The notes beneath the pieces are model-generated. The model ran no database searches and was not told the origin of the DNA. It worked only from the letters and a program-made list of their open reading frames with translations. This document shows, piece after piece, positions 1 to 64,000 of a stretch of 64,000 nucleotides of DNA. The position numbers were made by a program, and so were the translations under genes. This DNA is from Axinella damicornis (taxonomy: Eukaryota; Porifera; Demospongiae; Axinellida; Axinellidae): assembly GCA_963931865.1 (NCBI GenBank), contig OZ007517.1, positions 1,144,268 to 1,208,267 of the forward strand, given 5' to 3'. Every line of letters starts with the position of its first letter. Within the stretch, counting starts at the first letter, position 1.

Positions 1-1430
1 CGTCAGGACTCTATCCTGCGTTGCATTGTCCAAAATTTACAATCATTATTCTGCAAACTGACTGATATTATCATTGGCATTCATGCTTAAGTCCAGGTCA
101 CACTACACAGAAGTTTTGTTGAATCCACGGCTAAAATGAGGCACACAGTGATCGCCAACAACAAACAAATGGAATAAACGGTTCATACCCGTCAAGCTAC
201 ACATGATATAACTGCACACGTGTGAGTGCAGACGGTAGAAACCATGCCTCCTCCCTCTCTACTTTGGGCCTGAGAATGAGTCTGCTCCTGTTCCTATAGA
301 CCCGTTGTAGTTACGTCACATTTTCCGTGGAATTTCCGTATACTATCCGGAAGCTGCCATCTTGGTATACCGAAATACATTGGCTTTATATGCAGTATCG
401 ATCAAAACGTGTCCTGCGTCACTGGTACGCGTTTATATACATGTAGCTTTAATAGCCTACGTAGCTATCACATTTCGACCGATTCAACACATACTAGAAG
501 CATTGTTGGTGCATGATTGTGTTTACCGAGATCGCCATAGAAGCTGCTATCTCCAAAAACACTAAATAGCCACCACGTTGGAGCTCATTTCCATATTCTC
601 GAATTGATGACGTCAGCTACAACGGGTCTATACCCCAGAGGCTACATTGAAACCGGGAGGAAGGGCACCAAGTGCAAACAAGGACTATACCAGGACATAT
701 TACATACTGTGAAGCTGAAAGCTTGCAGCTCTTACCCTCACTGAGGAATGTGTGGTATTCCCTGAGTTGACAACTTGACATGGTCAATTGGTGATAGTGC
801 ACTTATTGGGTGTGGCAAGCATGCAACCTTATGGGTGCATTTCAATAGTCACTCCCCCAACCAGCTCTGTCCCGTCCCTTGGTGGCCCACAGGGACCCTA
901 CTTCATGACCAACATGCTCAAGACCGCCCCGTCCTCGTCCGTACAGGCTAACTTTCTGCAGGGGGGATAAACACACCCCTAAATTTGCCAACCAACCCAC
1001 CCCCTCCCCTTTTTATCAACGCGCGCACAGGAGGAAGCTTCATTCACTGTCAGCATCTAGCGCGCTGCAGTTTGGGTTGGTTCATACAGCTGGCAACATA
1101 TGTACGACTTCTGGGCAGGTAAAGTATGCATGCAGTAACGTCCTCACCCACAACAAAGCAGAGAACCAGCTGAGCAATCGCGGTGATCTTCATCGCTTCA
1201 GCCCTTCCCTCTCGGACGTGAATTGTCGCGCGAAAAAGGTTCCGTCGATTCACCACCGCTTGTTCCTTCTGGGTTGAAATACACTGCGTTGTTCAATGCA
1301 GAATCAGCCAGACTCGCTCGGGCACACACACAATGCACTAGCTAGCTAGGGGGCCGTGCCACGACAGATGACGTCAGACAAATACTATTGCGCGCGTCCC
1401 GCCGGCAGCCTCATTCCCAAACAATGGAAT
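1..1430. repeat. Duplicated 3' flank, unit A
   Basis: Bases 1-298 and 629-1,040 match 40,333-40,979 and 48,886-48,937; bases 1,046-1,430 match 49,938-50,330. Interruptions on either side are identifiable insertions (299-628 here; 40,989-48,885 and 48,950-49,938 in the other unit). Confidence 0.9.
299..628. mobile_element. 330-base MITE with TATA flanks
   Basis: TIR GACCCGTTGTAG inverted at the right end (CTACAACGGGTC), flanked by TATA at 295-298 and 629-632. The duplicated flank at 40,613-40,625 reads CCTATACCCC without it, so the empty site is visible. Confidence 0.85.
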
Positions 1431-1755
1431 CGGAACGAAGCTCCGAATAGTTGGCTGAGCCCCGCCCATCTCACGTTTTCGCGCAGCACAAAGAAATTCA
1501 CTTCCAGTGTTAGTGAGGTGCGATCAAAGGTCAGACGCCTGGTTAAATGATGTCAAGAGTGATCCTGGTGTTCAGAAATGGCAAGAACGGAGATGTGAGC
1601 TGAGCCAGTGAGCCCCACCCATCAACATCTGGTGCATGCAAAAATCCATAGATTGGCCAACTGTGATTTTTTGAAAAAAATGTGACCGAGATTAAATATC
1701 ATTTTTAAAGACATTATGCATTTGAATTTATGCTGATCACAATGGCACAGTTCCC
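1431..1755. other. No gene recognised
   Basis: Similarity to the second unit fades beyond about 1,430. Nothing supported. Confidence 0.35.
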
Positions 1756-1869
1756 TAGCCTCGTTCCCAGGCCTACCCCGTTTTATTCTGTTCTTTGGTT
1801 TGCGTTGACAATTATTGTCAACGCAAACCGAAGACCAGAAAAAAATGGGGTAGGCTGGGAACGAGGCTA
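1756..1869. mobile_element. 114-base palindromic MITE, TAGCCTCG family
   Basis: TAGCCTCGTTCCCAGGCCTA and its inverse complement form a nearly loopless hairpin centred on TTGACAATTATTGTCAA. It is flanked by ACAGTTCCC at 1,747-1,755 and 1,870-1,878. Confidence 0.9.
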
Positions 1870-2243
1870 ACAGTTCCCATCATTCACATACTGAGTGCAA
1901 CTTTCTCTTCCAAGTCTACCAATTTTTCATTTGTCCAGTTTTGGCAGAAATGGCACATCAGTCACCCCATAGAACAGGAGTGCCAATTTACCACACAGTG
2001 TGCATACACAAAAACCTACCTCTGATAATGAGCTTGTGCCTTTATTCATCCATCTATAGATTATGGCTAAGTGTAGTCCTCTATTATAATGCAGCCACAA
2101 TAATTATACTGAACCCACATCAATGAAGTGATGTTTTACTAGGTTGTTTCTCATAGCTACGTATGATAAGTGAGGAGAGGAAATTTGACGATGAGAAACA
2201 TAGCTATACTGAAGATATGCCAACTTTCAGGTATCAGGCTAGC

Positions 2244-2296
2244 TAGTCTCGTTCCCAGACCCTCAATATGTGCGGAAGGGTCTGGGCACAAGACTA
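2244..2296. mobile_element. Degenerate 53-base TAGTCTCG micro-element
   Basis: Starts TAGTCTCGTTCCCAGACCCT and ends GGGTCTGGGCACAAGACTA. CAGGCTAGC occurs just left (2,235) and four bases to the right, so the duplication is blurred. Confidence 0.55.
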
Positions 2297-2880
2297 CATG
2301 CAGGCTAGCTAGCTAGCCCGGCGGAAGGTGACCGTGATTGTCACTGACCATGCAGCTTTCAAGATTTGCTGCAGCTGTAGTCTACTGCCTCCTGCTTCAG
2401 GCTATAGTGTAAGAGTTCAGATGAAAATGAAATTGTGAACCTGCATGTATAACATCAACTGATTACTGGTAATTGATTATGCATGAATCAGCTAATCAAT
2501 CCATCAGCTGCATGTTTGATTCTGACTCTCAAGTTATTGATGACTCGACTTGCAGTATACCATTTAACCCCTAGTTTACTAGGTGGCAACGAGGCCACAT
2601 CGTTACCCTGACCTCTTCTGAGAACATTGCTAGGGCTTCCCTCAAGGCGTACAGTGAGCTGATTGGTGCAGTGTGATGGTATATCACGGTGGAATGTATA
2701 ATTGTAGCCAACAAAGTTAATGTAGTCATGTACATACATGTAGGAGCTACACCAATCACTAAACAGTAAACACATGCACATATCAACCAGCTGCTAAAAA
2801 ATAATACTCATCTACAACTATGCATAACTATAGCTAGCTGCAGCATAATTTTCATCCTGGATTATTATAGTGGTTGTTGT
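2297..2880. other. Downstream region / 3' UTR of receptor A
   Basis: Lies directly 3' of the receptor A stop on the minus strand. No polyadenylation signal could be placed with confidence. Confidence 0.4.
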
Positions 2881-3103
2881 TCAGTGACCAGGCTGGCCGT
2901 AAGGGATGGGTTCATAGGTATGATTCTCCTCCTCCTCCTCATCCTTTTCCGGCCTTGAGGACCTGAAGTGTCCATACGCAGGGTTAGTTTCTATTGCAAC
3001 GTGGTCTGCACTTGATGGGACAATATTGGCATAGGCTGGATTACGTTTCACCATACCAGCATCCCTGGCTGGTAACTGGGGGAGTTCATATGTTTCATAG
3101 GGA
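2881..3103 (-). CDS. Receptor A last exon: cytoplasmic tail with NPAY motifs
   Basis: Encodes about 74 residues ending in TGA at 2,881-2,883. Visible motifs are YETYELP, two NPAY motifs (RNPAYANIVP and TNPAYGHF), an acidic EEEEE run and TYEPI. NPxY is the classic ligand of PTB-domain adaptors and also an endocytosis signal; YELP and YANI could be phospho-tyrosine docking sites. These roles are inferred from motif classes. Receptor B has no counterpart of this exon. The acceptor at 3,104 restores the frame left by the membrane exon. Confidence 0.85.
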
Positions 3104-6100
3104 CTGCAAGGAATGAGTAATATGGAAGTGATCACAGCAACGTGACAGTTTGAACTACAGGTGATAAGTTACCTGAAGCTCTTCTGCTTCCTTGTTCTCA
3201 GTACCAGAATAACTACCACAAGAACGGTACTAACTACTATCAGTAGGACACAGACAGCTCCAATAGCTCCTCCAAGTGCAGCAACATTTGCACCACCTGG
3301 TCCACCAGTTACTGTGTCAGATTCACAGTCCCCAGCTTCAAATGATTCGAGTTGTGTAGGACAGGATGGGTCAACATCGAGCCTTGTTGAATCAACATTG
3401 ATTGAAGTTCCACTTTGTGCCCATGCTGAAACCAATGCCACTAGGCTATCTGCTGCGTACGGATCCGCCCCAAAGTTAGTGTAAACGATCTCTGCCCTAA
3501 AGACGACTGTATTCTCAACACTTCTGCAGCTGAACTCAGGGTTTTGTAAGTTGGTATCAGTGAAATTGCATGAGCAATCCCTCTGGACCGTCTGTACCAC
3601 AGCAGACACAATGTCCATGAACTTTCGACTCCTGTTTTCATCCTGAAATGCAACACAAACAGCCTTAACTTCTAGTATGCATGTTTCCTCACACTAACAG
3701 AATGTGAGTGATGTGTGCAAACTTACCACCCATGTCACACACTCTCTCACTGGTTTCAGCCTGAGCTGAAAGTATGCAGTTGTGGTTACAGGAACTGTAG
3801 CTACAAGAGAGATCAAGCAACGATCTTAGCAAAGCAATGCAATGCTGGCACAATCCTACCTGTTGTGTTATCAATTGGTTCCACAACTGGGATGACAAAG
3901 GTAGAGACAAATAATCAGTGAGGAATGTTGAAGAGTGGGTTGCTAATGGATGCTTACCGGTGGTGGTTGGGTTAGTGTAAGCACTGGAGGTGAACACATT
4001 GTACTGTCGCTGAGATAAGGGAACTCTGCGAACACGGCTATTTGCAGCACTCTGCATGGGGGAAGAGGTAAATGAATAGAAACATAGAATAGATAGGTAG
4101 AGATACATTGATAGATAGATAGATCAATCGGGGCTGGGGAAGCAACTTTTAATTGCTGCAACCAACACTGCCGACAAGCATCTGTGTTCCTCCACAGAGG
4201 CTGTGAAGCAGCCGAGAAAATCATGTGAATTTGCACCGTTCATCGTGCTGCTTTCTGCGTATGCTTTAAGGAGTGTTTCCCCATCCCTAGTTACAGAAGA
4301 TAGATGGATACATAGATAGATAGATAGATTGATAAATATTACAGAGCAGTACCTTATTCAAGCCACTTACAGTGGTAAATCGATTTCTAGCGTAGTAGCT
4401 GGAATATTATAAGTAATAGCCTAAAGAGATCTGGGGACCAGAAGTTTGAAGTTAGTTTTCTAGCTGGTGCCAACCAACTACCATGAAAAAGGAGATGGTG
4501 TACCACACCCACACACTGCATGAGGTCAACTCACATCGTCAGCTTCCGGGTAAACCCTTATGAAGAAGGTATAGGTTTTAGCATAGCAGAGAAGGCCGTT
4601 CGTGATGTCTGGTCTATCGTTGGGTTGGTTTGAGCCACCAACAATGAATTTGCCATTGCTAGGGAAAAGATTTGCATCAAATTCAGATGTGATATATGCG
4701 CTGGGAAGTGACCCTGGGTTGTCACAGTTGATATCGCTGTATATGCCAAGGGAGTCTACGTCGGGAAACAGAACGTTAGGAGGTTGAAGATCCCCGACAT
4801 TTGTGCCGGCTTCAATCAGTACTGCGATCACCTGGTAGTGGCTGAGGAAAAGATGGGATGGGTAAGAGGGGGAGATCTGTGCTTTTATAAAGTAGAACAG
4901 TGTTGTTCTTCTGTCAGCCATTACCATCATGATATGTGCATTTGATATATTTACTGTGATAACTTGAAGTTGACTGTTCAAATGGTAATCAAGTTTATCA
5001 TGCAGAATACAGAATGTGTTTATATAGCACAAGAGATGTATCTGATCTAAGTGAGTGGATGGCCACATCACAGCCAAAGATGTGTCAAGCACAACATGCT
5101 AACGAAATTACCAAACATACAGTACAGATCATAAGATGCTATTTAAAGTAACTGCTAAATATATCACATTTACCTGATCGGTCCATTTGTTGAGGGAACC
5201 AGAGGGAGTATGAGGATGTAGGTCCGGGGTCCTCCTGTCTGGTTGGCCTCTGTCAGAGGATCCAGGGGAGCTGGGGGTGCTTGGGGAGGGAGGTGAAGTG
5301 AGGGGTGAGGAAGTGAGGAGGTGAGAAGATGAGGTGAGTGGGTGGAGGTGGAGGTGGTAGTGCTGTGTGTGTGTGTTTAGATGCTGAGAAGAATGTAGAA
5401 ACTACACGTGGACAGAGAAAATGAGATGGAGGAATTGTAGAGTGGTGGGAAGGATGGAGGGAGTGATGGGTGGAGAGATGAGGTGTCTTAAGCTTACCAG
5501 TCAGTGTTGTTCCCACCACAGGGTCACTGCTCCTCCTGAACCCAGCTGTGTTGATTGCTGTGACAACAACACTATAGTCGGTTCTTGGGGCGAGGCCAGA
5601 CAGCGTGACCATCTGCCCACTCACCGACCGACTCCCTGTGTCACTGAAGGTATTGTCAAAGCTCTTGGTACCAACATACATCACCTGCAGGGATGATACA
5701 CAGAGTTGACACTGGCTGCATGCGTAACATCATTCTGCAGTAAGGCACTATTTTGCGTGTGACTATAGTATAGCTACCTGTACTGAAATGGTCATATAAA
5801 ATGTGCATTACCTGCTGTGCATGCCTACAGGTCTAAATCAGTCATACCTCCCTGTGTCAATAATTCCACTTCGATATCTAACCTGATTCTATGAAGCTGA
5901 CATGAAAGGGATTTGCTCATACAAACTCTTGTACGTACAGTGTAGGGTCCAAGGATCCCATTCGGCATAGTGGGCTCTTCCCAGGCCACCATCATGCTGG
6001 TCTGAGTGATGCCTGATAGAGTCACATTACAAGGAGCCGTGGGGACTAGGGGGACAAGTGTTGTGGGGGAGGAAGGAGATAAACACTTCACAACAAAAAC

Positions 6101-6153
6101 AGGATGCATGGTTGTGTTCAACAAGTCCATCTTACCCTTCCCCTCCTTCTCCC

Positions 6154-6194
<41 letters not shown>

Positions 6195-9100
6195 CTAGCT
6201 GGAGTACATTAACTTACTGTCAGGCAGGGTTATGGCTGTGGGTGAGGGTGAGCTCACATTGCCACACCCTAGCACATTGCAAGCCCGGACTACGAACCGG
6301 TAGTTGTTGAAAGGAACAATGTCTTCAGAGATGTTATACCTGAAACTTCCGTCACGGAACATCAGACTACCCACTTCAAGCATGCCTATAGGCATGAGAG
6401 GGGCTGTTATGTTGACGTTCTGCTGATAGATGATGAGCAACGTGATTGGACGGTTGCCGTCAAATGTAGGAGTCCACCGGAGGGCCAACCAGCGAGCCCC
6501 CATGTCAAACACGACAACATCCATAGGTGCATCCGGTACCTCTGTAAAGAGGGAAATCCAATCACATGAGAGCATACAAGAAAAAAGAAGTTGGTCTCTG
6601 ATGCCTGAATGGACTAACTGAAGGGTTTGCAAGCCATTTATAGTGTGTTTATAATACAGGCACTAATGGAGTTTGCATGAGCTTACCCAGCACAACCAGT
6701 GGGATGGAGGGAGACAGAGCTGTGAGGGTGGTGGTCTGTGGCAGCATGTTGGTGGCAGTGCAGGTGTAGTTTGCTGTGTCCCTTCTCTCCAGGCAATCAA
6801 AGCTCAGCACACTCACTAACACAAGCTCCCCGAGCAAACGAATGTCATTCATGTTAAATTCAGTCATGTCTTCCAGAAGTCCTTCAATTGTACCATTCCC
6901 CATAAATCCACTGCTTTCAAATGAAGATCCACTGGCAATGCAAAAATGGAAGGCAGTGATCCGGCCATCTGGAGTGGACATGACTTCCTCGCCTTCTTTC
7001 TGCCAGGTGATGGAGGGGAGGGGAAAGCCAGTTGTGAGGCAGACCAGCAAAGTCGGGAGGGAGACATTGACTTCAGTGAGGCTTGAGACATTGTTGATGA
7101 CTGGGTAGACTATAAGGAAAAGAGGGAGAGGGGAAGAAGTATACAGGATGAGGTGGAAGAAAGACTCACTCCCCCCACGGAAACAGTACGTGGAGCTCTT
7201 AGAGTCTGAGGAGTGAGCTAGTGGTCTTAATTATGATAGAACTTCATGAGTAAATAAGTGACCCTTTACCCTTACAACACAACTGAAGGAGACCCACCGT
7301 GAACAGTGAGGTTGGCATCAGACACGTCATCTCCAATGATATTCATTGCAGTGCAAGTGTATGTCCCTCTGTCTTCATACTGCACATTGAGGACGGTCAG
7401 CTCGCCAAACCCAGCCCCAATCCCCCTCGTCCGCTTGATCAGGTAGTTGTCCGTATCAGGTAGAGTGGTGTCAATAATGGATTCTGTGCTGCCGTTAAAG
7501 TTCGTGAGAGTCCAGAACACATCATGGTCGGGTACGGCTGAAGCCTCACACTGAAACACTGCACTGCTGCCATTGTTGATTTCATACTGGTCCACAGGAA
7601 GAACAAAGATCAGGGGACGACCTAGAAAAAAGGGGCACATAAAGCATTACACAAAAGTTTTTAAACCCCTTCCAACTAGATTCAGCATTCATTAATTAAG
7701 CATATAGATTTGAGGCACCAGACAGTAAATTGCTTACTGGTAACTGCCAACATCAATGCACACACATACACACACATTCACATACTATGTACGTACCAAA
7801 GACCAACAAATCAATGTATGAGAACCGTACACCAGCCGGGTTGGTTGCAACAAGAAAGTACCTCCCTTCGTCTGTCTCCCCACCAATTCCTCTTCGTTGT
7901 TGGGTAATATTAGACACTGTCAGGCCTATGAAACGCATGCCATCAAACTCAGAGAATGTCAGGGTGGATACTGCAGTCCTGTTAGTGAGACTTGTAATTT
8001 CTTGTCCTGCAAAGGGATTGTCACCGAAATTTGGAGCATAAAACCATTGGAGACCTTGCAGAAGGACTGGGGGAGATGCTACATCAATTCGGAAGGACAA
8101 GGTAGCACTGTCTGTCTCGTTTCCAATCACTTGCTGACCAGGAGCGAGAGGGACCACAATGGGGGGAACTGAGAGGGGGAGGAGAGAAAGTAGAACTACC
8201 ATACTTCTGACAGTTATGTACGTACATCCAAACAATTAACACAATGTTCAAAATACAGTAAGTTCACACTAGCCTTATCAATAATAAAACCCTGAGGTTG
8301 AATAGTGTTCTTGCAAGTTAATGCCGAAACATACTCACAAGAAGAACTACTTGTCTCTAAGTTACCCGTAATGTCTGCACTGACAGCTTATGGCAGATAA
8401 ATTCTAGCGGATGCTTTACATACAGCACTAGAACGCATATCCTGAGACCTACCTTGCACAAAGAGTGTAAAGTTTTGAGTAGCAATTTGCTGGACTGCAT
8501 TGATGTTAGAAGCCATGCAGGTGTACATATCCGTGTCACTGCCATTGGTGTTGAAGGTCAGGGTGCGCTCCACTTGATAAATGTTTCCTGCTGGAGTCGG
8601 TATCATCATTTGAGATGGCTCACCCAGCGTCAGACGTGAATTCAATTCACCAGACAGGCTCTGACCATTGCCCAACTCCCCCTCAGGTGTCAAAAGCATA
8701 CCACCTCTGAACCACTGGATGGTTGGTGGGGGGATACCAGTGGCAATACATTCGAATGTCACTGAATCAGTTACATTGATAACATATCCAGTGAAACTGT
8801 CATCCGGGAAGACGATTTCAGGAATGACTGTGAAGAAGACAAAGCTGGTGTTAGACAGTTAAACTGCATGTGGATACATGAACTGGCCAATCTACAGGGA
8901 GGTTGGCAAATTTCTTACCATGCACTGTAAGCTCAGCATTTGCGGTATCCTGACCAGGTTCATTTGTAGCTTTGCAGACATACACACCAGGCTGAGCATC
9001 AGCTGGGTCAGCCATTACAATGGTCAGATTGCTCAGAATCTCCCTCTCTCCAGAGGTATCTGTAGTAATCTCAATCGCATCATCCACAGGCACTAGCTGG

Positions 9101-12100
9101 TCCAGGAATGAACCATTCTCAAACAACCTCCACCATGTGATCTGTGGCCTGGGTCGTGCAGTGGCATTGCAGAGGAAGGTGGCTGACTGAGGCTGGACCA
9201 CTGTCAGGTTCTCTGGAGGCACAAGGATGGTAGGAGCAACTGGGAAAGAGGAAACACAGTTGAGTTGGTATTAGTACTTCATTTCTGTCATGGCACAGTA
9301 ATGCCTCTGTCCTATCCATCCCTGATCCACACATAAGCTTGGAATAATCACCAGCTTACCATTAACAAATAGCTCAAAGTCTTGAGTATCACTGGGTGTC
9401 ACAGCATTCCCATTGGAGGCCACACAGGTGTAGGTACCGGAGTCAGCATCCATGGTGTTGGCCAGGGTCAGGTTGCGACTGACAAGGAAGATATTCCCAC
9501 TATCAGTTGGGTAGAGCTCTGGCATTGTGGGGTTACTGAGGGTGACTCGTGTGTTACTAAATGGCACTCCATTCCTCATCCAGGTGATCTCAGGCGGTGG
9601 GATACCAGTCGCTGAGCAGGTGAAGTTCACTTGGCAAGTCTCATTCACAATGTACATGAAAGTATTGTCCAGAGGGAAGGTGATGTTTGGTATCACTGGA
9701 AGAGAACGGTTGAGAAAAACATAGGTCTTGAATCACAATTCTCTCTGATAAAACATTATACAGACTTACCATGCACAGTGAGTTCAGCAGTTGCATTATT
9801 CTGGCCAACAGCATTAGTAGCTTGGCAGACATATCCACCAGCATCAGAGGGGTCAGCCATTACGATAGTCAGATTGCTCACTATCTCTCTTTCTCCAAAG
9901 TCATCACTACTGATCTCAATTGTGTTTGTTTGTGACATCAACTGATTACCCATCCTCCACCATGTGATCTGGGGCCTGGGTCGTGCAGTGGCATTGCAGA
10001 GGAAGGTGGCTGACTGAGGCTGGACCACTGTCAGGCTCTCTGGAGGCTCGAAGATGGCGGGGGCAACTGGGGAAGATGAGAGAAGAACAGTTGAGTTGTC
10101 CTGCAGTGGTCTAAATCCAATGCGCTATGTATGGCATGGAGCAATACAGAGCATCACCATTACACATGTCCAGCTTACCATTCACAAACAGCTGAGAGTC
10201 TTGAGTATCATTGGGTGTCACAGCATTCCCATTGGAGGCCACACAGGTGTAGGTACCAGAGTCAGCATCCATGGTGTTGGCCAGGGTCAGGTTGCGACTG
10301 ACAAGGAAGATATTCCCACCATCAGTTGGGTAGAGCTCTGGCATTGTGGGGTTACTGAGGGTGACTCGTGCGTTACTGAATGGCACTCCATTCCTCGTCC
10401 AGGTGATCTCAGGCGGTGGGATACCAGTGGCTGAGCAGGTGAAGGTCACTGGGTCAGTCTCATTCACAGTGTACGTGAAAGTATTGTCCGGAGGGAAGGT
10501 GATGTTCTGTATCACTGGAAGAGAACGGTTGAGAAGAACATAGTATTAATTCACAATTCCCTCTGATAAAACATTTCAGACTTACCATGCACAGTGAGTT
10601 CAGCAGTTGCAGTGTCCTGGCCAGCAGCATTAGTAGCTTGGCAGACATACCCACCAGCATCAGAGGGGTCAGCCATTACGATAGTCAGATTGCTCACTAT
10701 CTCTCTTTCTCCAAAGTCATCACTACTGATCTCAATTGTGTTTGTTTGTGCCATCAACTGGTTACCCATCCTCCACCATGTGATCTCTGGCCTGGGTCGT
10801 GCAGTGGCATTGCAGAGGAAGGTGGCTGACTGAGGCTGAACCACTGTCAGGCTCTCTGGAGGCTCAAGGATGGTGGGAGCAACTGGGGAAGATGAGAGAA
10901 GAACAGTTGCAGTGGCCTAAATTCAAAGCGCTATGTACGGCATGGAGCATCGCCATTTATACACATGTCCAGCTTACCATTCACAAATAGCTCAAAGTCT
11001 TGAGTATCACTGGGTGTCACAGCATTCCCATTGGAGGCCACACAGGTGTAGGTACCGGAGTCAGCATCCATGGTGTTGGCCAGGGTCAGGTTGCGACTGA
11101 CAAGGAAGATATTCCCACCATCTGTTGAGTAGAGCTCTGGCATTGTGGAGTTACTGAGGGTGACTCGTGTGTTACTAAATGACACTCCATTCCTCATCCA
11201 GGTGATCTCAGGCGGTGGGATACCAGTGGCTGAGCAGGTGAAGGTCACTGGGTCAGTCTCATTCACAGTGTAGGTGAAAGTATTGTCCAGAGGGAAGGTG
11301 ATGTTCGGTGTGACTGGTGGGGAGGAAAACAGACAATAAGAATAAAGGTCCTCAATCATAATACTGATTAAACAGCTGAGACTTACCATGCACAGTGAGT
11401 TCAGCAGTTGCATTATTGCGGCCAGCAACGTTAGCAGCTTGGCAGACATACCCACCAGCATCAGAGGGGTCAGCCATTACAATAGTCAGATTGCTCACTA
11501 TCTCTCTTTCTCCAAAGTCAGCACTACTGATATCAATTGCGTTTGTTTGTGCAATCAACTGGGTACCCATCCTCCACCATGTGATCTGTGGCCTGGGTCG
11601 TGCAGTGGCATTGCAGAGGAAGGTGGCTGATTGAAGCTGAATCACTGTCAGGCTCTCTGGAGGCACAAAGATGGTGGTGGGGGCAACTGGGGAAGATGAG
11701 AGAAGAACAGTTGAGTTATCCTGCAGTGGTCTAAATTCAAACCATATGTATGGCATGGAGCATCACCATTTATACACATGACCAGCTTACCATTCACAAA
11801 CAGCTCAAAGTCTTGAGTATCATTGGGTGTCACAGCATTCCCATTGGAGGCCACACAGGTGTAGGTACCAGAGTCAGCATCCATGGTGTTGGCCAGGGTC
11901 AGGTTGCGACTGACAAAGTATATGTTCCCACCATCAGTTGAGTAGAGCTCTGGCATTGTGGGGTTACTGAGGGTGACTCGTGCGTTACTGAATGGCACTC
12001 CATTCCTCATCCAGGTGATCTCAGGCGGTGGGATACCAGTGGCTGAGCAGGTGAAGGTCACTGGGTCAGTCTCATTCACAGTGTACGTGAAAGTATTGTC

Positions 12101-15100
12101 CGGAGGGAAGGTGATGTTCTGTATCACTGGAAGAGAACGGTTGAGAAGAACATAGTATTAATTCACAATTCCCTCTGATAAAACATTTCAGACTTACCAT
12201 GCACAGTGAGTTCAGCAGTTGCAGTGTCCTGGCCAGCAGCATTAGTAGCTTGGCAGACATACCCACCAGCATCAGAGGGGTCAGCCATTACGATAGTCAG
12301 ATTGCTCACTATCTCTCTTTCTCCAAAGTCATCACTACTGATCTCAATTGTGTTTGTTTGTGCCATCAACTGGTTACCCATCCTCCACCATGTGATCTCT
12401 GGCCTGGGTCGTGCAGTGGCATTGCAGAGGAAGGTGGCTGACTGAGGCTGAACCACTGTCAGGCTCTCTGGAGGCTCAAGGATTATGGGAGCAACTGGGG
12501 AAGATGAGAGAAGAACAGTTGCAGTGGCCTAAATTCAAAGCGCTATGTACGGCATGGAGCATCACCATTTATACACATGACCAGCTTACCATTCACAAAT
12601 AGCTCAAAGTCTTGAGTATCACTGGGTGTCACAGCATTCCCATTGGAGGCCACACAGGTGTAGGTACCAGAGTCAGCATCCATGGTGTTGGCCAGGGTCA
12701 GGTTGCGACTGACAAGGAAGATATTCCCACCATCTGTTGAGTAGAGCTCTGGCATTGTGGGGTTACTGAGGGTGACTCGTGCGTTACTGAATGGCACTCC
12801 ATTCCTCATCCAGGTGATCTCAGGTGGTGGGATACCAGTGGCTGAGCAGGTGAAGGTCACTGGGTCAGTCTCATTCACAAGGTAGGTGAAAGTATTGTCC
12901 AGAGGGAAGGTGATGTTCGGTATGACTGGATGAGAACAGATAATTAAAGGTCTTGAATCACAATTCCTCTGATAAAACATTATAGACTTACCATGCACAG
13001 TGAGTTCAGCGGTTGCATTATCCTGGCCGGCAGCATTAGTAGCTTGGCAGACATACCCACCAGCATCAGAGGGGTCAGCCATTACGATAGTCAGATTGCT
13101 CACTATTTCTCTTTCTCCAAAGTCATCACTACTGATCTCGATTGTGTTTGTTTGTGCAATCAACTGGTTACCCATCTTCCACCATGTGGTCTCTGGCCTG
13201 GGTCGTGCAGTGGCATTGCAGAGGAAGGTGGCTGACTGAGGCTGGACCACTGTCAGGCTCACTGGAGGCTCAAAGATGGTGGGAGCAACTGGGGAGGATG
13301 AGAGAAGAACAGTTGAGTTATCCTGCAGTGGTCTAAATTCAAACTGCTATGTATGGCATGGAGCAATACAGAGCATCACCATTTATACACTTGTAATTAC
13401 CATTCACAAATAGCTCAAAGTCTTGAGTATCACTGGGTGTCACAGCATTCCCATTGGAGGCCACACAGGTGTAGGTACCGGAGTCAGCATCCATGGTGTT
13501 TGCCAGGGTCAGGTTGCGACTGACAAGGAAGATATTCCCACTATCAGTTGGGTAGAGCTCTGGCATTGTGGGGTTACTGAGGGTGACTCGTGTGTTACTA
13601 AATGGCACTCCATTCCTCATCCAGGTGATCGCAGGTGGTGGGATACCAGTGGCTGAGCAGGTGAAGGTCACTGGGTCAGCCTCATTCACAGTGTACGTGA
13701 AAGTATTGTCCACAGGGAAGGTGATGTTGGGTATGACTGGAGAAAATGAACTCAAAGATACCATCAAATGTATTTGCCAGTACATACACAACATCATATA
13801 CATTCTGCTTACCATGAACTATAAGAGTGGCCTGCTCTGCAGTATCCCCAGGTTCATTCACAGTCACACAACCATAGGCCCCAGCATCAGAGGGTTGTGT
13901 TCCAATGATGGTTAGGTTGCTCCTCCTCTCCCTATCTCCAATCTCCATGTCTTCAACGGTGAAGTCTGATGATGGTTGTAGTGATAATCTGAACCATGCT
14001 ATCGCTGGCCTGGGTCTGCCAGTAGCCAGGCAGGAGAAAGTGGCATCTTCAGGTTCAACAACTGTGAGGTTGTCTGGGGGGTCAAGGATCTGTGGTACAA
14101 CTGGGAAAGAGGCAATACAAATAATTCACAAGTATATTTTAACACGATGATTCATTGAGTGTGTGTATTGTGTCAATGCTCCCAAGTTGCTAACACCCTT
14201 CATAAAGAACAGAAGCTCACCTTGAACAATTACTTCAAAATCTCGCGTCACATTCGCTGCAACATTGGAGGCAGCACAGGTGTATGTACCAGAGTCAGTA
14301 TCATTGGTGTTGTCCAGGGTCAAGTTGCGACTGACAATGAAGACCGTTCCTCCAGAAGTTAGGAAGTCTTGTGGTTCACTATTGTCAGTTAGAGTAAAGC
14401 GCACGTCTGTACTCTCATCGACAATTTCTCCATTCCGGTAGAACCTAATGCTAGGTGCTGGGATACCGACCACCACACAAACAAATGTTACGGAATCTGT
14501 TTCATTCACAGTATAAGTGAAGTTCTCGGGTGGGAACACGTATGTTGGCTCAACTGCAAGTAAAGAGACACACACAGTTCTATATCCAATTATGCACCAA
14601 TAACATGCCACTTCAGCATTTTGTCCTTTTGTACGTATGGATGGTGCACTGAGAAGTTCAGATCAACTGTACCTACCATACACGGTCAACAGTGAAGAGG
14701 CCATATCTGCAACAATTTCATTGCTAGCCACACAGACATACTCGGCAGCATCAACTGGTTGGGGCTGGAGGATGGTGAGATTACTCTGTCGTGTCCTAGG
14801 GTCAAGGTCATCCGCTGTTATAGTGATATTGACTCCATCTGAGGACAGTTGTGTGAGGCTGTTATCTAGTCCCCGCCTCCACCATGTTATCACTGGAGTT
14901 AGGACCCCATCAGCTACACAGGTGAACACAGCGGGGTTGGGTGACACCACAGTTGTGTTAATGGGAGGGGTCAAGATGGTGGCTGGAACTGGAGATGGAA
15001 GATGGATACAGATGGCATGATTGCTCAAGGATGAATAGGCATAGGGAAACATACATGCAATGTCAAATTGTCAAGTTACATGAAACACCTGCCTCATCTA

Positions 15101-18100
15101 ATTCTTACTTTGCACAGCCAGCTCAAACACACTCCTGTTGGTAAGAGAGAGACTCAGTTCTGGGATTGTGCTGGAGGCTTCACAGGTGAACATTCCTGCA
15201 TCTTCTTCAGCAACATTGAAGATCGTCAGCATCCGAGACACCATGAATGTGCCATCATCCATGTTTACAGATGATGTTTCCTCAGCCAGTTGGACTCGTG
15301 ACACAAGGTCCATTCCTGCTCCTGACTCTCCCCCAGTCCTGTTCAGCTCCACACCTTCTTGTAAGAACCTGATTGATGGTTGAGGGATCCCACGAGCTGA
15401 GCATGCAATTGAGATGTCATCTCTCCTATTGACACGGAATAGTTCTCCATCCACTGGCACCACAATGACAGGAGCAACTACATAATAATTAAAAGAGGGA
15501 AGAATAATAAGTGCCCAAAGAAAGTGAGATCGATTGTGTTGCATACCAAACACCATGACTTCAGCATTAGAACTGGTAAAAGGACCAAACATGTTCTCTG
15601 CAGTGCAGCTGTAGTTGGCAGTATCAAAGGCATCAGTGGGCTCAATGGTCAGTGTACTGGTGACATTTTCACTAGAGTAGGTGGTACTGATGGCAATGTT
15701 AGTCATGAACTCGGACATCTCCACCTCGGTGCCATTTGGAAACTCTTTGGTCCAGGTGACCTGTGGGGTGGGCTCTCCAGTGGCAGTGCAGCTGAGGACA
15801 GCAGGATCAGGTGAGAGGACATCCACATCCATGGGGTCTCCAAACAGAGTGACAGAGACTGCAGACAAAGAATAAAAACATTACTATCTACATGTGATGT
15901 TATACTTACAAGCTTCCAGCCTCAGGTTTCAATCACATAGATAACTATTATGTAATGGAGTCTTACTGGCTTGGATGATGCTGATACTGGCTGCATCCAC
16001 ACCTAGGTCATTGGTGGCAATGCAGATATAGACCCCATACTGGTCCACTTGTGTGATACTGAGAGTGAAATTGCCACTCATAGGGTCAGAGTTCAGGCGA
16101 GTGGCTTCTTCCCCCATCAGTACCCAGGCGTAAGTAATGGGAGGGTCCCCAGTGGCCGTGCACATCAGGTCAACAAATTCGCTCAAGACCACTGGAGGCA
16201 CCGGATCTGGTTGTACCATTATCCCACTGGGTGGCTCTGTGGGTGCAGTGAGAGATACCAGCACAGTTAACAGAGAACACACTACATGGGAACTGAAAGC
16301 ACATCACTAATGATATTCATGAGAGTCAACACAAGCCAAACTTCCCTCCAAACAGCAAACTAAAGGCAATCTTGCTCACGACTGCTACACACGGCTACCT
16401 GAAAATGGCTCATTGCTTATTCATGAAGCTGACAGACAAGCTGAATCTCAGCCAAAGCTGAAGGCTTTAATGAGATTAATTGACCTCAATTTGGACAATA
16501 ATGCCAGTCATGAGTCCCAATTTAGGGCTAATGATATTCATGATCCCCGGTTGTCAGGGTTAGGAGAGAGTGGAGTCTCAGGGTGAATTTACGAATATTG
16601 CATCACACAACACACATGCTTTCAACCCCATACTACCCAACCAAAGATCTGACAGGTGATATTCATGAGTGTCAACATTAGCCAACCCTCCCATCGGACA
16701 GCTGACTAAAGTCCAACACGCTCACGAGCACAGCATGGAGCTATCTAATCCTAACTCATTATTATTCATGAGCAGACAGAAAGACTGAGTTCTATCCCAT
16801 GCCCACTGGGTTTTAATGAGATTCATAGGCACACCAAGGTTAGTGGGATCACCCTAACCCGGATCAGGGTTAATGATATTCATAGGGCTAGGATCTACAG
16901 GGTTAGGCCAAACTCCAGTGTTAGGATTTGTCATTGCACTAGCCTAATTAAAGCCTTGAGATGGCCCTTAAGGTAGGAAACACGGCATCGGCGAAATCGC
17001 GCAATTTTGCTCATGAATAATTAATGAGATGACGTCACTTGCATACGGTTATTTAGAGTTATTCATCTGTTTACGTTTTCCCATGGCGGCAACCGGAATA
17101 AACAAGGGGGGCTTCTCTCTTTGATGCGGCTAGCGGCCCTTTCAAGTTTCAAATCGGTACTCTGATGTGGCCGTGCGGTACCTTGAAGATTTGTTTGAAC
17201 ACTCTTTTTTTTTCTTTTTTTTTCTTTTTAAGTAAAGAGCTATTCTGGCTTATTGAATGTAGCGATGGGCTGTCTGAGTGTGAATAGCTAGGTGGAGTGA
17301 GCAGGAATGTTTGTGGGTCTGCTGAAGTGGCCGAAGAACAGCCTGGAAAGTGAACAGCATCCGACAGCTCCCTGGCCAAGGTACTCTAGAGAGTTGACCT
17401 TTCGGCATTACAGGCCCCGCCCATTTTCGTGTTAGGGCGAATTTGGCTGGTTTGGTAGCTGGACTGGGCTGGTGAGAGGGAGTAGATGTGTGGCCAAAAC
17501 TCTGTAACCGAGAGGTGAACGTGGAAAAGCATCCCTAGTTTTGCAGGGGGTAGGTTGACCTTTTGGAAACTGGCCTTGGCTTGAGTCGGTTTTAGTTGGT
17601 GTGCGTGGAATTTTTTTTGAAAGCCTAGGGTAGCCAAACCTCTGTTTTTGAGGGTGGCAGTGAGTTTTGGGCTGTAGCCTGCAAGTGAGGAGAGCAAGTG
17701 GTAAATCCATCCGTAGTTTTTGGGCCTGTTTTGTGTGTGTATTGATGATGGGGTCAGAGTGTGGGTGGGGCCTTGGAGAGGGTCCAAATTTTCAGTTTCG
17801 TAGAGGGCCTTAAAATTGAGTTTTAGGGCATTTTCAAGCAGAGGGAGCAGTTTGATGCAAAGTATTGCTGAAACTTGTGTACGCTTTGATGCTGCCCATT
17901 TATCCATCAACTTGGTTTCGGAGATCGCGGTACCCATGTTTACTACCTTAAGGTAGTAAACATGGGTACCGCGATCTCCGAAACCAAGTTGATGGATAAA
18001 TGGGCAGCATCAAAGCGTACACAAGTTTCAGCAATACTTTGCATCAAACTGCTCCCTCTGCTTGAAAATGCCCTAAAACTCAATTTTAAGGCCCTCTACG

Positions 18101-21100
18101 AAACTGAAAATTTGGACCCTCTCCAAGGCCCCACCCACACTCTGACCCCATCATCAATACACACACAAAACAGGCCCAAAAACTACGGATGGATTTACCA
18201 CCTGCTCTCCTCACTTGCAGGCTACAGCCCAAAACTCACTGCCACCCTCAAAAACAGAGGTTTGGCTACCCTAGGCTTTCAAAAAAAAATCCACGCACAC
18301 CAACTAAAACCGACTCAAGCCAAGGCCAGTTTCCAAAAGGTCAACCTACCCCCTGCAAAACTAGGGATGCTTTTCCACGTTCACCTCTCGGTTACAGAGT
18401 TTTGGCCACACATCTACTCCCTCTCACCAGCCCAGTCCAGCTACCAAACCAGCCAAATTAGCCCTAACACGAAAATGGGCGGGGCCTGTAATGCCGAAAG
18501 GTCAACTCTCTAGAGTACCTTGGCCAGGGAGCTGTCGGATGCTGTTCACTTTCCAGGCTGTTCTTCGGCCACTTCAGCAGACCCACAAACATTCCTGCTC
18601 ACTCCACCTAGCTATTCACACTCAACTTGAAAGGGCCGCTTTCCGGTTGCCGCCATGGGAAAACGTAAACAGATGAATAACTCTATATAACCGTATGCGA
18701 GTGACGTCATCTCATTAATTATTCATGAGCAAAATTGCGCAATTTCGCCGATGCCGCGTGCTTCCTACCTTAACAGTGCAATCTAGTGATTGTCTGAGCA
18801 TCTGCTACTCAGTGTGAGGGTTCATTGAAGGTCAATATCAACACTCACCTCCAAGCTCAATGGTGATTGTACCATTACCACTCAGTCCAGCAGAGTTGGT
18901 CACCTTACAGCGGTAAGTACCAAGGTTTGATTCTGTCGTGATGGTAACAGTCAGCATGCTGCTAGTTTCACCAAGCATCATGGAGTTGTTGTGTACCCAT
19001 CTGTAGGTGTAGCTGCCCATGGGGTTGCTTCGTGAGACAGTGCAGGTGAGGGTGGTGGAGTTTCCAACCACAACCCTCGTGAGAGTCCCTGTGACCTGTA
19101 CCTCCGGTGGAACTGAATTGGAACAAGCGGCACAACACATGTAACTAATGACCATTGGACTCCACAAGATATCTATTTAATGCAGTGTTTGCCCCGCAAA
19201 CACCAGTTAACAGGCTGCACTCTTGGACTGCACACAGGGTTGGTTAGTGGGGGCCTCCCCACTCGTGCCACAATTGTACAAGGGTGCTTAGTCTATTAAC
19301 GTGCAGTAGAGGTTAATGTACCACCACGTGGCGGGTCACGTGATGCGCCTGCCATCTATGGATCACGAGATCTGCCTCGTGGTGTGATCAGAAGCGGTCA
19401 GCAATCCAGCATCCAGCAGCTACTCGCTACTTGCAGCAGTTTCTCGCAATTGCAGATATACTCCCCATCAACGGCTGCCCAACTATGCCGCCAAAGACGA
19501 GGAAACGGCCCGCCGTGTCTATATACGCCGCAAGCGACGAAGCGCCCGCGCCGACAGCAGCATACGGTCAGCGAACCGCCCGATATCGGCGGTCTCACCT
19601 TGCCGGAGTTAAAAGCGCTCCCAGCGGAGGTCCTCAGACTCCACCTAAGCAACCAGAACCTAGTCACCACCGGTAGCGTCGCCGCAATGGCGTCACGGTT
19701 GCACTCCGCGCTCCAACGCCAGCTCCCCAATCCGTCGAACACAACTCCCGATCAGCCACTCGCACAGCTGCAGCACTCGGTGCAGGACCTCGTAGACAAA
19801 AGCCTTCAAGGCCTGCAAGGCCGCCTCTTGGAGTCCATCCAGGGAATGTTGCGAACCCCATCTGGCGCACCCACGGACCCAGGCCCCTCCGCAGAAAACC
19901 CTGGAACAACTGCAGATCATGCAGAGAATAGCAGCCTAAACCAGCAGGACAACATCTCTCTGCCATCAGTCAATCCTGGTATGGACCCTCAGCCTGCAGA
20001 CTCAGTGCTGGTGTCTGGTGTGGAACCCGCCCGGCCGGTCCCCTTACCCCCAGTAACGCCAAAGATGAAGCAGCGCATCATCAAGGGTGAGTACATAGAC
20101 TTTGATCAGTTGCTACCTGAGTCTATGTTCCCCAGTCGCTATAATACAAACTCATCCCCATCAATCACTCTGCGTCTTAGCTCTGACCCTTCATCCTCAG
20201 GTGACAATGTCATAGTCACCCAACCGTGTGCAGCCAACAAACGCACTGTGACGGACCTCTCGTCATGGTTTGAAGCATGGAATGTCTATGCCGCGGTCAC
20301 TGTAGCCCATTACCCTGCTAGAGCCTCTGCCATTCTTGCCTATCAGCGAATAATTTGCGATGCCAGCTCCAAGTCCTTGCCTCAGGCTTGGCTCAAGTAT
20401 GATTTCCGTTTTCGCTCGTTAGCAGCTGCAGACAAATGCCTTCGGTGGGACCAGAAGGCAAATGACCTCTGGCTAGAATGCTTCACCCTGACTTCACCAG
20501 CGACGCCTAGTCCACACTCCGCAACCACAGCTTCGGCATCTACTCCCCCGGCTACTTCCAAGCCTATATCACGTGTACGCCGTCCTTGTACATATTGCGG
20601 CTCCCTGAACCACTTCCCAGACAATTGCACTCAGAATCCTTTTCGTGGCTCTCGACACCCTTCAGTTTTTACACCCATTGGAGGCAGGCCAAACACACGT
20701 GACCCCACAACCCATTTTACTCAGCGACCACAGCCACCGTCAGAGCGCACGTCCATTCCAATCCTATGCAGGGACTTCAACAACGGAGTATGCTCACGGG
20801 CACAATCATGCCGATTCCGTCACGTGTGCGCTAACTGCGGGGACAATGCCCATTCCAAGCGGGACTGTCCCCGCCGCAGCTCCTATTGAGCTGCACAACC
20901 CCTCAACACCACTACGACCACTCGAACTTGAGCGGGAATTGGCTTCCCATCCTGACAGAGGCTTCGTTGGCCAGCTTATTCAGAACCTTGTACACGGGTG
21001 CCGTATTGGCTACCACGGTCCTCATTTCACACATATCGCACCCCATTTACCTTCTGCATATGCACATTCTACCGTAGCTGATAACGCAATAGCTAAAGAA

Positions 21101-24100
21101 TGCCAAGCTAATCGCATGGCTGGACCATATCCTTACCCACCCCTGCCCAACCTCCGCTGTTCAGGGCTCGGAGTGGTGCCCAAAAAAGATGGTAGTTGGA
21201 GGTTAATTTATCACTTATCGGCCCCATATGGCTCTAGCATTAACGACTTTATTAGCCCTGAATGTTACTCTCTATCGTACTGTACCATTGATGATGCAAT
21301 TACAATTGTTAGCAAGCTAGGCCCAGGCGCACTCATGGGAAAAATTGACCTCAAAAATGCTTTTCGTCTATGCCCCGTCAGCAAGGAAGATTGGCCCCTT
21401 TTAGGAATCTACTGGCGAGGGAATTATTACATCGATAAATGCCTTCCTTTTGGTCTTAGATTCGCACCCTACCTTTTCAACCTTCTTGCATCGGGGTTAG
21501 AATGGATCTTGATACACAATTATGGTCTTGAGTGGCTACTCCACTATCTCGATGATTTATTTACGGCTGGCCCACCACGCACCAATGTTTGCCATAGAAA
21601 CATGCGGTGCATGCTCTCTGTTTGTTCTCGCGTCAATGCCCCAGTGAAACCAGAAAAAGTGGAAGGCCCTTCCACTCGTATTACATTCCTCGGCATCCTT
21701 CTCGACACAGTGGCCATGCAGGCAAGCATAACTCCAGAAAGGAAGGCAGAGATCGTCCAAGCGTTGTCTGAACTCCAAGGCAGGCATACATGCACCAAGA
21801 AGCAATTGCTCTCAGTGATCGGGAAACTGGCATTCGCTTGCAAGGTGGTTCCCCCAGGACGAATATTCCTTAGGCGGTTGATTGACCTCAGTACCACCGT
21901 TGGACCCATCCACCACCACGTCACCATCAACCAGGAAGCACGAAGAGACATCCAGTGGTGGATCGACTTTCTCCCTGACTGGCCAGGCACAAGCCTCTTC
22001 CGTGAGCCCCACTGGACCACAGCATATGATATGGAGCTCTACACTGATGCGTCTGACAAGGGATATGGAGCATACTGGTCAGGAAAGTGGTTTAACTCCC
22101 CATGGACGGAGTGGGAATCCCAACATCCAATCGCCTGGAGGGAAATGTTTGCAGTCGTCGTTGCATGCTCTACCTGGGGCTCCCACTGGAAGAGGAAGAA
22201 AATTTTGTTCCATTGCGACAATGCAGCAGTGGTCGACATCTGGCGGCAGGGGTCTTGTAAATCACCCAGCATGATGCAACTGGTTCGCCTACTTTATTCG
22301 CTTGCCGCCAGAGGCAACTACAATGTTGGTATCGCCCACATCCCAGGTGTAGATAACATTCTCGCTGACCATCTCTCCCGTTTTTCCATGCAGGCCTTCC
22401 GCATAGCAGCACCAGAAGCAGAGCAGCTCCCTTGCCCGTTCACCACCCCTGCCAACTTGACCCAGTATTAGCCACCAACCTCGAAGGGTTTCAACTGCTT
22501 GGGGTTGCGCCCAGCACCAGGCGCACATACCAGGCCGGAGTTAACCGGTACCATCGGTTTTGTGCGCGCTACTGCCTTCATCCTTTCCCCAGTTCACCCC
22601 TCACGCTGCGATATTTTGCTGCCTACCTAGCTGATTCGGTCAAGCACTCTACCATCAAACTCTATTTGTGTGGTCTCCGGTTACGCCACCTGGAACTTGG
22701 CTTCAGTAACCCCACCGATGACATTCTCCTCCAGTACGTCATCAAGGGCATCAAGAGATCACAGGGCGAGGTTTGGCGTCCAAGATTCCCGATCACCATT
22801 TCAATCCTCCGGCAGCTAAAAACCCAGCTGCACCACTGTAGCGATCTTGAATTCTATGACAAGCGCATGCTGTGGGCTGCCTTTTGCCTTGCCTTCTATG
22901 GGTTTCTTCGGTCTAGTGAATTTGTGTCCCCAACTCCTCATAGCTTTGATCCCAGCACAACCCTTCTTCGCAGTGACGTTACCATACTTCGCACAACCAT
23001 ATTGCTGACACTAAAATCCTTCAAGACTGACCCATTCCGGAAGGGTTGCACAGTATACATTGGCAGCACAGATACCTCAACCTGTCCCATCTCCGCCCTG
23101 CGCAAGTACACAAATATGACAAGCACGGCACCACATGAACCACTCTTCCAGTTTTGTGATGGCTCCTATTTGACTCGCACGGCACTCACAGCAAGGCTCC
23201 GGACACTACTCACAGCGGCAGGTCACCATGCCGCCTCATTCAGCAGCCACTCATTCCGCATTGGCGCAGCCTCAACAGCGGCAGACATAGGTCTCCCAGA
23301 CTGGCAGATACAATCCCTTGGCAGGTGGTCCAGTAGCTGTTTCACAACGTACATTCGCCCTGATCCCAGAGAGCTAGCACATGCATCCAGACAGTTAGCT
23401 GCCAGCACGCGGTAATCCAGTTGTCAGCCAGAAGCAGCCACGACAAGAATGTAAGTCCATTCTTGCAATGTACTTGTTCACCCCTTGATTTGCAGTGGTA
23501 CTAAGAGCTGCTCAGATCGGGCGGAGCCTGTGGCGGGGTATAAGTTTGGGCCAAAATTTGGGCGCTTAAGCTTGCAAGTACTAGGCCCAATTACGACTAT
23601 AACCTAACGAGTTGCAGTTTGCAGTAACTCAGATGCATAACTCAACGCAGATCTGCCTATCGCCCTCTACTTAACTGCTTGCTGGTCACTGCAGCTTGCA
23701 AGCCCGACCACAGGTTCCGCCCTTGCCCGGTCCCAAATTACTTGCATGCGCCGTTATACCTAATAGTGCTACGCCTGTTAACTGTGTACAGTGGATGACC
23801 AGAGCGGCTTTTGATATGCTTACCTCGCACTTGCACATTGATAGTAGCATTGTTGGTGCTGTCTCCTCCTCTGTTAGAGTTGAGGCCCACACATGTATAC
23901 TCCCCTTCATGTGCTGGGTAGGCTGCATTCTCTATCATGAGCTCTGAAGTGATGTCGCCATTTGTGATGCTAACCATTATATTTGGAGGGGATCCAGTTA
24001 TTGTTGATTGCAAATCGTTAATTGTATCACTCTGTGGAAGTGGTGCCACTGAGGTCCCAAGGTACCACGTAATGGTGGGGACAGGATTGCCAGTGGAGAA

Positions 24101-27000
24101 GCAGGAGATACTGACAGAGTCTCCCTCGAGCACTGTGACATCACCAGTCAGATTCATGGTTACTGGTTGACCTGCATGTAACCAAGTCACCAACAACATG
24201 AGAGCCTGATTCAATTCACTCATACTAGCTGGAAGGTCACAGTATGCTATAGCGTGTAGCTCTCATTACGAGTTAATAATAAAGATACGTGCATTTTGCA
24301 ATACCAAAAGCGATCTGTGCTAACTGCTACGGTTTGGTGGGTCTGAGATTAACCAGCTATAGCTAACTAGGCTTTAGGACGATTACCGGTAGTCTAAGTC
24401 TTTATAAGTAGGTCCACAACCATAGTGATTTTAAATTGTCAACGCCTGATGGCAGTCATGGTGGTATAGTCAGAATCTCTGTGTGCGACCCCAAGTGCCT
24501 AGAGATATTATTCTACCAGAGTCTACTGCTGCTACCAATGTACATGTGTCATGATCAGTTGCTAATGTCTACCTTATGCACTTCACTTTGCCATTAGCAA
24601 CCTGATTCCAACTGAAGTAAATTAAGGTTATGTGGTAAACAGGTCTTATGGTCCTTACCATATCTTGTGACAACAAATTCAACTTGTTGTGCTTGTGCTT
24701 GCCCAGATGCAATCATAAGGTCTGCCTCATACACTCCCAGGTCTTCCGAGTCGGTAGGCTCACGAACAAAGATTTCAAAAAAGTTTGGAAACTCACCCGG
24801 TACAACAACATGGAAGGAGGCTGATGGTGATGGATTGAACAAACTTTGATTTCTAACCCAGTTGAACCGTTGGTATCCTCCTGATGCCCTTGTTTCAATG
24901 ACCAGCTTCTCAGGAGGGTCAAGGACAATGACTGGTGGGGAGACCCTCTCCAGTACATTATCAACACCTGTGAAAAACACAAACAAAATGTGCATGCAAG
25001 TATGGCTACACTGGGTAAATAGCAGGATTAGCTACATACTGCGCACGGGTTTAAGTCATTATACACATCAACGACTATTTGAGTAGGACGTGCAGAATTG
25101 CAACTGTTTCTGCTCAGAAACTCTTCCCCACCCTCCCTACCGTAACCTATTTCTGTCATCATCGGCAGTGGGCGGTGCCCTCATAGGCTGTCCTTCACAA
25201 GCCAATCCTCTGGTTCCGATAAGCCAGGCAGGTGGGCCTAGATGCCCTTGGGTGCTGTTCCATTAAGCTAAAAGATCAATGAAAAAGCACTAAAGTGCAA
25301 ACCTCGCCCTCATGTAGCAAAGCGTACCCATAAGATCTACTAGTGGAATGCAGGACATTGGAGGGCGAGCCTGAGCGAAGTGCACGTGCAGGACATGCAT
25401 GGAGCAGTTGCATTCATACAGTGACTGTCATCAGACTCAATTATTAGTCTCGTTCCCAGACGAGACTAACTCAATTATGTGACTGGGCAAATTATGAGCC
25501 ACAAATTATTGACACTACATGCACTAAACATACACTCGCGCAACTGTGAGTCAGGTTAGCGTTAGCTGAAGCAGTCTAGCAGGTACGTCACCGGCCATGG
25601 CGGTAGACCCACGAGCTATCTCCGTCTTTGTTGTCGCCACCGAGGAGGCAGAAGTTCATGGTGCTCTAGCCAGGTAGGTTTGCAAGTATCACGTGTCATC
25701 CGTTGCGCGTTCGGGGTCTGGTATCGGGATCCCGGGAACCAGACTAAAGCCCGCTAGTTTGTCACTTTGTGCCGCTTGGTTTGTGGTAGCGCTGGTGTCG
25801 CTAGACGCCACGCTTCACGTACCAGTAGTCTAGTAACAGCGCTAGTGACCCGCCGATGTCGATTTTGTGGCACAAGCACCAAGTAAAGTTTTCGCGGTGA
25901 GCTAAAAACTGTCATAACTCTCGAACTAAACATTTTTATCCAAATTGCTACGTTATTTTTGTTCCTTACGTCGAGCGCTTTCTTTTGATACCTTGGTCTC
26001 GCTCGTCAAGTACCCGCAGCGCCTGCTAGAGCGGTAACAGACAGACAGACAGACAGACACACACGATGAGTACTAGAACCTCCCCCGCATGGGCGGGGCG
26101 AGGTTAACAATAAAGCCAAACATTTCCGCCTTATCCTGGTCACATGCTCACTCCAGTCCACCGTGACTCCAAGTCACACACTGATGGGCTATTGAGGCAT
26201 GATCCACTTCAGTCTATCGACCCCTTCTCCCTAGAAACATCACTTCTTGAGTCTTTGTAATGTTCATTTACAATCCATTTCCATCAACTTAGTCGGCAAC
26301 TTAATCAAGGGCTGACTCCAGGGCGCCATTCAGCTCAGTATCGTCCATACTGGAATGGTACGGTGCAGTATCATTGACGTAGAGACTGATCAAGCACTAT
26401 AGATTCTCTCAGGCATGCAGGTCATTTATGAAGATGCAGAAAAGAAGCTGACCAAGGATAGATCTTGTGGAACACATGACCAATGTTGCTGCAGTTCGTC
26501 TGGATAGCTACAGCAAAGGAACTCACTGTGTCTTCGCATATGTGGGGACGTATAGTTGAGACTAATCACATATTTGATTAAACACACCCTCTCCACTTTA
26601 GACTCAAAGTAGTGCGCAAAGTGGGGGCGCAGCGTACTACGGTACATTCTGCAATGGACCAACTTCAGTGGACAGTGGCCCTCTCCCTCTAAAACACACT
26701 GTTCATTGTGAATTCCACTTACACAAATGTGTGAATAGCTTTCGGAAATGCACCCTGGCTAACCTTGTTCCAAGGTCCCCTTATCCAGCTTTTGTATATA
26801 CCATGCAAAACAAAAGCTTGGGGGTGGAGAGAAGGTCTGGAACAAGGCTAGCCTCGTTCCCAGGCCTACCCCGTATTTTCTGTTCTTCGGTTTCCGTTGA
26901 CAATAATACACGGATGTGGAAGGGCGGCGAAAAACGCGGAAGGCCTGGTATCATTCGTCACGTGAGTGACGTCAGGTGGACGCAAGGGTGGATGTAGGGT

Positions 27001-27034
<34 letters not shown>

Positions 27035-29149
27035 CTGTAGTCGTTTCAACGGGTCCTGAAGGCTGTTCATCATCCAGTCGGCTCGGTTCCAACGCTCCGC
27101 GGCTAGTCGGGACTCGCAGACGATCTACACAACTTCTTGGGCGCTTTTTAAACTTATTTGCGGTTGGGCCAGGAGGACTCGCAGACGATCTACACAATTT
27201 CTTGGGCGCTTTTTAAACTTATTTGCGGTTGGGCCTGGTGTGGCCCAACAGCAAATAAGTTTAAAAAGCGCCCAAGAAGTTGTGTAGATCGTCTGCGAGT
27301 CCCGACTAGCCGCGGAGCGTTCGAACCGAGCCGACTGGATAATGAACAGCCTTCAGGATCTGCTGAAACGACTACGGGCCCCGCCCCCCCTACGTCCACC
27401 TGACGTCACTCACGTGATGAATCGTACCAGGCCTTCCGCGTTTTTCGCTGCCCTTCCGCATCCGTGCATTATTGTCAATGGAAACCGAAGAACAGAAAAA
27501 ACGGGGTAGGCCTGGGAACCAGGCTAGAACAAGGCCACATATGAATAGTAGTTGGTTTTGACATAATTATATGTACTTTCTAGAGTCTAGCGCCAACCTG
27601 TGTCCAGTCTGAGAGGTGTGGTAGTGATCACTTCAGAATCACTGTCCACATCAGTGAAGATACACTGGTACACACCGACATCAGAGGAACTAAAGCTGGA
27701 GATTTGAAGGTCACTGACCCTTCGCCGACCACTCAAGGTCGTGCTTTCAGTGATGGTAATCCTACCACCACCAACCAGTTGCTCTCCGTTCCTAACCCAC
27801 ACCACTGAGGGAGGACTGTAACTCCCCAGGCCTGTATCCCCTTCATGACCACAAACACACCGCAACAATGGTGGACCTATAGTAGAAGCAAGCGTTACTG
27901 CTGTCCGGTTGTCACGTGGGAAGAAATCACTTTCACTTGCAACAGGATCTGTTGCAACAATCAAGGTGTTAGCACTTGAGCCAAAAACTGCAGGGAGGAT
28001 GTTATGTGTGTGTGCAGTGGCATAGTACAAAACAACCTTTTAACAAGCAGAAATCCAGTCACATTTAATCGCAATAAGTGCATAGACACCATTGCTTCCC
28101 TCCTCGAGCGCTAGACAAAGCGCGGCGAAGAGGGAAGGACGGCGACTAATCAAAGGTGGCATTTATTAAATTCAGCATTCAGCATAAACAAGGATTGCAG
28201 CACCATGTATGTACCGCTTTGCAGCAAACAAAAAGCTTTGAAAAAAGCTTGAAGTTTTGTTTCATCCCTGTGTGGTACCATCATCAGCCCAACAAAACAG
28301 TAGGAAACCATTAGTTTCACAAAACATCTCGCTGGTCACACATCGCTCAACCTCCATGCCTCAGGAAAAGCCAAACTTTCATAGACAGCTCTCAGGGTAC
28401 ATGACCAACAATCTGTTCTCCTCACTTCAAGCTCACAGCAAACGGTCACAGAACTTTGCTTCCCTCCTCCAGTACTTCACCCGGCCGTCCACACAATTTA
28501 CTGACATTCTATTCAGATAATAGCTGCAGCTACTAAACAAGGGCGACGTTTATTCCGTTCAGCCCTTCTGGAGGTGCAGCTATTATTCGAGGGCGGTCAC
28601 TAATCAAGGGTGGCGTTTGATCACAGAAATATAGTAAAGTTGTCAGGGATTTATAACAAACCACGTCCTGGGGCTATCACCCTCGGACTCGGTTGATATA
28701 CTACCATAAATCCCTGACAACTGTACAATAACCATTAACTTAAACTACTGACAAGATTCAGTTAACTACTGATAAACTGACACTGATCATTCTGCTGGTA
28801 CTGGAATTAGCCTGCCTACCTGTGAGAGACAGGGTGGAGCTGCTTGTAGTTTCTGTTCCATCACTAGCTTGACACAGATAGACACCATTATCTGTTGCCT
28901 GAAAGTTATCAACCACAAGTGATGAGGTAGTAGACACCAAAGTATCGTTACTGCTCCTGATACGAATGTGTGGAGGGTCATTGTCAAGAGTCACTCCATT
29001 CTTGATCCAGGTGATACTGGGGGTTGCAGTTGTTGAGTTGGCAGTGCAGTACAGCCAGATCACAGACCCCTCCACAATGTTGTGGACCCCACTATTGTTC
29101 TGGAAGAGGACATCCGGGAGGGTGGTGACTGTCAGCTGGCCATTCACAG
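2881..29149 (-). CDS. Receptor A: giant Ig/FN3 transmembrane receptor with NPxY tail (whole-gene entry)
   Basis: Predicted single-pass cell-surface receptor for adhesion or recognition, read on the minus strand. In order: 27 Ig-like exons, two FN3 domains, a juxtamembrane region resembling that of receptor tyrosine phosphatases and sponge receptor kinases, a stalk, one membrane helix, and a tyrosine-rich tail. The exons listed separately join in frame with no stop (about 3,580 residues without the N-terminus). Ig exons are phase 1-1 with lengths divisible by three. No signal-peptide or start exon was found upstream of 29,149, so the 5' end is open. No kinase or phosphatase domain follows the helix, so signalling would depend on adaptors. 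Large introns hold transposons (17-18.8, 19.2-23.8, 25-27.5 kb). Exon borders come from GT/AG sites, phase and comparison with receptor B. Confidence 0.85.
3173..3642 (-). CDS. Receptor A stalk and transmembrane exon
   Basis: The exon begins DENRSRKFMDIV and encodes a roughly 110-residue extracellular stalk with cysteines (RDCSCNF, EFSCRS, PSCPTQ, GDCES). The layout and strand-helix texture resemble SEA-type membrane-proximal modules, but I cannot confirm that. A glycine-rich spacer, a strongly hydrophobic helix (about 25 residues of VAALGGAIGAVCVLLIVV type) and a basic RTRKQK stop-transfer follow. It ends with two bases of a split codon, completed by the tail exon. Confidence 0.82.
3727..3794 (-). 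CDS. Receptor A juxtamembrane exon 5
   Basis: A 68-base exon encoding VPVTTTAYFQLRLKPV followed by a short tail ending in WV. It enters in phase 1 and leaves in phase 0, matching the start of the stalk exon. AG precedes base 3,794 and GTAAGT follows base 3,727 on the minus strand. Confidence 0.65.
3860..3886 (-). CDS. Receptor A 27-base microexon
   Basis: A 27-base symmetric phase-1 exon encoding VVEPIDNTT, flanked by CCCAG and GTAGG. Because it is symmetric, it could be skipped without a frame change. It is supported only by splice signals and frame. Confidence 0.5.
3958..4051 (-). CDS. Receptor A juxtamembrane exon 3
   Basis: Encodes SAANSRVRRVPLSQRQYNVF and a short continuation to NPTTT. 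A basic stretch followed by RQY-type sequence is common just outside the membrane in receptor-phosphatase-like ectodomains. The frame fits both neighbours (enters phase 0, leaves phase 1), with a GTAAGC donor. Confidence 0.7.
4535..4841 (-). CDS. Receptor A juxtamembrane exon 2 (RPTP-like domain)
   Basis: Encodes HYQVIAVLIEAG at the start, then YITSEFDANLFPSNGKFIVG and a cysteine-containing end with YTFFIRVYPEA. This pattern (Y-V-V strand, YI-A-F, F-IG, Y-FF-RA) is that of the membrane-proximal domain of receptor tyrosine phosphatases, also used in sponge receptor kinases. Family assignment is by motif memory, not by search. This exon is absent from receptor B. Confidence 0.75.
5174..5270 (-). 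CDS. Receptor A juxtamembrane exon 1 (RPTP-like domain, first strands)
   Basis: Encodes APLDPLTEANQTGGPRTYIL and ILPLVPSTNGPI, the usual start of the receptor-phosphatase juxtamembrane domain (I-L-P, then NGPI before a Y-V strand). It enters in phase 1 and ends with two bases completed by the exon at 4,841. Confidence 0.75.
5498..5684 (-). CDS. Receptor A FN3-2, second half
   Basis: Encodes the C-terminal half of an FN3 domain: VTLSGLAPRTDYSVVVTAIN is the canonical L-P-T-Y-V-V-A-N strand E-F pattern, followed by AGFRRSSDPVVGTTLTG. The intron inside the domain is conserved in receptor B (54,235-54,598), which supports orthologous exon structure. Confidence 0.88.
5939..6045 (-). CDS. Receptor A FN3-2, first half
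   Basis: Encodes VPTAPCNVTLSGITQTSMMV then AWEEPTMPNGILGPYT. The P-V-S-I-W-P-NG-I-Y pattern is the N-terminal half of an FN3 domain. The donor is GTACGT. Its length of 107 bases plus 187 in the next exon gives 294, divisible by three. Confidence 0.85.
6218..6541 (-). CDS. Receptor A FN3-1
   Basis: A complete FN3 domain in one 324-base exon: EVPDAPMDVVVFDMGARWLA, then LRWTPTFDGNRPI and FNNYRFVVRACNVLGCG. It corresponds to receptor B 54,843-55,166. On the other side a 37-base C run (6,155-6,191) lies in the following intron. Confidence 0.88.
6687..7109 (-). CDS. Receptor A Ig27
   Basis: Membrane-proximal Ig domain, 423 bases. Core residues seen: LLVCLTTGFPLPSITWQ and DTANYTCTATN. A long insert between the C and E strands (EGLLEDMTEFNMNDIRLL) makes it longer than the other Ig exons. 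It pairs with receptor B 55,332-55,754. Confidence 0.85.
7298..7621 (-). CDS. Receptor A Ig26
   Basis: Ig domain with AVFQCEASAVPDHDVFWT and DRGTYTCTAMNIIGDD, ending VHG at a phase-1 donor GTGGGT. It pairs with receptor B 55,853-56,176. Confidence 0.87.
7797..8168 (-). CDS. Receptor A Ig25 (divergent Ig-like)
   Basis: Begins VPPIVVPLAPGQQVIGNETD and contains LQGLQWFYAPNFGDNPF and DEGRYFLVATNPAG. It has no B-strand cysteine (SATLSFRIDV) and no F-strand cysteine (GRYFLVA), so it is an Ig-like fold without the usual disulfide. It pairs with receptor B 56,334-56,705, which also lacks both. Confidence 0.8.
8453..8827 (-). CDS. Receptor A Ig24 (type b-like)
   Basis: Ig domain with VTFECIATGIPPPTIQWF and DTDMYTCMASNINAVQ. 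It resembles the type-b repeat exons of the array but is more divergent. It pairs with receptor B 56,999-57,379. Confidence 0.87.
8919..9239 (-). CDS. Receptor A Ig23 (array, type a)
   Basis: Type-a array exon: PPENLTVVQPQSATFLCNAT, then RPRPQITWWR and GVYVCKATNEPGQDT, ending TVHG. It is 24 bases longer than most type-a exons (extra residues FENGSFLDQLVPV) and is matched by receptor B 57,499-57,819, so it is the anchored last member of the array. Confidence 0.9.
9360..9695 (-). CDS. Receptor A Ig22 (array, type b)
   Basis: Type-b array exon of 336 bases: VIPNITFPLDNTFMYIVNET, FTCSATGIPPPEITWMRNG, DSGTYTCVASNGNAVTPSD. It has QVNFTC, where other members have PVTFTC with an acidic residue before it; NETCQ introduces an extra cysteine not seen in the other copies. 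Confidence 0.9.
9770..10066 (-). CDS. Receptor A Ig21 (array, type a)
   Basis: Type-a array exon of 297 bases: SATFLCNATARPRPQITWWR and AGGYVCQATNAVGQNNATAE. Phase 1-1. Confidence 0.9.
10179..10514 (-). CDS. Receptor A Ig20 (array, type b)
   Basis: Type-b array exon, 336 bases: FTCSATGIPPPEITWTRNG and SGTYTCVASNGNAVTPNDTQ. Offset by exactly 1,612 bases from Ig16 at 11,791, the first sign of a block duplication. Confidence 0.9.
10586..10882 (-). CDS. Receptor A Ig19 (array, type a)
   Basis: Type-a array exon, 297 bases: RPRPEITWWRMGNQLMAQTN and GGYVCQATNAAGQDTATAE. Its translation, including the first intron codons, is identical to that of Ig15 at 12,198-12,494. Confidence 0.9.
10978..11313 (-). 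CDS. Receptor A Ig18 (array, type b)
   Basis: Type-b array exon, 336 bases: TPNITFPLDNTFTYTVNETD, PPPEITWMRNGVSFSNTRVT, SGTYTCVASNGNAVTPSD. Phase 1-1. Confidence 0.9.
11387..11686 (-). CDS. Receptor A Ig17 (array, type a)
   Basis: Type-a array exon, 300 bases: PPESLTVIQLQSATFLCNAT and GGYVCQAANVAGRNNATAE. One codon longer near its start than its neighbours (extra T in PTTIFVPP). Confidence 0.9.
11791..12126 (-). CDS. Receptor A Ig16 (array, type b)
   Basis: Type-b array exon, 336 bases, near-identical to Ig20. It differs in GGNIYFVSRN, where most copies have GGNIFLVSRN. Confidence 0.9.
12198..12494 (-). CDS. Receptor A Ig15 (array, type a)
   Basis: Type-a array exon, 297 bases, identical in translation to Ig19. 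The flanking intron bases on both sides are also the same as around 10,541-10,960. Confidence 0.9.
12590..12925 (-). CDS. Receptor A Ig14 (array, type b)
   Basis: Type-b array exon, 336 bases: PNITFPLDNTFTYLVNETDP, then FTCSATGIPPPEITWMRNG. It is offset by 1,612 bases from Ig18. Confidence 0.9.
12992..13288 (-). CDS. Receptor A Ig13 (array, type a)
   Basis: Type-a array exon, 297 bases: PPVSLTVVQPQSATFLCNAT, RPRPETTWWKMGNQLIAQTN, GGYVCQATNAAGQDNATAE. Confidence 0.9.
13401..13736 (-). CDS. Receptor A Ig12 (array, type b, first array member)
   Basis: Type-b array exon, 336 bases: PNITFPVDNTFTYTVNEADP, PPPAITWMRNGVPFSNTRVT. NEADP and the PVD spelling match receptor B 58,767-59,102, so this is the anchored first member of the array. 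The donor is GTAATT. Confidence 0.9.
13813..14100 (-). CDS. Receptor A Ig11
   Basis: Type-a-related Ig: DPPDNLTVVEPEDATFSCLA, RPRPAIAWFRL, GAYGCVTVNEPGDTAEQAT. It pairs with receptor B 59,179-59,481, which is 15 bases longer in the C-D region. Confidence 0.88.
14221..14553 (-). CDS. Receptor A Ig10
   Basis: Type-b-related Ig: PENFTYTVNETDSVTFVCVV, IPAPSIRFYRNG, SGTYTCAASNVAANVT. The C-strand tryptophan is replaced by phenylalanine (IRFY). It pairs with receptor B 59,544-59,885. Confidence 0.87.
14677..14988 (-). CDS. Receptor A Ig9
   Basis: Ig domain: NPAVFTCVADGVLTPVITWW and AAEYVCVASNEIVADM. It pairs with receptor B 60,194-60,502. The intron on its 5' side is only about 120 bases here but about 830 bases in B, because of a MITE. 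Confidence 0.88.
15109..15477 (-). CDS. Receptor A Ig8
   Basis: Ig domain: DISIACSARGIPQPSIRFLQ and DAGMFTCEASSTIPELSL. It pairs with receptor B 61,331-61,699. Confidence 0.87.
15547..15858 (-). CDS. Receptor A Ig7
   Basis: Ig domain: PAVLSCTATGEPTPQVTWTK and TANYSCTAENMFGPFTSS. It pairs with receptor B 61,778-62,089. Confidence 0.88.
15967..16236 (-). CDS. Receptor A Ig6
   Basis: Ig domain: VDLMCTATGDPPITYAWVLM and YGVYICIATNDLGVDAASI. It is preceded upstream by the repeat-rich intron at 16.3-18.8 kb. It pairs with receptor B 62,613-62,882. Confidence 0.86.
16299..16960. repeat. Intronic degenerate tandem repeat (two units of about 330 bases)
   Basis: Two diverged units with the same order of words (TGATATTCATGAGWGTCAAC, GCCAA, CTCACGA, TATTCATGA, TTTTAATGAGATT) begin near 16,299 and 16,655. 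ATTCATGA recurs through the stretch. This part of the intron is not recognisable in receptor B (62,883-63,428). Confidence 0.6.
16972..17947 (-). mobile_element. TTAA-type element, copy 1 (left arm of palindrome)
   Basis: A 976-base unit starting GGTAGGAAACACGG and ending TACTACC, bounded by TTAA on both sides (16,968-16,971 and 17,948-17,951). It carries a 183-codon reading frame on the minus strand. TTAA target duplications are known for piggyBac and Kolobok superfamilies; the short GGTAG terminus and the unknown protein do not settle which. Confidence 0.8.
17386..17937 (-). CDS. 183-residue protein of the TTAA element (unrecognised)
   Basis: Open frame beginning MGTAISETKLMDKWAASKRT, basic and proline-rich, containing KNYGWIYHLLSSLAGYSP and ending GGACNAERSTL. 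It is preserved in all three copies in this window (also 17,962-18,513 and 42,132-42,683) with few changes, which could reflect selection or simply recent copying. I recognise no family and assign no function. Confidence 0.5.
   Translation of the reverse strand: MGTAISETKLMDKWAASKRTQVSAILCIKLLPLLENALKLNFKALYETENLDPLQGPTHTLTPSSIHTQNRPKNYGWIYHLLSSLAGYSPKLTATLKNRGLATLGFQKKFHAHQLKPTQAKASFQKVNLPPAKLGMLFHVHLSVTEFWPHIYSLSPAQSSYQTSQIRPNTKMGGACNAERSTL
17952..18769 (+). mobile_element. TTAA-type element, copy 2 (right arm of palindrome)
   Basis: The second copy lies in inverted orientation, sharing the central TTAA (17,948-17,951) with copy 1 and ending at TTAA 18,770-18,773. It lacks the stretch with the T run and the GCGGCTAGCGGCCC segment found in copy 1, so it is shorter (818 bases). 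The flank TTAACAGTGCAATCTAGTG matches receptor B near TTAATAGTGCAATCTAGTG (63,350), an occupied versus empty site. Confidence 0.8.
17962..18513 (+). CDS. 183-residue protein of the TTAA element, copy 2
   Basis: Same product as at 17,386-17,937, read on the opposite strand. It differs at two residues seen in comparison (KKIHAH for KKFHAH, SQISPN for SQIRPN). Confidence 0.5.
   Translation: MGTAISETKLMDKWAASKRTQVSAILCIKLLPLLENALKLNFKALYETENLDPLQGPTHTLTPSSIHTQNRPKNYGWIYHLLSSLAGYSPKLTATLKNRGLATLGFQKKIHAHQLKPTQAKASFQKVNLPPAKLGMLFHVHLSVTEFWPHIYSLSPAQSSYQTSQISPNTKMGGACNAERSTL
18849..19112 (-). CDS. Receptor A Ig5
   Basis: Short Ig (264 bases): TTLTCTVSRSNPMGSYTYRW and LGTYRCKVTNSAGLSGNGT. It pairs almost residue for residue with receptor B 63,429-63,692. 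Confidence 0.88.
19384..20889 (+). CDS. Gag-like zinc-finger protein of the DIRS-like element
   Basis: A 501-codon frame. The N-terminal half is low-complexity and contains LTLPELKALPAEVLRLHLSN, a SAP-like helix pair. The C-terminus has CTYCGSLNHFPDNC (a CCHC knuckle), CRDFNNGVCSRAQSCRFRH (C-x7-C-x5-C-x3-H, CCCH type) and CANCGDNAHSKRDC (CCHC). Such fingers fit nucleic-acid packaging by Gag. The first methionine at 19,384 is not ATG-supported in the listed frame, so the true start may be a little downstream. Confidence 0.75.
   Translation: MIRSGQQSSIQQLLATCSSFSQLQIYSPSTAAQLCRQRRGNGPPCLYTPQATKRPRRQQHTVSEPPDIGGLTLPELKALPAEVLRLHLSNQNLVTTGSVAAMASRLHSALQRQLPNPSNTTPDQPLAQLQHSVQDLVDKSLQGLQGRLLESIQGMLRTPSGAPTDPGPSAENPGTTADHAENSSLNQQDNISLPSVNPGMDPQPADSVLVSGVEPARPVPLPPVTPKMKQRIIKGEYIDFDQLLPESMFPSRYNTNSSPSITLRLSSDPSSSGDNVIVTQPCAANKRTVTDLSSWFEAWNVYAAVTVAHYPARASAILAYQRIICDASSKSLPQAWLKYDFRFRSLAAADKCLRWDQKANDLWLECFTLTSPATPSPHSATTASASTPPATSKPISRVRRPCTYCGSLNHFPDNCTQNPFRGSRHPSVFTPIGGRPNTRDPTTHFTQRPQPPSERTSIPILCRDFNNGVCSRAQSCRFRHVCANCGDNAHSKRDCPRRSSY
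20860..22471 (+). CDS. Reverse transcriptase-RNase H of the DIRS-like element
   Basis: A frame open from 20,645, overlapping the gag end in another frame; recognisable protein starts near 20,860 (ELERELASHPDRGFVGQL). RT motifs: WRLIYHLSAPYGSSINDF, GKIDLKNAFRLCPV, CLPFGLRFAPYLFN and the catalytic LHYLDDLF. RNase H follows with ELYTDASDKGYGAYW and HCDNAAVVDIW, then IPGVDNILADHLSR. Expression probably needs a frameshift or reinitiation from gag. No stops interrupt it. Confidence 0.88.
22432..23415 (+). CDS. Tyrosine recombinase of the DIRS-like element
   Basis: A 327-codon frame overlapping the RT end by 40 bases. The N-terminal SAM-like region begins near STRRTYQAGVNRYHRFC. Catalytic residues are visible: Arg in FYGFLRSSEF, the HSFRIGAAS box (H-x-x-R), a GRW histidine/tryptophan position in QSLGRWSSS and the tyrosine in TTYIR. 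This enzyme would integrate a circular cDNA, the defining trait of DIRS-order elements. Confidence 0.9.
   Translation: MPVHHPCQLDPVLATNLEGFQLLGVAPSTRRTYQAGVNRYHRFCARYCLHPFPSSPLTLRYFAAYLADSVKHSTIKLYLCGLRLRHLELGFSNPTDDILLQYVIKGIKRSQGEVWRPRFPITISILRQLKTQLHHCSDLEFYDKRMLWAAFCLAFYGFLRSSEFVSPTPHSFDPSTTLLRSDVTILRTTILLTLKSFKTDPFRKGCTVYIGSTDTSTCPISALRKYTNMTSTAPHEPLFQFCDGSYLTRTALTARLRTLLTAAGHHAASFSSHSFRIGAASTAADIGLPDWQIQSLGRWSSSCFTTYIRPDPRELAHASRQLAASTR
23824..24171 (-). CDS. Receptor A Ig4
   Basis: Ig domain: LEGDSVSISCFSTGNPVPTI, TWYLGT and GEYTCVGLNSNRGGDST. The sequence before it (SELNQALMLLVTWLHAG) is hydrophobic and could be mistaken for a signal peptide, but an AG acceptor in the shared phase-1 register lies at 24,172. 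It pairs with receptor B from 63,804 onward. Confidence 0.85.
24172..24658. other. Intron, nothing recognised
   Basis: AT-rich intron between Ig3 and Ig4 of receptor A. I see no repeat or coding motif. Confidence 0.5.
24659..24967 (-). CDS. Receptor A Ig3 (Ig-like, cysteines lost)
   Basis: Encodes VDNVLERVSPPVIVLDPPEK, then QRFNWVRNQSLFNPSP and SEDLGVYEADLMIASG. The C-strand W and the D-G-Y of the F strand are present, but both canonical cysteines are missing. Phase and length (309) fit the Ig exon series. Confidence 0.72.
25338..25580. repeat. Inverted dispersed repeat, copy 1
   Basis: About 240 bases matching the reverse complement of 34,447-34,640. Shared words include GGAGGGCGAGCCTGAGCGAA, CATGCATGGAGCAGTTGCAT and ACTGTGAGTCAGGTT. 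Copy 1 carries the 24-base element at 25,445-25,468, which copy 2 lacks. Confidence 0.75.
25445..25468. mobile_element. 24-base micro-element of the TAGTCTCG family
   Basis: TAGTCTCGTTCCCAGACGAG followed by ACTA, flanked by ACTCAATTAT at 25,435-25,444 and 25,469-25,478. The paralogous inverted repeat near 34,525-34,550 reads straight through one ACTCAATTAT. It is therefore an insertion of 24 bases plus a 10-base duplication, or 25 plus 9. Confidence 0.8.
25597..25673 (+). CDS. Possible first exon of an unknown gene (weak)
   Basis: GGCCATGG gives a good start context. The frame MAVDPRAISVFVVATEEAEV then HGALAR runs to a GTAGGT donor at 25,674. The VVATEEAEV strand-helix texture recalls the start of nucleoside-phosphorylase-like domains. 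No second exon was found, and the fragment lies antisense in a receptor A intron. It could be chance. Confidence 0.25.
25674..26848. other. Intronic stretch, mostly unrecognised
   Basis: Contains a CAGA microsatellite at about 26,037-26,061 and otherwise no supported gene or element. A short direct similarity to the GAACAAGGC target of the next element is present at its right end. Confidence 0.4.
26849..27526. mobile_element. 678-base foldback MITE, TAGCCTCG family
   Basis: Starts TAGCCTCGTTCCCAGGCC, ends in the inverse complement, and is flanked by GAACAAGGC at 26,840-26,848 and 27,527-27,535. The two arms fold on each other almost completely; the left arm holds a 34-base G run (27,001-27,034) and a duplicated roughly 60-base segment (27,108 and 27,175). 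No coding capacity. Confidence 0.88.
27598..27987 (-). CDS. Receptor A Ig2
   Basis: Ig-like exon, 390 bases: PPLLRCVCGHEGDTGLG, SVVWVRNGEQLVGG and DVGVYQCIFTDVDSDSEV. The donor is GTTGGC, weaker than others in the gene. An extra cysteine sits in the B strand (CVC). Confidence 0.75.
28080..28720. repeat. Fragmentary repeats with a stem near 28,631-28,722
   Basis: GACTAATCAAAGGTGGC and CACTAATCAAGGGTGGC recur, and GTTGTCAGGGATTTAT at about 28,636 is mirrored by ATAAATCCCTGACAAC at about 28,707. These look like remnants of MITEs, but I could not define ends. Confidence 0.45.
28820..29149 (-). CDS. Receptor A Ig1 (most upstream exon found)
   Basis: Ig domain: VEGSVIWLYCTANSTTATPS, ITWIKNGVTLDND and DNGVYLCQASDGTETTS. 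The acceptor at 29,150 is preceded on the minus strand by a 24-base C run (29,159-29,182), which seems to serve as the polypyrimidine tract. Nothing upstream was recognised as the leader exon. Confidence 0.82.
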
Positions 29150-29182
29150 CTGAGGATTGGGGGGGGGGGGGGGGGGGGGGGG

Positions 29183-29640
29183 AGGAGGGGTGGCAGGGAG
29201 GAGGAGAGATGGATAAATCACATTGCAGCCAGATAGCCTTATTGCTGGCTCTTCGCATAGTGATGCAGTACTGAACAAACTGTATTGAATATTATTTTTC
29301 AATTGGACAGTAGCCTCATTCCCAGGCAACTTCCACAAGTCCAAACTGTCTATCTTATTCATGAAAGCAGTGAATATCAGATTAGTGCACGTGATACTTA
29401 TCATTTTTTCAGCTGTTTGCTGCAGGTTCTATAACAGAAGTCCAACAGCAACAAAAACCATTGTGCAGAACGCCTACACTAACTAGTGCTAAATTGTGAT
29501 GGAATGAGTGTGACTGTGACCACGACACAATTGTTTTTACAATGTACCGACATTCTGAAATTTGATTGTAGTTGCCAACCTTCTGACAGTGGAAGTAAAC
29601 AGCTTGAACTCAGGCCAGCCTCCTTCGGCCTCACCTGGGA
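29183..29640. other. Unassigned sequence with a solo TAGCCTCATTCCCAGG terminus
   Basis: A single TAGCCTCATTCCCAGGC end lies at 29,311. Its partner end is unclear; degenerate GGGAACGAGG copies occur at 29,636-29,680. No exon recognised. Confidence 0.4.
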
Positions 29641-29723
29641 ACGAGGTCAGTGGCTGGAGGCCTTGGCCTGGGAACGAGGCTAGCTGGAGGGATTCTGACC
29701 TGGCCTGGGAACGAGGCTAGCTG

Positions 29724-30674
29724 GGTTGCATGTAAAACGCGGAACGTGGAATGGAACATGGAATGGAACGTGGAACGGATGTAAAATGTCGTAATGAGTC
29801 CAATAAGCGTATTAATTAAGGTGGGCGTTAATTGGAGCTGGCGCGACGCACAGTCGAGTCACACGAATCATGGTGACAATCATATCGCGAGAGAGAGCTC
29901 AGCCTAGGCGCCTGGCCACGCGAGACTACCGGCAGGTTGTATGCCCTGGATGTGAGAAGTTCCCAGTAGACAACAAGATGTTAGCTTATGCCATCCGAGT
30001 GAAGCAGGGCTATAATTACGGTCTTCGGGCCAGCATAGCAGCACAGCTAGGTCTATAGCACTAGCACAGTACACGTTCATACAGCTTACACTAGTGATCC
30101 TGCTCGCGCTTTAATATTCGCCAGAAGACAAGAGCCCTGCTTCACTTCGCTGATCGACGGTCACTGAACTAGCTGCATGTTACATTCTCCATCCAGGCCC
30201 AGGGCATAACAACCTGTAGTGACGCGTAGCCAGGTTGTCACTCGCGCGACGATTGTCATCAGCCACCATCTCCCTTGACTCGACTCTTTTACTGTCTATG
30301 CCGACTACTGCATGCGCAGGCTTGCTCGCGCCAGCCCCAATTTATTAACACCCACATTAGGCTTATTAAGGTAGGGCGGGGTAATTCGGGCCACGGTATA
30401 GTACGGGGTAATTCGGGCCACTTCAACGTTGCAACAGGAAAGAAGCATCCTTTTTATTCTTGCTTCTAGTGAGTTGTAGGCAGGTTGAGTCCCTGGATAT
30501 ACATGGCCAGAAGTTTGCCTAAAGTCTGTCCGTTTTTAGTTACCGTTGACCTGAAGTTGAAGTGGCCCGAATTACCCCGTGGCCCGAATTACCCCGCCCT
30601 ACCTTAGGACATTTTACATCCGTTCCACGTTCCATTCCATGTTCCATTCCACGTTCCGCGTTTTACACGCAACC
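29724..30674. mobile_element. 951-base inverted-repeat element with nested MITE
   Basis: Ends are GGTTGCATGTAAAACGCGGA on the left and its near inverse complement on the right, with arms of about 70 bases rich in GGAACGTGGAATGG words. Both sides are flanked by GGCTAGCTG (29,715-29,723 and 30,675-30,683), a candidate 9-base duplication made within a 37-base minisatellite. A small frame at 29,870-30,058 has no recognisable product. Confidence 0.75.
30369..30604. mobile_element. 236-base MITE with TA duplication, nested
   Basis: Starts AGGTAGGGCGGGGTAATTCG, ends with the inverse complement, and is flanked by TA at 30,367-30,368 and 30,605-30,606. GGGGTAATTCGGGCCAC is repeated twice within each arm. 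Confidence 0.78.
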
Positions 30675-31035
30675 GGCTAGCTGGAGGGATTCTGACCTGG
30701 CCTGGGAACGAGGCTAGCTGGAGGGATTCTGACCTGGCCTGGGAACGAGGCTAGCTGGAGGGATTCTGACCTGGCCTGGGAACGAGGCTAGCTGGAGGGA
30801 TTCTGACCTGGCCTGGGAACGAGGCTAGCTGGAGGGATTCTGACCTGGCCTGGGAACGAGGCTAGCTGGAGGGATTCTGACCTGGCCTGGGAATGAGGCT
30901 AGCTGGAGGGATTCTGACCTGGCCTGGGAACGAGGCTAGCTGGAGGGATTCTGACCTGGCCTGGGAACGAGGCTAGCTGGAGGGATTCTGACCTGGCCTG
31001 GGAACGAGGCTAGCTGGAGGGATTCTGACCTGGCC
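30675..31035. repeat. 37-base minisatellite (about 9.8 units)
   Basis: Unit begins GGCTAGCTGGAGGGATTCTG and ends CCTGGCCTGGGAACGA. Copies are nearly identical (one GGGAATGAG variant near 30,890). At least one more unit lies at 29,682-29,723, before the 951-base insertion. Part of the unit, CCTGGGAACGAGGCTA, equals the terminus of the TAGCCTCG elements. Confidence 0.9.
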
Positions 31036-31080
31036 TGATAATCAGAGCTGGTAAAATTGTTTGCTATTCCCACTGATCAG

Positions 31081-31846
31081 TAGCCTCATTCCCAGGCCCC
31101 CGTCCAGCTTTTTGTCGCTTGCATGCAGTACAGAAAAGTGGGGAGGGTCTGGTACGTTTCCTCACGTGAGCAGATGTAATCTACAAAATTAATGGCAAAA
31201 TAATATTATTGTCAGAATGAAGATGATACGTTTGGTGCGTTGTTCAACCATCTACCGTATTTCCGCGAATAGACGCCGCCCTCGAATAGACGCCGCCCTC
31301 GAATTAACGCTGCACAATTGGAGGCGCTGAGTGAAATAAACGCCGCCCTCGAATAAACGCCGCGCCGGATTTGCATGTGCGTAAAGTATACTGACGTGGA
31401 CACTTCGTACTACTGGCGCGGCGTCTTCCAACTGTCGTAGAAGACAGCCTGGGTCCTCGAGCTCGTTGCCATCCCGCGAAGGCATCATCTTCACCATCGT
31501 TTTCGTCCCGTGTGTATCGCTTTGTCGCAAAGCGACGGCTACTCAGTGCTCAATCTGTAGACAGCACTTGCCGAATCTTGCCCGTTGTGAGTTGTTGTGT
31601 TGTGTTTCTTGTATGAGCCATACCAGCTTGTCGACGTAATTCGACGGTGAGCTAGCTAGGGATGCTGTGTACGGAGCACGGTCATACTGCCCAAAGTAAT
31701 AAACGCAGCCCTCGAATAGTAGCCGCACCAAACTGAACAACAAAATAAATAAACGCCGCGGCGTCTATTCGCGGAAATACAGTATGCATTCAACGCTCAG
31801 TACTGCAATCACCAACAAGCTGGGTGGGGGCCTGGGAACGAGGCTA
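31081..31846. mobile_element. 766-base element, TAGCCTCG family, with nested MITE
   Basis: Starts TAGCCTCATTCCCAGGCC, ends CCTGGGAACGAGGCTA, and is flanked by ACTGATCAG at 31,072-31,080 and 31,847-31,855. Much of the inside is the later insertion at 31,255-31,782. Confidence 0.88.
31255..31782. mobile_element. 528-base MITE with TA duplication (CCGTATTTCCGCG family)
   Basis: TIR CCGTATTTCCGCGAATAGAC on the left and CTGTATTTCCGCGAATAGAC inverted on the right, flanked by TA at 31,253-31,254 and 31,783-31,784. CGCCGCCCTCGAAT is repeated several times inside. No protein. Confidence 0.8.
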
Positions 31847-32037
31847 ACTGATCAGCACATTAGGATACTTCCAGTGGCAATACCTTCACATGGCACTTCT
31901 CTCATAGGCAGTCACACACCATATTTAGTTAACCCTCTCCCCCTTGCACATGGCTAGAACAGAACTTGGTAATCTATCACATGACAGTGATGTCATCATC
32001 GTGCAAATCTTATGTAACCTTAGACACAGTATATATA

Positions 32038-32571
32038 CCGTAGTGTCCCGTTAATACTATTTTGTACACTACATCCAGCCCAAAGAGGGGAGGGGGCGTA
32101 TTTTCGAGTACGCAATAAGTCTCGATTATACGCCCCCTCAATACGTTTTGCTACGTTTATGACACTGCTGCCAAGGTTCATGTTCACAGTTACAAAAGTA
32201 CAAACAATTGCCAGTACTGTTCGTGGTCATCGGCGAGAAGAGCTGTACATTCACAACGACTTCGCTGTAGCCAACAGCAATACTGTCGGTCATGAACCAC
32301 CGAGGTATTTCCTGCGGAAGAGTGGCAGTGAGATGACTTGTACCGTGGCGTCGGCGTCAACGGTGACTACTCGATCTGCATCCGAGTCAGAGAGACGGTC
32401 TGCATCTGAGAGACGATCTGCAAAGTTGCGCACGTGTAGGTTAGATATTCCAGAAGACGCTCACCAGGGGGGGGGGCGTTATAACGGGTCAAACTACCCT
32501 GTGCAAGAACTTGGGCGAAAAAGAGGGGGAGGGTGTATTTTCGAAGGGGGCGTATTAGCGGGACACTGCAG
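32038..32571. mobile_element. 534-base MITE with TA duplication (CCGTAGTGTCCCG type)
   Basis: TIR CCGTAGTGTCCCGTTAATA, with an inverted CTGCAGTGTCCCGCTAAT at the right end. TA lies at 32,036-32,037 and 32,572-32,573. Internal GGGGGCGTATTTTCGA words relate it to the copies at 31,255 and 60,602. A 144-codon frame spans most of it and is probably accidental. Confidence 0.75.
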
Positions 32572-32573
32572 TA

Positions 32574-33210
32574 GTATACATGATGGGCCTTGATTTCATA
32601 AAAGGCTATGAGTACTTTATGCAAGCCAAGATGCAGCACGTGCTAGCCATCATCTACTAGCTCGAACTGATCCTTGACCTGGTGCTCCCATACATCTCGA
32701 TAAAACAAGAAAGCCTGCTGGCAGTGGCCATCAACATACGTGTGTGTATATATGGTATTCCTTAGAGACTGCCCTTCACATCCAATGACTCTACTCTAAT
32801 GACACTGCTATCAGATATATAAGGTACGCATTATGATATTCATGACCAGCCGCCACTATTCATGGGCAATCCAGACCATACAGAGGAAGTCGTTCTGCCC
32901 TGTGGAATGTGGACTACCCACTGCACAGTTTGGTCAACAGTGTATCCATATCCCCACACTGACTCCGGAACATAAACATTACGAGACTTCCCTTCAACAA
33001 GGATACATTTTTTATCCTCCAAGATAGCCTCAAGGGCGTGGCAGGGTATTACAACACGGATGCAGTGGCATCGAGGCTTGCAAGCTGGCAAGATAACCCC
33101 ACTGCAAATGTACCCAGGCCACGTGGGAGGAGGTAGAGTTGCTAGGTAGCCACTGCTTGCACATGAGCAAACTAATCTGGAAATTGCCCACCAACAAGAA
33201 TTATGGGCAA
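32574..33210. other. No gene recognised
   Basis: Unique-looking intergenic sequence with short frames only; no splice-consistent domain seen. Confidence 0.4.
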
Positions 33211-33219
33211 GCTACATGG

Positions 33220-33259
33220 TAGCCTCGTTCCCAGGCCACGCGGCCTGGGAACGAGGCTA
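33220..33259. mobile_element. 40-base micro-element, TAGCCTCG family
   Basis: TAGCCTCGTTCCCAGGCC and its inverse complement are separated by four bases and flanked by perfect GCTACATGG copies at 33,211-33,219 and 33,260-33,268. The element is essentially two terminal repeats without an interior. Confidence 0.9.
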
Positions 33260-33268
33260 GCTACATGG

Positions 33269-34446
33269 TTGCTATGCATGTACAGTTCACACAAGTTATG
33301 CAGGAATGGTAGGAATACGTATGTCTTTTCTGTTAGAGATACATACAATTATTGACTTTCAGCTGCGCCGATTTCAACGTTAAATCCTCTTTCCAACACA
33401 AACTTAAATTGAGTTATAAACCCTTTCTCGCCCAATCACTTCATATGATGTTGTAAGACGTTCAGCTTTGTGACGCTACTTCCGGCAATCTCCTTGAGAG
33501 ATTCTGCATGAGCAGGGTGGGTAGGGTGGGTGGGTTCACCCACAGGGTAAAACACCACGGTTGTGTCTGAGATTGACTGTAGAAAGGCCTTGGTTGGCAC
33601 TGCAAGGGGCATTTACGTGTCCTTTTGGGAAAAAAAGAGACTAAGAAATATGCCGCCTCACCCCCACTCCCTCCCAGCGTTCAAGGCCTGCTACGTCAGG
33701 TTGCCATTTCCTGAGAGACTTGATTGGTGGGTGTGGTTAGAGTCACGCATCTGCTTAAGATGGCTGAAAATCACCTCTGGGAGCAGTTTCGAGCCCAGCA
33801 ACCTAAAATTAAGTAATGTTTAAGGGCTACATGTATAAGATACAAGACGGTAGAGTTTCAGAGTTTACGGAGCAGTTCAAAGCTACTGGGTAGTTCACAC
33901 GCACCCGTGAACAATGCATACCAGGCCACGTTTCCCTCCTGGCATGAGGCGTGGGTACAATGCCATGGTATAGCGTATGTATGGGAACATGTTGATGTAA
34001 CCAAACAGCATCCACCTCAGTTGAAATAGGGTGATGTTTCACTCACACGACCAGATCTAGAAATCTGAGAAGGCAAGTTGCATGTGAAGTCCAATCCGAG
34101 CATCTGCCACAATGTATTATCAGCAGAGGGTTTCCATATTTGTTGCTTCCGACATTCAACCTTCACTGCAAAGGTTGCATACTCAGGACACGTGGCTTAC
34201 ATGCATATTTCACATACCAGCATGTAACTCTGCCTTCTGGTCAACTTCAGTATACCACGAGTGCCTTCTGGATTCCTCAATTATTGGAGCGAGCCTGAGC
34301 AAGCCCCACACTAGCGTGACTTCATTGCGCAGTGCGTGTGTATGTTTGCTTGTTTGCTTGGATCTTGCACTTACCATAATATTATATTTTAAATCAGCGG
34401 ATTTCACTTGCACGTGCATCAAATTCCAACGAACCCTAGACTGCTC
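33269..34446. other. No gene recognised
   Basis: No element ends, domains or RNA genes recognised. Confidence 0.35.
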
Positions 34447-34640
34447 CAGCTAACACTAAACCTGACTCACAGTTGCTGTGATGCGCACGAGTGTATGTTT
34501 AGTGTCATAATTTCTGTGGCTCATTGCCCAGTCACATAATTGAGTCCGATGACAGTCATATGAATGCAACTGCTCCATGCATGTCCAGCAGGTGCACTTC
34601 GCTCAGGCTCGCCCTCCAATGTCCTGCATTCCACTAGTTC
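34447..34640. repeat. Inverted dispersed repeat, copy 2
   Basis: Reverse-complement partner of 25,338-25,580. It holds the unoccupied site (CACATAATTGAGTCC) for the 24-base element. Confidence 0.75.
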
Positions 34641-35885
34641 ATTAATTAGATGGAACAAGTTTTCTCTATCAGGAGTCTAATATTAACTGCTGGTACACAC
34701 TTCATGCAAGTGCTTCATATGTATACATACACATGTGTAGCTACTGCACACACATCCAGGTAGCCATGACAACCGTGGAGTGCTGGACATTGGCTTCAGG
34801 CTGGTACTATTGACCACGGTCAAAGCCAAGTACGTGTGTATGCACACACACACCCTACCCTTATATCACTGTAGGCTAACATACCAGCCAACAGTGACAC
34901 ATTATACGCCCCACGACACATCTCAATTACTGCCGAGGTATTTACTATGGAATGGGGAAAATGAAGTAGGTCTCGGGGAGGACGCACTAGGTATGGATGG
35001 CAGAAGATGGGGGATGGTACACCTCGGGACGGGCAGCAGTTGACAAACCATCAGCCCACACACTACTGCAGCGAGCCACTCAGGAGAGATTGCATGCTTG
35101 TGCGTGAGGTCCAAAATTGATACAAAACTAATTGCATCAGCTGCAACATTTCGGTCTCCCCAAGTAACCTAATACTGAGCAGAGCCTGTGTGTACACTAC
35201 AGTGTGGTTCTGCTGATACATGCACAGGATACCTTGCACAGTACTGCATTACCCCAGGATCAGCCCATGTGTGGCTATAAGTGGCATTTTTCGAGTCTTG
35301 CTACTACTGATAGACAGACAGTGTGAGTGATTGACAGGACATCTTTGGTGATGGGGCGGAAATTATCGCTTCATCTAGGAAGTGGGTGGTCAGTGCCGTG
35401 GAGTGGTGGGGAGGGGGAGGAGGGGGGCTACTTAGTGCGAGGCAACTAATCTGTCTGTGTAGGCTGCGATCTCATCTAGGGCTTGTGCACATGTGTGGAT
35501 GTAGTCGAGCTCAGGAAGTCACGCTCAGGAATGCAATTACTGGTTAAGGCCAACGCATGTGCGATGGTACATCCTGATCTACGTGCGTTCAGTGATCTAG
35601 CTATGAATCTGTGTGTGCAGTGAATATCACCGGCCATTCAGGTGATAATTTGTACACATGCAGTCAGTGTCACATACATGTACGTAATTGCCATTGATCT
35701 TGTGCCATTTGCTTTCAAAGTAGACCAATTGTCAATTTTTCCGATCCTTTCATACCGGCAGATGTAGATCGCAATAGGGCCAATTACAGATACATGCTGA
35801 CGCTCAGGGCCTTTGGTCCTCACACAACCAGTTGTGACCACTGGGCTATTGTTGTGGCCAGGTACTGGGATCAGCTCCAAACCAA
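34641..35885. other. No gene recognised
   Basis: Contains G-rich stretches near 35,400-35,430; otherwise nothing supported. Confidence 0.35.
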
Positions 35886-35894
35886 CTGTTTACA

Positions 35895-35940
35895 TAGCCT
35901 CGTTCCCAGGCTCCCCCTTGTGCGCCTGGGAACGAGGCTA
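35895..35940. mobile_element. 46-base micro-element, TAGCCTCG family
   Basis: TAGCCTCGTTCCCAGGC, a 12-base middle, and the inverse complement. Flanks are CTGTTTACA (35,886-35,894) and CTGTTCACA (35,941-35,949), a 9-base duplication with one change. Confidence 0.85.
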
Positions 35941-36007
35941 CTGTTCACACCACTGGAAGGTTTGTGGGCCCAAGTAAGATTACAACCACATTCTCAATAC
36001 AGACCTT

Positions 36008-36115
36008 CACAGGTTGGTTGTCCAGAGGCAAAGGTAGATAAGTGGTGTACCTTGATTAGTGTACCTTGAGATACCACACCTATCTACCTTTGCCTCTGGA
36101 CAACCAACCTCCAAA
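36008..36115. repeat. Inverted repeat (hairpin)
   Basis: AGGTTGGTTGTCCAGAGGCA and its inverse complement flank a short loop around 36,055. No clear target duplication was seen. Confidence 0.7.
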
Positions 36116-36396
36116 GCTCTGTATAGAGTGTATGCATCCGTACGTTCTGGTTTCAATACCGTAGTCACACTTTATTAAGCTCAGCTCACTTATAGGTGCA
36201 ATTCGCTGTTAGGTGCAGGTTCAACTCTCATCCCAGCTATTCTTTATTAAGTCATTTTCAATCCTACAGAGTGGAAACAGCTACGTATAATTCGAAATGA
36301 AGCACACTTCCTATTCGAGGAATGTCATCTCGCTTATAGGTGCATATTTCCTTCCTGTGGAGATATAGGCGCATGCGCCAAATGATGAGCGACTTA

Positions 36397-36837
36397 CAGC
36401 CCGTTTATACTAGCTCTGGATAGACACTGCTCGAATTGGTTCGAATTACCTCATAATGTAAACATGAACCGAATCGCCCCAATCTGCTCCGTACTGGCCC
36501 ACCAAACTCCATCAAACTGGGTCTGATCCGGAGCGCTCCCAACCCAAGTGCAAACGGAATCGAACCCATTGGTAGGGTGTGGACGAGGGGCATAACGGTT
36601 GCTAGAACCAGACTGCGAAGGGTCCGGTTTCGAGACTAGGGGTTGTCATGGTATCGTATATCGAACATGACTAGTCTTGTGAGGATGTGGTCTGGGCATG
36701 TGACTAATCATGAACTTCGACCCCGAACCACACCTACATGGAACGCTCATACGGCGTAGTGTAAACACACCGGCCAGATCAATCTGTGTCGAACTGGAGC
36801 AAATCCACCCTTCTCGGTCTGTAGTGTAAACGGGCTG
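36397..36837. mobile_element. 441-base MITE with TA duplication (CAGCCCGTTTA type)
   Basis: TIR CAGCCCGTTTATAC on the left and CAGCCCGTTTACAC inverted on the right, with TA at 36,395-36,396 and 36,838-36,839. The interior is non-coding. Confidence 0.7.
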
Positions 36838-36839
36838 TA

Positions 36840-37350
36840 AGGTAGGTGTTTTTCACCAGCGACTTTATCTGTCTGTTTTCACCAATCGTGGTCGTGGGTG
36901 TACCAAATAGTTAATACTGATTGATGAATGTACACCACACTGTTCGGAGGGGATGTAAAGTCATCAGTCCCTGGGGACCTGTTTATACGTAGGCTCAGCC
37001 TTCCCCAGGCAATTGCTAGCCCCAGTTGTTGGTAAACCCTCAGGGGTAAACAGAATCCTTCAGGTCGTTCAGCTGTAGCCACCAGCACTGGATGTGCGTC
37101 CCTGATCCTGCAGCCCCAGACTCCAGATTCTCAGTACGGGAATCTGCCACAGAATCCTAATGTGAGGGGTATCAGCCTGCAAGTCCCTCTGGCAAACTGT
37201 TAGTCCTCAGAGGGATGAGCTAAGAATAGCCTCTTCAGCAAAATGTTAATGCTCAGGGCAACGAGCTAAAAATAGACTGCAAGCCTTTTAGCAACATGTT
37301 TTTGTTGATGCTCAGGGCGACAAGCTATAAATAGACCGCAAGCCTTTTAC

Positions 37351-37383
<33 letters not shown>

Positions 37384-40332
37384 GCTGTGTCATTTCCGTG
37401 AAGCTCCACCCACAGGAAGTTCTTGCCACTAACCACTAATGCATGCTAAAAGTGTTAGATGGTCATGGAATATTCGAACTGAAGTGCAATCCACTAGTAT
37501 TCAGGGGATGAGCAAACATAGCAAAGCCAAACTGATAGTGCTCAGGGTGAGCTAAAAATAAAATTTTTGTGATGGAACTGTAGACTACATATAGCCTCAA
37601 GACTTTACTGTGTGGACAGTTACATACCATACCATGTAACAGGGACAAGGAGACCATGTAACAGGGACAAGAAGGAGGGCTGATTAGACACGTTGATTCA
37701 CAAAGTGAGACCACTAGCTGTAGCTTAAACAAACGGAATAGGGCTGCATTTCACTGGCAACCATAAATACATCTATTGTAAAACAAACTGTGATGTTCAA
37801 GGGTAACCAATGTTGGACAAATTGTATCTTTACATATGCCAAGAATCCCCCAACCTATGCTCATGTCAAAATAGTGGTAAGGAACAGCTGCTTCCCTAGT
37901 TTAACATGAGAGAGAAACTGACTGAATCCACTAGGATCCAAACCCAACACCTTCTGAATACCAGCCATGCTCTTACCACTAAGTCACAGGGACACCTCAG
38001 TGGTAAGGGCACCGGAGACAGTGAGTAACACGAGTACATTCCAAACATTCCACAACCATCATCTCAAAACAGAGGCGGGGAGAACCCTCTACGGCACACT
38101 GGGTTTACACAGCAACATCTTGCTATGGTACAAAGTTACAAACCTAAGACCAGCTATGGATGTGTTTTGAGGTATTTACCGGCTACACAGCCGTAAAATA
38201 ATCAAGACAGGATATATCACTGCTGAACTAGCTTTCAGTATCAACCTGTCCGTGTCTTGCGTGGTGGTATGGAGGTTACTGGTGGCAGCCTCAGGCTATA
38301 GCTGATGTGCACGCAACTGTATGAAGCATATGAAATATTCTCTCAGTGGAGCCATCGACAGCTTTTTACTACCATTGCAGTTACGTACAGATTACGCTTG
38401 GATACACTAACGTAGAGACTTTTCAGCATTCTGCATGCTCCGCTGGAAGTTACATCGAATTTTAAGACACAGCTTTCTTGCCACTTTGCGGCTCCTCAAT
38501 GAGGCTGCAGTAGATTAACTGCACATAACACTGTTGTAAAATAGGCTCAAGGAAATGATCACTATGGGTTGCTGTGATAACTAGTACACTCCCCCTGGGT
38601 CCTGTGGAATGATGTCATTAGGAGAAAGTGTGCCATGATCAACGATGACATTCAGCTAATGTTTGACCAATCAAAGGGCTGCATTAGGCAGTAAGTGTAA
38701 AGCTTATCGTTGGTAAAGTTTATGAAAGTGTCATTTAGAGGACCTCCGGTCACCCTGGTGCCATGGTCAGATACTTGGATGCCGGTCTTCCATCTCGCCA
38801 TGCATGAACAGTCAGCGATCTGGATAAGTCTATTACCAAGTAAGGCTTTCTACAGCTCCCAGGTCAGTAACCAATAGCAACGATCCAGCGATTGAATGCT
38901 CGGTCCATCGCTACTTTGCTGTGGTGACCCAAAGCAACGGGAGTGTTATTTCAGGTAGGGCATAACACGAAAGCAAGGTAAGCGGTCCTAGCACAGAGGC
39001 GGTCCGACGTGAGTGACGACACGATTGCACAATTCCTTACGTGCTAGTGTACCAGCTTTCAGTAGCAAGTGCGCTCAGTACTGCAGGAGCTACATAGCTC
39101 TGAGCTCAGCTGTCTGATCACAAGTGAATTTCCTAGCTATCATTGCTTATCCGGACGAGGCATGACAACAGCTGCTCTTGGCACAAACTAACAGGGTTCC
39201 GTGAGTTTCTTGACTTCAATACCTGCTACACCTCACAGAGCTCCCGTAGTCTCAGACAAGTTTGTCAAAGGTACCAAGACCTAACAAATCGTCCAAACGT
39301 CAGTCCATACTTGTAACTGCTGCTACCTCTGACATACGAGTATGACGCACGTACCCAACCCACAGGAACATCTGCCATGCCTACCACATGCAGTTCTGGA
39401 ATTGCTCTGTTTTGTAATGATCGAGTAACGTTACCAGGGCAATAACACAATGTCATTATACAATTTGCCTTCATACCCGGAAACATGTTTTACTATGCAA
39501 TCCAAACAATTTGTCCATCGTACATCAATCACTGCAGTGTTCCAGCGCAGAGTACAAGGTGCAACACCATTCTGTCCGTGTAAAACATGCTTTGATCTCC
39601 GGCCCAGCAACGTCGTATAAAAGTGGTTCTCGCTAGAACACTGTTGCTATATGGACAACAATAGTCTCTGACTTTAGCCTCATTCAGGATGAGAGAGGGC
39701 CGGCCTCCACTACTTGCACATGCACTCATTTGTCATGGCAATCCAAGGGGATGTGGACTGGTTGCATTGCACGTTTCAAAAGGTCTTCTGCCAGGCTTTG
39801 GGTAAATGCCAGGCCCGTAGCAAGCTATTTTTGACTGGTACGGCCACTGCCAAAGGGTGTGTGTAGAGCCGCGTAGTGGTGATCTAATCCACGTGAAGCG
39901 CGGAAAAAAATTTCACCTTCGCTTTTTCAGCTATCTGGATTGGCTCTCATAGCACCTTCTTGCTTTGCACTACACCGCCACTTCTAACCTTTCTGTTTTT
40001 CAATTCTGTGACCGCCTCATTCTCAGCGGCTAGTACATCATCGCCATCTCTGCCAATCGAACTCGTGAGTAAGGCGGCGCGCGTTAGCCCTGTCTCCATT
40101 CTGTGTGTTGGTCTCGTCTCTAGCCCCTGAATATCGAGTTTCGACTCGCGTGGACTGGTGGAAGGTCAGTACTGCACTTCGATGACTTTCTCTGCCATGT
40201 CGTAAAGCACTGATGGAAGCCAACAAGGAAGTTTTTCTTCTTGTTTGAGTGAAAAAGTGGACCGCCCAAAACCGGACCAGCCGGACCGCTTGTTACGGCC
40301 ATAAATGCAGGACAAATATCTCTTCTAGCTTC
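36840..40332. other. No gene recognised; C run at 37,352-37,381
   Basis: A 3.5-kb stretch without supported exons. It holds a 30-base C run and a roughly 60-base repeated word series around 37,230-37,345 (GCTCAGGGCRACRAGCTA, AAGCCTTTTA). The junction of the large tandem duplication is at 40,332/40,333. The upstream leader exon of receptor A could lie here unrecognised. Confidence 0.4.
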
Positions 40333-41068
40333 CGTCAGGACTCTATCCTGCGTTGCATTGTCCAAAATTTACAATCATTATTCTGCAAACTGACTGATAT
40401 TATCATTGGCATTCATGCTTAAGTCCAGGTCACACTACACAGAAGTTTTGTTGAATCCACGGCTAAAATGAGGCACACAGTGATCGGCAACAACAACCAA
40501 ATCTAATAAACGGCTCACACCTGTCAAGGTATAACTGCACACGTGTGAGTGCAGACGGTAGAAACCATGCCTCCTCCCTCTCTACTTTGGGCCTGAGAAT
40601 GAGTCTTCTCCCGTTCCTATACCCCAGAGGCTACATTGAAACCAGAAGGAAGGGCGTGATGCAAACAAGGACTATACCAGGACATATTACGTACTGTGAA
40701 GCTGAAAGTTTGCAGCTCTTACCCTCACTGAGGAATGTGTGGTATTCCCTGAGTTGACAACTTGACATGGTCAATTGGTGATAGTGCACTTATTGGGTGT
40801 GGCAAACATGCAACCTTAAGGGTGCATTTCAATAGTCACTCCCCCAACCAGCTCTGTCCCGTCCCTTGGTGACCCACAGAGACCCTACTTCATGACCAAC
40901 ATGCTCAAGACCGCCCACTCTACCTCGTCCGTACAGGCTAGCTTTCTGCAGGGGGGATAAACACACCCCCAAATTTGCCAACCAACCCTAGTCTCGCGTA
41001 GCCAGACTCTCGCACGGAAAGGAGAGTCTGGTACCCTGCCCATATACGACTTGTTCCTTAGGCCACCC

Positions 41069-41526
41069 TAGTCTCGCGGGCCAGACGTTCGCGGCGCGCG
41101 GAGGGGAGGGCGGCGCGCGGGAAGGGGGAAAAAGAACGTCTGGTCACTTTAGACAGGTTTTCGTGGACGTCGCCGGAATGTTGGCGCTACCAATCAGATT
41201 GGAGAGCGTTCAATAATTACATTTACCTTCCGTATTGCTCACATGATCCGCACAGATTGAAACGAGAACAAGAACAGATTTGCGAGTTAGATGGCCTTTA
41301 GAGTTGCAAGCGAACAGCACGAACAACACGCAACCAGATCACCGACGTCGAAGCTTCGAAGAAAGGCAGTGCAGACACTTCCTTCCTCGTGACATTTGAT
41401 ATGACGTCACGTTTTGAATTCCTCCATGCCACGGAAACCTGTCTATAGTGACCAGACGTTCTTTTCCCCCCTTCCCGCGCGCCGCCCTACCCTCCGCGCG
41501 CCGCGAACGTCTGGCCCGCGAGACTA
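41069..41526. mobile_element. 458-base MITE inside the left TIR of the 7.9-kb element
   Basis: TIRs of about 100 bases start TAGTCTCGCGGGCCAGACGT and are very GC-rich. The target AGGCCACCC is duplicated at 41,060-41,068 and 41,527-41,535; the right TIR of the host element has one copy. Its termini and duplication length are those of its host element, so it is a relative. Confidence 0.92.
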
Positions 41527-41691
41527 AGGCCACCCCTAGTGGGGTGGGATAAGTGGCGATAACGAATTCATGATAAGTGGATGTAAACCACAAAGTTTAC
41601 ATTACATCGCAAATTATTGAATTCATGAACGGGTATTACTACACGTGGTCGTTTTTTTTTTTTCGGTAGCAGGTGTAGGCAGCATGCAGTG

Positions 41692-41714
41692 ATGGATGCT
41701 GAGACGGCGATTAA
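41692..41714 (+). pseudogene. RecQ-type helicase, first 23 coding bases (before insertion)
   Basis: ATGGATGCTGAGACGGCGATTAA gives MDAETAI and part of codon 8, after which the TTAA element begins. Resuming at 42,698, past the second TTAA, restores the frame exactly (…KETTNAIGLTEL). Confidence 0.8.
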
Positions 41715-42693
41715 GGTAGGAAGCACGGCATCGGCGAAATCGCGCAATTTTTCTCATGAATAATTAATGAGATGACGTCACTCGCATACGGTTATTTAGA
41801 GTTATTCATCTGTTTACGTTTTCCCATGGCGGCAACCGGAATAAACAAGGGGGGCTTCTCTCTTTGATGCGGCTAGCGGCCCTTTCAAGTTTCAAATCGG
41901 TACTCTGATGTGGCCGTGCGGTACCTTGAAGATTTGTTTGAACACTCTTTTTTTTTTTTTTTTCTTTTTTTTTTTAAGTAAAGAGCTATTCTGGCTTATT
42001 GAATGTAGCGATGGGCTATCTGAGTGTGAATAGCTAGGTGGAGTGAGCAGGAATGTTTGTGGGTCTGCTGAAGTGGCCGAAGAACAGCCTGGAAAGTGAA
42101 CAGCCTCCGACAGCTCCCTGGCCAAGGTACTCTAGAGAGTTGACCTTTCGGCATTACAGGCCCCGCCCATTTTCGTGTTAGGGCGAATTTGGCTGGTTTG
42201 GTAGCTGGACTGGGCTGGTGAGAGGGAGTAGATGTGTGGCCAAAACTCTGTAACCGAGAGGTGAACGTGGAAAAGCATCCCTAGTTTTGCAGGGGGTAGG
42301 TTGACCTTTTGGAAACTGGCCTTGGCTTGAGTCGGTTTTAGTTGGTGTGCGTGGAATTTTTTTTGAAAGCCTAGGGTAGCCAAACCTCTGTTTTTGAGGG
42401 TGGCAGTGAGTTTTGGGCTGTAGCCTGCAAGTGAGGAGAGCAGGTGGTAAATCCATCCGTAGTTTTTGGGCCTGTTTTGTGTGTGTATTGATGATGGGGT
42501 CAGAGTGTGGGTGGGGCCTTGGAGAGGGTCCAAATTTTCAGTTTCGTAGAGGGCCTTAAAATTGAGTTTTAGGGCATTTTCAAGCAGAGGGAGCAGTTTG
42601 ATGCAAAGTATTGCTGAAACTTGTGTACGCTTTGATGCTGCCCATTTATCCATCAACTTGGTTTCGGAGATCGCGGTACCCATGTTTACTACC
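41715..42693 (-). mobile_element. TTAA-type element, copy 3, inserted in the helicase gene
   Basis: 979 bases starting GGTAGGAAGCACGG and ending TACTACC, with TTAA at 41,711-41,714 and 42,694-42,697. It is close to full identity with copy 1 at 16,972. It carries the same 183-codon frame on the minus strand. Confidence 0.9.
42132..42683 (-). CDS. 183-residue protein of the TTAA element, copy 3
   Basis: Begins MGTAISETKLMDKWAASKRT, as in the other copies. The frame here is open further upstream because of the fused flank. Function unknown. Confidence 0.5.
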   Translation of the reverse strand: MGTAISETKLMDKWAASKRTQVSAILCIKLLPLLENALKLNFKALYETENLDPLQGPTHTLTPSSIHTQNRPKNYGWIYHLLSSLAGYSPKLTATLKNRGLATLGFQKKFHAHQLKPTQAKASFQKVNLPPAKLGMLFHVHLSVTEFWPHIYSLSPAQSSYQTSQIRPNTKMGGACNAERSTL

Positions 42694-42697
42694 TTAA

Positions 42698-42840
42698 AGA
42701 GACAACGAACGCGATCGGATTGACAGAGCTGAAGGAGAAGCAAAAAGAAGCAATACTGACGTTTGTTCAAGACCATGACACGTTCGTGGTGCTCCCAACT
42801 GGCTACGGGAAGTCAATCATCTACGCGATCCGACTTGTTG
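42698..42840 (+). pseudogene. RecQ-type helicase, rest of exon 1 (motif I)
   Basis: Contains LKEKQKEAILTFVQDHDTFV and motif I VLPTGYGKSIIYAI (Walker A, GKS). The exon ends in phase 1 at a GTGCAC donor. RecQ helicases unwind DNA with 3'-5' polarity using ATP. Confidence 0.82.
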
Positions 42841-42932
42841 GTGCACTTGGTAGTTGTATAATATTCTGTACCAGTGCACCATATGGCATAATATTTATTT
42901 GTTAACATATTGCCTACAACCTTTCCATACAG

Positions 42933-43506
42933 GGTGTGCTGGGAGCATTGTAGTAGTGATCAGTCCACTCACTTCCATCATGATGGACCAGACTTCCAAG
43001 TTCTCTCCGCAGGGTATAGCAACAGACTTTGTTGGTGAAGCCCAGATGGACAGTGAAGCAACCAGACGTGTGCTGAGAGGGCTTACACAGCTGGTATTTA
43101 TTAGCCCTGAGAGTATCATCATCAACCCTTGCTTTCGTAATATGCTCATGTCAGCTCGGTACAAGGACAAATTGGTAGCTCTCGCTGTTGATGAAGCTCA
43201 TTGTGTCTGTAATTGGGGAGATGAATTTCGAGTTGCTTTTTGGAAAATTGGAGATTTGCGAAGTCTCTTACCTACTCATATACATATGTTAGCACTAACA
43301 GCAACTGCCACTCAGGAGACACTACAGGTGGCATCAGAACGTTTAGCACTGAAAGCTGTGGTGGTGGTTGCACTACCCCCCAGTCGGCCAAACATAATGT
43401 ACAAAGTGCAGCCTCTACAGAATTTAGAAGAGTTTAGCATCAGTCTCAGTACTGGTCTCCGAAGATTAGGGACTGCTTTTCCTAAAACTGTTATCTTTTG
43501 CCAAAA
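42933..43506 (+). pseudogene. RecQ-type helicase, exon 2 (motifs Ia-IV)
   Basis: Motif Ia VVVISPLTSIMMDQ, LVFISPES, motif II VDEAHCVCNWGDEFR (DEAH box and the aromatic-rich loop typical of RecQ), motif III ALTATAT, and motif IV KTVIFCQK. The 3' border is uncertain: the GTAGTA donor at 43,507 leaves two bases, but the next exon needs one. Confidence 0.82.
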
Positions 43507-43895
43507 GTAGTAGTGTTGTTTTAGTTAACTATAACAATAACTAAATGCCCTTTTAGTATGGGGTTTTGACTTCTAGTTAATCAAAACTATAACTAACTAA
43601 ATCAATACTGAAAATCCAAAACTAAACTATAACTAACTAGAATGTTTGGTTGGCTCAAACAACTAAAACTAAAATGAAAACAGTGAATTTCACTAGTTTT
43701 CTTTTAGTTAACTAAAACTAAAACCCTTTTAGTTAGCCTTTTTCCATTTTAGTTAACTAACTAAAACTATAACTAAAAGCTTCTGAAGGAGCACAACAAT
43801 AACTGTAACTAACTAAATCTGTCCACAGAATCCAAAAACTAACTATAACTAAACTAATACTCGGATAGCAATACTAAAACAACACTAAAAAGTAC
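43507..43895. repeat. Degenerate AACTAAAACTATAACTAA repeat in helicase intron
   Basis: About 390 bases built from TAACTAAAACTA and TTTTAGTTAACT words on both strands. AT-rich and able to fold. Confidence 0.75.
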
Positions 43896-43899
43896 ACAG

Positions 43900-44408
43900 A
43901 CTGTTCCCAACTGTACCTGACAATTCGAAGACTGTTAGGTGTAGCATTCACTCATCCATCTGGCTACCCTGACTTTCATCAGTTCAGATTAGTTGAACTA
44001 TTCACAAGGGTTTCAACTGTACCTATGAGAGAGATGATTCTCAACTCCTTCACCAAGCCCAACAGTACTCTAAGACTTCTGATCGCCACTACTTCATTCG
44101 GCATGGGTGTTGACTGCCGAGATATACGCACTGTCATTCATTGGGGAGCTCCTGGTGACATTGAACAGTATGTTCAGGAGACTGGCAGGGCTGGACGTGA
44201 TGGTTTACAAGCTGAAGCTATTATTCACCAAGGCAAGATAGGAAGGCACGCAAGTCAGAAAATCCGAAAGTATATTGAAAACATATCCATTTGCCGACGT
44301 GTATTGCTACTAGGCGACTTTCTTCTATATTCTGATGGTGTTACCAAATGTAAGTGTTGCGATATTTGCTCTAGAGATTGTACATGCATTACTTGTTACC
44401 CAGTTTGA
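43900..44408 (+). pseudogene. RecQ-type helicase, exon 3 (motifs V-VI and zinc cluster)
   Basis: Encodes CSQLYLTIRRLLGVAFTHPS, motif V IATTSFGMGVDCRDIRTVIH and motif VI YVQETGRAGRDG. The end has CKCCDICSRDCTCITC, a compact cysteine cluster like the RecQ zinc-binding region but shorter. The stop is TGA at 44,406-44,408. Confidence 0.85.
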
Positions 44409-44450
44409 GATGTCTATAGTGTTGTTGTAATTTAATTATATATAACTCAT

Positions 44451-45361
44451 TTACACAGAATACAGCAATTTGTCAATGGTTGTTTTTACTTTAGCAAGGA
44501 ATTCTTTGTTTGGCATTTTCTCTAAAAGTGCATGCTTGAGCTGTGGGAACGTTGGGTGCCAGCGATTTCCCTGTGGTACAAACACCTCCACTTCCTCAAG
44601 TGTTTTCAGCACCTTATTGAGGTCCTTCCCAAATTCACGGTATGGGTGGTAATCTGTGATGGTCTTCCCTGATGTTTCCTGCTCAAACGTCTCACAGACG
44701 TGATGCACTGTTTCCAGTGACTTGCCAGCCCTGGTAATGGACACTGGAGTGATATTAGACCCCAAATTTCGCAGTACAGCTTTAATTCTCCGATTCAAAT
44801 GTTCCATGTGGAGATCACATGGCACATTGTGCCCAATGGTTCCATGCGTATTGACAAAACGTGACCACGTGAGCTGCATGCGCTTCCGCTCGGAGAATAT
44901 GTGCTTGTGTTGGAGGAGTTTCACTGCTTCCTTCCCATAGTTAGGGCGGTTAGCACCTTTGAACACCACTAATAGCAACTTCCAATGAAGTATAAGGCGG
45001 TCACCGTCACCTTCCTTGATAGAATCGTACAACCCAAGCCAGAGGAGACCAAGAGACAGAAGGTCTAAAGCATATGCATGAACACCGTCTGGAATGGCAG
45101 AGGTTGTCGTGGCATCAAGCTGAGGAAGTCTGATGTATGTGGCTACAACCGACTTTGCCAAATCAGAGGCTGAGGTGGTACCGCTTAGGGAGTACAGAAG
45201 GCGAGCGGCTGCTAACACATGAGCGTGGATTAGGAGGAGTAGGAAATCCTCAGCTGCCTTTACGTTGTCACTAGGGTCAGATGGCACAGATCGGTTGATC
45301 AGATTTTTAAGCTGGCACATCGTCCCCTTGTCCATTACTGACTTGCTTGTTTCCACATAAC
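44451..45361 (-). CDS. Transposase segment 9 (C-terminal core)
   Basis: About 303 residues: GYVETSKSVMDKGTMCQLKN to the stop. Contains ALDLLSLGLLWLGLYDSIKE, HWKLLLVVFKGANRPNYGKE and VPCDLHMEHLNRRIKAVLRN, where the E of the LHMEHLN motif is a candidate third catalytic acidic residue. Confidence 0.82.
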
Positions 45362-46543
45362 CTGCATGTACAAAAAAAAAATTAGATGTTAAGCCACAAT
45401 TAACCACAGCATGTTCGCACTTGCAGTCGTAAATTGGAAGTAATATAATGATGTTAGAAAGACTCTGCTCACCTGACCACCATGTGTAGATCCTATCTAG
45501 ACACTTCTGTAGTGAATCACTTTTACCCCTCTGTATGAAACCCTGCATGGTGTGATACTCAAGTGTCTCATACCTCTAAGAGAATGACCCTTGTGTGCCA
45601 GTCCTCTACCACCGGGATGAGGCCTTCCAAGCGGTCCAGTGTAGTCGCATGACCCATCCGTAGAGTCTGGACTCCAGCAACTCGAGCTACTGTCAGTTGG
45701 TCTCCTCCGATCAGGATTTTGAAGAAGGTTGTGTCATCAAACGACAAATCTGACCCATTTGGGAGGGTGAGTTGTCCTTCGCTGGCATGGGTGGGTACAT
45801 ATGCATGCAGTGCATCCATGATCTTACTCATCTCATCCAATCGGTTCTCGTTGTGACGCAGAACACCCAATGGTATCTAGGAATCAGTAAACATGCAGTC
45901 AAAATGCATTAATTGTCAGCCAACTGATAAGAATTGCCATGGCTCACCACTGTAGATTTCTCAGCCATTTGTTTTGCATACTTGTTGGGAATGTGCCACA
46001 CCACTTCCTTGGCTTGATTCTTGAATTCAGGCATGTGTTGAACGAGAATTCTATGCATGTGAAAAGTGGCAATATTTAGCAAATCCTCGTACTATCACAC
46101 ATTGTGTACAACCTCACCTAGAGACTAATATCTCACACTCCCTCTGGAAATTGGCCAAATCACTATCTGTGTGAGTGATGGTGGCAGGGTCAATTGTAGG
46201 TGGTAATGCTGGGTCATGATCAGAGTATGCAGTGAGGTTAATGCGGTCACGGACTGCAAATGAATGGAAGTGATGCAAAGATTGTGTCTGGTGATCCAGT
46301 CGTTGGTATGAGGGTCGGACGTTTTTGTCAATGTTATCACCGACAATCTTGAATCCGCACCACTGCCCCAGACACTCCTCACAGTTTTCTTGGTCTTCCA
46401 TCAAAACTGAATTAAGAAGGTACTGATGAAAACAAACCACTGCACTGTGTCATCCGTCACCCTCTAGCAGAGATTTAGTTTAAGGAGGGTAAGAGCTGAA
46501 TTTCTCCACCAAACAGAAAAGGTTAACTCATAGCCTCCCCCCC

Positions 46544-46592
<49 letters not shown>

Positions 46593-48595
46593 GCATGCAC
46601 TTAAACATACTATAGTGGCAAAGGAATTATGACTGTTGAAATACTAACCAGTCGGATCATCTTGCTCCTCCGCGCCATTGTGTGACTGTGGCTCTTCCTC
46701 TTCTGAGTCATACTCTTGGTCATCCGTACTACAGTTACTGGACATTGCTAGAGGACTGTACAAGGGTGCACAAACAGATGAATCATCTGCAGACTGGTCA
46801 TCTAGATCTGTGAAATCCATGGCCATCAATGAGTCATGCACACGTGGGGTGTCATGTGAGACCTGTTAAGCAAAAAATAAATAAATAATACCGTAGCCAC
46901 TGTAATCACTTGATCAATATATAGGACCTACTGTGCACTCGTCCAGCTTGCTCTTCAAGTCATCTCCCCAGACAACCACCTCGATATCATGGTCTTCACA
47001 TAGTCGGTCAATCATCCTGATTGTCCCATTGTAGGACAAGCAGACCATCATGGGCTGTAGACACCTATACACCTACATTAATGATAGGGCTGTGCAATAA
47101 TCGTAATTTATCGTTTATGATAGAAATATTGGATATCATTATCATGATAATCACACGTGACATTTTAGTTGGCATCAAAAACTTGCTGTTTCCCGAGCAT
47201 ATGCATGAACACCGTCTGGAATGCCAGAGGTTGTCGTGGCATCAATCAAGCTAACCACTACCACTAAGAGGTGTCTTAGACATGTTAATGTTGTCACTTT
47301 CCTTACTACATAATTATTGTGATAATATAATTTGTCCATATTATCGCCATCATAGCTTTCTCCATTATTTGCCCAACCCTAACTATTAACACCTTGGGTC
47401 AGTATATAATTAATCTTTCCACACAAGTTATCACCTGCTTGTTAGTGCCATTCCCATACAACACGACAGACATGGCCCTCTGCACTAAGCCAAGCTTTGG
47501 ATAACGCTGCTTCAGCAGTTGTGATGCGAGCAAGCACAGCAAAGGTATCTTCTTTGATGGGTTGGTGACCACTTTCATCAGGAGCTGCATCAGCGTAGGC
47601 ATCATCTTCTGCAACTCTAGCAGAACTGTCTCCCAGCTGAACCTTTTTACAGCTTCAAGGGTATCCAGCAAGATGGAATCATGACGTTCGGAGCGAATGC
47701 TCTTCATCTCAGCCCTTATTTGCTGAGCTATCCCTGACACCACCTTTGAAGAGGTTGGGCTACATGTCACCATGTTGGTCACAAGTGACTTGTAGCTACG
47801 GCGAGCCAGCCTTTTCACACATAGTTTACGGGCTGGAGTGTTCACCGTGAATTTCTTGAATCCAGATGGGTACCCTATCGTAACCTACATTCAAAAGTGA
47901 AATGATATAGCAGAAGGGCAAATTACTACTACGACAATTAACGCCTATACCATGCATGCATCATACACTTATTAACATACTGTAATGGCTGGAGACTGTT
48001 GCAGTGAGGTTGGTTTCTCTGGGCTGGTTACAGACTGGTCCAAAGTAGTTGCAGGAAGAGGAGAGGGTCGACTGTGGCTGGCCAAAGATTGTTCCGGGAT
48101 GACTGAAGGCGGATGTGAGGTTTCTTCGGGTAGTTGCAGACAGGTGAGTTGCTCTGGATGTTCTTGAGACACACCCTGGGGTTGATCTTGTCTAGGTAGA
48201 CTTGGCTGTGGATCTAATCGGGGAGCTTTATCTGAGAGAGATAGTGAGCTTGCATCCTCACTGCATCTTTTACGTCCTGCAGACTGAGGGATCTCTTCAT
48301 CTGTGTCACTATCATGCAGAACCGATTGTAGCTGTGTGCTGATCTCGGCTCTAAGGGCCCTGAGCTGCTCTTCATGTCTTGGTATGCTCTGCAGCTTTCC
48401 ATCACACAGGTGGCACAAAAAAGCTTGTGGCCCATTCACCTCTGCGAACTTCTTGCTGCCAGTACTACTAAGTTGATCTGCAAGCTTCTCCAAAACTCCT
48501 CTGGACACTGAACAAGCTGACCCATACAACCTCTTCCGCTTCTTCTTCGAGCCACCGATTTCAACAGAACGACTGCACAAACAACACTCCTCCAT
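44451..48595 (-). CDS. DUF6589/Academ-like transposase (whole-gene entry)
   Basis: Nine coding segments on the minus strand, beginning at ATG 48,595 (MEECCLCSRSVEIGG) and ending at 44,451. It has an N-terminal cysteine domain, a serine/proline linker, and then a core with acidic motifs that could form a DDE site: VVGDNIDK, IGGDQLTVARVAG and CDLHMEHLNRRIK. I recognise this as the DUF6589 type common in cnidarians and sponges; the catalytic role is inferred. Splice phases agree except between the segments at 45,574 and 45,557, where a one-base frameshift is more likely than a 16-base intron. Confidence 0.8.
45473..45557 (-). CDS. Transposase segment 8
   Basis: YHTMQGFIQRGKSDSLQKCL and DRIYTWWS, ending in phase 1 at GTGAGC. 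The 16 bases separating it from segment 7 are too few for an intron. Confidence 0.7.
45574..45876 (-). CDS. Transposase segment 7 (GDQLT motif)
   Basis: IPLGVLRHNENRLDEMSKIM and KILIGGDQLTVARVAGVQTL. GDQLT is the most recognisable motif of this family. It ends WHTRVILLE, after which the frame breaks. Confidence 0.82.
45948..46050 (-). CDS. Transposase segment 6
   Basis: Encodes RILVQHMPEFKNQAKEVVWH then IPNKYAKQMAEKSTV; 103 bases linking segments 5 and 7 in frame. Confidence 0.75.
46118..46406 (-). CDS. Transposase segment 5 (GDNIDK motif)
   Basis: CEECLGQWCGFKIVGDNIDK, then NVRPSYQRLDHQTQSLHHFH. GDNID is a candidate catalytic aspartate. Ends with two bases of a split codon. Confidence 0.8.
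46537..46591. repeat. C run followed by CA microsatellite
   Basis: 24 C residues, then about 15 AC units, in a transposase intron. Confidence 0.9.
46649..46862 (-). CDS. Transposase segment 4 (acidic linker)
   Basis: Acidic stretch VSHDTPRVHDSLMAMDFTDL, DDQEYDSEEEEPQSHNG. Ends in phase 1. The following intron holds a C run and a CA microsatellite (46,537-46,591). Confidence 0.72.
46932..47054 (-). CDS. Transposase segment 3
   Basis: Encodes PMMVCLSYNGTIRMIDRLCE and DHDIEVVVWGDDLKSKLDEC. 123 bases, phase 0 at both ends. Confidence 0.75.
47086..47382. repeat. Intronic insertion with hAT-like ends and an exon-derived 48-base copy
   Basis: AGGGCTGTGCAATAAT at the left and an imperfect inverse at the right (ATTATTTGCCCAACCCT) suggest a small hAT-like MITE. 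Inside, 47,199-47,246 repeats 45,069-45,116 of the transposase last exon with one or two changes. Confidence 0.5.
47435..47884 (-). CDS. Transposase segment 2
   Basis: Encodes VTIGYPSGFKKFTVNTPARK and a helical region ending LVQRAMSVVLYGNGTNKQ, which is characteristic of this protein type before the catalytic core. Phase 0 at both ends. Confidence 0.8.
47981..48595 (-). CDS. Transposase segment 1: cysteine domain and linker
   Basis: C-x2-C (ECCLCS) near the start, then GSACS and FLCHLCDGKL suggest a zinc-binding module, followed by a roughly 100-residue acidic and proline-rich linker. Phase-0 donor GTATGT. The frame is open upstream, but the first ATG is at 48,595. Confidence 0.78.
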
Positions 48596-48949
48596 CTCAA
48601 CAAGTTTGCGTACAGAATAATATGCGTGCAGTACGGATTCGACTTGACTACGCTGCACGATTAGTAGCCTCGCGGCGCTCGGCAATTATGCGTGCAGTAC
48701 GGATTCTCTACTTAGCGCCTCATCATGAACGCGATGTAATGTAAACTTTGTGGTTTAAATCCACTTATCATGAATTCGTTATCGCCACTTATCCCACCCC
48801 ACTAGGGGTGGCCTAAGGAACAAGTCGTATATGGGCAGGGTACCAGACTCTCCTTTCCGTGCGAGAGTCTGGCTACGCGAGACTAAACCAACCCACCCCC
48901 TCCCCTTTTTATCAACGCGCGCACAGTAATAAATTACGAAGCTTCAATC

Positions 48950-49938
48950 AGGCCCGTAGGCTCAATTTGTACAGGGGGGGTTCTTCTTTGAATATGAAGT
49001 GGACCAAACCATCTGGCAGCGCGCGAAGCGCGCAGTAGCTAGGGGGGTCTGGGGGCATGCCCCCCCAGGAAAAATTTTGAGTTTTAGATGCTCTGAGATC
49101 GATTCTGGTGCATTTTGGGACACTAGCGCTCGTGCACATGTGCATGCCTGGCTAGGCAGTATCAAAAAGATGAGGTTACACAAGAACTTTACCCTATCTG
49201 ACTACCAGAAGCAGCAGCATCGCCTTCAGTATTCACTGCGGTCTTCTTTTTCGGCGGCAAGAACTTCTGCAAACTCTGGGACATATGGCAGCTGCCCGCT
49301 TTCTCTCACGCTCTTTCTGTTCACGGCGCCCCATGTTGTGCACAGCTGTCTTTACGTGTGTTCGTAACATGACAATCGCGCACGTATGGCCGGCAAATAA
49401 ACTTTGCACATCGGCAAATAAGATTTCTACGTCGGCAAATAAGATTTCTACGTCGGCAAATAAATGTTGCACGTCGGCAAATAAATATTATGTCAGCTTC
49501 CCAGTTTACCTATTTTTGTTTTTATAACCACTACTTTTATTTATTTATTTGTGTATTTATTTATTTATTTATTACATATATATACCACCCTGTACGCAAT
49601 GTATGTAAACTGAGGAAGCCCTCCTGTTGTCCTTCAATAAAATTTCTCATTTTTGTTACGGACGGCGTGCCATACGCACGCGCCACGCGTACGTCCCCAC
49701 GTCCTCGTTCCCAGACATTCCTCTCGTCAAAAAGCCTGGGAACGAGGTTCAGTATTGTTCTAGCATCGTACATGACACTACGATCTACTCGGTAGTGTGA
49801 GCACTCCAGGAAGGCACTGGCACAAGACAGCGACTGCAGTAAGTAAGACTGTAAGTACGCTTGTTTGCAGCGGGACCGGACCTAAATGACCGTGCGGGCG
49901 GTTCGTCCGAACCCCCCGAACCCCCCCAGCCTACGGGC
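48950..49938. mobile_element. 1-kb insertion in duplicated flank (GGCCCGTAGGCT ends)
   Basis: The homologous flank at 1,038-1,060 passes directly from GAAGCTTCA to TTCACTGTCAG. The inserted segment has GGCCCGTAGGCT at the left and AGCCTACGGGC at the right as a short TIR, then G/C runs. The target duplication is not clear. No coding capacity recognised. Confidence 0.75.
49388..49492. repeat. Tandem repeat of about 23 bases (five units)
   Basis: GTCGGCAAATAAGATTTCTAC and variants repeated five times, inside the 1-kb insertion. Confidence 0.85.
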
Positions 49939-50330
49939 ATTCACTGTCAGCATCTAGCGCGCTGCAGTTTGGGTTGGTTCAAACAGCTGACAACATATGT
50001 ACGACTTCTGGGCAGGTAAACTATGCATGCAGTAACGTCCTCACCCACAACAAAGCAGAGAACCAGCTGAGCAATCGCGGTGATCTTCATCGCTTCAGCC
50101 CTTCCCTCTCGGACGTGAATTGTCGCGCGAAAAAGGTTCCGTCGATTCACCACCGCTTGTTCCTTCTGGGTTGAACGTTGTTCAATGCAGAATCAGCCAG
50201 ACTCGCTCGGGCACACACAGTAGCTAGCTAGGGGGGCCGTGCCACGACAGGTGACGTCAGAAAAATCATAGCGCGCGCGCGTTCCGCCTGGCAGCCTCAT
50301 TCCCAAACCATGGAACGAAACCTTGACTAG

Positions 50331-51420
50331 TAGGATGAGCCCCGCCCATCACAGTAGACAAAGTACCGGACACGCATGCGCATTCAGCACTGGCCCCTTG
50401 AAGCCTACTTCCTGCTGGACACTTGAATACGGACACATGCAGGTACAATCTAAGGAACAGAAAACGTTGTGGGCCTGGAAACGAGGCTACAGAAACAGCA
50501 CTGCTGTTCTGTAGGGTGACCGATGTGAAAAATGGAACAGTGAACCAAAATTGGCAGAAACAGCACTCCTGGTGAGCGACAGCACACCAGGAGTAACACA
50601 GTGAAACCAGCAGAGATGAAGTATTGTCTTGTTTGGTACATGTACACTGCCACTTGTTGTGGAGGGCATCCTAGCCTCGTTCCCAGTATTACTGTATTAC
50701 AGTACGCAAAATACGTAAATGATCAAAACAGTGCCGTCAGCGTAAAGGGAGCTTTAAAATGCTGTTCTTGAATGGTTTTAGTTTTGATCACATTATTCAC
50801 ATGCACTCGATCAAAGGCTGTATCGATGGTTTTTCATGATTTTGGGTCAAATCAACCTACAGCAAAATGGACTACCTAGTGTAGTATAAAATTAGTATGC
50901 TGTTGGCTCAGCAGAAATAAATCATAATGGTTTCCTAAATTTTGGTACCTCCTTGAAAGCCTGGCTGCATGTACAAGAGCTATAGTGTCACAACCAGGTT
51001 GTTAAGAGCCTGGCTGTTTTTGAGAGCCCAGTTGTTGAAAATCTGTTGGTGAGAGCCAGTTTTTAGAGCCTGGTTGTTGAGAGCATGAGTTTTGAAAACC
51101 TGGTCCTGTCCTGGTTGTTGTAAGTACGTTTTTACGAGCCTGCATGGTTTTTGATATTTTGAGCCACGGGGTTAGGGGAAAGGTTAGGCTAGGGCCAGGA
51201 AGGAAACTGGAATTAGCTATACCACATCTGGGATGCCAATAGATAGATAGATAGATAAATAAAGTAGATAGATATATAGATAGATAGATAAATAAAGTAG
51301 ATAGATATATAGATAGATACATATTGTGCATGTGCTATAAAATCTTATCACTTGTGTAAGATTAAGCTAGCTACAGCGACTCAACTTTCTTCGTAACATT
51401 TAGTATGCTTATGCAACGTT
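50331..51420. other. No gene recognised; GATA microsatellite at 51,238-51,325
   Basis: Contains a solo TAGCCTCGTTCCCAG terminus near 50,672, a series of AGAGCC-TG-TTGTT words at 51,005-51,120 and a GATA/AAAT microsatellite. No exon. Confidence 0.5.
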
Positions 51421-51435
51421 AGTCAATGGACTTTT

Positions 51436-51634
51436 TCAAACATGCTCGTCAAGCATGTACTCATCAAAAGCATGTTCATCAAAGGCATCTTCACCAAATG
51501 CCAGAGCGCCCTCACTCCAGTCCAATGCCTGGTTCTCAAAAATGTACTGATCGTCAGCTGGTGTAATCCCGAAAGCTGGCCTATCCTCAAATGGCATCCG
51601 ATATGAGTCATCACCATCCTTGGTATGCCTTTTC
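51436..51634 (-). CDS. Receptor B last exon, option 2 (acidic tail)
   Basis: Joins the membrane exon in frame (split codon AG|G), giving KRHTKDGDDSYRMPFEDRPA, then an acidic, repetitive end EDAFDEHAFDEYMLDEHV. No NPxY motif. An AG acceptor precedes 51,634. Confidence 0.6.
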
Positions 51635-54429
51635 CTGTTCCATGTATGTATGTATGCATGTGTATATGTATGTATGCATGTGTGCATGTATGTATGTGTG
51701 TATGTATGTATGTATGTATTGTATGAAGTATGCATGAATGGCTTCATCAATGCCAGTCAAAGGTGAGCCACCATGCATACACAGTGCCAAGTGGATAGTA
51801 CACACTCTAGAAAACATAAATGACTGCACATGTAGGTACACACAATAGAGCATAACTATTGCGGAGTTTTATCAACACGAATAAATCCCACTATCTAGTA
51901 GGTATTTGCACTGGAAACGTTTATGAGTTGCAGTCGGACAGACTGCCATATATCACATCCCTTGTCCTCTTGGTCACAGGCTCTCTCCTCTGAAGCTCAC
52001 AGACTTCTTTCCAAAGCTGTTGCTGATACACAGGAGCTCTCTCAACCGATCGCAACAACAGACGTGCCACGTTGACCAGCTCAACTGAAGTGGTTGGGAG
52101 GCCAACAAAGCCCTGTGCTGAATCTGACTCATAAGCCTCCAAGTCCTGCCTTGACCCTGAGAGTCAAAAGAGATGAGAAGGGTACGGCAGGGGAAGAGTA
52201 TCGATTGCATGTACAGCCTGCGGCATGTGGCAAAGTTCGGGATTGTTCACTTTGTCACATGATGGCAAAATACCGACACAGCTGCAACTTGAAAGTCACA
52301 GTCTGGACCAAGAGGCAATATGATTGGGTTGAATGGTCACACGACTACAAACTCTTTATAAATATTATTATAGCCCACCTGGGTTTCTTCCGGCCTATGA
52401 CTGACATGGCAATGATTAAAATGATGGTAACAGTTACTAGCAGCAGGATGATGCCTCCTCCAACACTGGAAACTGCTGCTACAATGGTAGTGAGGGAACC
52501 ACTCGGTCCAGTTGAAGTGACAGTGGTTGTAGGTGTGTATATAGCTGCGGCAAGATATCATTAACATGATAAATTATGTCTTAGGGTTAGGGTTTGCTCT
52601 ACTTACTTGCGGTGCACCGCACTCCGGCAGTTCGGTTTGGGTTGTAACACACTGGGTTAGTGATCACTCCCGGACCAGGTGTGTTGCACTGAATCCCAAA
52701 TGTCTCAGCACCATTGCACATCACATTCTCCAGGTAGACAGGGCCGTACCAGGGTGGAAGGACTGAGCCATTCAACACTTGCGCATCTGCAGGGAGAATA
52801 TAAGAGGTGCAGATGTTTGTATGTTCACTGTTTCTAATGTGACCACCAAACAAGTCTACGTACCAAAGTTTGTCAAGTTGTAGCCAAATTCACGGCAAGC
52901 AACTTGAGCATCCAGCTGGTCCCAGCCCACATCACATATTGCTCCAAATGTTCCATTAATGCACACCTCCACTCTTCCCTGATGGTAGAAGGCACCAGCA
53001 GGGGTAGATCCGTAGTTGACATTGCCAAACCGAAGTTGTCCATCGTAGCAGCTTGGGGCAGGTGATGGAGTAGTCAACCCTTCGTGGAAGAACGGCTGCA
53101 GTAATTACTTCATGCTACACATCACTGCCTGATGTCAGTGAACTACGAATCAAACGGTGTCATCTGTATGGCACTTACAGGATTGAAGGGTAAATTTATT
53201 CATCTTACCTATCTAACCATTACTTAATTTGGTCTACTTACTTGCGGTGCACCGCACTCCGGCAGTTCGGTTTGGGTTGTAACACACTGGGTTAGTGATC
53301 ACTCCCAGACCAGGTGTGTTGCACTGAATCCCAAATGTCTCAGCACCATTGCACATCACATTCTCCAGGTAGACAGGGCCGTACCAGGGTGGAAGGACTG
53401 AGCCATTCAACACTTGCGCATCTGCAGGGAGAATATAAGAGGTGCAGATGTTTGTATGTTCACTGTTTCTAATGTGACCACCAAACAAGTCTACGTACCA
53501 AAGTTTGTCAAGTTGTAGCCAAATTCACGGCAAGCGACTTGAGCATCCAGCTGGTCCCAGCCTACATCACAGATTGCTCCAAATGTTCCATTAATGCACA
53601 CCTCCACTCTTCCCTGATGGTAGAAGGCACCAGCTGGGGTAGATCCGTAGTTGGCATTGCCAAACCGAAGTTGTCCATCGTAGCAGCTTGGGGCAGGTGA
53701 TGGAGTAGTCAACCCTTCGTGGAAGAACGGCTGCAGTAATTACTTCATGCTACACATCACTGCCTGATGTCAGTGAACTACGAATCAAATGGTGTCATCT
53801 GTATGGCTAACAGAGACACTTACAGGATTGAAGGGTAAATTTATTCATCTCACCTATCTAACCATTACTTAATTTGGTACTGTACAAGAGAGACCAAAGT
53901 CAATTTTTACCTAACTACCAAAGAGAGAGCAACAATGTCTAGAGCAACTATTATATTGAGGAATTGTGGAGAGGTGGAGAAGGGAGGGATGTAGGGAGTG
54001 AGAAGTTGAGGGGTGGAGAGTGGAGATGGAGAGGCAATCGAAGCGTACCAGTCAGTGTTGTTCCAACCACAGGGTCACTGCTCCTCCTGAACCCAGCTGT
54101 GTTGATTGCCGTGACAACAACACTATAGTCGGTTCTTGGGGCGAGGCCAGACAACATGACCATCTGCCCACTCACTGATCGACTTCCTGTGTCACTGAAG
54201 GTACTGTCATAGCTCTTGGTACCAACATACATCACCTGCAGGGAAGAGTTGACATTGTGGGAGTGGCATCGAGGGAGCGAGTGTTAAGTTAACTATCACT
54301 GACTGTTGGTATAATATTCTGGAAGTACTCCACACGGTTGATGGCTGGAGTACAATAATAGTTTGTCTGCTGCCATTTCTGGATACAGTACATGTTATAT
54401 ATCTTGTGTCTTGTGGTAGTTGACATTGT

Positions 54430-54465
<36 letters not shown>

Positions 54466-57400
54466 ACTGACGTTCAAATTGATAGGGAGTTTATATCATC
54501 CAAGGTGATAAAGCAGTTACACACATGCCGGTACTGCCTTTGCAGATGGATGGATCCATAGCAACCATGAAATAGGTTTCTTGTAAACTCTACATACATT
54601 GTAGGGTCCAAGGATCCCGTTCGGCATAGTGGGCGCCTCCCAGGTCACTATCATGCTGGTCTGGGTGATGCCTGATAGCGTCACATTACGAGGATCCGTG
54701 GGGACTAGGGGGATAAGGGTTGTGGAGGAGATACAAAGACAGGAATGGTCATGTTCAGCAAGTCCACCTAACGTACTCAACCCCTCCCTCCCCCTCCCAC
54801 CCTCCCTCCCCCTCCCTAGCTGGATCAGTACAAATAACTTACTGTCTGGCAGGGTCATGGCTGTGGGTGAGGGTGAGCTGACAGTGCCACACCCCAGCAC
54901 ATTGCAAGCCCGGACTGCAAACTGGTAGTTGTTGAAAGGAATAACACCTTCAGAGATGTTGTATCTGAAGCTTCCATCACGGAACATCAGACTTCCCACT
55001 TCAAGCATGCCTATTGTCATGAAAGGGGCTGTTATGTTGATGTCCTGTAGGTAGGTGATGAACAATGTGATTGGACGGTTGCCGTCGAATGCGGGAGTCC
55101 ACCGGAGGGCCAACCAGCGTGATCCCATGTCAAACACCATAACATCCGTGGGTGCGTCAGGTACCTCTGTAAAGAGGGAAATATAATCACACAGCAATCA
55201 CATGGCAACCATTTGAGCGTAAGGAAGGATGTTTGAACAAACTGAGTTGCAAGCGATTGATAGTGTGCTAACTAAGGTTTCTTATAAGAATACAGGCACT
55301 TATGGAGTTCATGAACTTTGCATGAGCTTACCCAGCACAACCAGTGGGATGGAGGGAGACAGAGCTGTGAGGGTGGTGGTCTGTGGCAGCATGTTGGTGG
55401 CAGTGCAGGTGTAGTTTGCTGTGTCCCCTCTCTCCAGGCGATCAAAGCTCAGCACACTCACTAACACAAGCTCCCCAAGCAAACGGATGTCATTCATGTT
55501 AAATTCAGTCATGGCCTCCAGAAGTCCTTCGATTGTACCATTCCCCATAAATCCACTGCTTTCATATGAAGATCCACTGGCAATGCCAAAATGGAAGGCA
55601 GTGATCCGTCCATCTGGAGTGGACATGACCTCTTCGTCGTCTTTCTGCCAGGTGATGGAGGGGAGGGGAAAGCCAGTTGTGAGGCAGACCAGCGAAGTTG
55701 GAAGGGAGACACTGACTTCAGTGAGGCTTGAGACATTGTTGATAACTGGGTAGACTATAGTGTGAGGAGGGGAAGAGGGAGAGGGGAAGAAGTATTCAGT
55801 GGAAGAAGTATAACGAGCCTAGGGACGAGTGAGCTAGTGCCATATGACCCACCATGAACAGTGAGGTTGGCATCAGACACGTCGTCTCCAATGATATTCA
55901 TTGCAGCGCAAGTGTATGTCCCTCTGTCTTCATACTGCACATTGAGGACAGTCAGCTCACCAAACCCAGCCCCAATCCCCCTCATTCGTTTGATCAGGTA
56001 ATTGTCCGTATCAGGTAAAGTGGTGTCAATAATGGATTCTGTGTTGCCATTACAGTTGGTGAAAGTCCAGAACACATCATGCGGAGGTACGGCTGAAGCC
56101 TCACACTGGAACACTGCACTGCTGCCGTTGTTGATTTCATACTGGTCCGCAGGAAGAACAATGATCAAGGGACGACCTGGAAAAAAGGGGTACATAAAGC
56201 ATTATACAAAAGTTTCTAACCCCTTCAAACTTGGCTCAGCACTATAATTAATTACAAGGGACAATAAGTCACTAACTGGTAATTGCCAACATTACTGAAT
56301 GGACACACAAACATTCACATACTACATACGTACCAGAGACCAGCAAATCGATGTATGAGAACCGTACACCAGCCGGGTTGGTAGCAACAAGAAAGTACCT
56401 TCCTTCATCTGTCTCCCCACCAATTCCTCTTCGTTGTTGGGTAATATTAGACACTGTCAGGTCTATGAAATGCATACCATCAAACTCAGAGAATGTCAGC
56501 GTGGATACTGCAGTCCTGTTTGTGAGATTTGTAATTTCTTGTCCTGCAAAGGGATTGTCGCCAAAGTCTGCCACATAAAACCATTGGAGACCCTGTAGAA
56601 TGACTAGGGGAGCTGCTTCATCGATTCTGAAGGACAGGGTAACACTGTCAGTCTCATTTCCGATCACTTGCTGACCAGGAGCGAGAGGGACAACAACAGG
56701 GGGAACTGAGTGGGGGAAGAGAGGAGGAGAGAAAGCAGGACTATGTAAATAGGGGAGGAGTGGAGGAGAGGAAGTAGAAATATGAGAGTTGTACATCTAG
56801 CAGTAGACAAACAATTAACACCGTGTTACCAAAATCACAGGTAAGTTCACACAATCACAAATGTATCTCAGCCAAAAATCCTGAGGTGCTTGCTATGCAA
56901 TACTGAAGAACTACTTGTCTCTAAGTTTCCCATAAATGTCTGCAACTGACAGTTTATGGTATTCTAGTGGATGCTTTACAGATTATCCTGAGACCTACCT
57001 TGCACAAAGAGTGTAAAGTTTTGAGTAGCAATCGGCTGCACTGCATTGATGTTAGAAGCCATGCAGGTGTACATATCTGTGTCACTGCCATTGGTGTTGA
57101 AGGTCACGCTATGCTCCACTTGATAAACGTTTCCTGCTGGAGTTGGTATCATCATTTGAGATGGCTCACCCAGCATCAGGCGTGAATTCAATTCACCAGT
57201 ACTGACCAGGCTCTGACCGTTGCCCAACTCCCCTTCAGGTGTCAGAAGCATACCTCCTCTGAACCACTGGATGGTTGGTGGGGGGATACCAGTGGCAATA
57301 CATTCGAATGTCACTGAATCAGTTACATTGATAACATATCCAGTGAAACTGTCATTCGGGAAGATTATTTCAGGAATCACTGTAGAGAGGAAAGCAAACA

Positions 57401-60400
57401 AAAGCAGATAAACTATGGATACAGGGAGATTAAGATTTGAATGGTGGCAAATTCAGTGGAACTGATCAGTTTAGAGGGAAGGTTGACAAATTTCTTACCA
57501 TGCACTGTGAGCTCAGCACTTGCAGTATCCTGGCCAGGTTCATTTGTAGCTCTGCAGACATACACACCAGGCTGAGCATCAGAGGGGTCAGCCATTACAA
57601 TGGTCAGATTGCTCAGAATCTCCCTCTCTCCAGAGGTATCTGTAGTAATCTCAATTGTATCGTCCACAGGCACTAGCTGGTCCAGGAGTGAACCATTCTC
57701 AAACATCCTCCACCATGTGATCTGTGGCCTGGGTCGTGCAGTGGCATTGCAGAGGAAGGTGGCTGACTGAGGCTGGACCACTGTCAAGTTCTCTGGAGGC
57801 TCGAGGATGGTGGGAGCAACTGGGAAAGAGGAAACACAGTTGAGTTGGTATTAATACTGTTCTGTCATGGCATAGTAATGCCTCAGTCCTATCCCTCCCT
57901 GATCCACACATAAGCTTGGAATAATCACCAGCTTACCATTAACAAATAGCTCAAAGTCTTGAGTATCACTGGGTGTCACAGCATTCCCATTGGAGGCTAC
58001 ACAGGTGTAGGTACCAGAGTCAGCATCCATGGTGTTGGCCAGGGTCAGGTTGCGACTCACAAGGAAGATATTCCCACCATCAGTTGGGTAGAGTTCTGGC
58101 ATTGTTGGGTTACTGAGGGTGACTCGTGCATTACTAATTGGCATTCCATTCCTCATCCAGTTAATCTCAGGTGGTGGGATACCAGTGGCTGAGCAGGTGA
58201 AGGTTACTGGGTCAGTCTCATTTACAACATACACAGTACTGTCCACAGGGAAGGTGATGTTTGGTATCACTGGAAGAGAACGGTTGGGAAGAATAAAGGT
58301 CTTGAATCACAACTCTCTCTGATGAAACATTACCGACTTACCATGCACAGTGAGTTCAGCAGTTGCAGTGTCCTGGCCAGCAGCATTAGTAGCTTGGCAG
58401 ACATATCCACCAGCATCAGACGGGTCAGCCATTACGATAGTCAGATTGCTCACTATCTCTCTTTCTCCAAAGTTATCACTACTGATCTCAATTGTGTTTG
58501 TTCGTGCCATCAACTGGTTACCCATCCTCCACCATGTGATCTGTGGCCTGGGTCGTGCAGTGGCATTGCAGAGGAAAGTGGCTGACTGAGGCTGGACCAC
58601 TGCCAGGTTCTCTGGAGGCACAAAGATGGTGGGGGCAACTGGGGAAGATGAGAGAAGAACAGTTGAATTGTACTGTTTTGGTTTTGTACCCCTAATATTC
58701 ACACTACATGTACGGCATGGAGCAATACAGTGTACATACCACCATTGTTGCACATGTCCAACTTACCATTCACAAACAGCTCAAAGTTTCGAGTTAAACT
58801 GGGAGTCACAGCATTCGCATTGGAGGCCACACAGGTGTAGGTACCTGAGTCAGCATCCATGGTGTTGGCCAGGGTCAGGTTGCGACTGACAAAGTAGATG
58901 TTCCCACCATCAGGTGAGTAGAGCTCTGGCATTGTTGGGTTACTGAGGGTGATTCGTGTGTTACTGAATGGCACTCCATTCCTCATCCAGGTGATCTCAG
59001 GTGGTGGGATACCAGTGGCTGAGCAGGTGAAGGTCACTGGGTCAGCCTCATTCACAGTGTACGTGAAGGTATTGTCCACAGGGAAGGTGATGTTCGGTAT
59101 CACTGGAAGAGAATGAATTCAAGAAAAATGTATTTGCCAGTGCAGTAAAGGTCATATATGTTTCCTTATTTGGCTTACCATGAACTATAAGAGTGGCCTG
59201 CTCTGTAGTATTTCCAGGTTCATTCACACCCATACAGCCATAGGCACCAGCATCAGAGGATTCTGTGCCAACGATGGTTAGGTTGCTCCTCCTCTCCCTC
59301 TCTCCAATCTCCTGTTCCACAATACTGAAATTTCCTGATGGTGGTTGTAGTAGAGTAAAGTCTGATACTCTAAACCATGCAATTGCTGGCCTGGGTCTGC
59401 CAGTAGCCAGACAGGAGAAAGTGGCATCTTCAGGTTCAACAACCGTGACGTTGTCCGGTGGGTCAAGGATTTGAGCTGCAACTGTGGAAATGAGAAGGAT
59501 TAATTTAAACATGCCCGGGGTATAACTTGAATGACCCACATACCTTGGACAATCAGTTCAAAGTCTTGAGTCACAGTGGGTGTCCTGGCATTCCCATTGG
59601 AGGCCACACAGGTGTAGGTATCTGAGTCATTGTCCCTGGTGTTGCTGATTGTCAGGTTGCGACTGACAGAGTAGACGCTTCCACCAGTTGTTGGAAATGC
59701 CTCTGGATCAGAGGGATTGCCGAGACTAATACGTGGGTATACGTTATTATCTAGGAGTACTCCATTCCTCGTCCAGGTGATCTCAGGTGGTGGGATACCA
59801 GTGGCTGAGCACATAAATATCACTGGGTCAGTCTCATTTACAACATAGGTGAAGTTTGCCAGTGGGAGCAGGATGCTTGGAACCACTGCACAATGAACAG
59901 ACATAATCATCATGCACGTCTTTACTGTTTCTAGAAAGTGATGCTAGACTTGTAAAGATATGAAGATAAATGTAGTCTCGGTCCCAGACCTTTCATCCAA
60001 CACGTATATCGCTTCCGGTATAATGTGCAGACTAAAAGTGATCTGCACTGGGGTTGGTTGGGTCTGGGCCAGGACCAATATGAGATAAATCATATACAGA
60101 TACTATTTCTACATTAAATTGTGCTGCAATTATACCATTTCAGCATTTGGTATGTATGGATGGTGAACTGAGGTTCAGATCAACTGTACCTACCATACAC
60201 TGTCAGCACTGCAGAGGCCGGAACTGTAGCAAGTTCATTGCTAGCCACACAGACATACTCAGCAGCATCAACTGGTTGGGGCTGGAGGACGATGAGATTA
60301 CTCTGTCGTGTCCTAGGGAGGTCATCCGCTGTTATAGTGATATTGACTCCATCTGAGGACAGCTGTGTAAGGCTGTTATCTAGTTCCCGCCTCCACCATG

Positions 60401-63400
60401 TTATCTCTGGAGTTAGGACCCCATCAGCTACACAGGTGAACACAGCAGGGTTGGGTGACACCACAGTTGTGTCCATGGGAGGGATCAAGATGGTGGCTGG
60501 AACTGGAGATGGAAGATAGGTACAGATATAGAGAAACACAATTGTCAATTACATGTGCAGTTTTACAAATGTGACCTACCACACACACACATATGCCTGT
60601 ACCGTAGTCTCTCGAAAATACGCCCACCCTCGAAAATACGCCCACCCCCCTTTTTCGCGACAAGTTGTTGCAAAGGGTCATTTATTACTCGAAAGTACGC
60701 CCACCCTATTAGCTCGAACAGGAAAGCACTTGAATAGCTCCGGAAGAAGCACCGTCAAAGAGGTTGGACTAAGAAATGAAGGCTGGTACTATTTGCAATG
60801 AATTCCATTATGTTGCATGCCATTGCATAATCAGCTGTGTACTGAATGCATGACATGAGACCGTGCACGCTCTGTGCATTGCATGTTTGTGTCTTCGCGT
60901 GTGCAGTCGCCTAGCGTAGCACTAGCAGCGCACTACGGATTTCTAGGAAGCAGCAGCAATCGGCAAGTCCCGAAGATAGTCTGCGCACTGTACGTCATTG
61001 AAGCAGTCCTGCTGTGTCTTGTTTGCTGTTCCTGTAGCTACTCACACGAAGAGATTGTTCCTGCTCACCAAGAAACTCCGGGACTAGTAGTAGTTAAGCC
61101 TTGCTAGAATGACTGTTGCCGTATTGCACTCGTATACGCATGTACTTGGGTGGGCCTACTTTCGAGTCAAGGGTGGGCCTATTTTCGGGAGAGGGGTCCT
61201 CGAAAATACGCCCATCCCCCTCTTTGAGCAGATTCTAAATTCATCGCCCATGGGCGTATTTTCGAGAGACTACGGTATAGCATCTATGAGAAAAGGTAGA
61301 GAGACAAGAACAAAGCTGTCTAATGCTTACTTTGCACAGCCAGCTCAAACACACTCCTGTTGGTAAAAGAGAGACTCAGTTCTGGGATTGTGCTAGAGGC
61401 TTCGCAGGTGAACATTCCTGAATCTTCCTCAGCAACATTGAAGATGGTCAGCACCCGAGACACCATGAATGTGCCATCATCCACGTATACAGATGATGAT
61501 TCCTCAGCCAGTTGGACTCGTGACACAAGGTCCATTCCTGCTCCTGACTCCCCCCCAGTCCTGTTCAGCTCCACACCTCCTCGTAGGAACCTGATTGATG
61601 GTGGAGGGATGCCACGGGCTGAGCATGTAAGTGAGATGTCATCTGTCCTATTGACACGGAATAGTTCTCCATCCACTGGCTCCACAATAACAGGAGCAAC
61701 TGCATAATAATTGAGAGGGAAGAATAATAAGGCTACTGAAGTGCCCAATGAAAGTGATATCAAATTGTGTTGCATACCAAACACTGTGACTTCAGCATTA
61801 GAACTGGTAACTGGACCAAACGTGTTCTCTGCAGTGCAGCTGTAGTTGGCAGTATCAAAGGCATCAGTGGGCTCAATCGTTAGTGTACTGGTGACATTTT
61901 CACCAGTGTAGGTGGTACTGATGGCAACTTTAGTCATGAACTCAGACATCTCCACCGCGGTGCCATTTGGAAACACTTTGGTCCAGGTGACCTGTGGGGT
62001 GGGCTCTCCAGTGGCAGTGCAGCTGAGGACGGCAGGATCAGGTGAGAGGACATCCACATCCATGGGGTCTCCAAACAGAGTGACAGAGACTGCAGACAAA
62101 GAAAAGCATCCTATCTACATGTGATGTTATGCTTACAGGTTTCCACTCAATACTAATTAGCTCTGAGTGAAGCGGGGCAATAATTTCACAAGTGGTCATG
62201 GTGATTGCAGTAATGGTGATTGCACTTCCAAAGCAACATTTCTTCTAGATAAGATCACTAGAAGCAATCCAGCAAAATTAACAGTCCCAAAAGGAACAAA
62301 ATTGAAAGTAACTTCCTACAGAAGTATAACCAGTGCTGTGTACATGTAGGAAATGCATGCCACACAAGTACAACTTTAGTGGCTACATACACACAGCAAA
62401 TTACTACACAATGCCACATGTCGGTATACTCGTCTCCACTATACATGCCAAATGTCACTGTTGCTGTATTGTACACACTGAGTTAAAAACCTCATCCTCT
62501 CGCACGTACCGGTATATGATTAAAACCCATGCACCTGGGACACTACAACGCAGGCCCCAGGCCTACAGGTTTAATAAAGCGATATCTTGTCTATTATGTA
62601 ATGGAGTCTTACTGGCTTGGATGATGTTGATACTGGCTGCATCCACACCTAGGTCATTGGTGGCAATGCAGATATAGACCCCATACCGGTCCACTTGTGT
62701 GATACTGAGAGTGAAATTGCCACTCATAGGGTCAGAGTTCAGGCGTGTGGTTTCTTCCCCCATCAGTACCCAGGCGTAAGTAATGGGAGGGTCCCCAGTG
62801 GCCGTACACATCAGGTCAACAGACTCGCCCAAGACCACTGGAGACACCAGATCTGGTTGTATCGTTATCCAACTGGGTGGCTCTGTGGGTGCAGTGAGAG
62901 ATAACTCTCTCATGCATGATTATCATTACACTTTATGCATACGTTCATCAGAAGAACTGCTGATGACTTTGGGCCAAAAAACAAAACTGCACTGGGAACC
63001 TTCCAGCTGCTATAGCCCTGTGGTCATTGAACCAGCCTGCATGTGGTCATCAGCCCACAGACATTGGCAAACATGCACTCATCAGCTGACCTCCTCAGCC
63101 ACCACATGAATGTGCTATCAGATATGCACAATCACGGAGTCCTGACTTGCTATCCACATGATGCAAGTAAACCAATGGAATCCCAAGATGATTATGAACT
63201 AAAAAAGCGTGGATGGCGTGAGCTTGAGGACATGCTGGCAAAACTGTCACAGAAACAATAAATTTAGACACAATAAGTTAAATCTGTAAGTCCCAGGAAA
63301 CTTACTAATCAGTGAGGGGTCTATACTGAATGAATAGTGTCCTATTAACTTAATAGTGCAATCTAGTGATTGCCCGAGCATCTGATATTCAGTGTGAGGG

Positions 63401-64000
63401 TTAAGTGAAGGTCAATACCAACACTCACCTCCAAGCTCAATGGTGATTGTACCATTACCACTCAGCCCAGCAGGGTTGGTCACCTCACAGCGGTAAGTAC
63501 CAAGGTTTGATTCTGTTGTGATGGTAACAGTCAGCATGCTGCTAGTTTCACCAAGCATCATGGAGTTGTTGTGTACCCATCTGTAGGTGTAGCTGCCCAT
63601 GGGGTTGCTTCGTGTGACAGTGCAGGTGAGGGTGGTGGAGTTTCCAACCACAACCCTCGTGAGAGTCGCAGTGACCTGTACCTCTGGTGGAACTGTTTGG
63701 AACAAGCGACACAACACATGTAACTAATGACCATTGGGACTCTACAAGATTTACTGTGTATGGTGGATGAGTAGAATACCAGAGCGGCTTTTGATATGCT
63801 TACCTCGCACTTGCACATTGATAGTAGCATTGTTGGTGCTTTCTCCTTCTCTATTAGAGTTGAGGCCCACACATGTATACTCCCCTTCATGTGCTGGGTA
63901 GGCTGCATTCTCTATCATGAGCTCTGAAGTGATGTCACCATTTGTGATGCTAACCATTGCATTTGGTACAAATCCAGTTATTGTTGCTTGCAAATCATTC
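51436..64000 (-). CDS. Receptor B: giant Ig/FN3/SRCR transmembrane receptor (whole-gene entry, 5' incomplete)
   Basis: Paralog of receptor A, entering at the right window edge. In view: 16 Ig exons, two FN3 domains with the same internal intron, two SRCR domains, one membrane helix and one of two last exons. All delimited exons agree in phase and no stop was met, so the gene looks intact. The ectodomain up to FN3-2 matches receptor A exon by exon except that the repeated Ig array has 4 members instead of 12. After 54,049 the two genes share nothing: B has no receptor-phosphatase-like juxtamembrane exons and no NPAY tail. A cell-surface recognition role is inferred from the domains. Confidence 0.85.
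51638..51722. repeat. ATGT microsatellite
   Basis: ATGT/GTAT repeats between the two candidate last exons of receptor B. Confidence 0.9.
51921..52149 (-). CDS. Receptor B last exon, option 1
   Basis: Also joins the membrane exon in frame, using an AAG acceptor at 52,150: QDLEAYESDSAQGFVGLPTT, VELVNVARLLLRSVERAPVY, then VIYGSLSDCNS and a stop. The acceptor lacks a good pyrimidine tract. I do not recognise a domain. Either this exon or 51,436-51,634 could be the real end, or both may be used. Confidence 0.5.
52379..52544 (-). CDS. Receptor B transmembrane exon
   Basis: Thr/Ser-rich stalk AIYTPTTTVTSTGPSGSLTT, then a hydrophobic helix (about 25 residues, GGGIILLLVTVTIILIIAMS type) and basic IGRKKP. 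The exon ends in phase 2 at GTGGGC. Unrelated in sequence to the helix of receptor A. Confidence 0.8.
52607..52786 (-). CDS. Receptor B SRCR2, second half
   Basis: DAQVLNGSVLPPWYGPVYLE, NVMCNGAETFGIQC and PVCYNPNRTAGVRC. Typical SRCR C-terminal half with the final V-R-C. Confidence 0.87.
52864..53079 (-). CDS. Receptor B SRCR2, first half
   Basis: CYDGQLRFGN, GRVEVCINGTFGAICDVGWD and AQVACREFGYNLTNF. The G-R-V-E-V start and V-A-C-R-x-x-G-Y are SRCR signatures. Two-exon coding suggests group A. Confidence 0.88.
53242..53421 (-). CDS. Receptor B SRCR1, second half
   Basis: Almost the same as 52,607-52,786 (one residue seen different: TPGLG for TPGPG). Confidence 0.87.
53499..53714 (-). CDS. 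Receptor B SRCR1, first half
   Basis: Almost the same as 52,864-53,079 (GNANYGS for GNVNYGS). The acceptor lies after a ...CGAAG, without a strong pyrimidine tract. Confidence 0.86.
54049..54235 (-). CDS. Receptor B FN3-2, second half
   Basis: VMLSGLAPRTDYSVVVTAIN and GFRRSSDPVVGTTLTG. This is the last exon shared with receptor A. Confidence 0.88.
54598..54704 (-). CDS. Receptor B FN3-2, first half
   Basis: VPTDPRNVTLSGITQTSMIV, then TWEAPTMPNGILGPY. The donor is GTATGT. The intron after it contains a 34-base G run (54,430-54,463). Confidence 0.85.
54843..55166 (-). CDS. Receptor B FN3-1
   Basis: EVPDAPTDVMVFDMGSRWLA, LRWTPAFDGNRPI and FNNYQFAVRACNVLGCG. Confidence 0.88.
55332..55754 (-). 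CDS. Receptor B Ig, equivalent of A Ig27
   Basis: Same 423-base length as the A exon, with SGFMGNGTIEGLLEAMTEFN insert and DTANYTCTATNMLPQ. Confidence 0.86.
55853..56176 (-). CDS. Receptor B Ig, equivalent of A Ig26
   Basis: AVFQCEASAVPPHDVFWTFT and DRGTYTCAAMNIIGDD. Confidence 0.87.
56334..56705 (-). CDS. Receptor B Ig-like, equivalent of A Ig25
   Basis: VPPVVVPLAPGQQVIGNETD, LQGLQWFYVADFGDNPF and DEGRYFLVATNPAG; both disulfide cysteines are absent, as in A. Confidence 0.8.
56999..57379 (-). CDS. Receptor B Ig, equivalent of A Ig24
   Basis: VTFECIATGIPPPTIQWFRG and DTDMYTCMASNINAVQP. Two codons longer than in A (SLVSTGELN for SLSGELN). Confidence 0.87.
57499..57819 (-). CDS. Receptor B Ig array, type a (last)
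   Basis: SATFLCNATARPRPQITWWR, MFENGSLLDQLVPVDDTIEI and GVYVCRATNEPGQDTASAE. Anchors the end of the array against A Ig23. Confidence 0.9.
57937..58269 (-). CDS. Receptor B Ig array, type b
   Basis: PNITFPVDSTVYVVNETDPV, FTCSATGIPPPEINWMRNGM and SGTYTCVASNGNAVTPSD. One codon shorter than the A type-b exons. Confidence 0.9.
58342..58638 (-). CDS. Receptor B Ig array, type a
   Basis: PPENLAVVQPQSATFLCNAT, RPRPQITWWRMGNQLMARTN and GGYVCQATNAAGQDTATAE. Confidence 0.9.
58767..59102 (-). CDS. Receptor B Ig array, type b (first)
   Basis: PNITFPVDNTFTYTVNEADP, FTCSATGIPPPEITWMRNG and SGTYTCVASNANAVTPSLTR. Anchors the start of the array against A Ig12. Confidence 0.9.
59179..59481 (-). CDS. Receptor B Ig, equivalent of A Ig11
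   Basis: DPPDNVTVVEPEDATFSCLA, RPRPAIAWFRVSDF and GAYGCMGVNEPGNTTEQAT. Confidence 0.88.
59544..59885 (-). CDS. Receptor B Ig, equivalent of A Ig10
   Basis: LANFTYVVNETDPVIFMCSA, IPPPEITWTRNGVLLDNNVY and DSDTYTCVASNGNARTPTVT. More like an array type-b exon than the A counterpart is, possibly through gene conversion. Confidence 0.87.
60194..60502 (-). CDS. Receptor B Ig, equivalent of A Ig9
   Basis: NPAVFTCVADGVLTPEITWW and AAEYVCVASNELATVPASA. Confidence 0.88.
60602..61275. mobile_element. 674-base MITE with TA duplication in receptor B intron
   Basis: TIR CCGTAGTCTCTCGAAAATAC inverted at the right end, flanked by TA at 60,600-60,601 and 61,276-61,277. The corresponding receptor A intron (14,989-15,108) lacks it. 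GAAAATACGCCCACCC words recur inside. Confidence 0.87.
61331..61699 (-). CDS. Receptor B Ig, equivalent of A Ig8
   Basis: DISLTCSARGIPPPSIRFLR and DSGMFTCEASSTIPELSL. Confidence 0.87.
61778..62089 (-). CDS. Receptor B Ig, equivalent of A Ig7
   Basis: PAVLSCTATGEPTPQVTWTK and TANYSCTAENTFGPVTSS. Confidence 0.88.
62090..62612. other. Intron, nothing recognised
   Basis: About 520 bases, four times the A intron (15,859-15,966), so it has gained sequence, but I found no element ends. Confidence 0.4.
62613..62882 (-). CDS. Receptor B Ig, equivalent of A Ig6
   Basis: VDLMCTATGDPPITYAWVLM and YGVYICIATNDLGVDAASI. Confidence 0.86.
62883..63428. other. Intron with the empty TTAA site
   Basis: TTAA at 63,350-63,353, followed by TAGTGCAATCTAGTGATTG, corresponds to the right flank of the TTAA element pair of receptor A. 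The rest is not alignable with A by eye. Confidence 0.55.
63429..63692 (-). CDS. Receptor B Ig, equivalent of A Ig5
   Basis: TTLTCTVTRSNPMGSYTYRW and LGTYRCEVTNPAGLSGNGT. Confidence 0.88.
63804..64000 (-). CDS. Receptor B Ig, equivalent of A Ig4 (cut by window edge)
   Basis: Only the C-terminal half is in view: MVSITNGDITSELMIENAAY, then GEYTCVGLNSNREGEST. The 5' part of receptor B lies beyond 64,000. Confidence 0.85.

Follow-up and report, generated by a model that had tools for sequence, protein, structure and literature searches.

A tandem array of large Ig/FN3 receptors with a similar outer part and differing C-terminal ends in the sponge Axinella damicornis

The two receptors encoded in the window analyzed here, a stretch of 64,000 nucleotides from the demosponge A. 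damicornis, are part of a tandem array in which at least six Ig/FN3 receptors follow one another on the minus strand of a single contig, with cytoplasmic outputs of at least three kinds (all features described below lie on the minus strand). Sequence comparison across the array sets a conserved or homogenized outer part against an exchanged C-terminal end. M0, a neighbor located 13 kb from receptor A, has a pair of PTP domains and is a receptor tyrosine phosphatase; in A, C, and E′, a membrane-proximal domain is followed by a transmembrane (TM) helix and a tail with two NPAY motifs; and receptor B is the sole member with two SRCR units, another TM helix, and a tail in which none of the motifs tested occurs. 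On balance, we lean toward the view that very large IgSF/FN3 receptors were multiplied by duplication, that their outer part was conserved or homogenized while their C-terminal ends were exchanged, and that they may work in the manner of paired receptors without an ITIM/ITAM code. The initial annotation treated A and B as a pair and proposed a genome search for further members with the same ectodomain; that search extended the pair to the present array, since the FN3-1 exon has nine matches in the genome, six of them inside the array. The best candidate for a pair appears to be M0-A, rather than A-B.

Receptor A agrees with the earlier description in its coordinates, strand, juxtamembrane exons, TM helix, and two NPAY motifs. 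Its ectodomain comprises 27 Ig-domain exons with GT-AG sites (6,687-29,149), all 27 of which fitted phase 1-1, the only phase class that the script permitted, and the FN3-1 and FN3-2 exons (5,498-6,539), with a phase-1 donor after FN3-2 at 5,498; the joined reading frame of A encodes 2,964 amino acids and contains no stops. Pfam Ig families were found in four of the five Ig stretches submitted, and none in 24,594-25,031. The C-terminal part consists of juxtamembrane exons (4,535-5,279; exons 5,279-5,174 and 4,841-4,535) that are common to M0 and a member at C13:2.975 Mb, a Cys-containing membrane-proximal domain with the TM helix (3,172-3,660), for which no Pfam family was found, and a cytoplasmic tail (2,881-3,102) carrying two NPAY motifs, YANI, and YEPI. 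Both NPAY motifs and YEPI are conserved among A, C, D, and E′. In addition, P0116 contains the entire membrane-proximal-TM-tail module with two NPAY motifs, and P0115 contains the end of the membrane-proximal domain, the TM helix, and the NPAY tail in one frame, with YEPIPY present. The membrane-proximal and TM part gave 112 matches in a public protein collection, the top one being its own sequence, and a homologue search with the C-terminal part gave 18 matches, the named ones being a fish protein, PTPRQ, LAR-like and PTPRD-like phosphatases, a Dscam, and an FN3 protein. A SEA domain was considered for the membrane-proximal exon and rejected because Pfam gave no SEA match (a single chance match, E 0.45); the structure prediction for this domain is of low confidence (pLDDT 57.7). 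The juxtamembrane region had been called receptor-phosphatase-like, and this holds by linkage, as it shares 93% amino acid identity (dN/dS 0.23) with that of M0, which has two PTP domains; taken alone, however, it has no Pfam match at E 1, and a PDB search gave four chance-level matches (best E 0.038). The PTP exons of M0 have no copy outside M0 in the 184 kb searched, and receptor A does not qualify as an R2A phosphatase in this respect.

M0, the exons of which were assigned by homology and order, is composed of an Ig and FN3 ectodomain, one TM helix, and two PTP domains. The joined exon pieces match PF00102 (D1, 4.2e-66; D2, 4.2e-61), and the catalytic motifs, read across the splice, are both intact (HCSAGVGRTG in D1 and HCSAGIGRTG in D2); WPD is also present in D1. 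With D1 as the query against PDB, the closest matches were PTPRS (409 bits) and LAR (400.6 bits), scores in which both PTP domains held by the top chains are counted. In architecture, motifs, and top matches, M0 fits a putative R2A receptor tyrosine phosphatase. It has in common with the LAR-type (R2A) phosphatases PTPRF, PTPRS, PTPRD, and Lar the order of Ig followed by FN3 domains, one TM helix, two PTP domains, and HCSAGxGRTG. By contrast with these proteins, M0 has many more Ig domains (LAR has three) and only two FN3 domains, its juxtamembrane block has no Pfam match, and it is accompanied by tandem paralogues that lack PTP domains.

M0 and A share a near-identical tract of 4.5 kb (24,041-28,588) that covers Ig2, Ig3, the start of Ig4, and their introns, and in which the two copies differ by 2 mismatches and 4 small blocks of indels; the Ig2 and Ig3 domains are 100% identical in amino acid sequence. 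By comparison, the flanks contain 21 mismatches in 29,233-28,589 (645 bp, around Ig1) and 27 in 24,040-23,789 (252 bp), and a same-sense scan of 184 kb (thresholds, 97% identity and 400 bp) detected no further near-identical receptor tract. The tract is a candidate for gene conversion and has the form of recombination or conversion that homogenizes exons; we infer that these exons bind ligand. If the tract arose from an assembly error in a large and repetitive array, or if the 5′ part was simply duplicated recently, the M0-A pairing would be weaker than it appears. The near-identity breaks off around Ig1 and returns farther upstream (2 mismatches in 29,724-29,234, 491 bp), which would be compatible with a recent 5′ duplication, and the tract edge is sharp on the Ig4 side only, inside the Ig4 exon. 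However, the two copies of the tract are on a single contig and differ in their outer flanks, and the diverged patch around Ig1 and the sharp edge in the Ig4 exon also argue against an error or a plain duplication, either of which we regard as unlikely.

Across Ig23-27 and the FN3 exons, M0 and A-D are 92-95% identical in DNA sequence. In a tree that was built without E′, which was read at its 3′ end only, B groups with C (91) within the clade of A-D (93), and the grouping of A with D is weak (42); the phylogeny of shared exons proposed in the initial annotation therefore places B among NPAY-tailed members, with this one grouping left weak. D has an NPAY-type end like that of A, C, and E′, but its membrane-proximal exon is frame-broken and there is no single open frame, which makes D a possible pseudogene. 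No first exon or signal peptide was found for the array receptors. The coding modules are mostly constrained, the distal Ig domains less so, as judged from substitution rates: pooled dN/dS is 0.52-0.68 in Ig1-6 versus 0.20-0.27 in Ig23-27 (Fisher p 5.6e-5 to 0.03) in the five pairs, of nine run, that cover both groups, pairs that are not independent and that leave out A-M0. In some pairs, individual distal exons have values as high as 1.0-1.4; the pooled values are below 1, and thus arms-race selection is not shown. Some short exons are weakly constrained (FN2b between C and E′, 1.12; the tail between B and its C4 relative, 0.62).

The ectodomain of B occupies 54,049-64,000 in the window (part of Ig4 to Ig27, FN3-1, and FN3-2). 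It had been taken to start at Ig4; in fact the window edge cuts the gene, which continues to about 67.1 kb, with Ig1-Ig3 at about 64.7-67.1 kb; the Ig blocks farther on, at 67.5-81.3 kb, may or may not be part of B. FN3-1 lies at 55,164-54,844 and FN3-2 at 54,705-54,595 and 54,235-54,049, with a phase-1 donor at 54,049. The homology claimed between A and B from the Ig domains to FN3-2 is confirmed at the level of exons, but the two genes do not correspond strictly exon by exon: 19 Ig exons were found in B (18 at 78% amino acid identity or more, one at 53%) as against 27 in A, the surplus being due to additional repeats of an Ig-pair unit in the latter. The Ig exons of A and B have also diverged (about 86% DNA identity in the distal region). 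It is hardly credible that A and B are isoforms of one transcription unit that gains both tails by alternative splicing; the modules are phase-1 compatible, but the Ig exon sets are separate and diverged, and the tail exons of the two receptors are distinct and lie about 49 kb from each other.

Beyond FN3-2, the proposed end of B, with two SRCR domains, another TM helix, and a tail lacking NPxY, is well founded. SRCR unit 1 (53,239-53,721) is composed of two exons, and unit 2 (52,604-53,086) is a tandem copy of it with a period of 635 bp; the spliced pair scores 118.5 bits against PF00530 (curated cut-off, 26.1 bits). Few amino acid changes separate the two units (exon 1 dN/dS, 0.07), and P0131 contains two such units joined as if spliced. 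The TM exon (52,376-52,548) is 75% identical in amino acids to C4:2713346-2713516 and is also found in P0136. The most likely cytoplasmic tail (t2, 51,436-51,636) is related to C4:2712782 and C12:3122760 and contains no NPxY, ITIM, or ITAM. Another exon, t1 (51,924-52,151), was rejected as the main tail because the C4 and C12 relatives use t2 and because t1, which appears to be a dispersed sequence, has a broken look-alike at C5:3,831 kb; it takes the same phase-2 donor and could conceivably serve as an alternative exon.

The end of B thus combines SRCR units that resemble a cluster on contig C5 with a TM helix and a tail that resemble Ig receptors on C4 and C12; the SRCR donor locus itself was ruled out as the source of the tail by 40 kb on C5 without a B-type TM or tail. 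At the first joint (53,845-53,879), homology to the array intron stops at 53,879, where the next array exon had its acceptor (TTGTACAG, before a T), and the C5-type SRCR flank is discernible from 53,845. At the second (52,556-52,593), the C5 homology stops and homology to the C4/C12 TM intron starts, with TTAGGGTTAGGG at 52,581. Both joints lie inside introns, and the splicing is phase-1 compatible. The initial annotation placed the switch between A and B exactly at the FN3-2 donor; the donors are indeed at 5,498 and 54,049, both in phase 1, and A and B share nothing past FN3-2, but B remains homologous to C and E′ (93-94% DNA identity) through the intron beyond the donor to 53,879. Since B nests among NPAY-tailed members, its NPAY-type end was probably lost by replacement. 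A tblastn search (E 0.01) of 184 kb found no A-type juxtamembrane, membrane-proximal, or NPAY exons between A and C other than those of A itself, and no B-type SRCR exons other than those of B; at the DNA level, the use by B of juxtamembrane or NPAY exons located elsewhere, which would have spoken against the earlier reading, was not seen in this region.

The absence of any common sequence in A and B after FN3-2, together with the old acceptor kept in the B intron, would also suit a separate SRCR-TM-tail gene beside a truncated B without an NPAY end. However, the FN3-2 donor is only about 0.3 kb from SRCR exon 1, about half of this being old array intron, which leaves little room for a promoter and a signal peptide; moreover, the SRCR and TM exons accept the phase-1 donor without a stop, and no other B tail was found in the region searched. 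A separate gene is thus very unlikely. Slightly less improbable, but still quite doubtful, is that B is mainly a soluble receptor or decoy, produced by splicing into the 53,879 acceptor, which is intact and is followed by a stop within four codons, so that the product would terminate just past FN3-2. A decoy needs no SRCR units, TM helix, or tail, and the open frames of all of these and the constraint on SRCR exon 1 relative to C5 (dN/dS 0.28-0.38) count against it.

Under the reading that we favor, in which the end of B was replaced and the M0-A tract reflects recent gene conversion, the array members would bind the same or related partners through their distal Ig domains. A phosphorylated NPAY/YEPI tail may recruit PTB/SH2 adaptors or drive uptake, and M0, engaged on the same ligand, may dephosphorylate such tails, so that the balance of array members would set the response. 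B would direct the same recognition to another output or add an SRCR ligand. It is also quite possible, although less probable, that the array reflects ordinary exon shuffling and birth-and-death of large adhesion proteins, with tails that drift neutrally and with neither a common ligand nor a functional pairing. Extracellular modules of class 1-1 are commonly shuffled in animals (PMC8001218); this genome has many SRCR and PTP matches; and the absence of ITIM/ITAM, the pooled distal dN/dS, and the broken frame of D would be expected on these terms. On the contrary, neutral drift does not readily explain why the near-identical tract, within distal Ig exons, is shared precisely by the phosphatase and an NPAY receptor, why NPAY and YEPI are kept in four members and NPAY with YEPIPY in P0115, or why the SRCR units of B differ so little.

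In a literature search made mostly on titles and the openings of abstracts, no description of such an array in a sponge was found. The sponge SRCR superfamily is likewise tandem-expanded, with a variable number of units and domains split over several exons, and fibronectin is among the modules combined with SRCR; the SRCR units of B differ in lying between the FN3 domains and the TM helix of an Ig receptor, Ig being absent from the module list in the available part of that account (PMC10855680). The Botryllus fester co-receptors (FcoR) and Hydractinia Alr are also invertebrate IgSF proteins with varied tyrosine motifs, and their Y-x-x-I/L/V core resembles YANI and YEPI of A (PMC12065747). Unlike these proteins, neither A nor B contains an ITIM or hemITAM, motifs that are also absent from the tails of C, D, and E′ (the C4 relative has one site fitting both patterns), and the array is known from one genome sequence alone. 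CD45-like phosphatases appear in the same part of that work only as expressed signaling proteins, rather than as partners with a matched ectodomain.

Vertebrate paired receptors (CEACAM, Siglec, LILR/KIR, and Ly49) oppose an ITIM to an ITAM or to a charged TM with DAP12, and PMC2832619 describes paralogues with similar ectodomains and different signaling ends, recombination near ligand-binding exons, and birth and death of members. The likeness to these receptors drawn in the initial annotation extends to architecture, clustering of genes with very similar ectodomains, and homogenized distal exons, but not to the signaling code: no ITIM, ITAM, or charged TM occurs in the tails and TM helices of A and B, and the M0 TM helix is likewise without them, so any opposition of signals would be hypothetical. 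Instead, the array uses a tandem phosphatase versus an NPAY/YEPI tail, together with a grafted SRCR end, on ectodomains of 19-27 Ig domains (in B and A). Membership in the vertebrate-type paired receptors is therefore not supported; by analogy, it is plausible that the array works like them. It is tempting to speculate, although we consider it rather doubtful, that a non-bilaterian evolved a paired-receptor system of its own, composed of a LAR-type phosphatase and a tyrosine-docking receptor with homogenized distal Ig domains, onto which new outputs were grafted from unlinked families, as in B. If so, this would be a kinase-docking versus phosphatase counterpart of ITAM/ITIM pairs, possibly for recognition of self or microbes, and the origin of paired receptors would become testable outside vertebrates. 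One locus here holds ectodomain-matched receptors with phosphatase, docking, and grafted ends, with both graft joints mapped within about 40 bp and relatives of both donor modules of this exon shuffling still in the genome; it suggests a route by which receptor phosphatases may yield non-catalytic partners, and the array may be seen as resembling, in an early animal lineage, the paired receptors that serve immunity in vertebrates.

The initial annotation treated two Ig/FN3 receptors, A and B, as a pair. Their ectodomains are homologous, but comparison of A with the whole 184 kb examined (the window plus flanks of 50 kb on its lower and 70 kb on its upper side; window coordinates -49,999 to 134,000) revealed a tandem array, with all of the receptor genes described on the minus strand. 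The array comprises M0, a phosphatase gene (about -10 to -41.6 kb), A (29.1 to 2.9 kb), B (67.1 to 51.4 kb), C (111.9 to 85.3 kb), D (from above 133.9 to 124.7 kb, lower part covered) and, above D, a sixth member, E', covered at its 3′ end only (FN3-1 at C13:1,291,110). The window is C13:1,144,268-1,208,267 in a genome of 226 Mb and 120 contigs, in which the FN3-1 exon of B has nine matches: the six array members, a relative, K, on the same contig 1.8 Mb from the array (C13:2,975,737), and two on contig C12 (70% and 38% identity).

All 27 Ig exons of A with GT-AG sites fit the phase 1-1 pattern, and joined they encode 2,964 residues without a stop; the script permitted phase 1 only for Ig exons, so that the test is whether every one fits. 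The first half of FN3-2 is the one of 32 specified A exons that failed the automatic exon rule. Nineteen Ig exons were located in B, 18 of them with at least 78% amino acid identity to an A exon. Two extra blocks of eight Ig exons each (67.5-74.8 and 75.8-81.3 kb) lie upstream and may be part of the B gene, because only about 0.46 kb separates their last exon from Ig1 of B. An exon with several EGF domains (83,780-84,440, minus strand, beyond the window end) lies between C and these blocks. First exons and signal peptides of the array receptors were not found in the gene models of the 184 kb.

Mobile and other elements are also present. A retroelement in the Ig4-Ig5 intron of A (19,300-23,415, plus strand) may be DIRS-like, given its zinc-knuckle, reverse transcriptase and RNase H-like matches and a tyrosine-recombinase match below threshold. 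A near-identical inverted-repeat element (98.6-99.6% at the DNA level) occurs at 16,957-18,624 and 41,700-42,697, and also at C13:1,290.2-1,290.8 kb, by translation in an intron of E'. Between A and B are pieces of a RecQ-like helicase (DEAD, Helicase_C, RecQ zinc-binding) and a DUF6589 protein (42,854-44,408, plus; 44,451-45,575, minus).

Behind the homologous ectodomains lie three kinds of output. In M0, FN3-2 is followed by a juxtamembrane exon, a TM and two PTP domains, the joined exon pieces of which match PF00102 at 4.2e-66 (D1) and 4.2e-61 (D2), with P-loops intact across the splice in both (HCSAGVGRTG, HCSAGIGRTG). The solved structures nearest to D1 are PTPRS and LAR, although each of the ten best chains matches over two PTP stretches, which raises its score. 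Elsewhere in the genome, at least dozens of PTP-domain matches, among those listed, extend over 0.7 Mb (C5:0.70-1.44 Mb), an apparent large tandem tyrosine phosphatase expansion. The juxtamembrane region of A, proposed to be receptor-phosphatase-like, is so by linkage: the block has 93% amino acid identity to that of M0 (dN/dS 0.23). It is followed by a Cys-containing membrane-proximal domain, for which only a low-confidence fold was predicted, a TM differing from that of M0, and the expected tail with two NPAY motifs, together with YANI and YEPI. In C and E', the juxtamembrane block is absent and the end consists of the membrane-proximal domain, TM and NPAY tail; D has the same end, but its membrane-proximal exon is frame-broken, and two NPAY and one YEPI are conserved across A, C, D and E'. 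The exon concerned in D (125,020-125,560, minus strand, beyond the window end) cannot be read in one open frame, as those of A and C can, and represents a pseudogene or an assembly indel. K has the juxtamembrane block, an A-like TM and an open frame with NPAF, possibly a short tail. The membrane-proximal/TM/tail query gave 112 matches, one being the window's own sequence; NPxY stands at the tail position in three (P0028, P0115 and P0116), of which P0115 retains the YEPIPY end and P0116 terminates with YDVIPY, and is absent from the other 109, many of which appear cut at the exon end.

B is built of three grafted parts, and its end is chimeric. Two SRCR units, a TM and a tail with none of the motifs tested were found as described, but the proposed switch exactly at the FN3-2 donor was not: B matches C and E' past FN3-2 through the intron to 53,879, where the acceptor of the following exon in the array lies. 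Homology to C5 is seen from 53,845 and stops at 52,593, and homology to C4 and C12 starts near 52,556. In this second joint of about 37 bp, TTAGGGTTAGGG, two telomere-type repeats, lies at 52,581; it is the sole such site in the window, and the 184 kb hold two of opposite sense (116.8 and 117.8 kb). The SRCR units are at best 73% identical to units of a cluster at C5:14.54-14.57 Mb (about 75-83% at the DNA level), with a further match on C7 (65%), among the matches listed. The TM exon is 75% and the tail 56% identical to those of an Ig receptor at C4:2.713 Mb, and a second, more distant relative lies at C12:3.12 Mb; both relatives have the gene order Ig1-Ig5, TM, tail, with no FN3-1 match in the genome search and no SRCR match among those listed. 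We infer that these families were donors of the B modules, not recipients. FN3-2, both SRCR units and the TM join in phase 1 throughout, and the public protein P0131 carries two B-type SRCR units joined as expected from splicing. Another, P0135, joins a B-type SRCR module to EGF domains; thus, the module is also used in other combinations. In the tree (M0,((A,D)42,(B,C)91)93), for which K served as the outgroup, the B ectodomain groups with C; because it nests inside the NPAY-tailed members, the simplest reading is that B would formerly have had an NPAY end, since lost.

A likeness to vertebrate paired receptors, with similar ligand-binding parts and different signalling tails, draws support from the distal Ig domains. 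Over 4.5 kb (A 28,588-24,041), A and M0 differ by two mismatches and four small indel blocks, and their Ig2 and Ig3 proteins are 100% identical; in the same region, A is 85.1-86.7% identical to B, C and the extra Ig blocks. The tract ends abruptly within an exon on the Ig4 side (27 mismatches in 24,040-23,789); on the other side lies a patch around Ig1 (29,233-28,589) that carries 21 mismatches, beyond which only two occur (29,724-29,234). Either conversion tracts or a recently duplicated 5′ part in which one patch was converted can therefore account for this pattern. Most modules are under constraint; pooled dN/dS is 0.52-0.68 in distal Ig1-6 and 0.20-0.27 in proximal Ig23-27 among the five pairs of members with coverage of both groups (these pairs are not independent; Fisher p 5.6e-5 to 0.03). 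Further pairs gave 0.54-0.67 distally (three) and 0.32 proximally (one), and for individual distal exons the ratio rises to 1.0-1.4 in certain pairs. Because the pooled values are below 1, these sequence comparisons indicate relaxed or partly diversifying change and not a proven arms race. Against pairing, neither A nor B has an ITIM, ITAM, hemITAM or charged TM residue; B retains the old acceptor at 53,879, from which translation would stop within four codons; the membrane-proximal exon of D is broken; and constraint is weak in some short comparisons (FN2b of C and E', 1.12; tail of B and its C4 relative, 0.62).

Phosphorylated NPAY/YEPI motifs can bring in PTB/SH2 proteins. The likeliest working model is that a common partner would bind the distal Ig domains of the members, upon which the NPAY/YEPI tails, when phosphorylated, would recruit such proteins; M0 would counteract them through dephosphorylation, and B would send the same recognition to another output and offer an extra SRCR surface. 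We consider the account as a whole somewhat probable, a judgement that applies mainly to structure and evolution; the functional part taken by itself is tentative, at slightly less than even chances.

In animals, shuffling of class 1-1 extracellular modules is the established rule (PMC8001218). SRCR expansion (PMC10855680) and a receptor phosphatase with FN3 and a single PTP domain (PMC5336234) each have a precedent in a sponge, and the allorecognition loci of Botryllus and Hydractinia encode IgSF receptors with tyrosine motifs (PMC12065747). Our literature search found no array combining a LAR-type phosphatase with NPAY-tailed and SRCR-grafted paralogues behind one ectodomain. The pattern in A and M0 resembles that of the CEACAM paired receptors, in which likeness is kept by conversion near the ligand-binding exons (PMC2832619).
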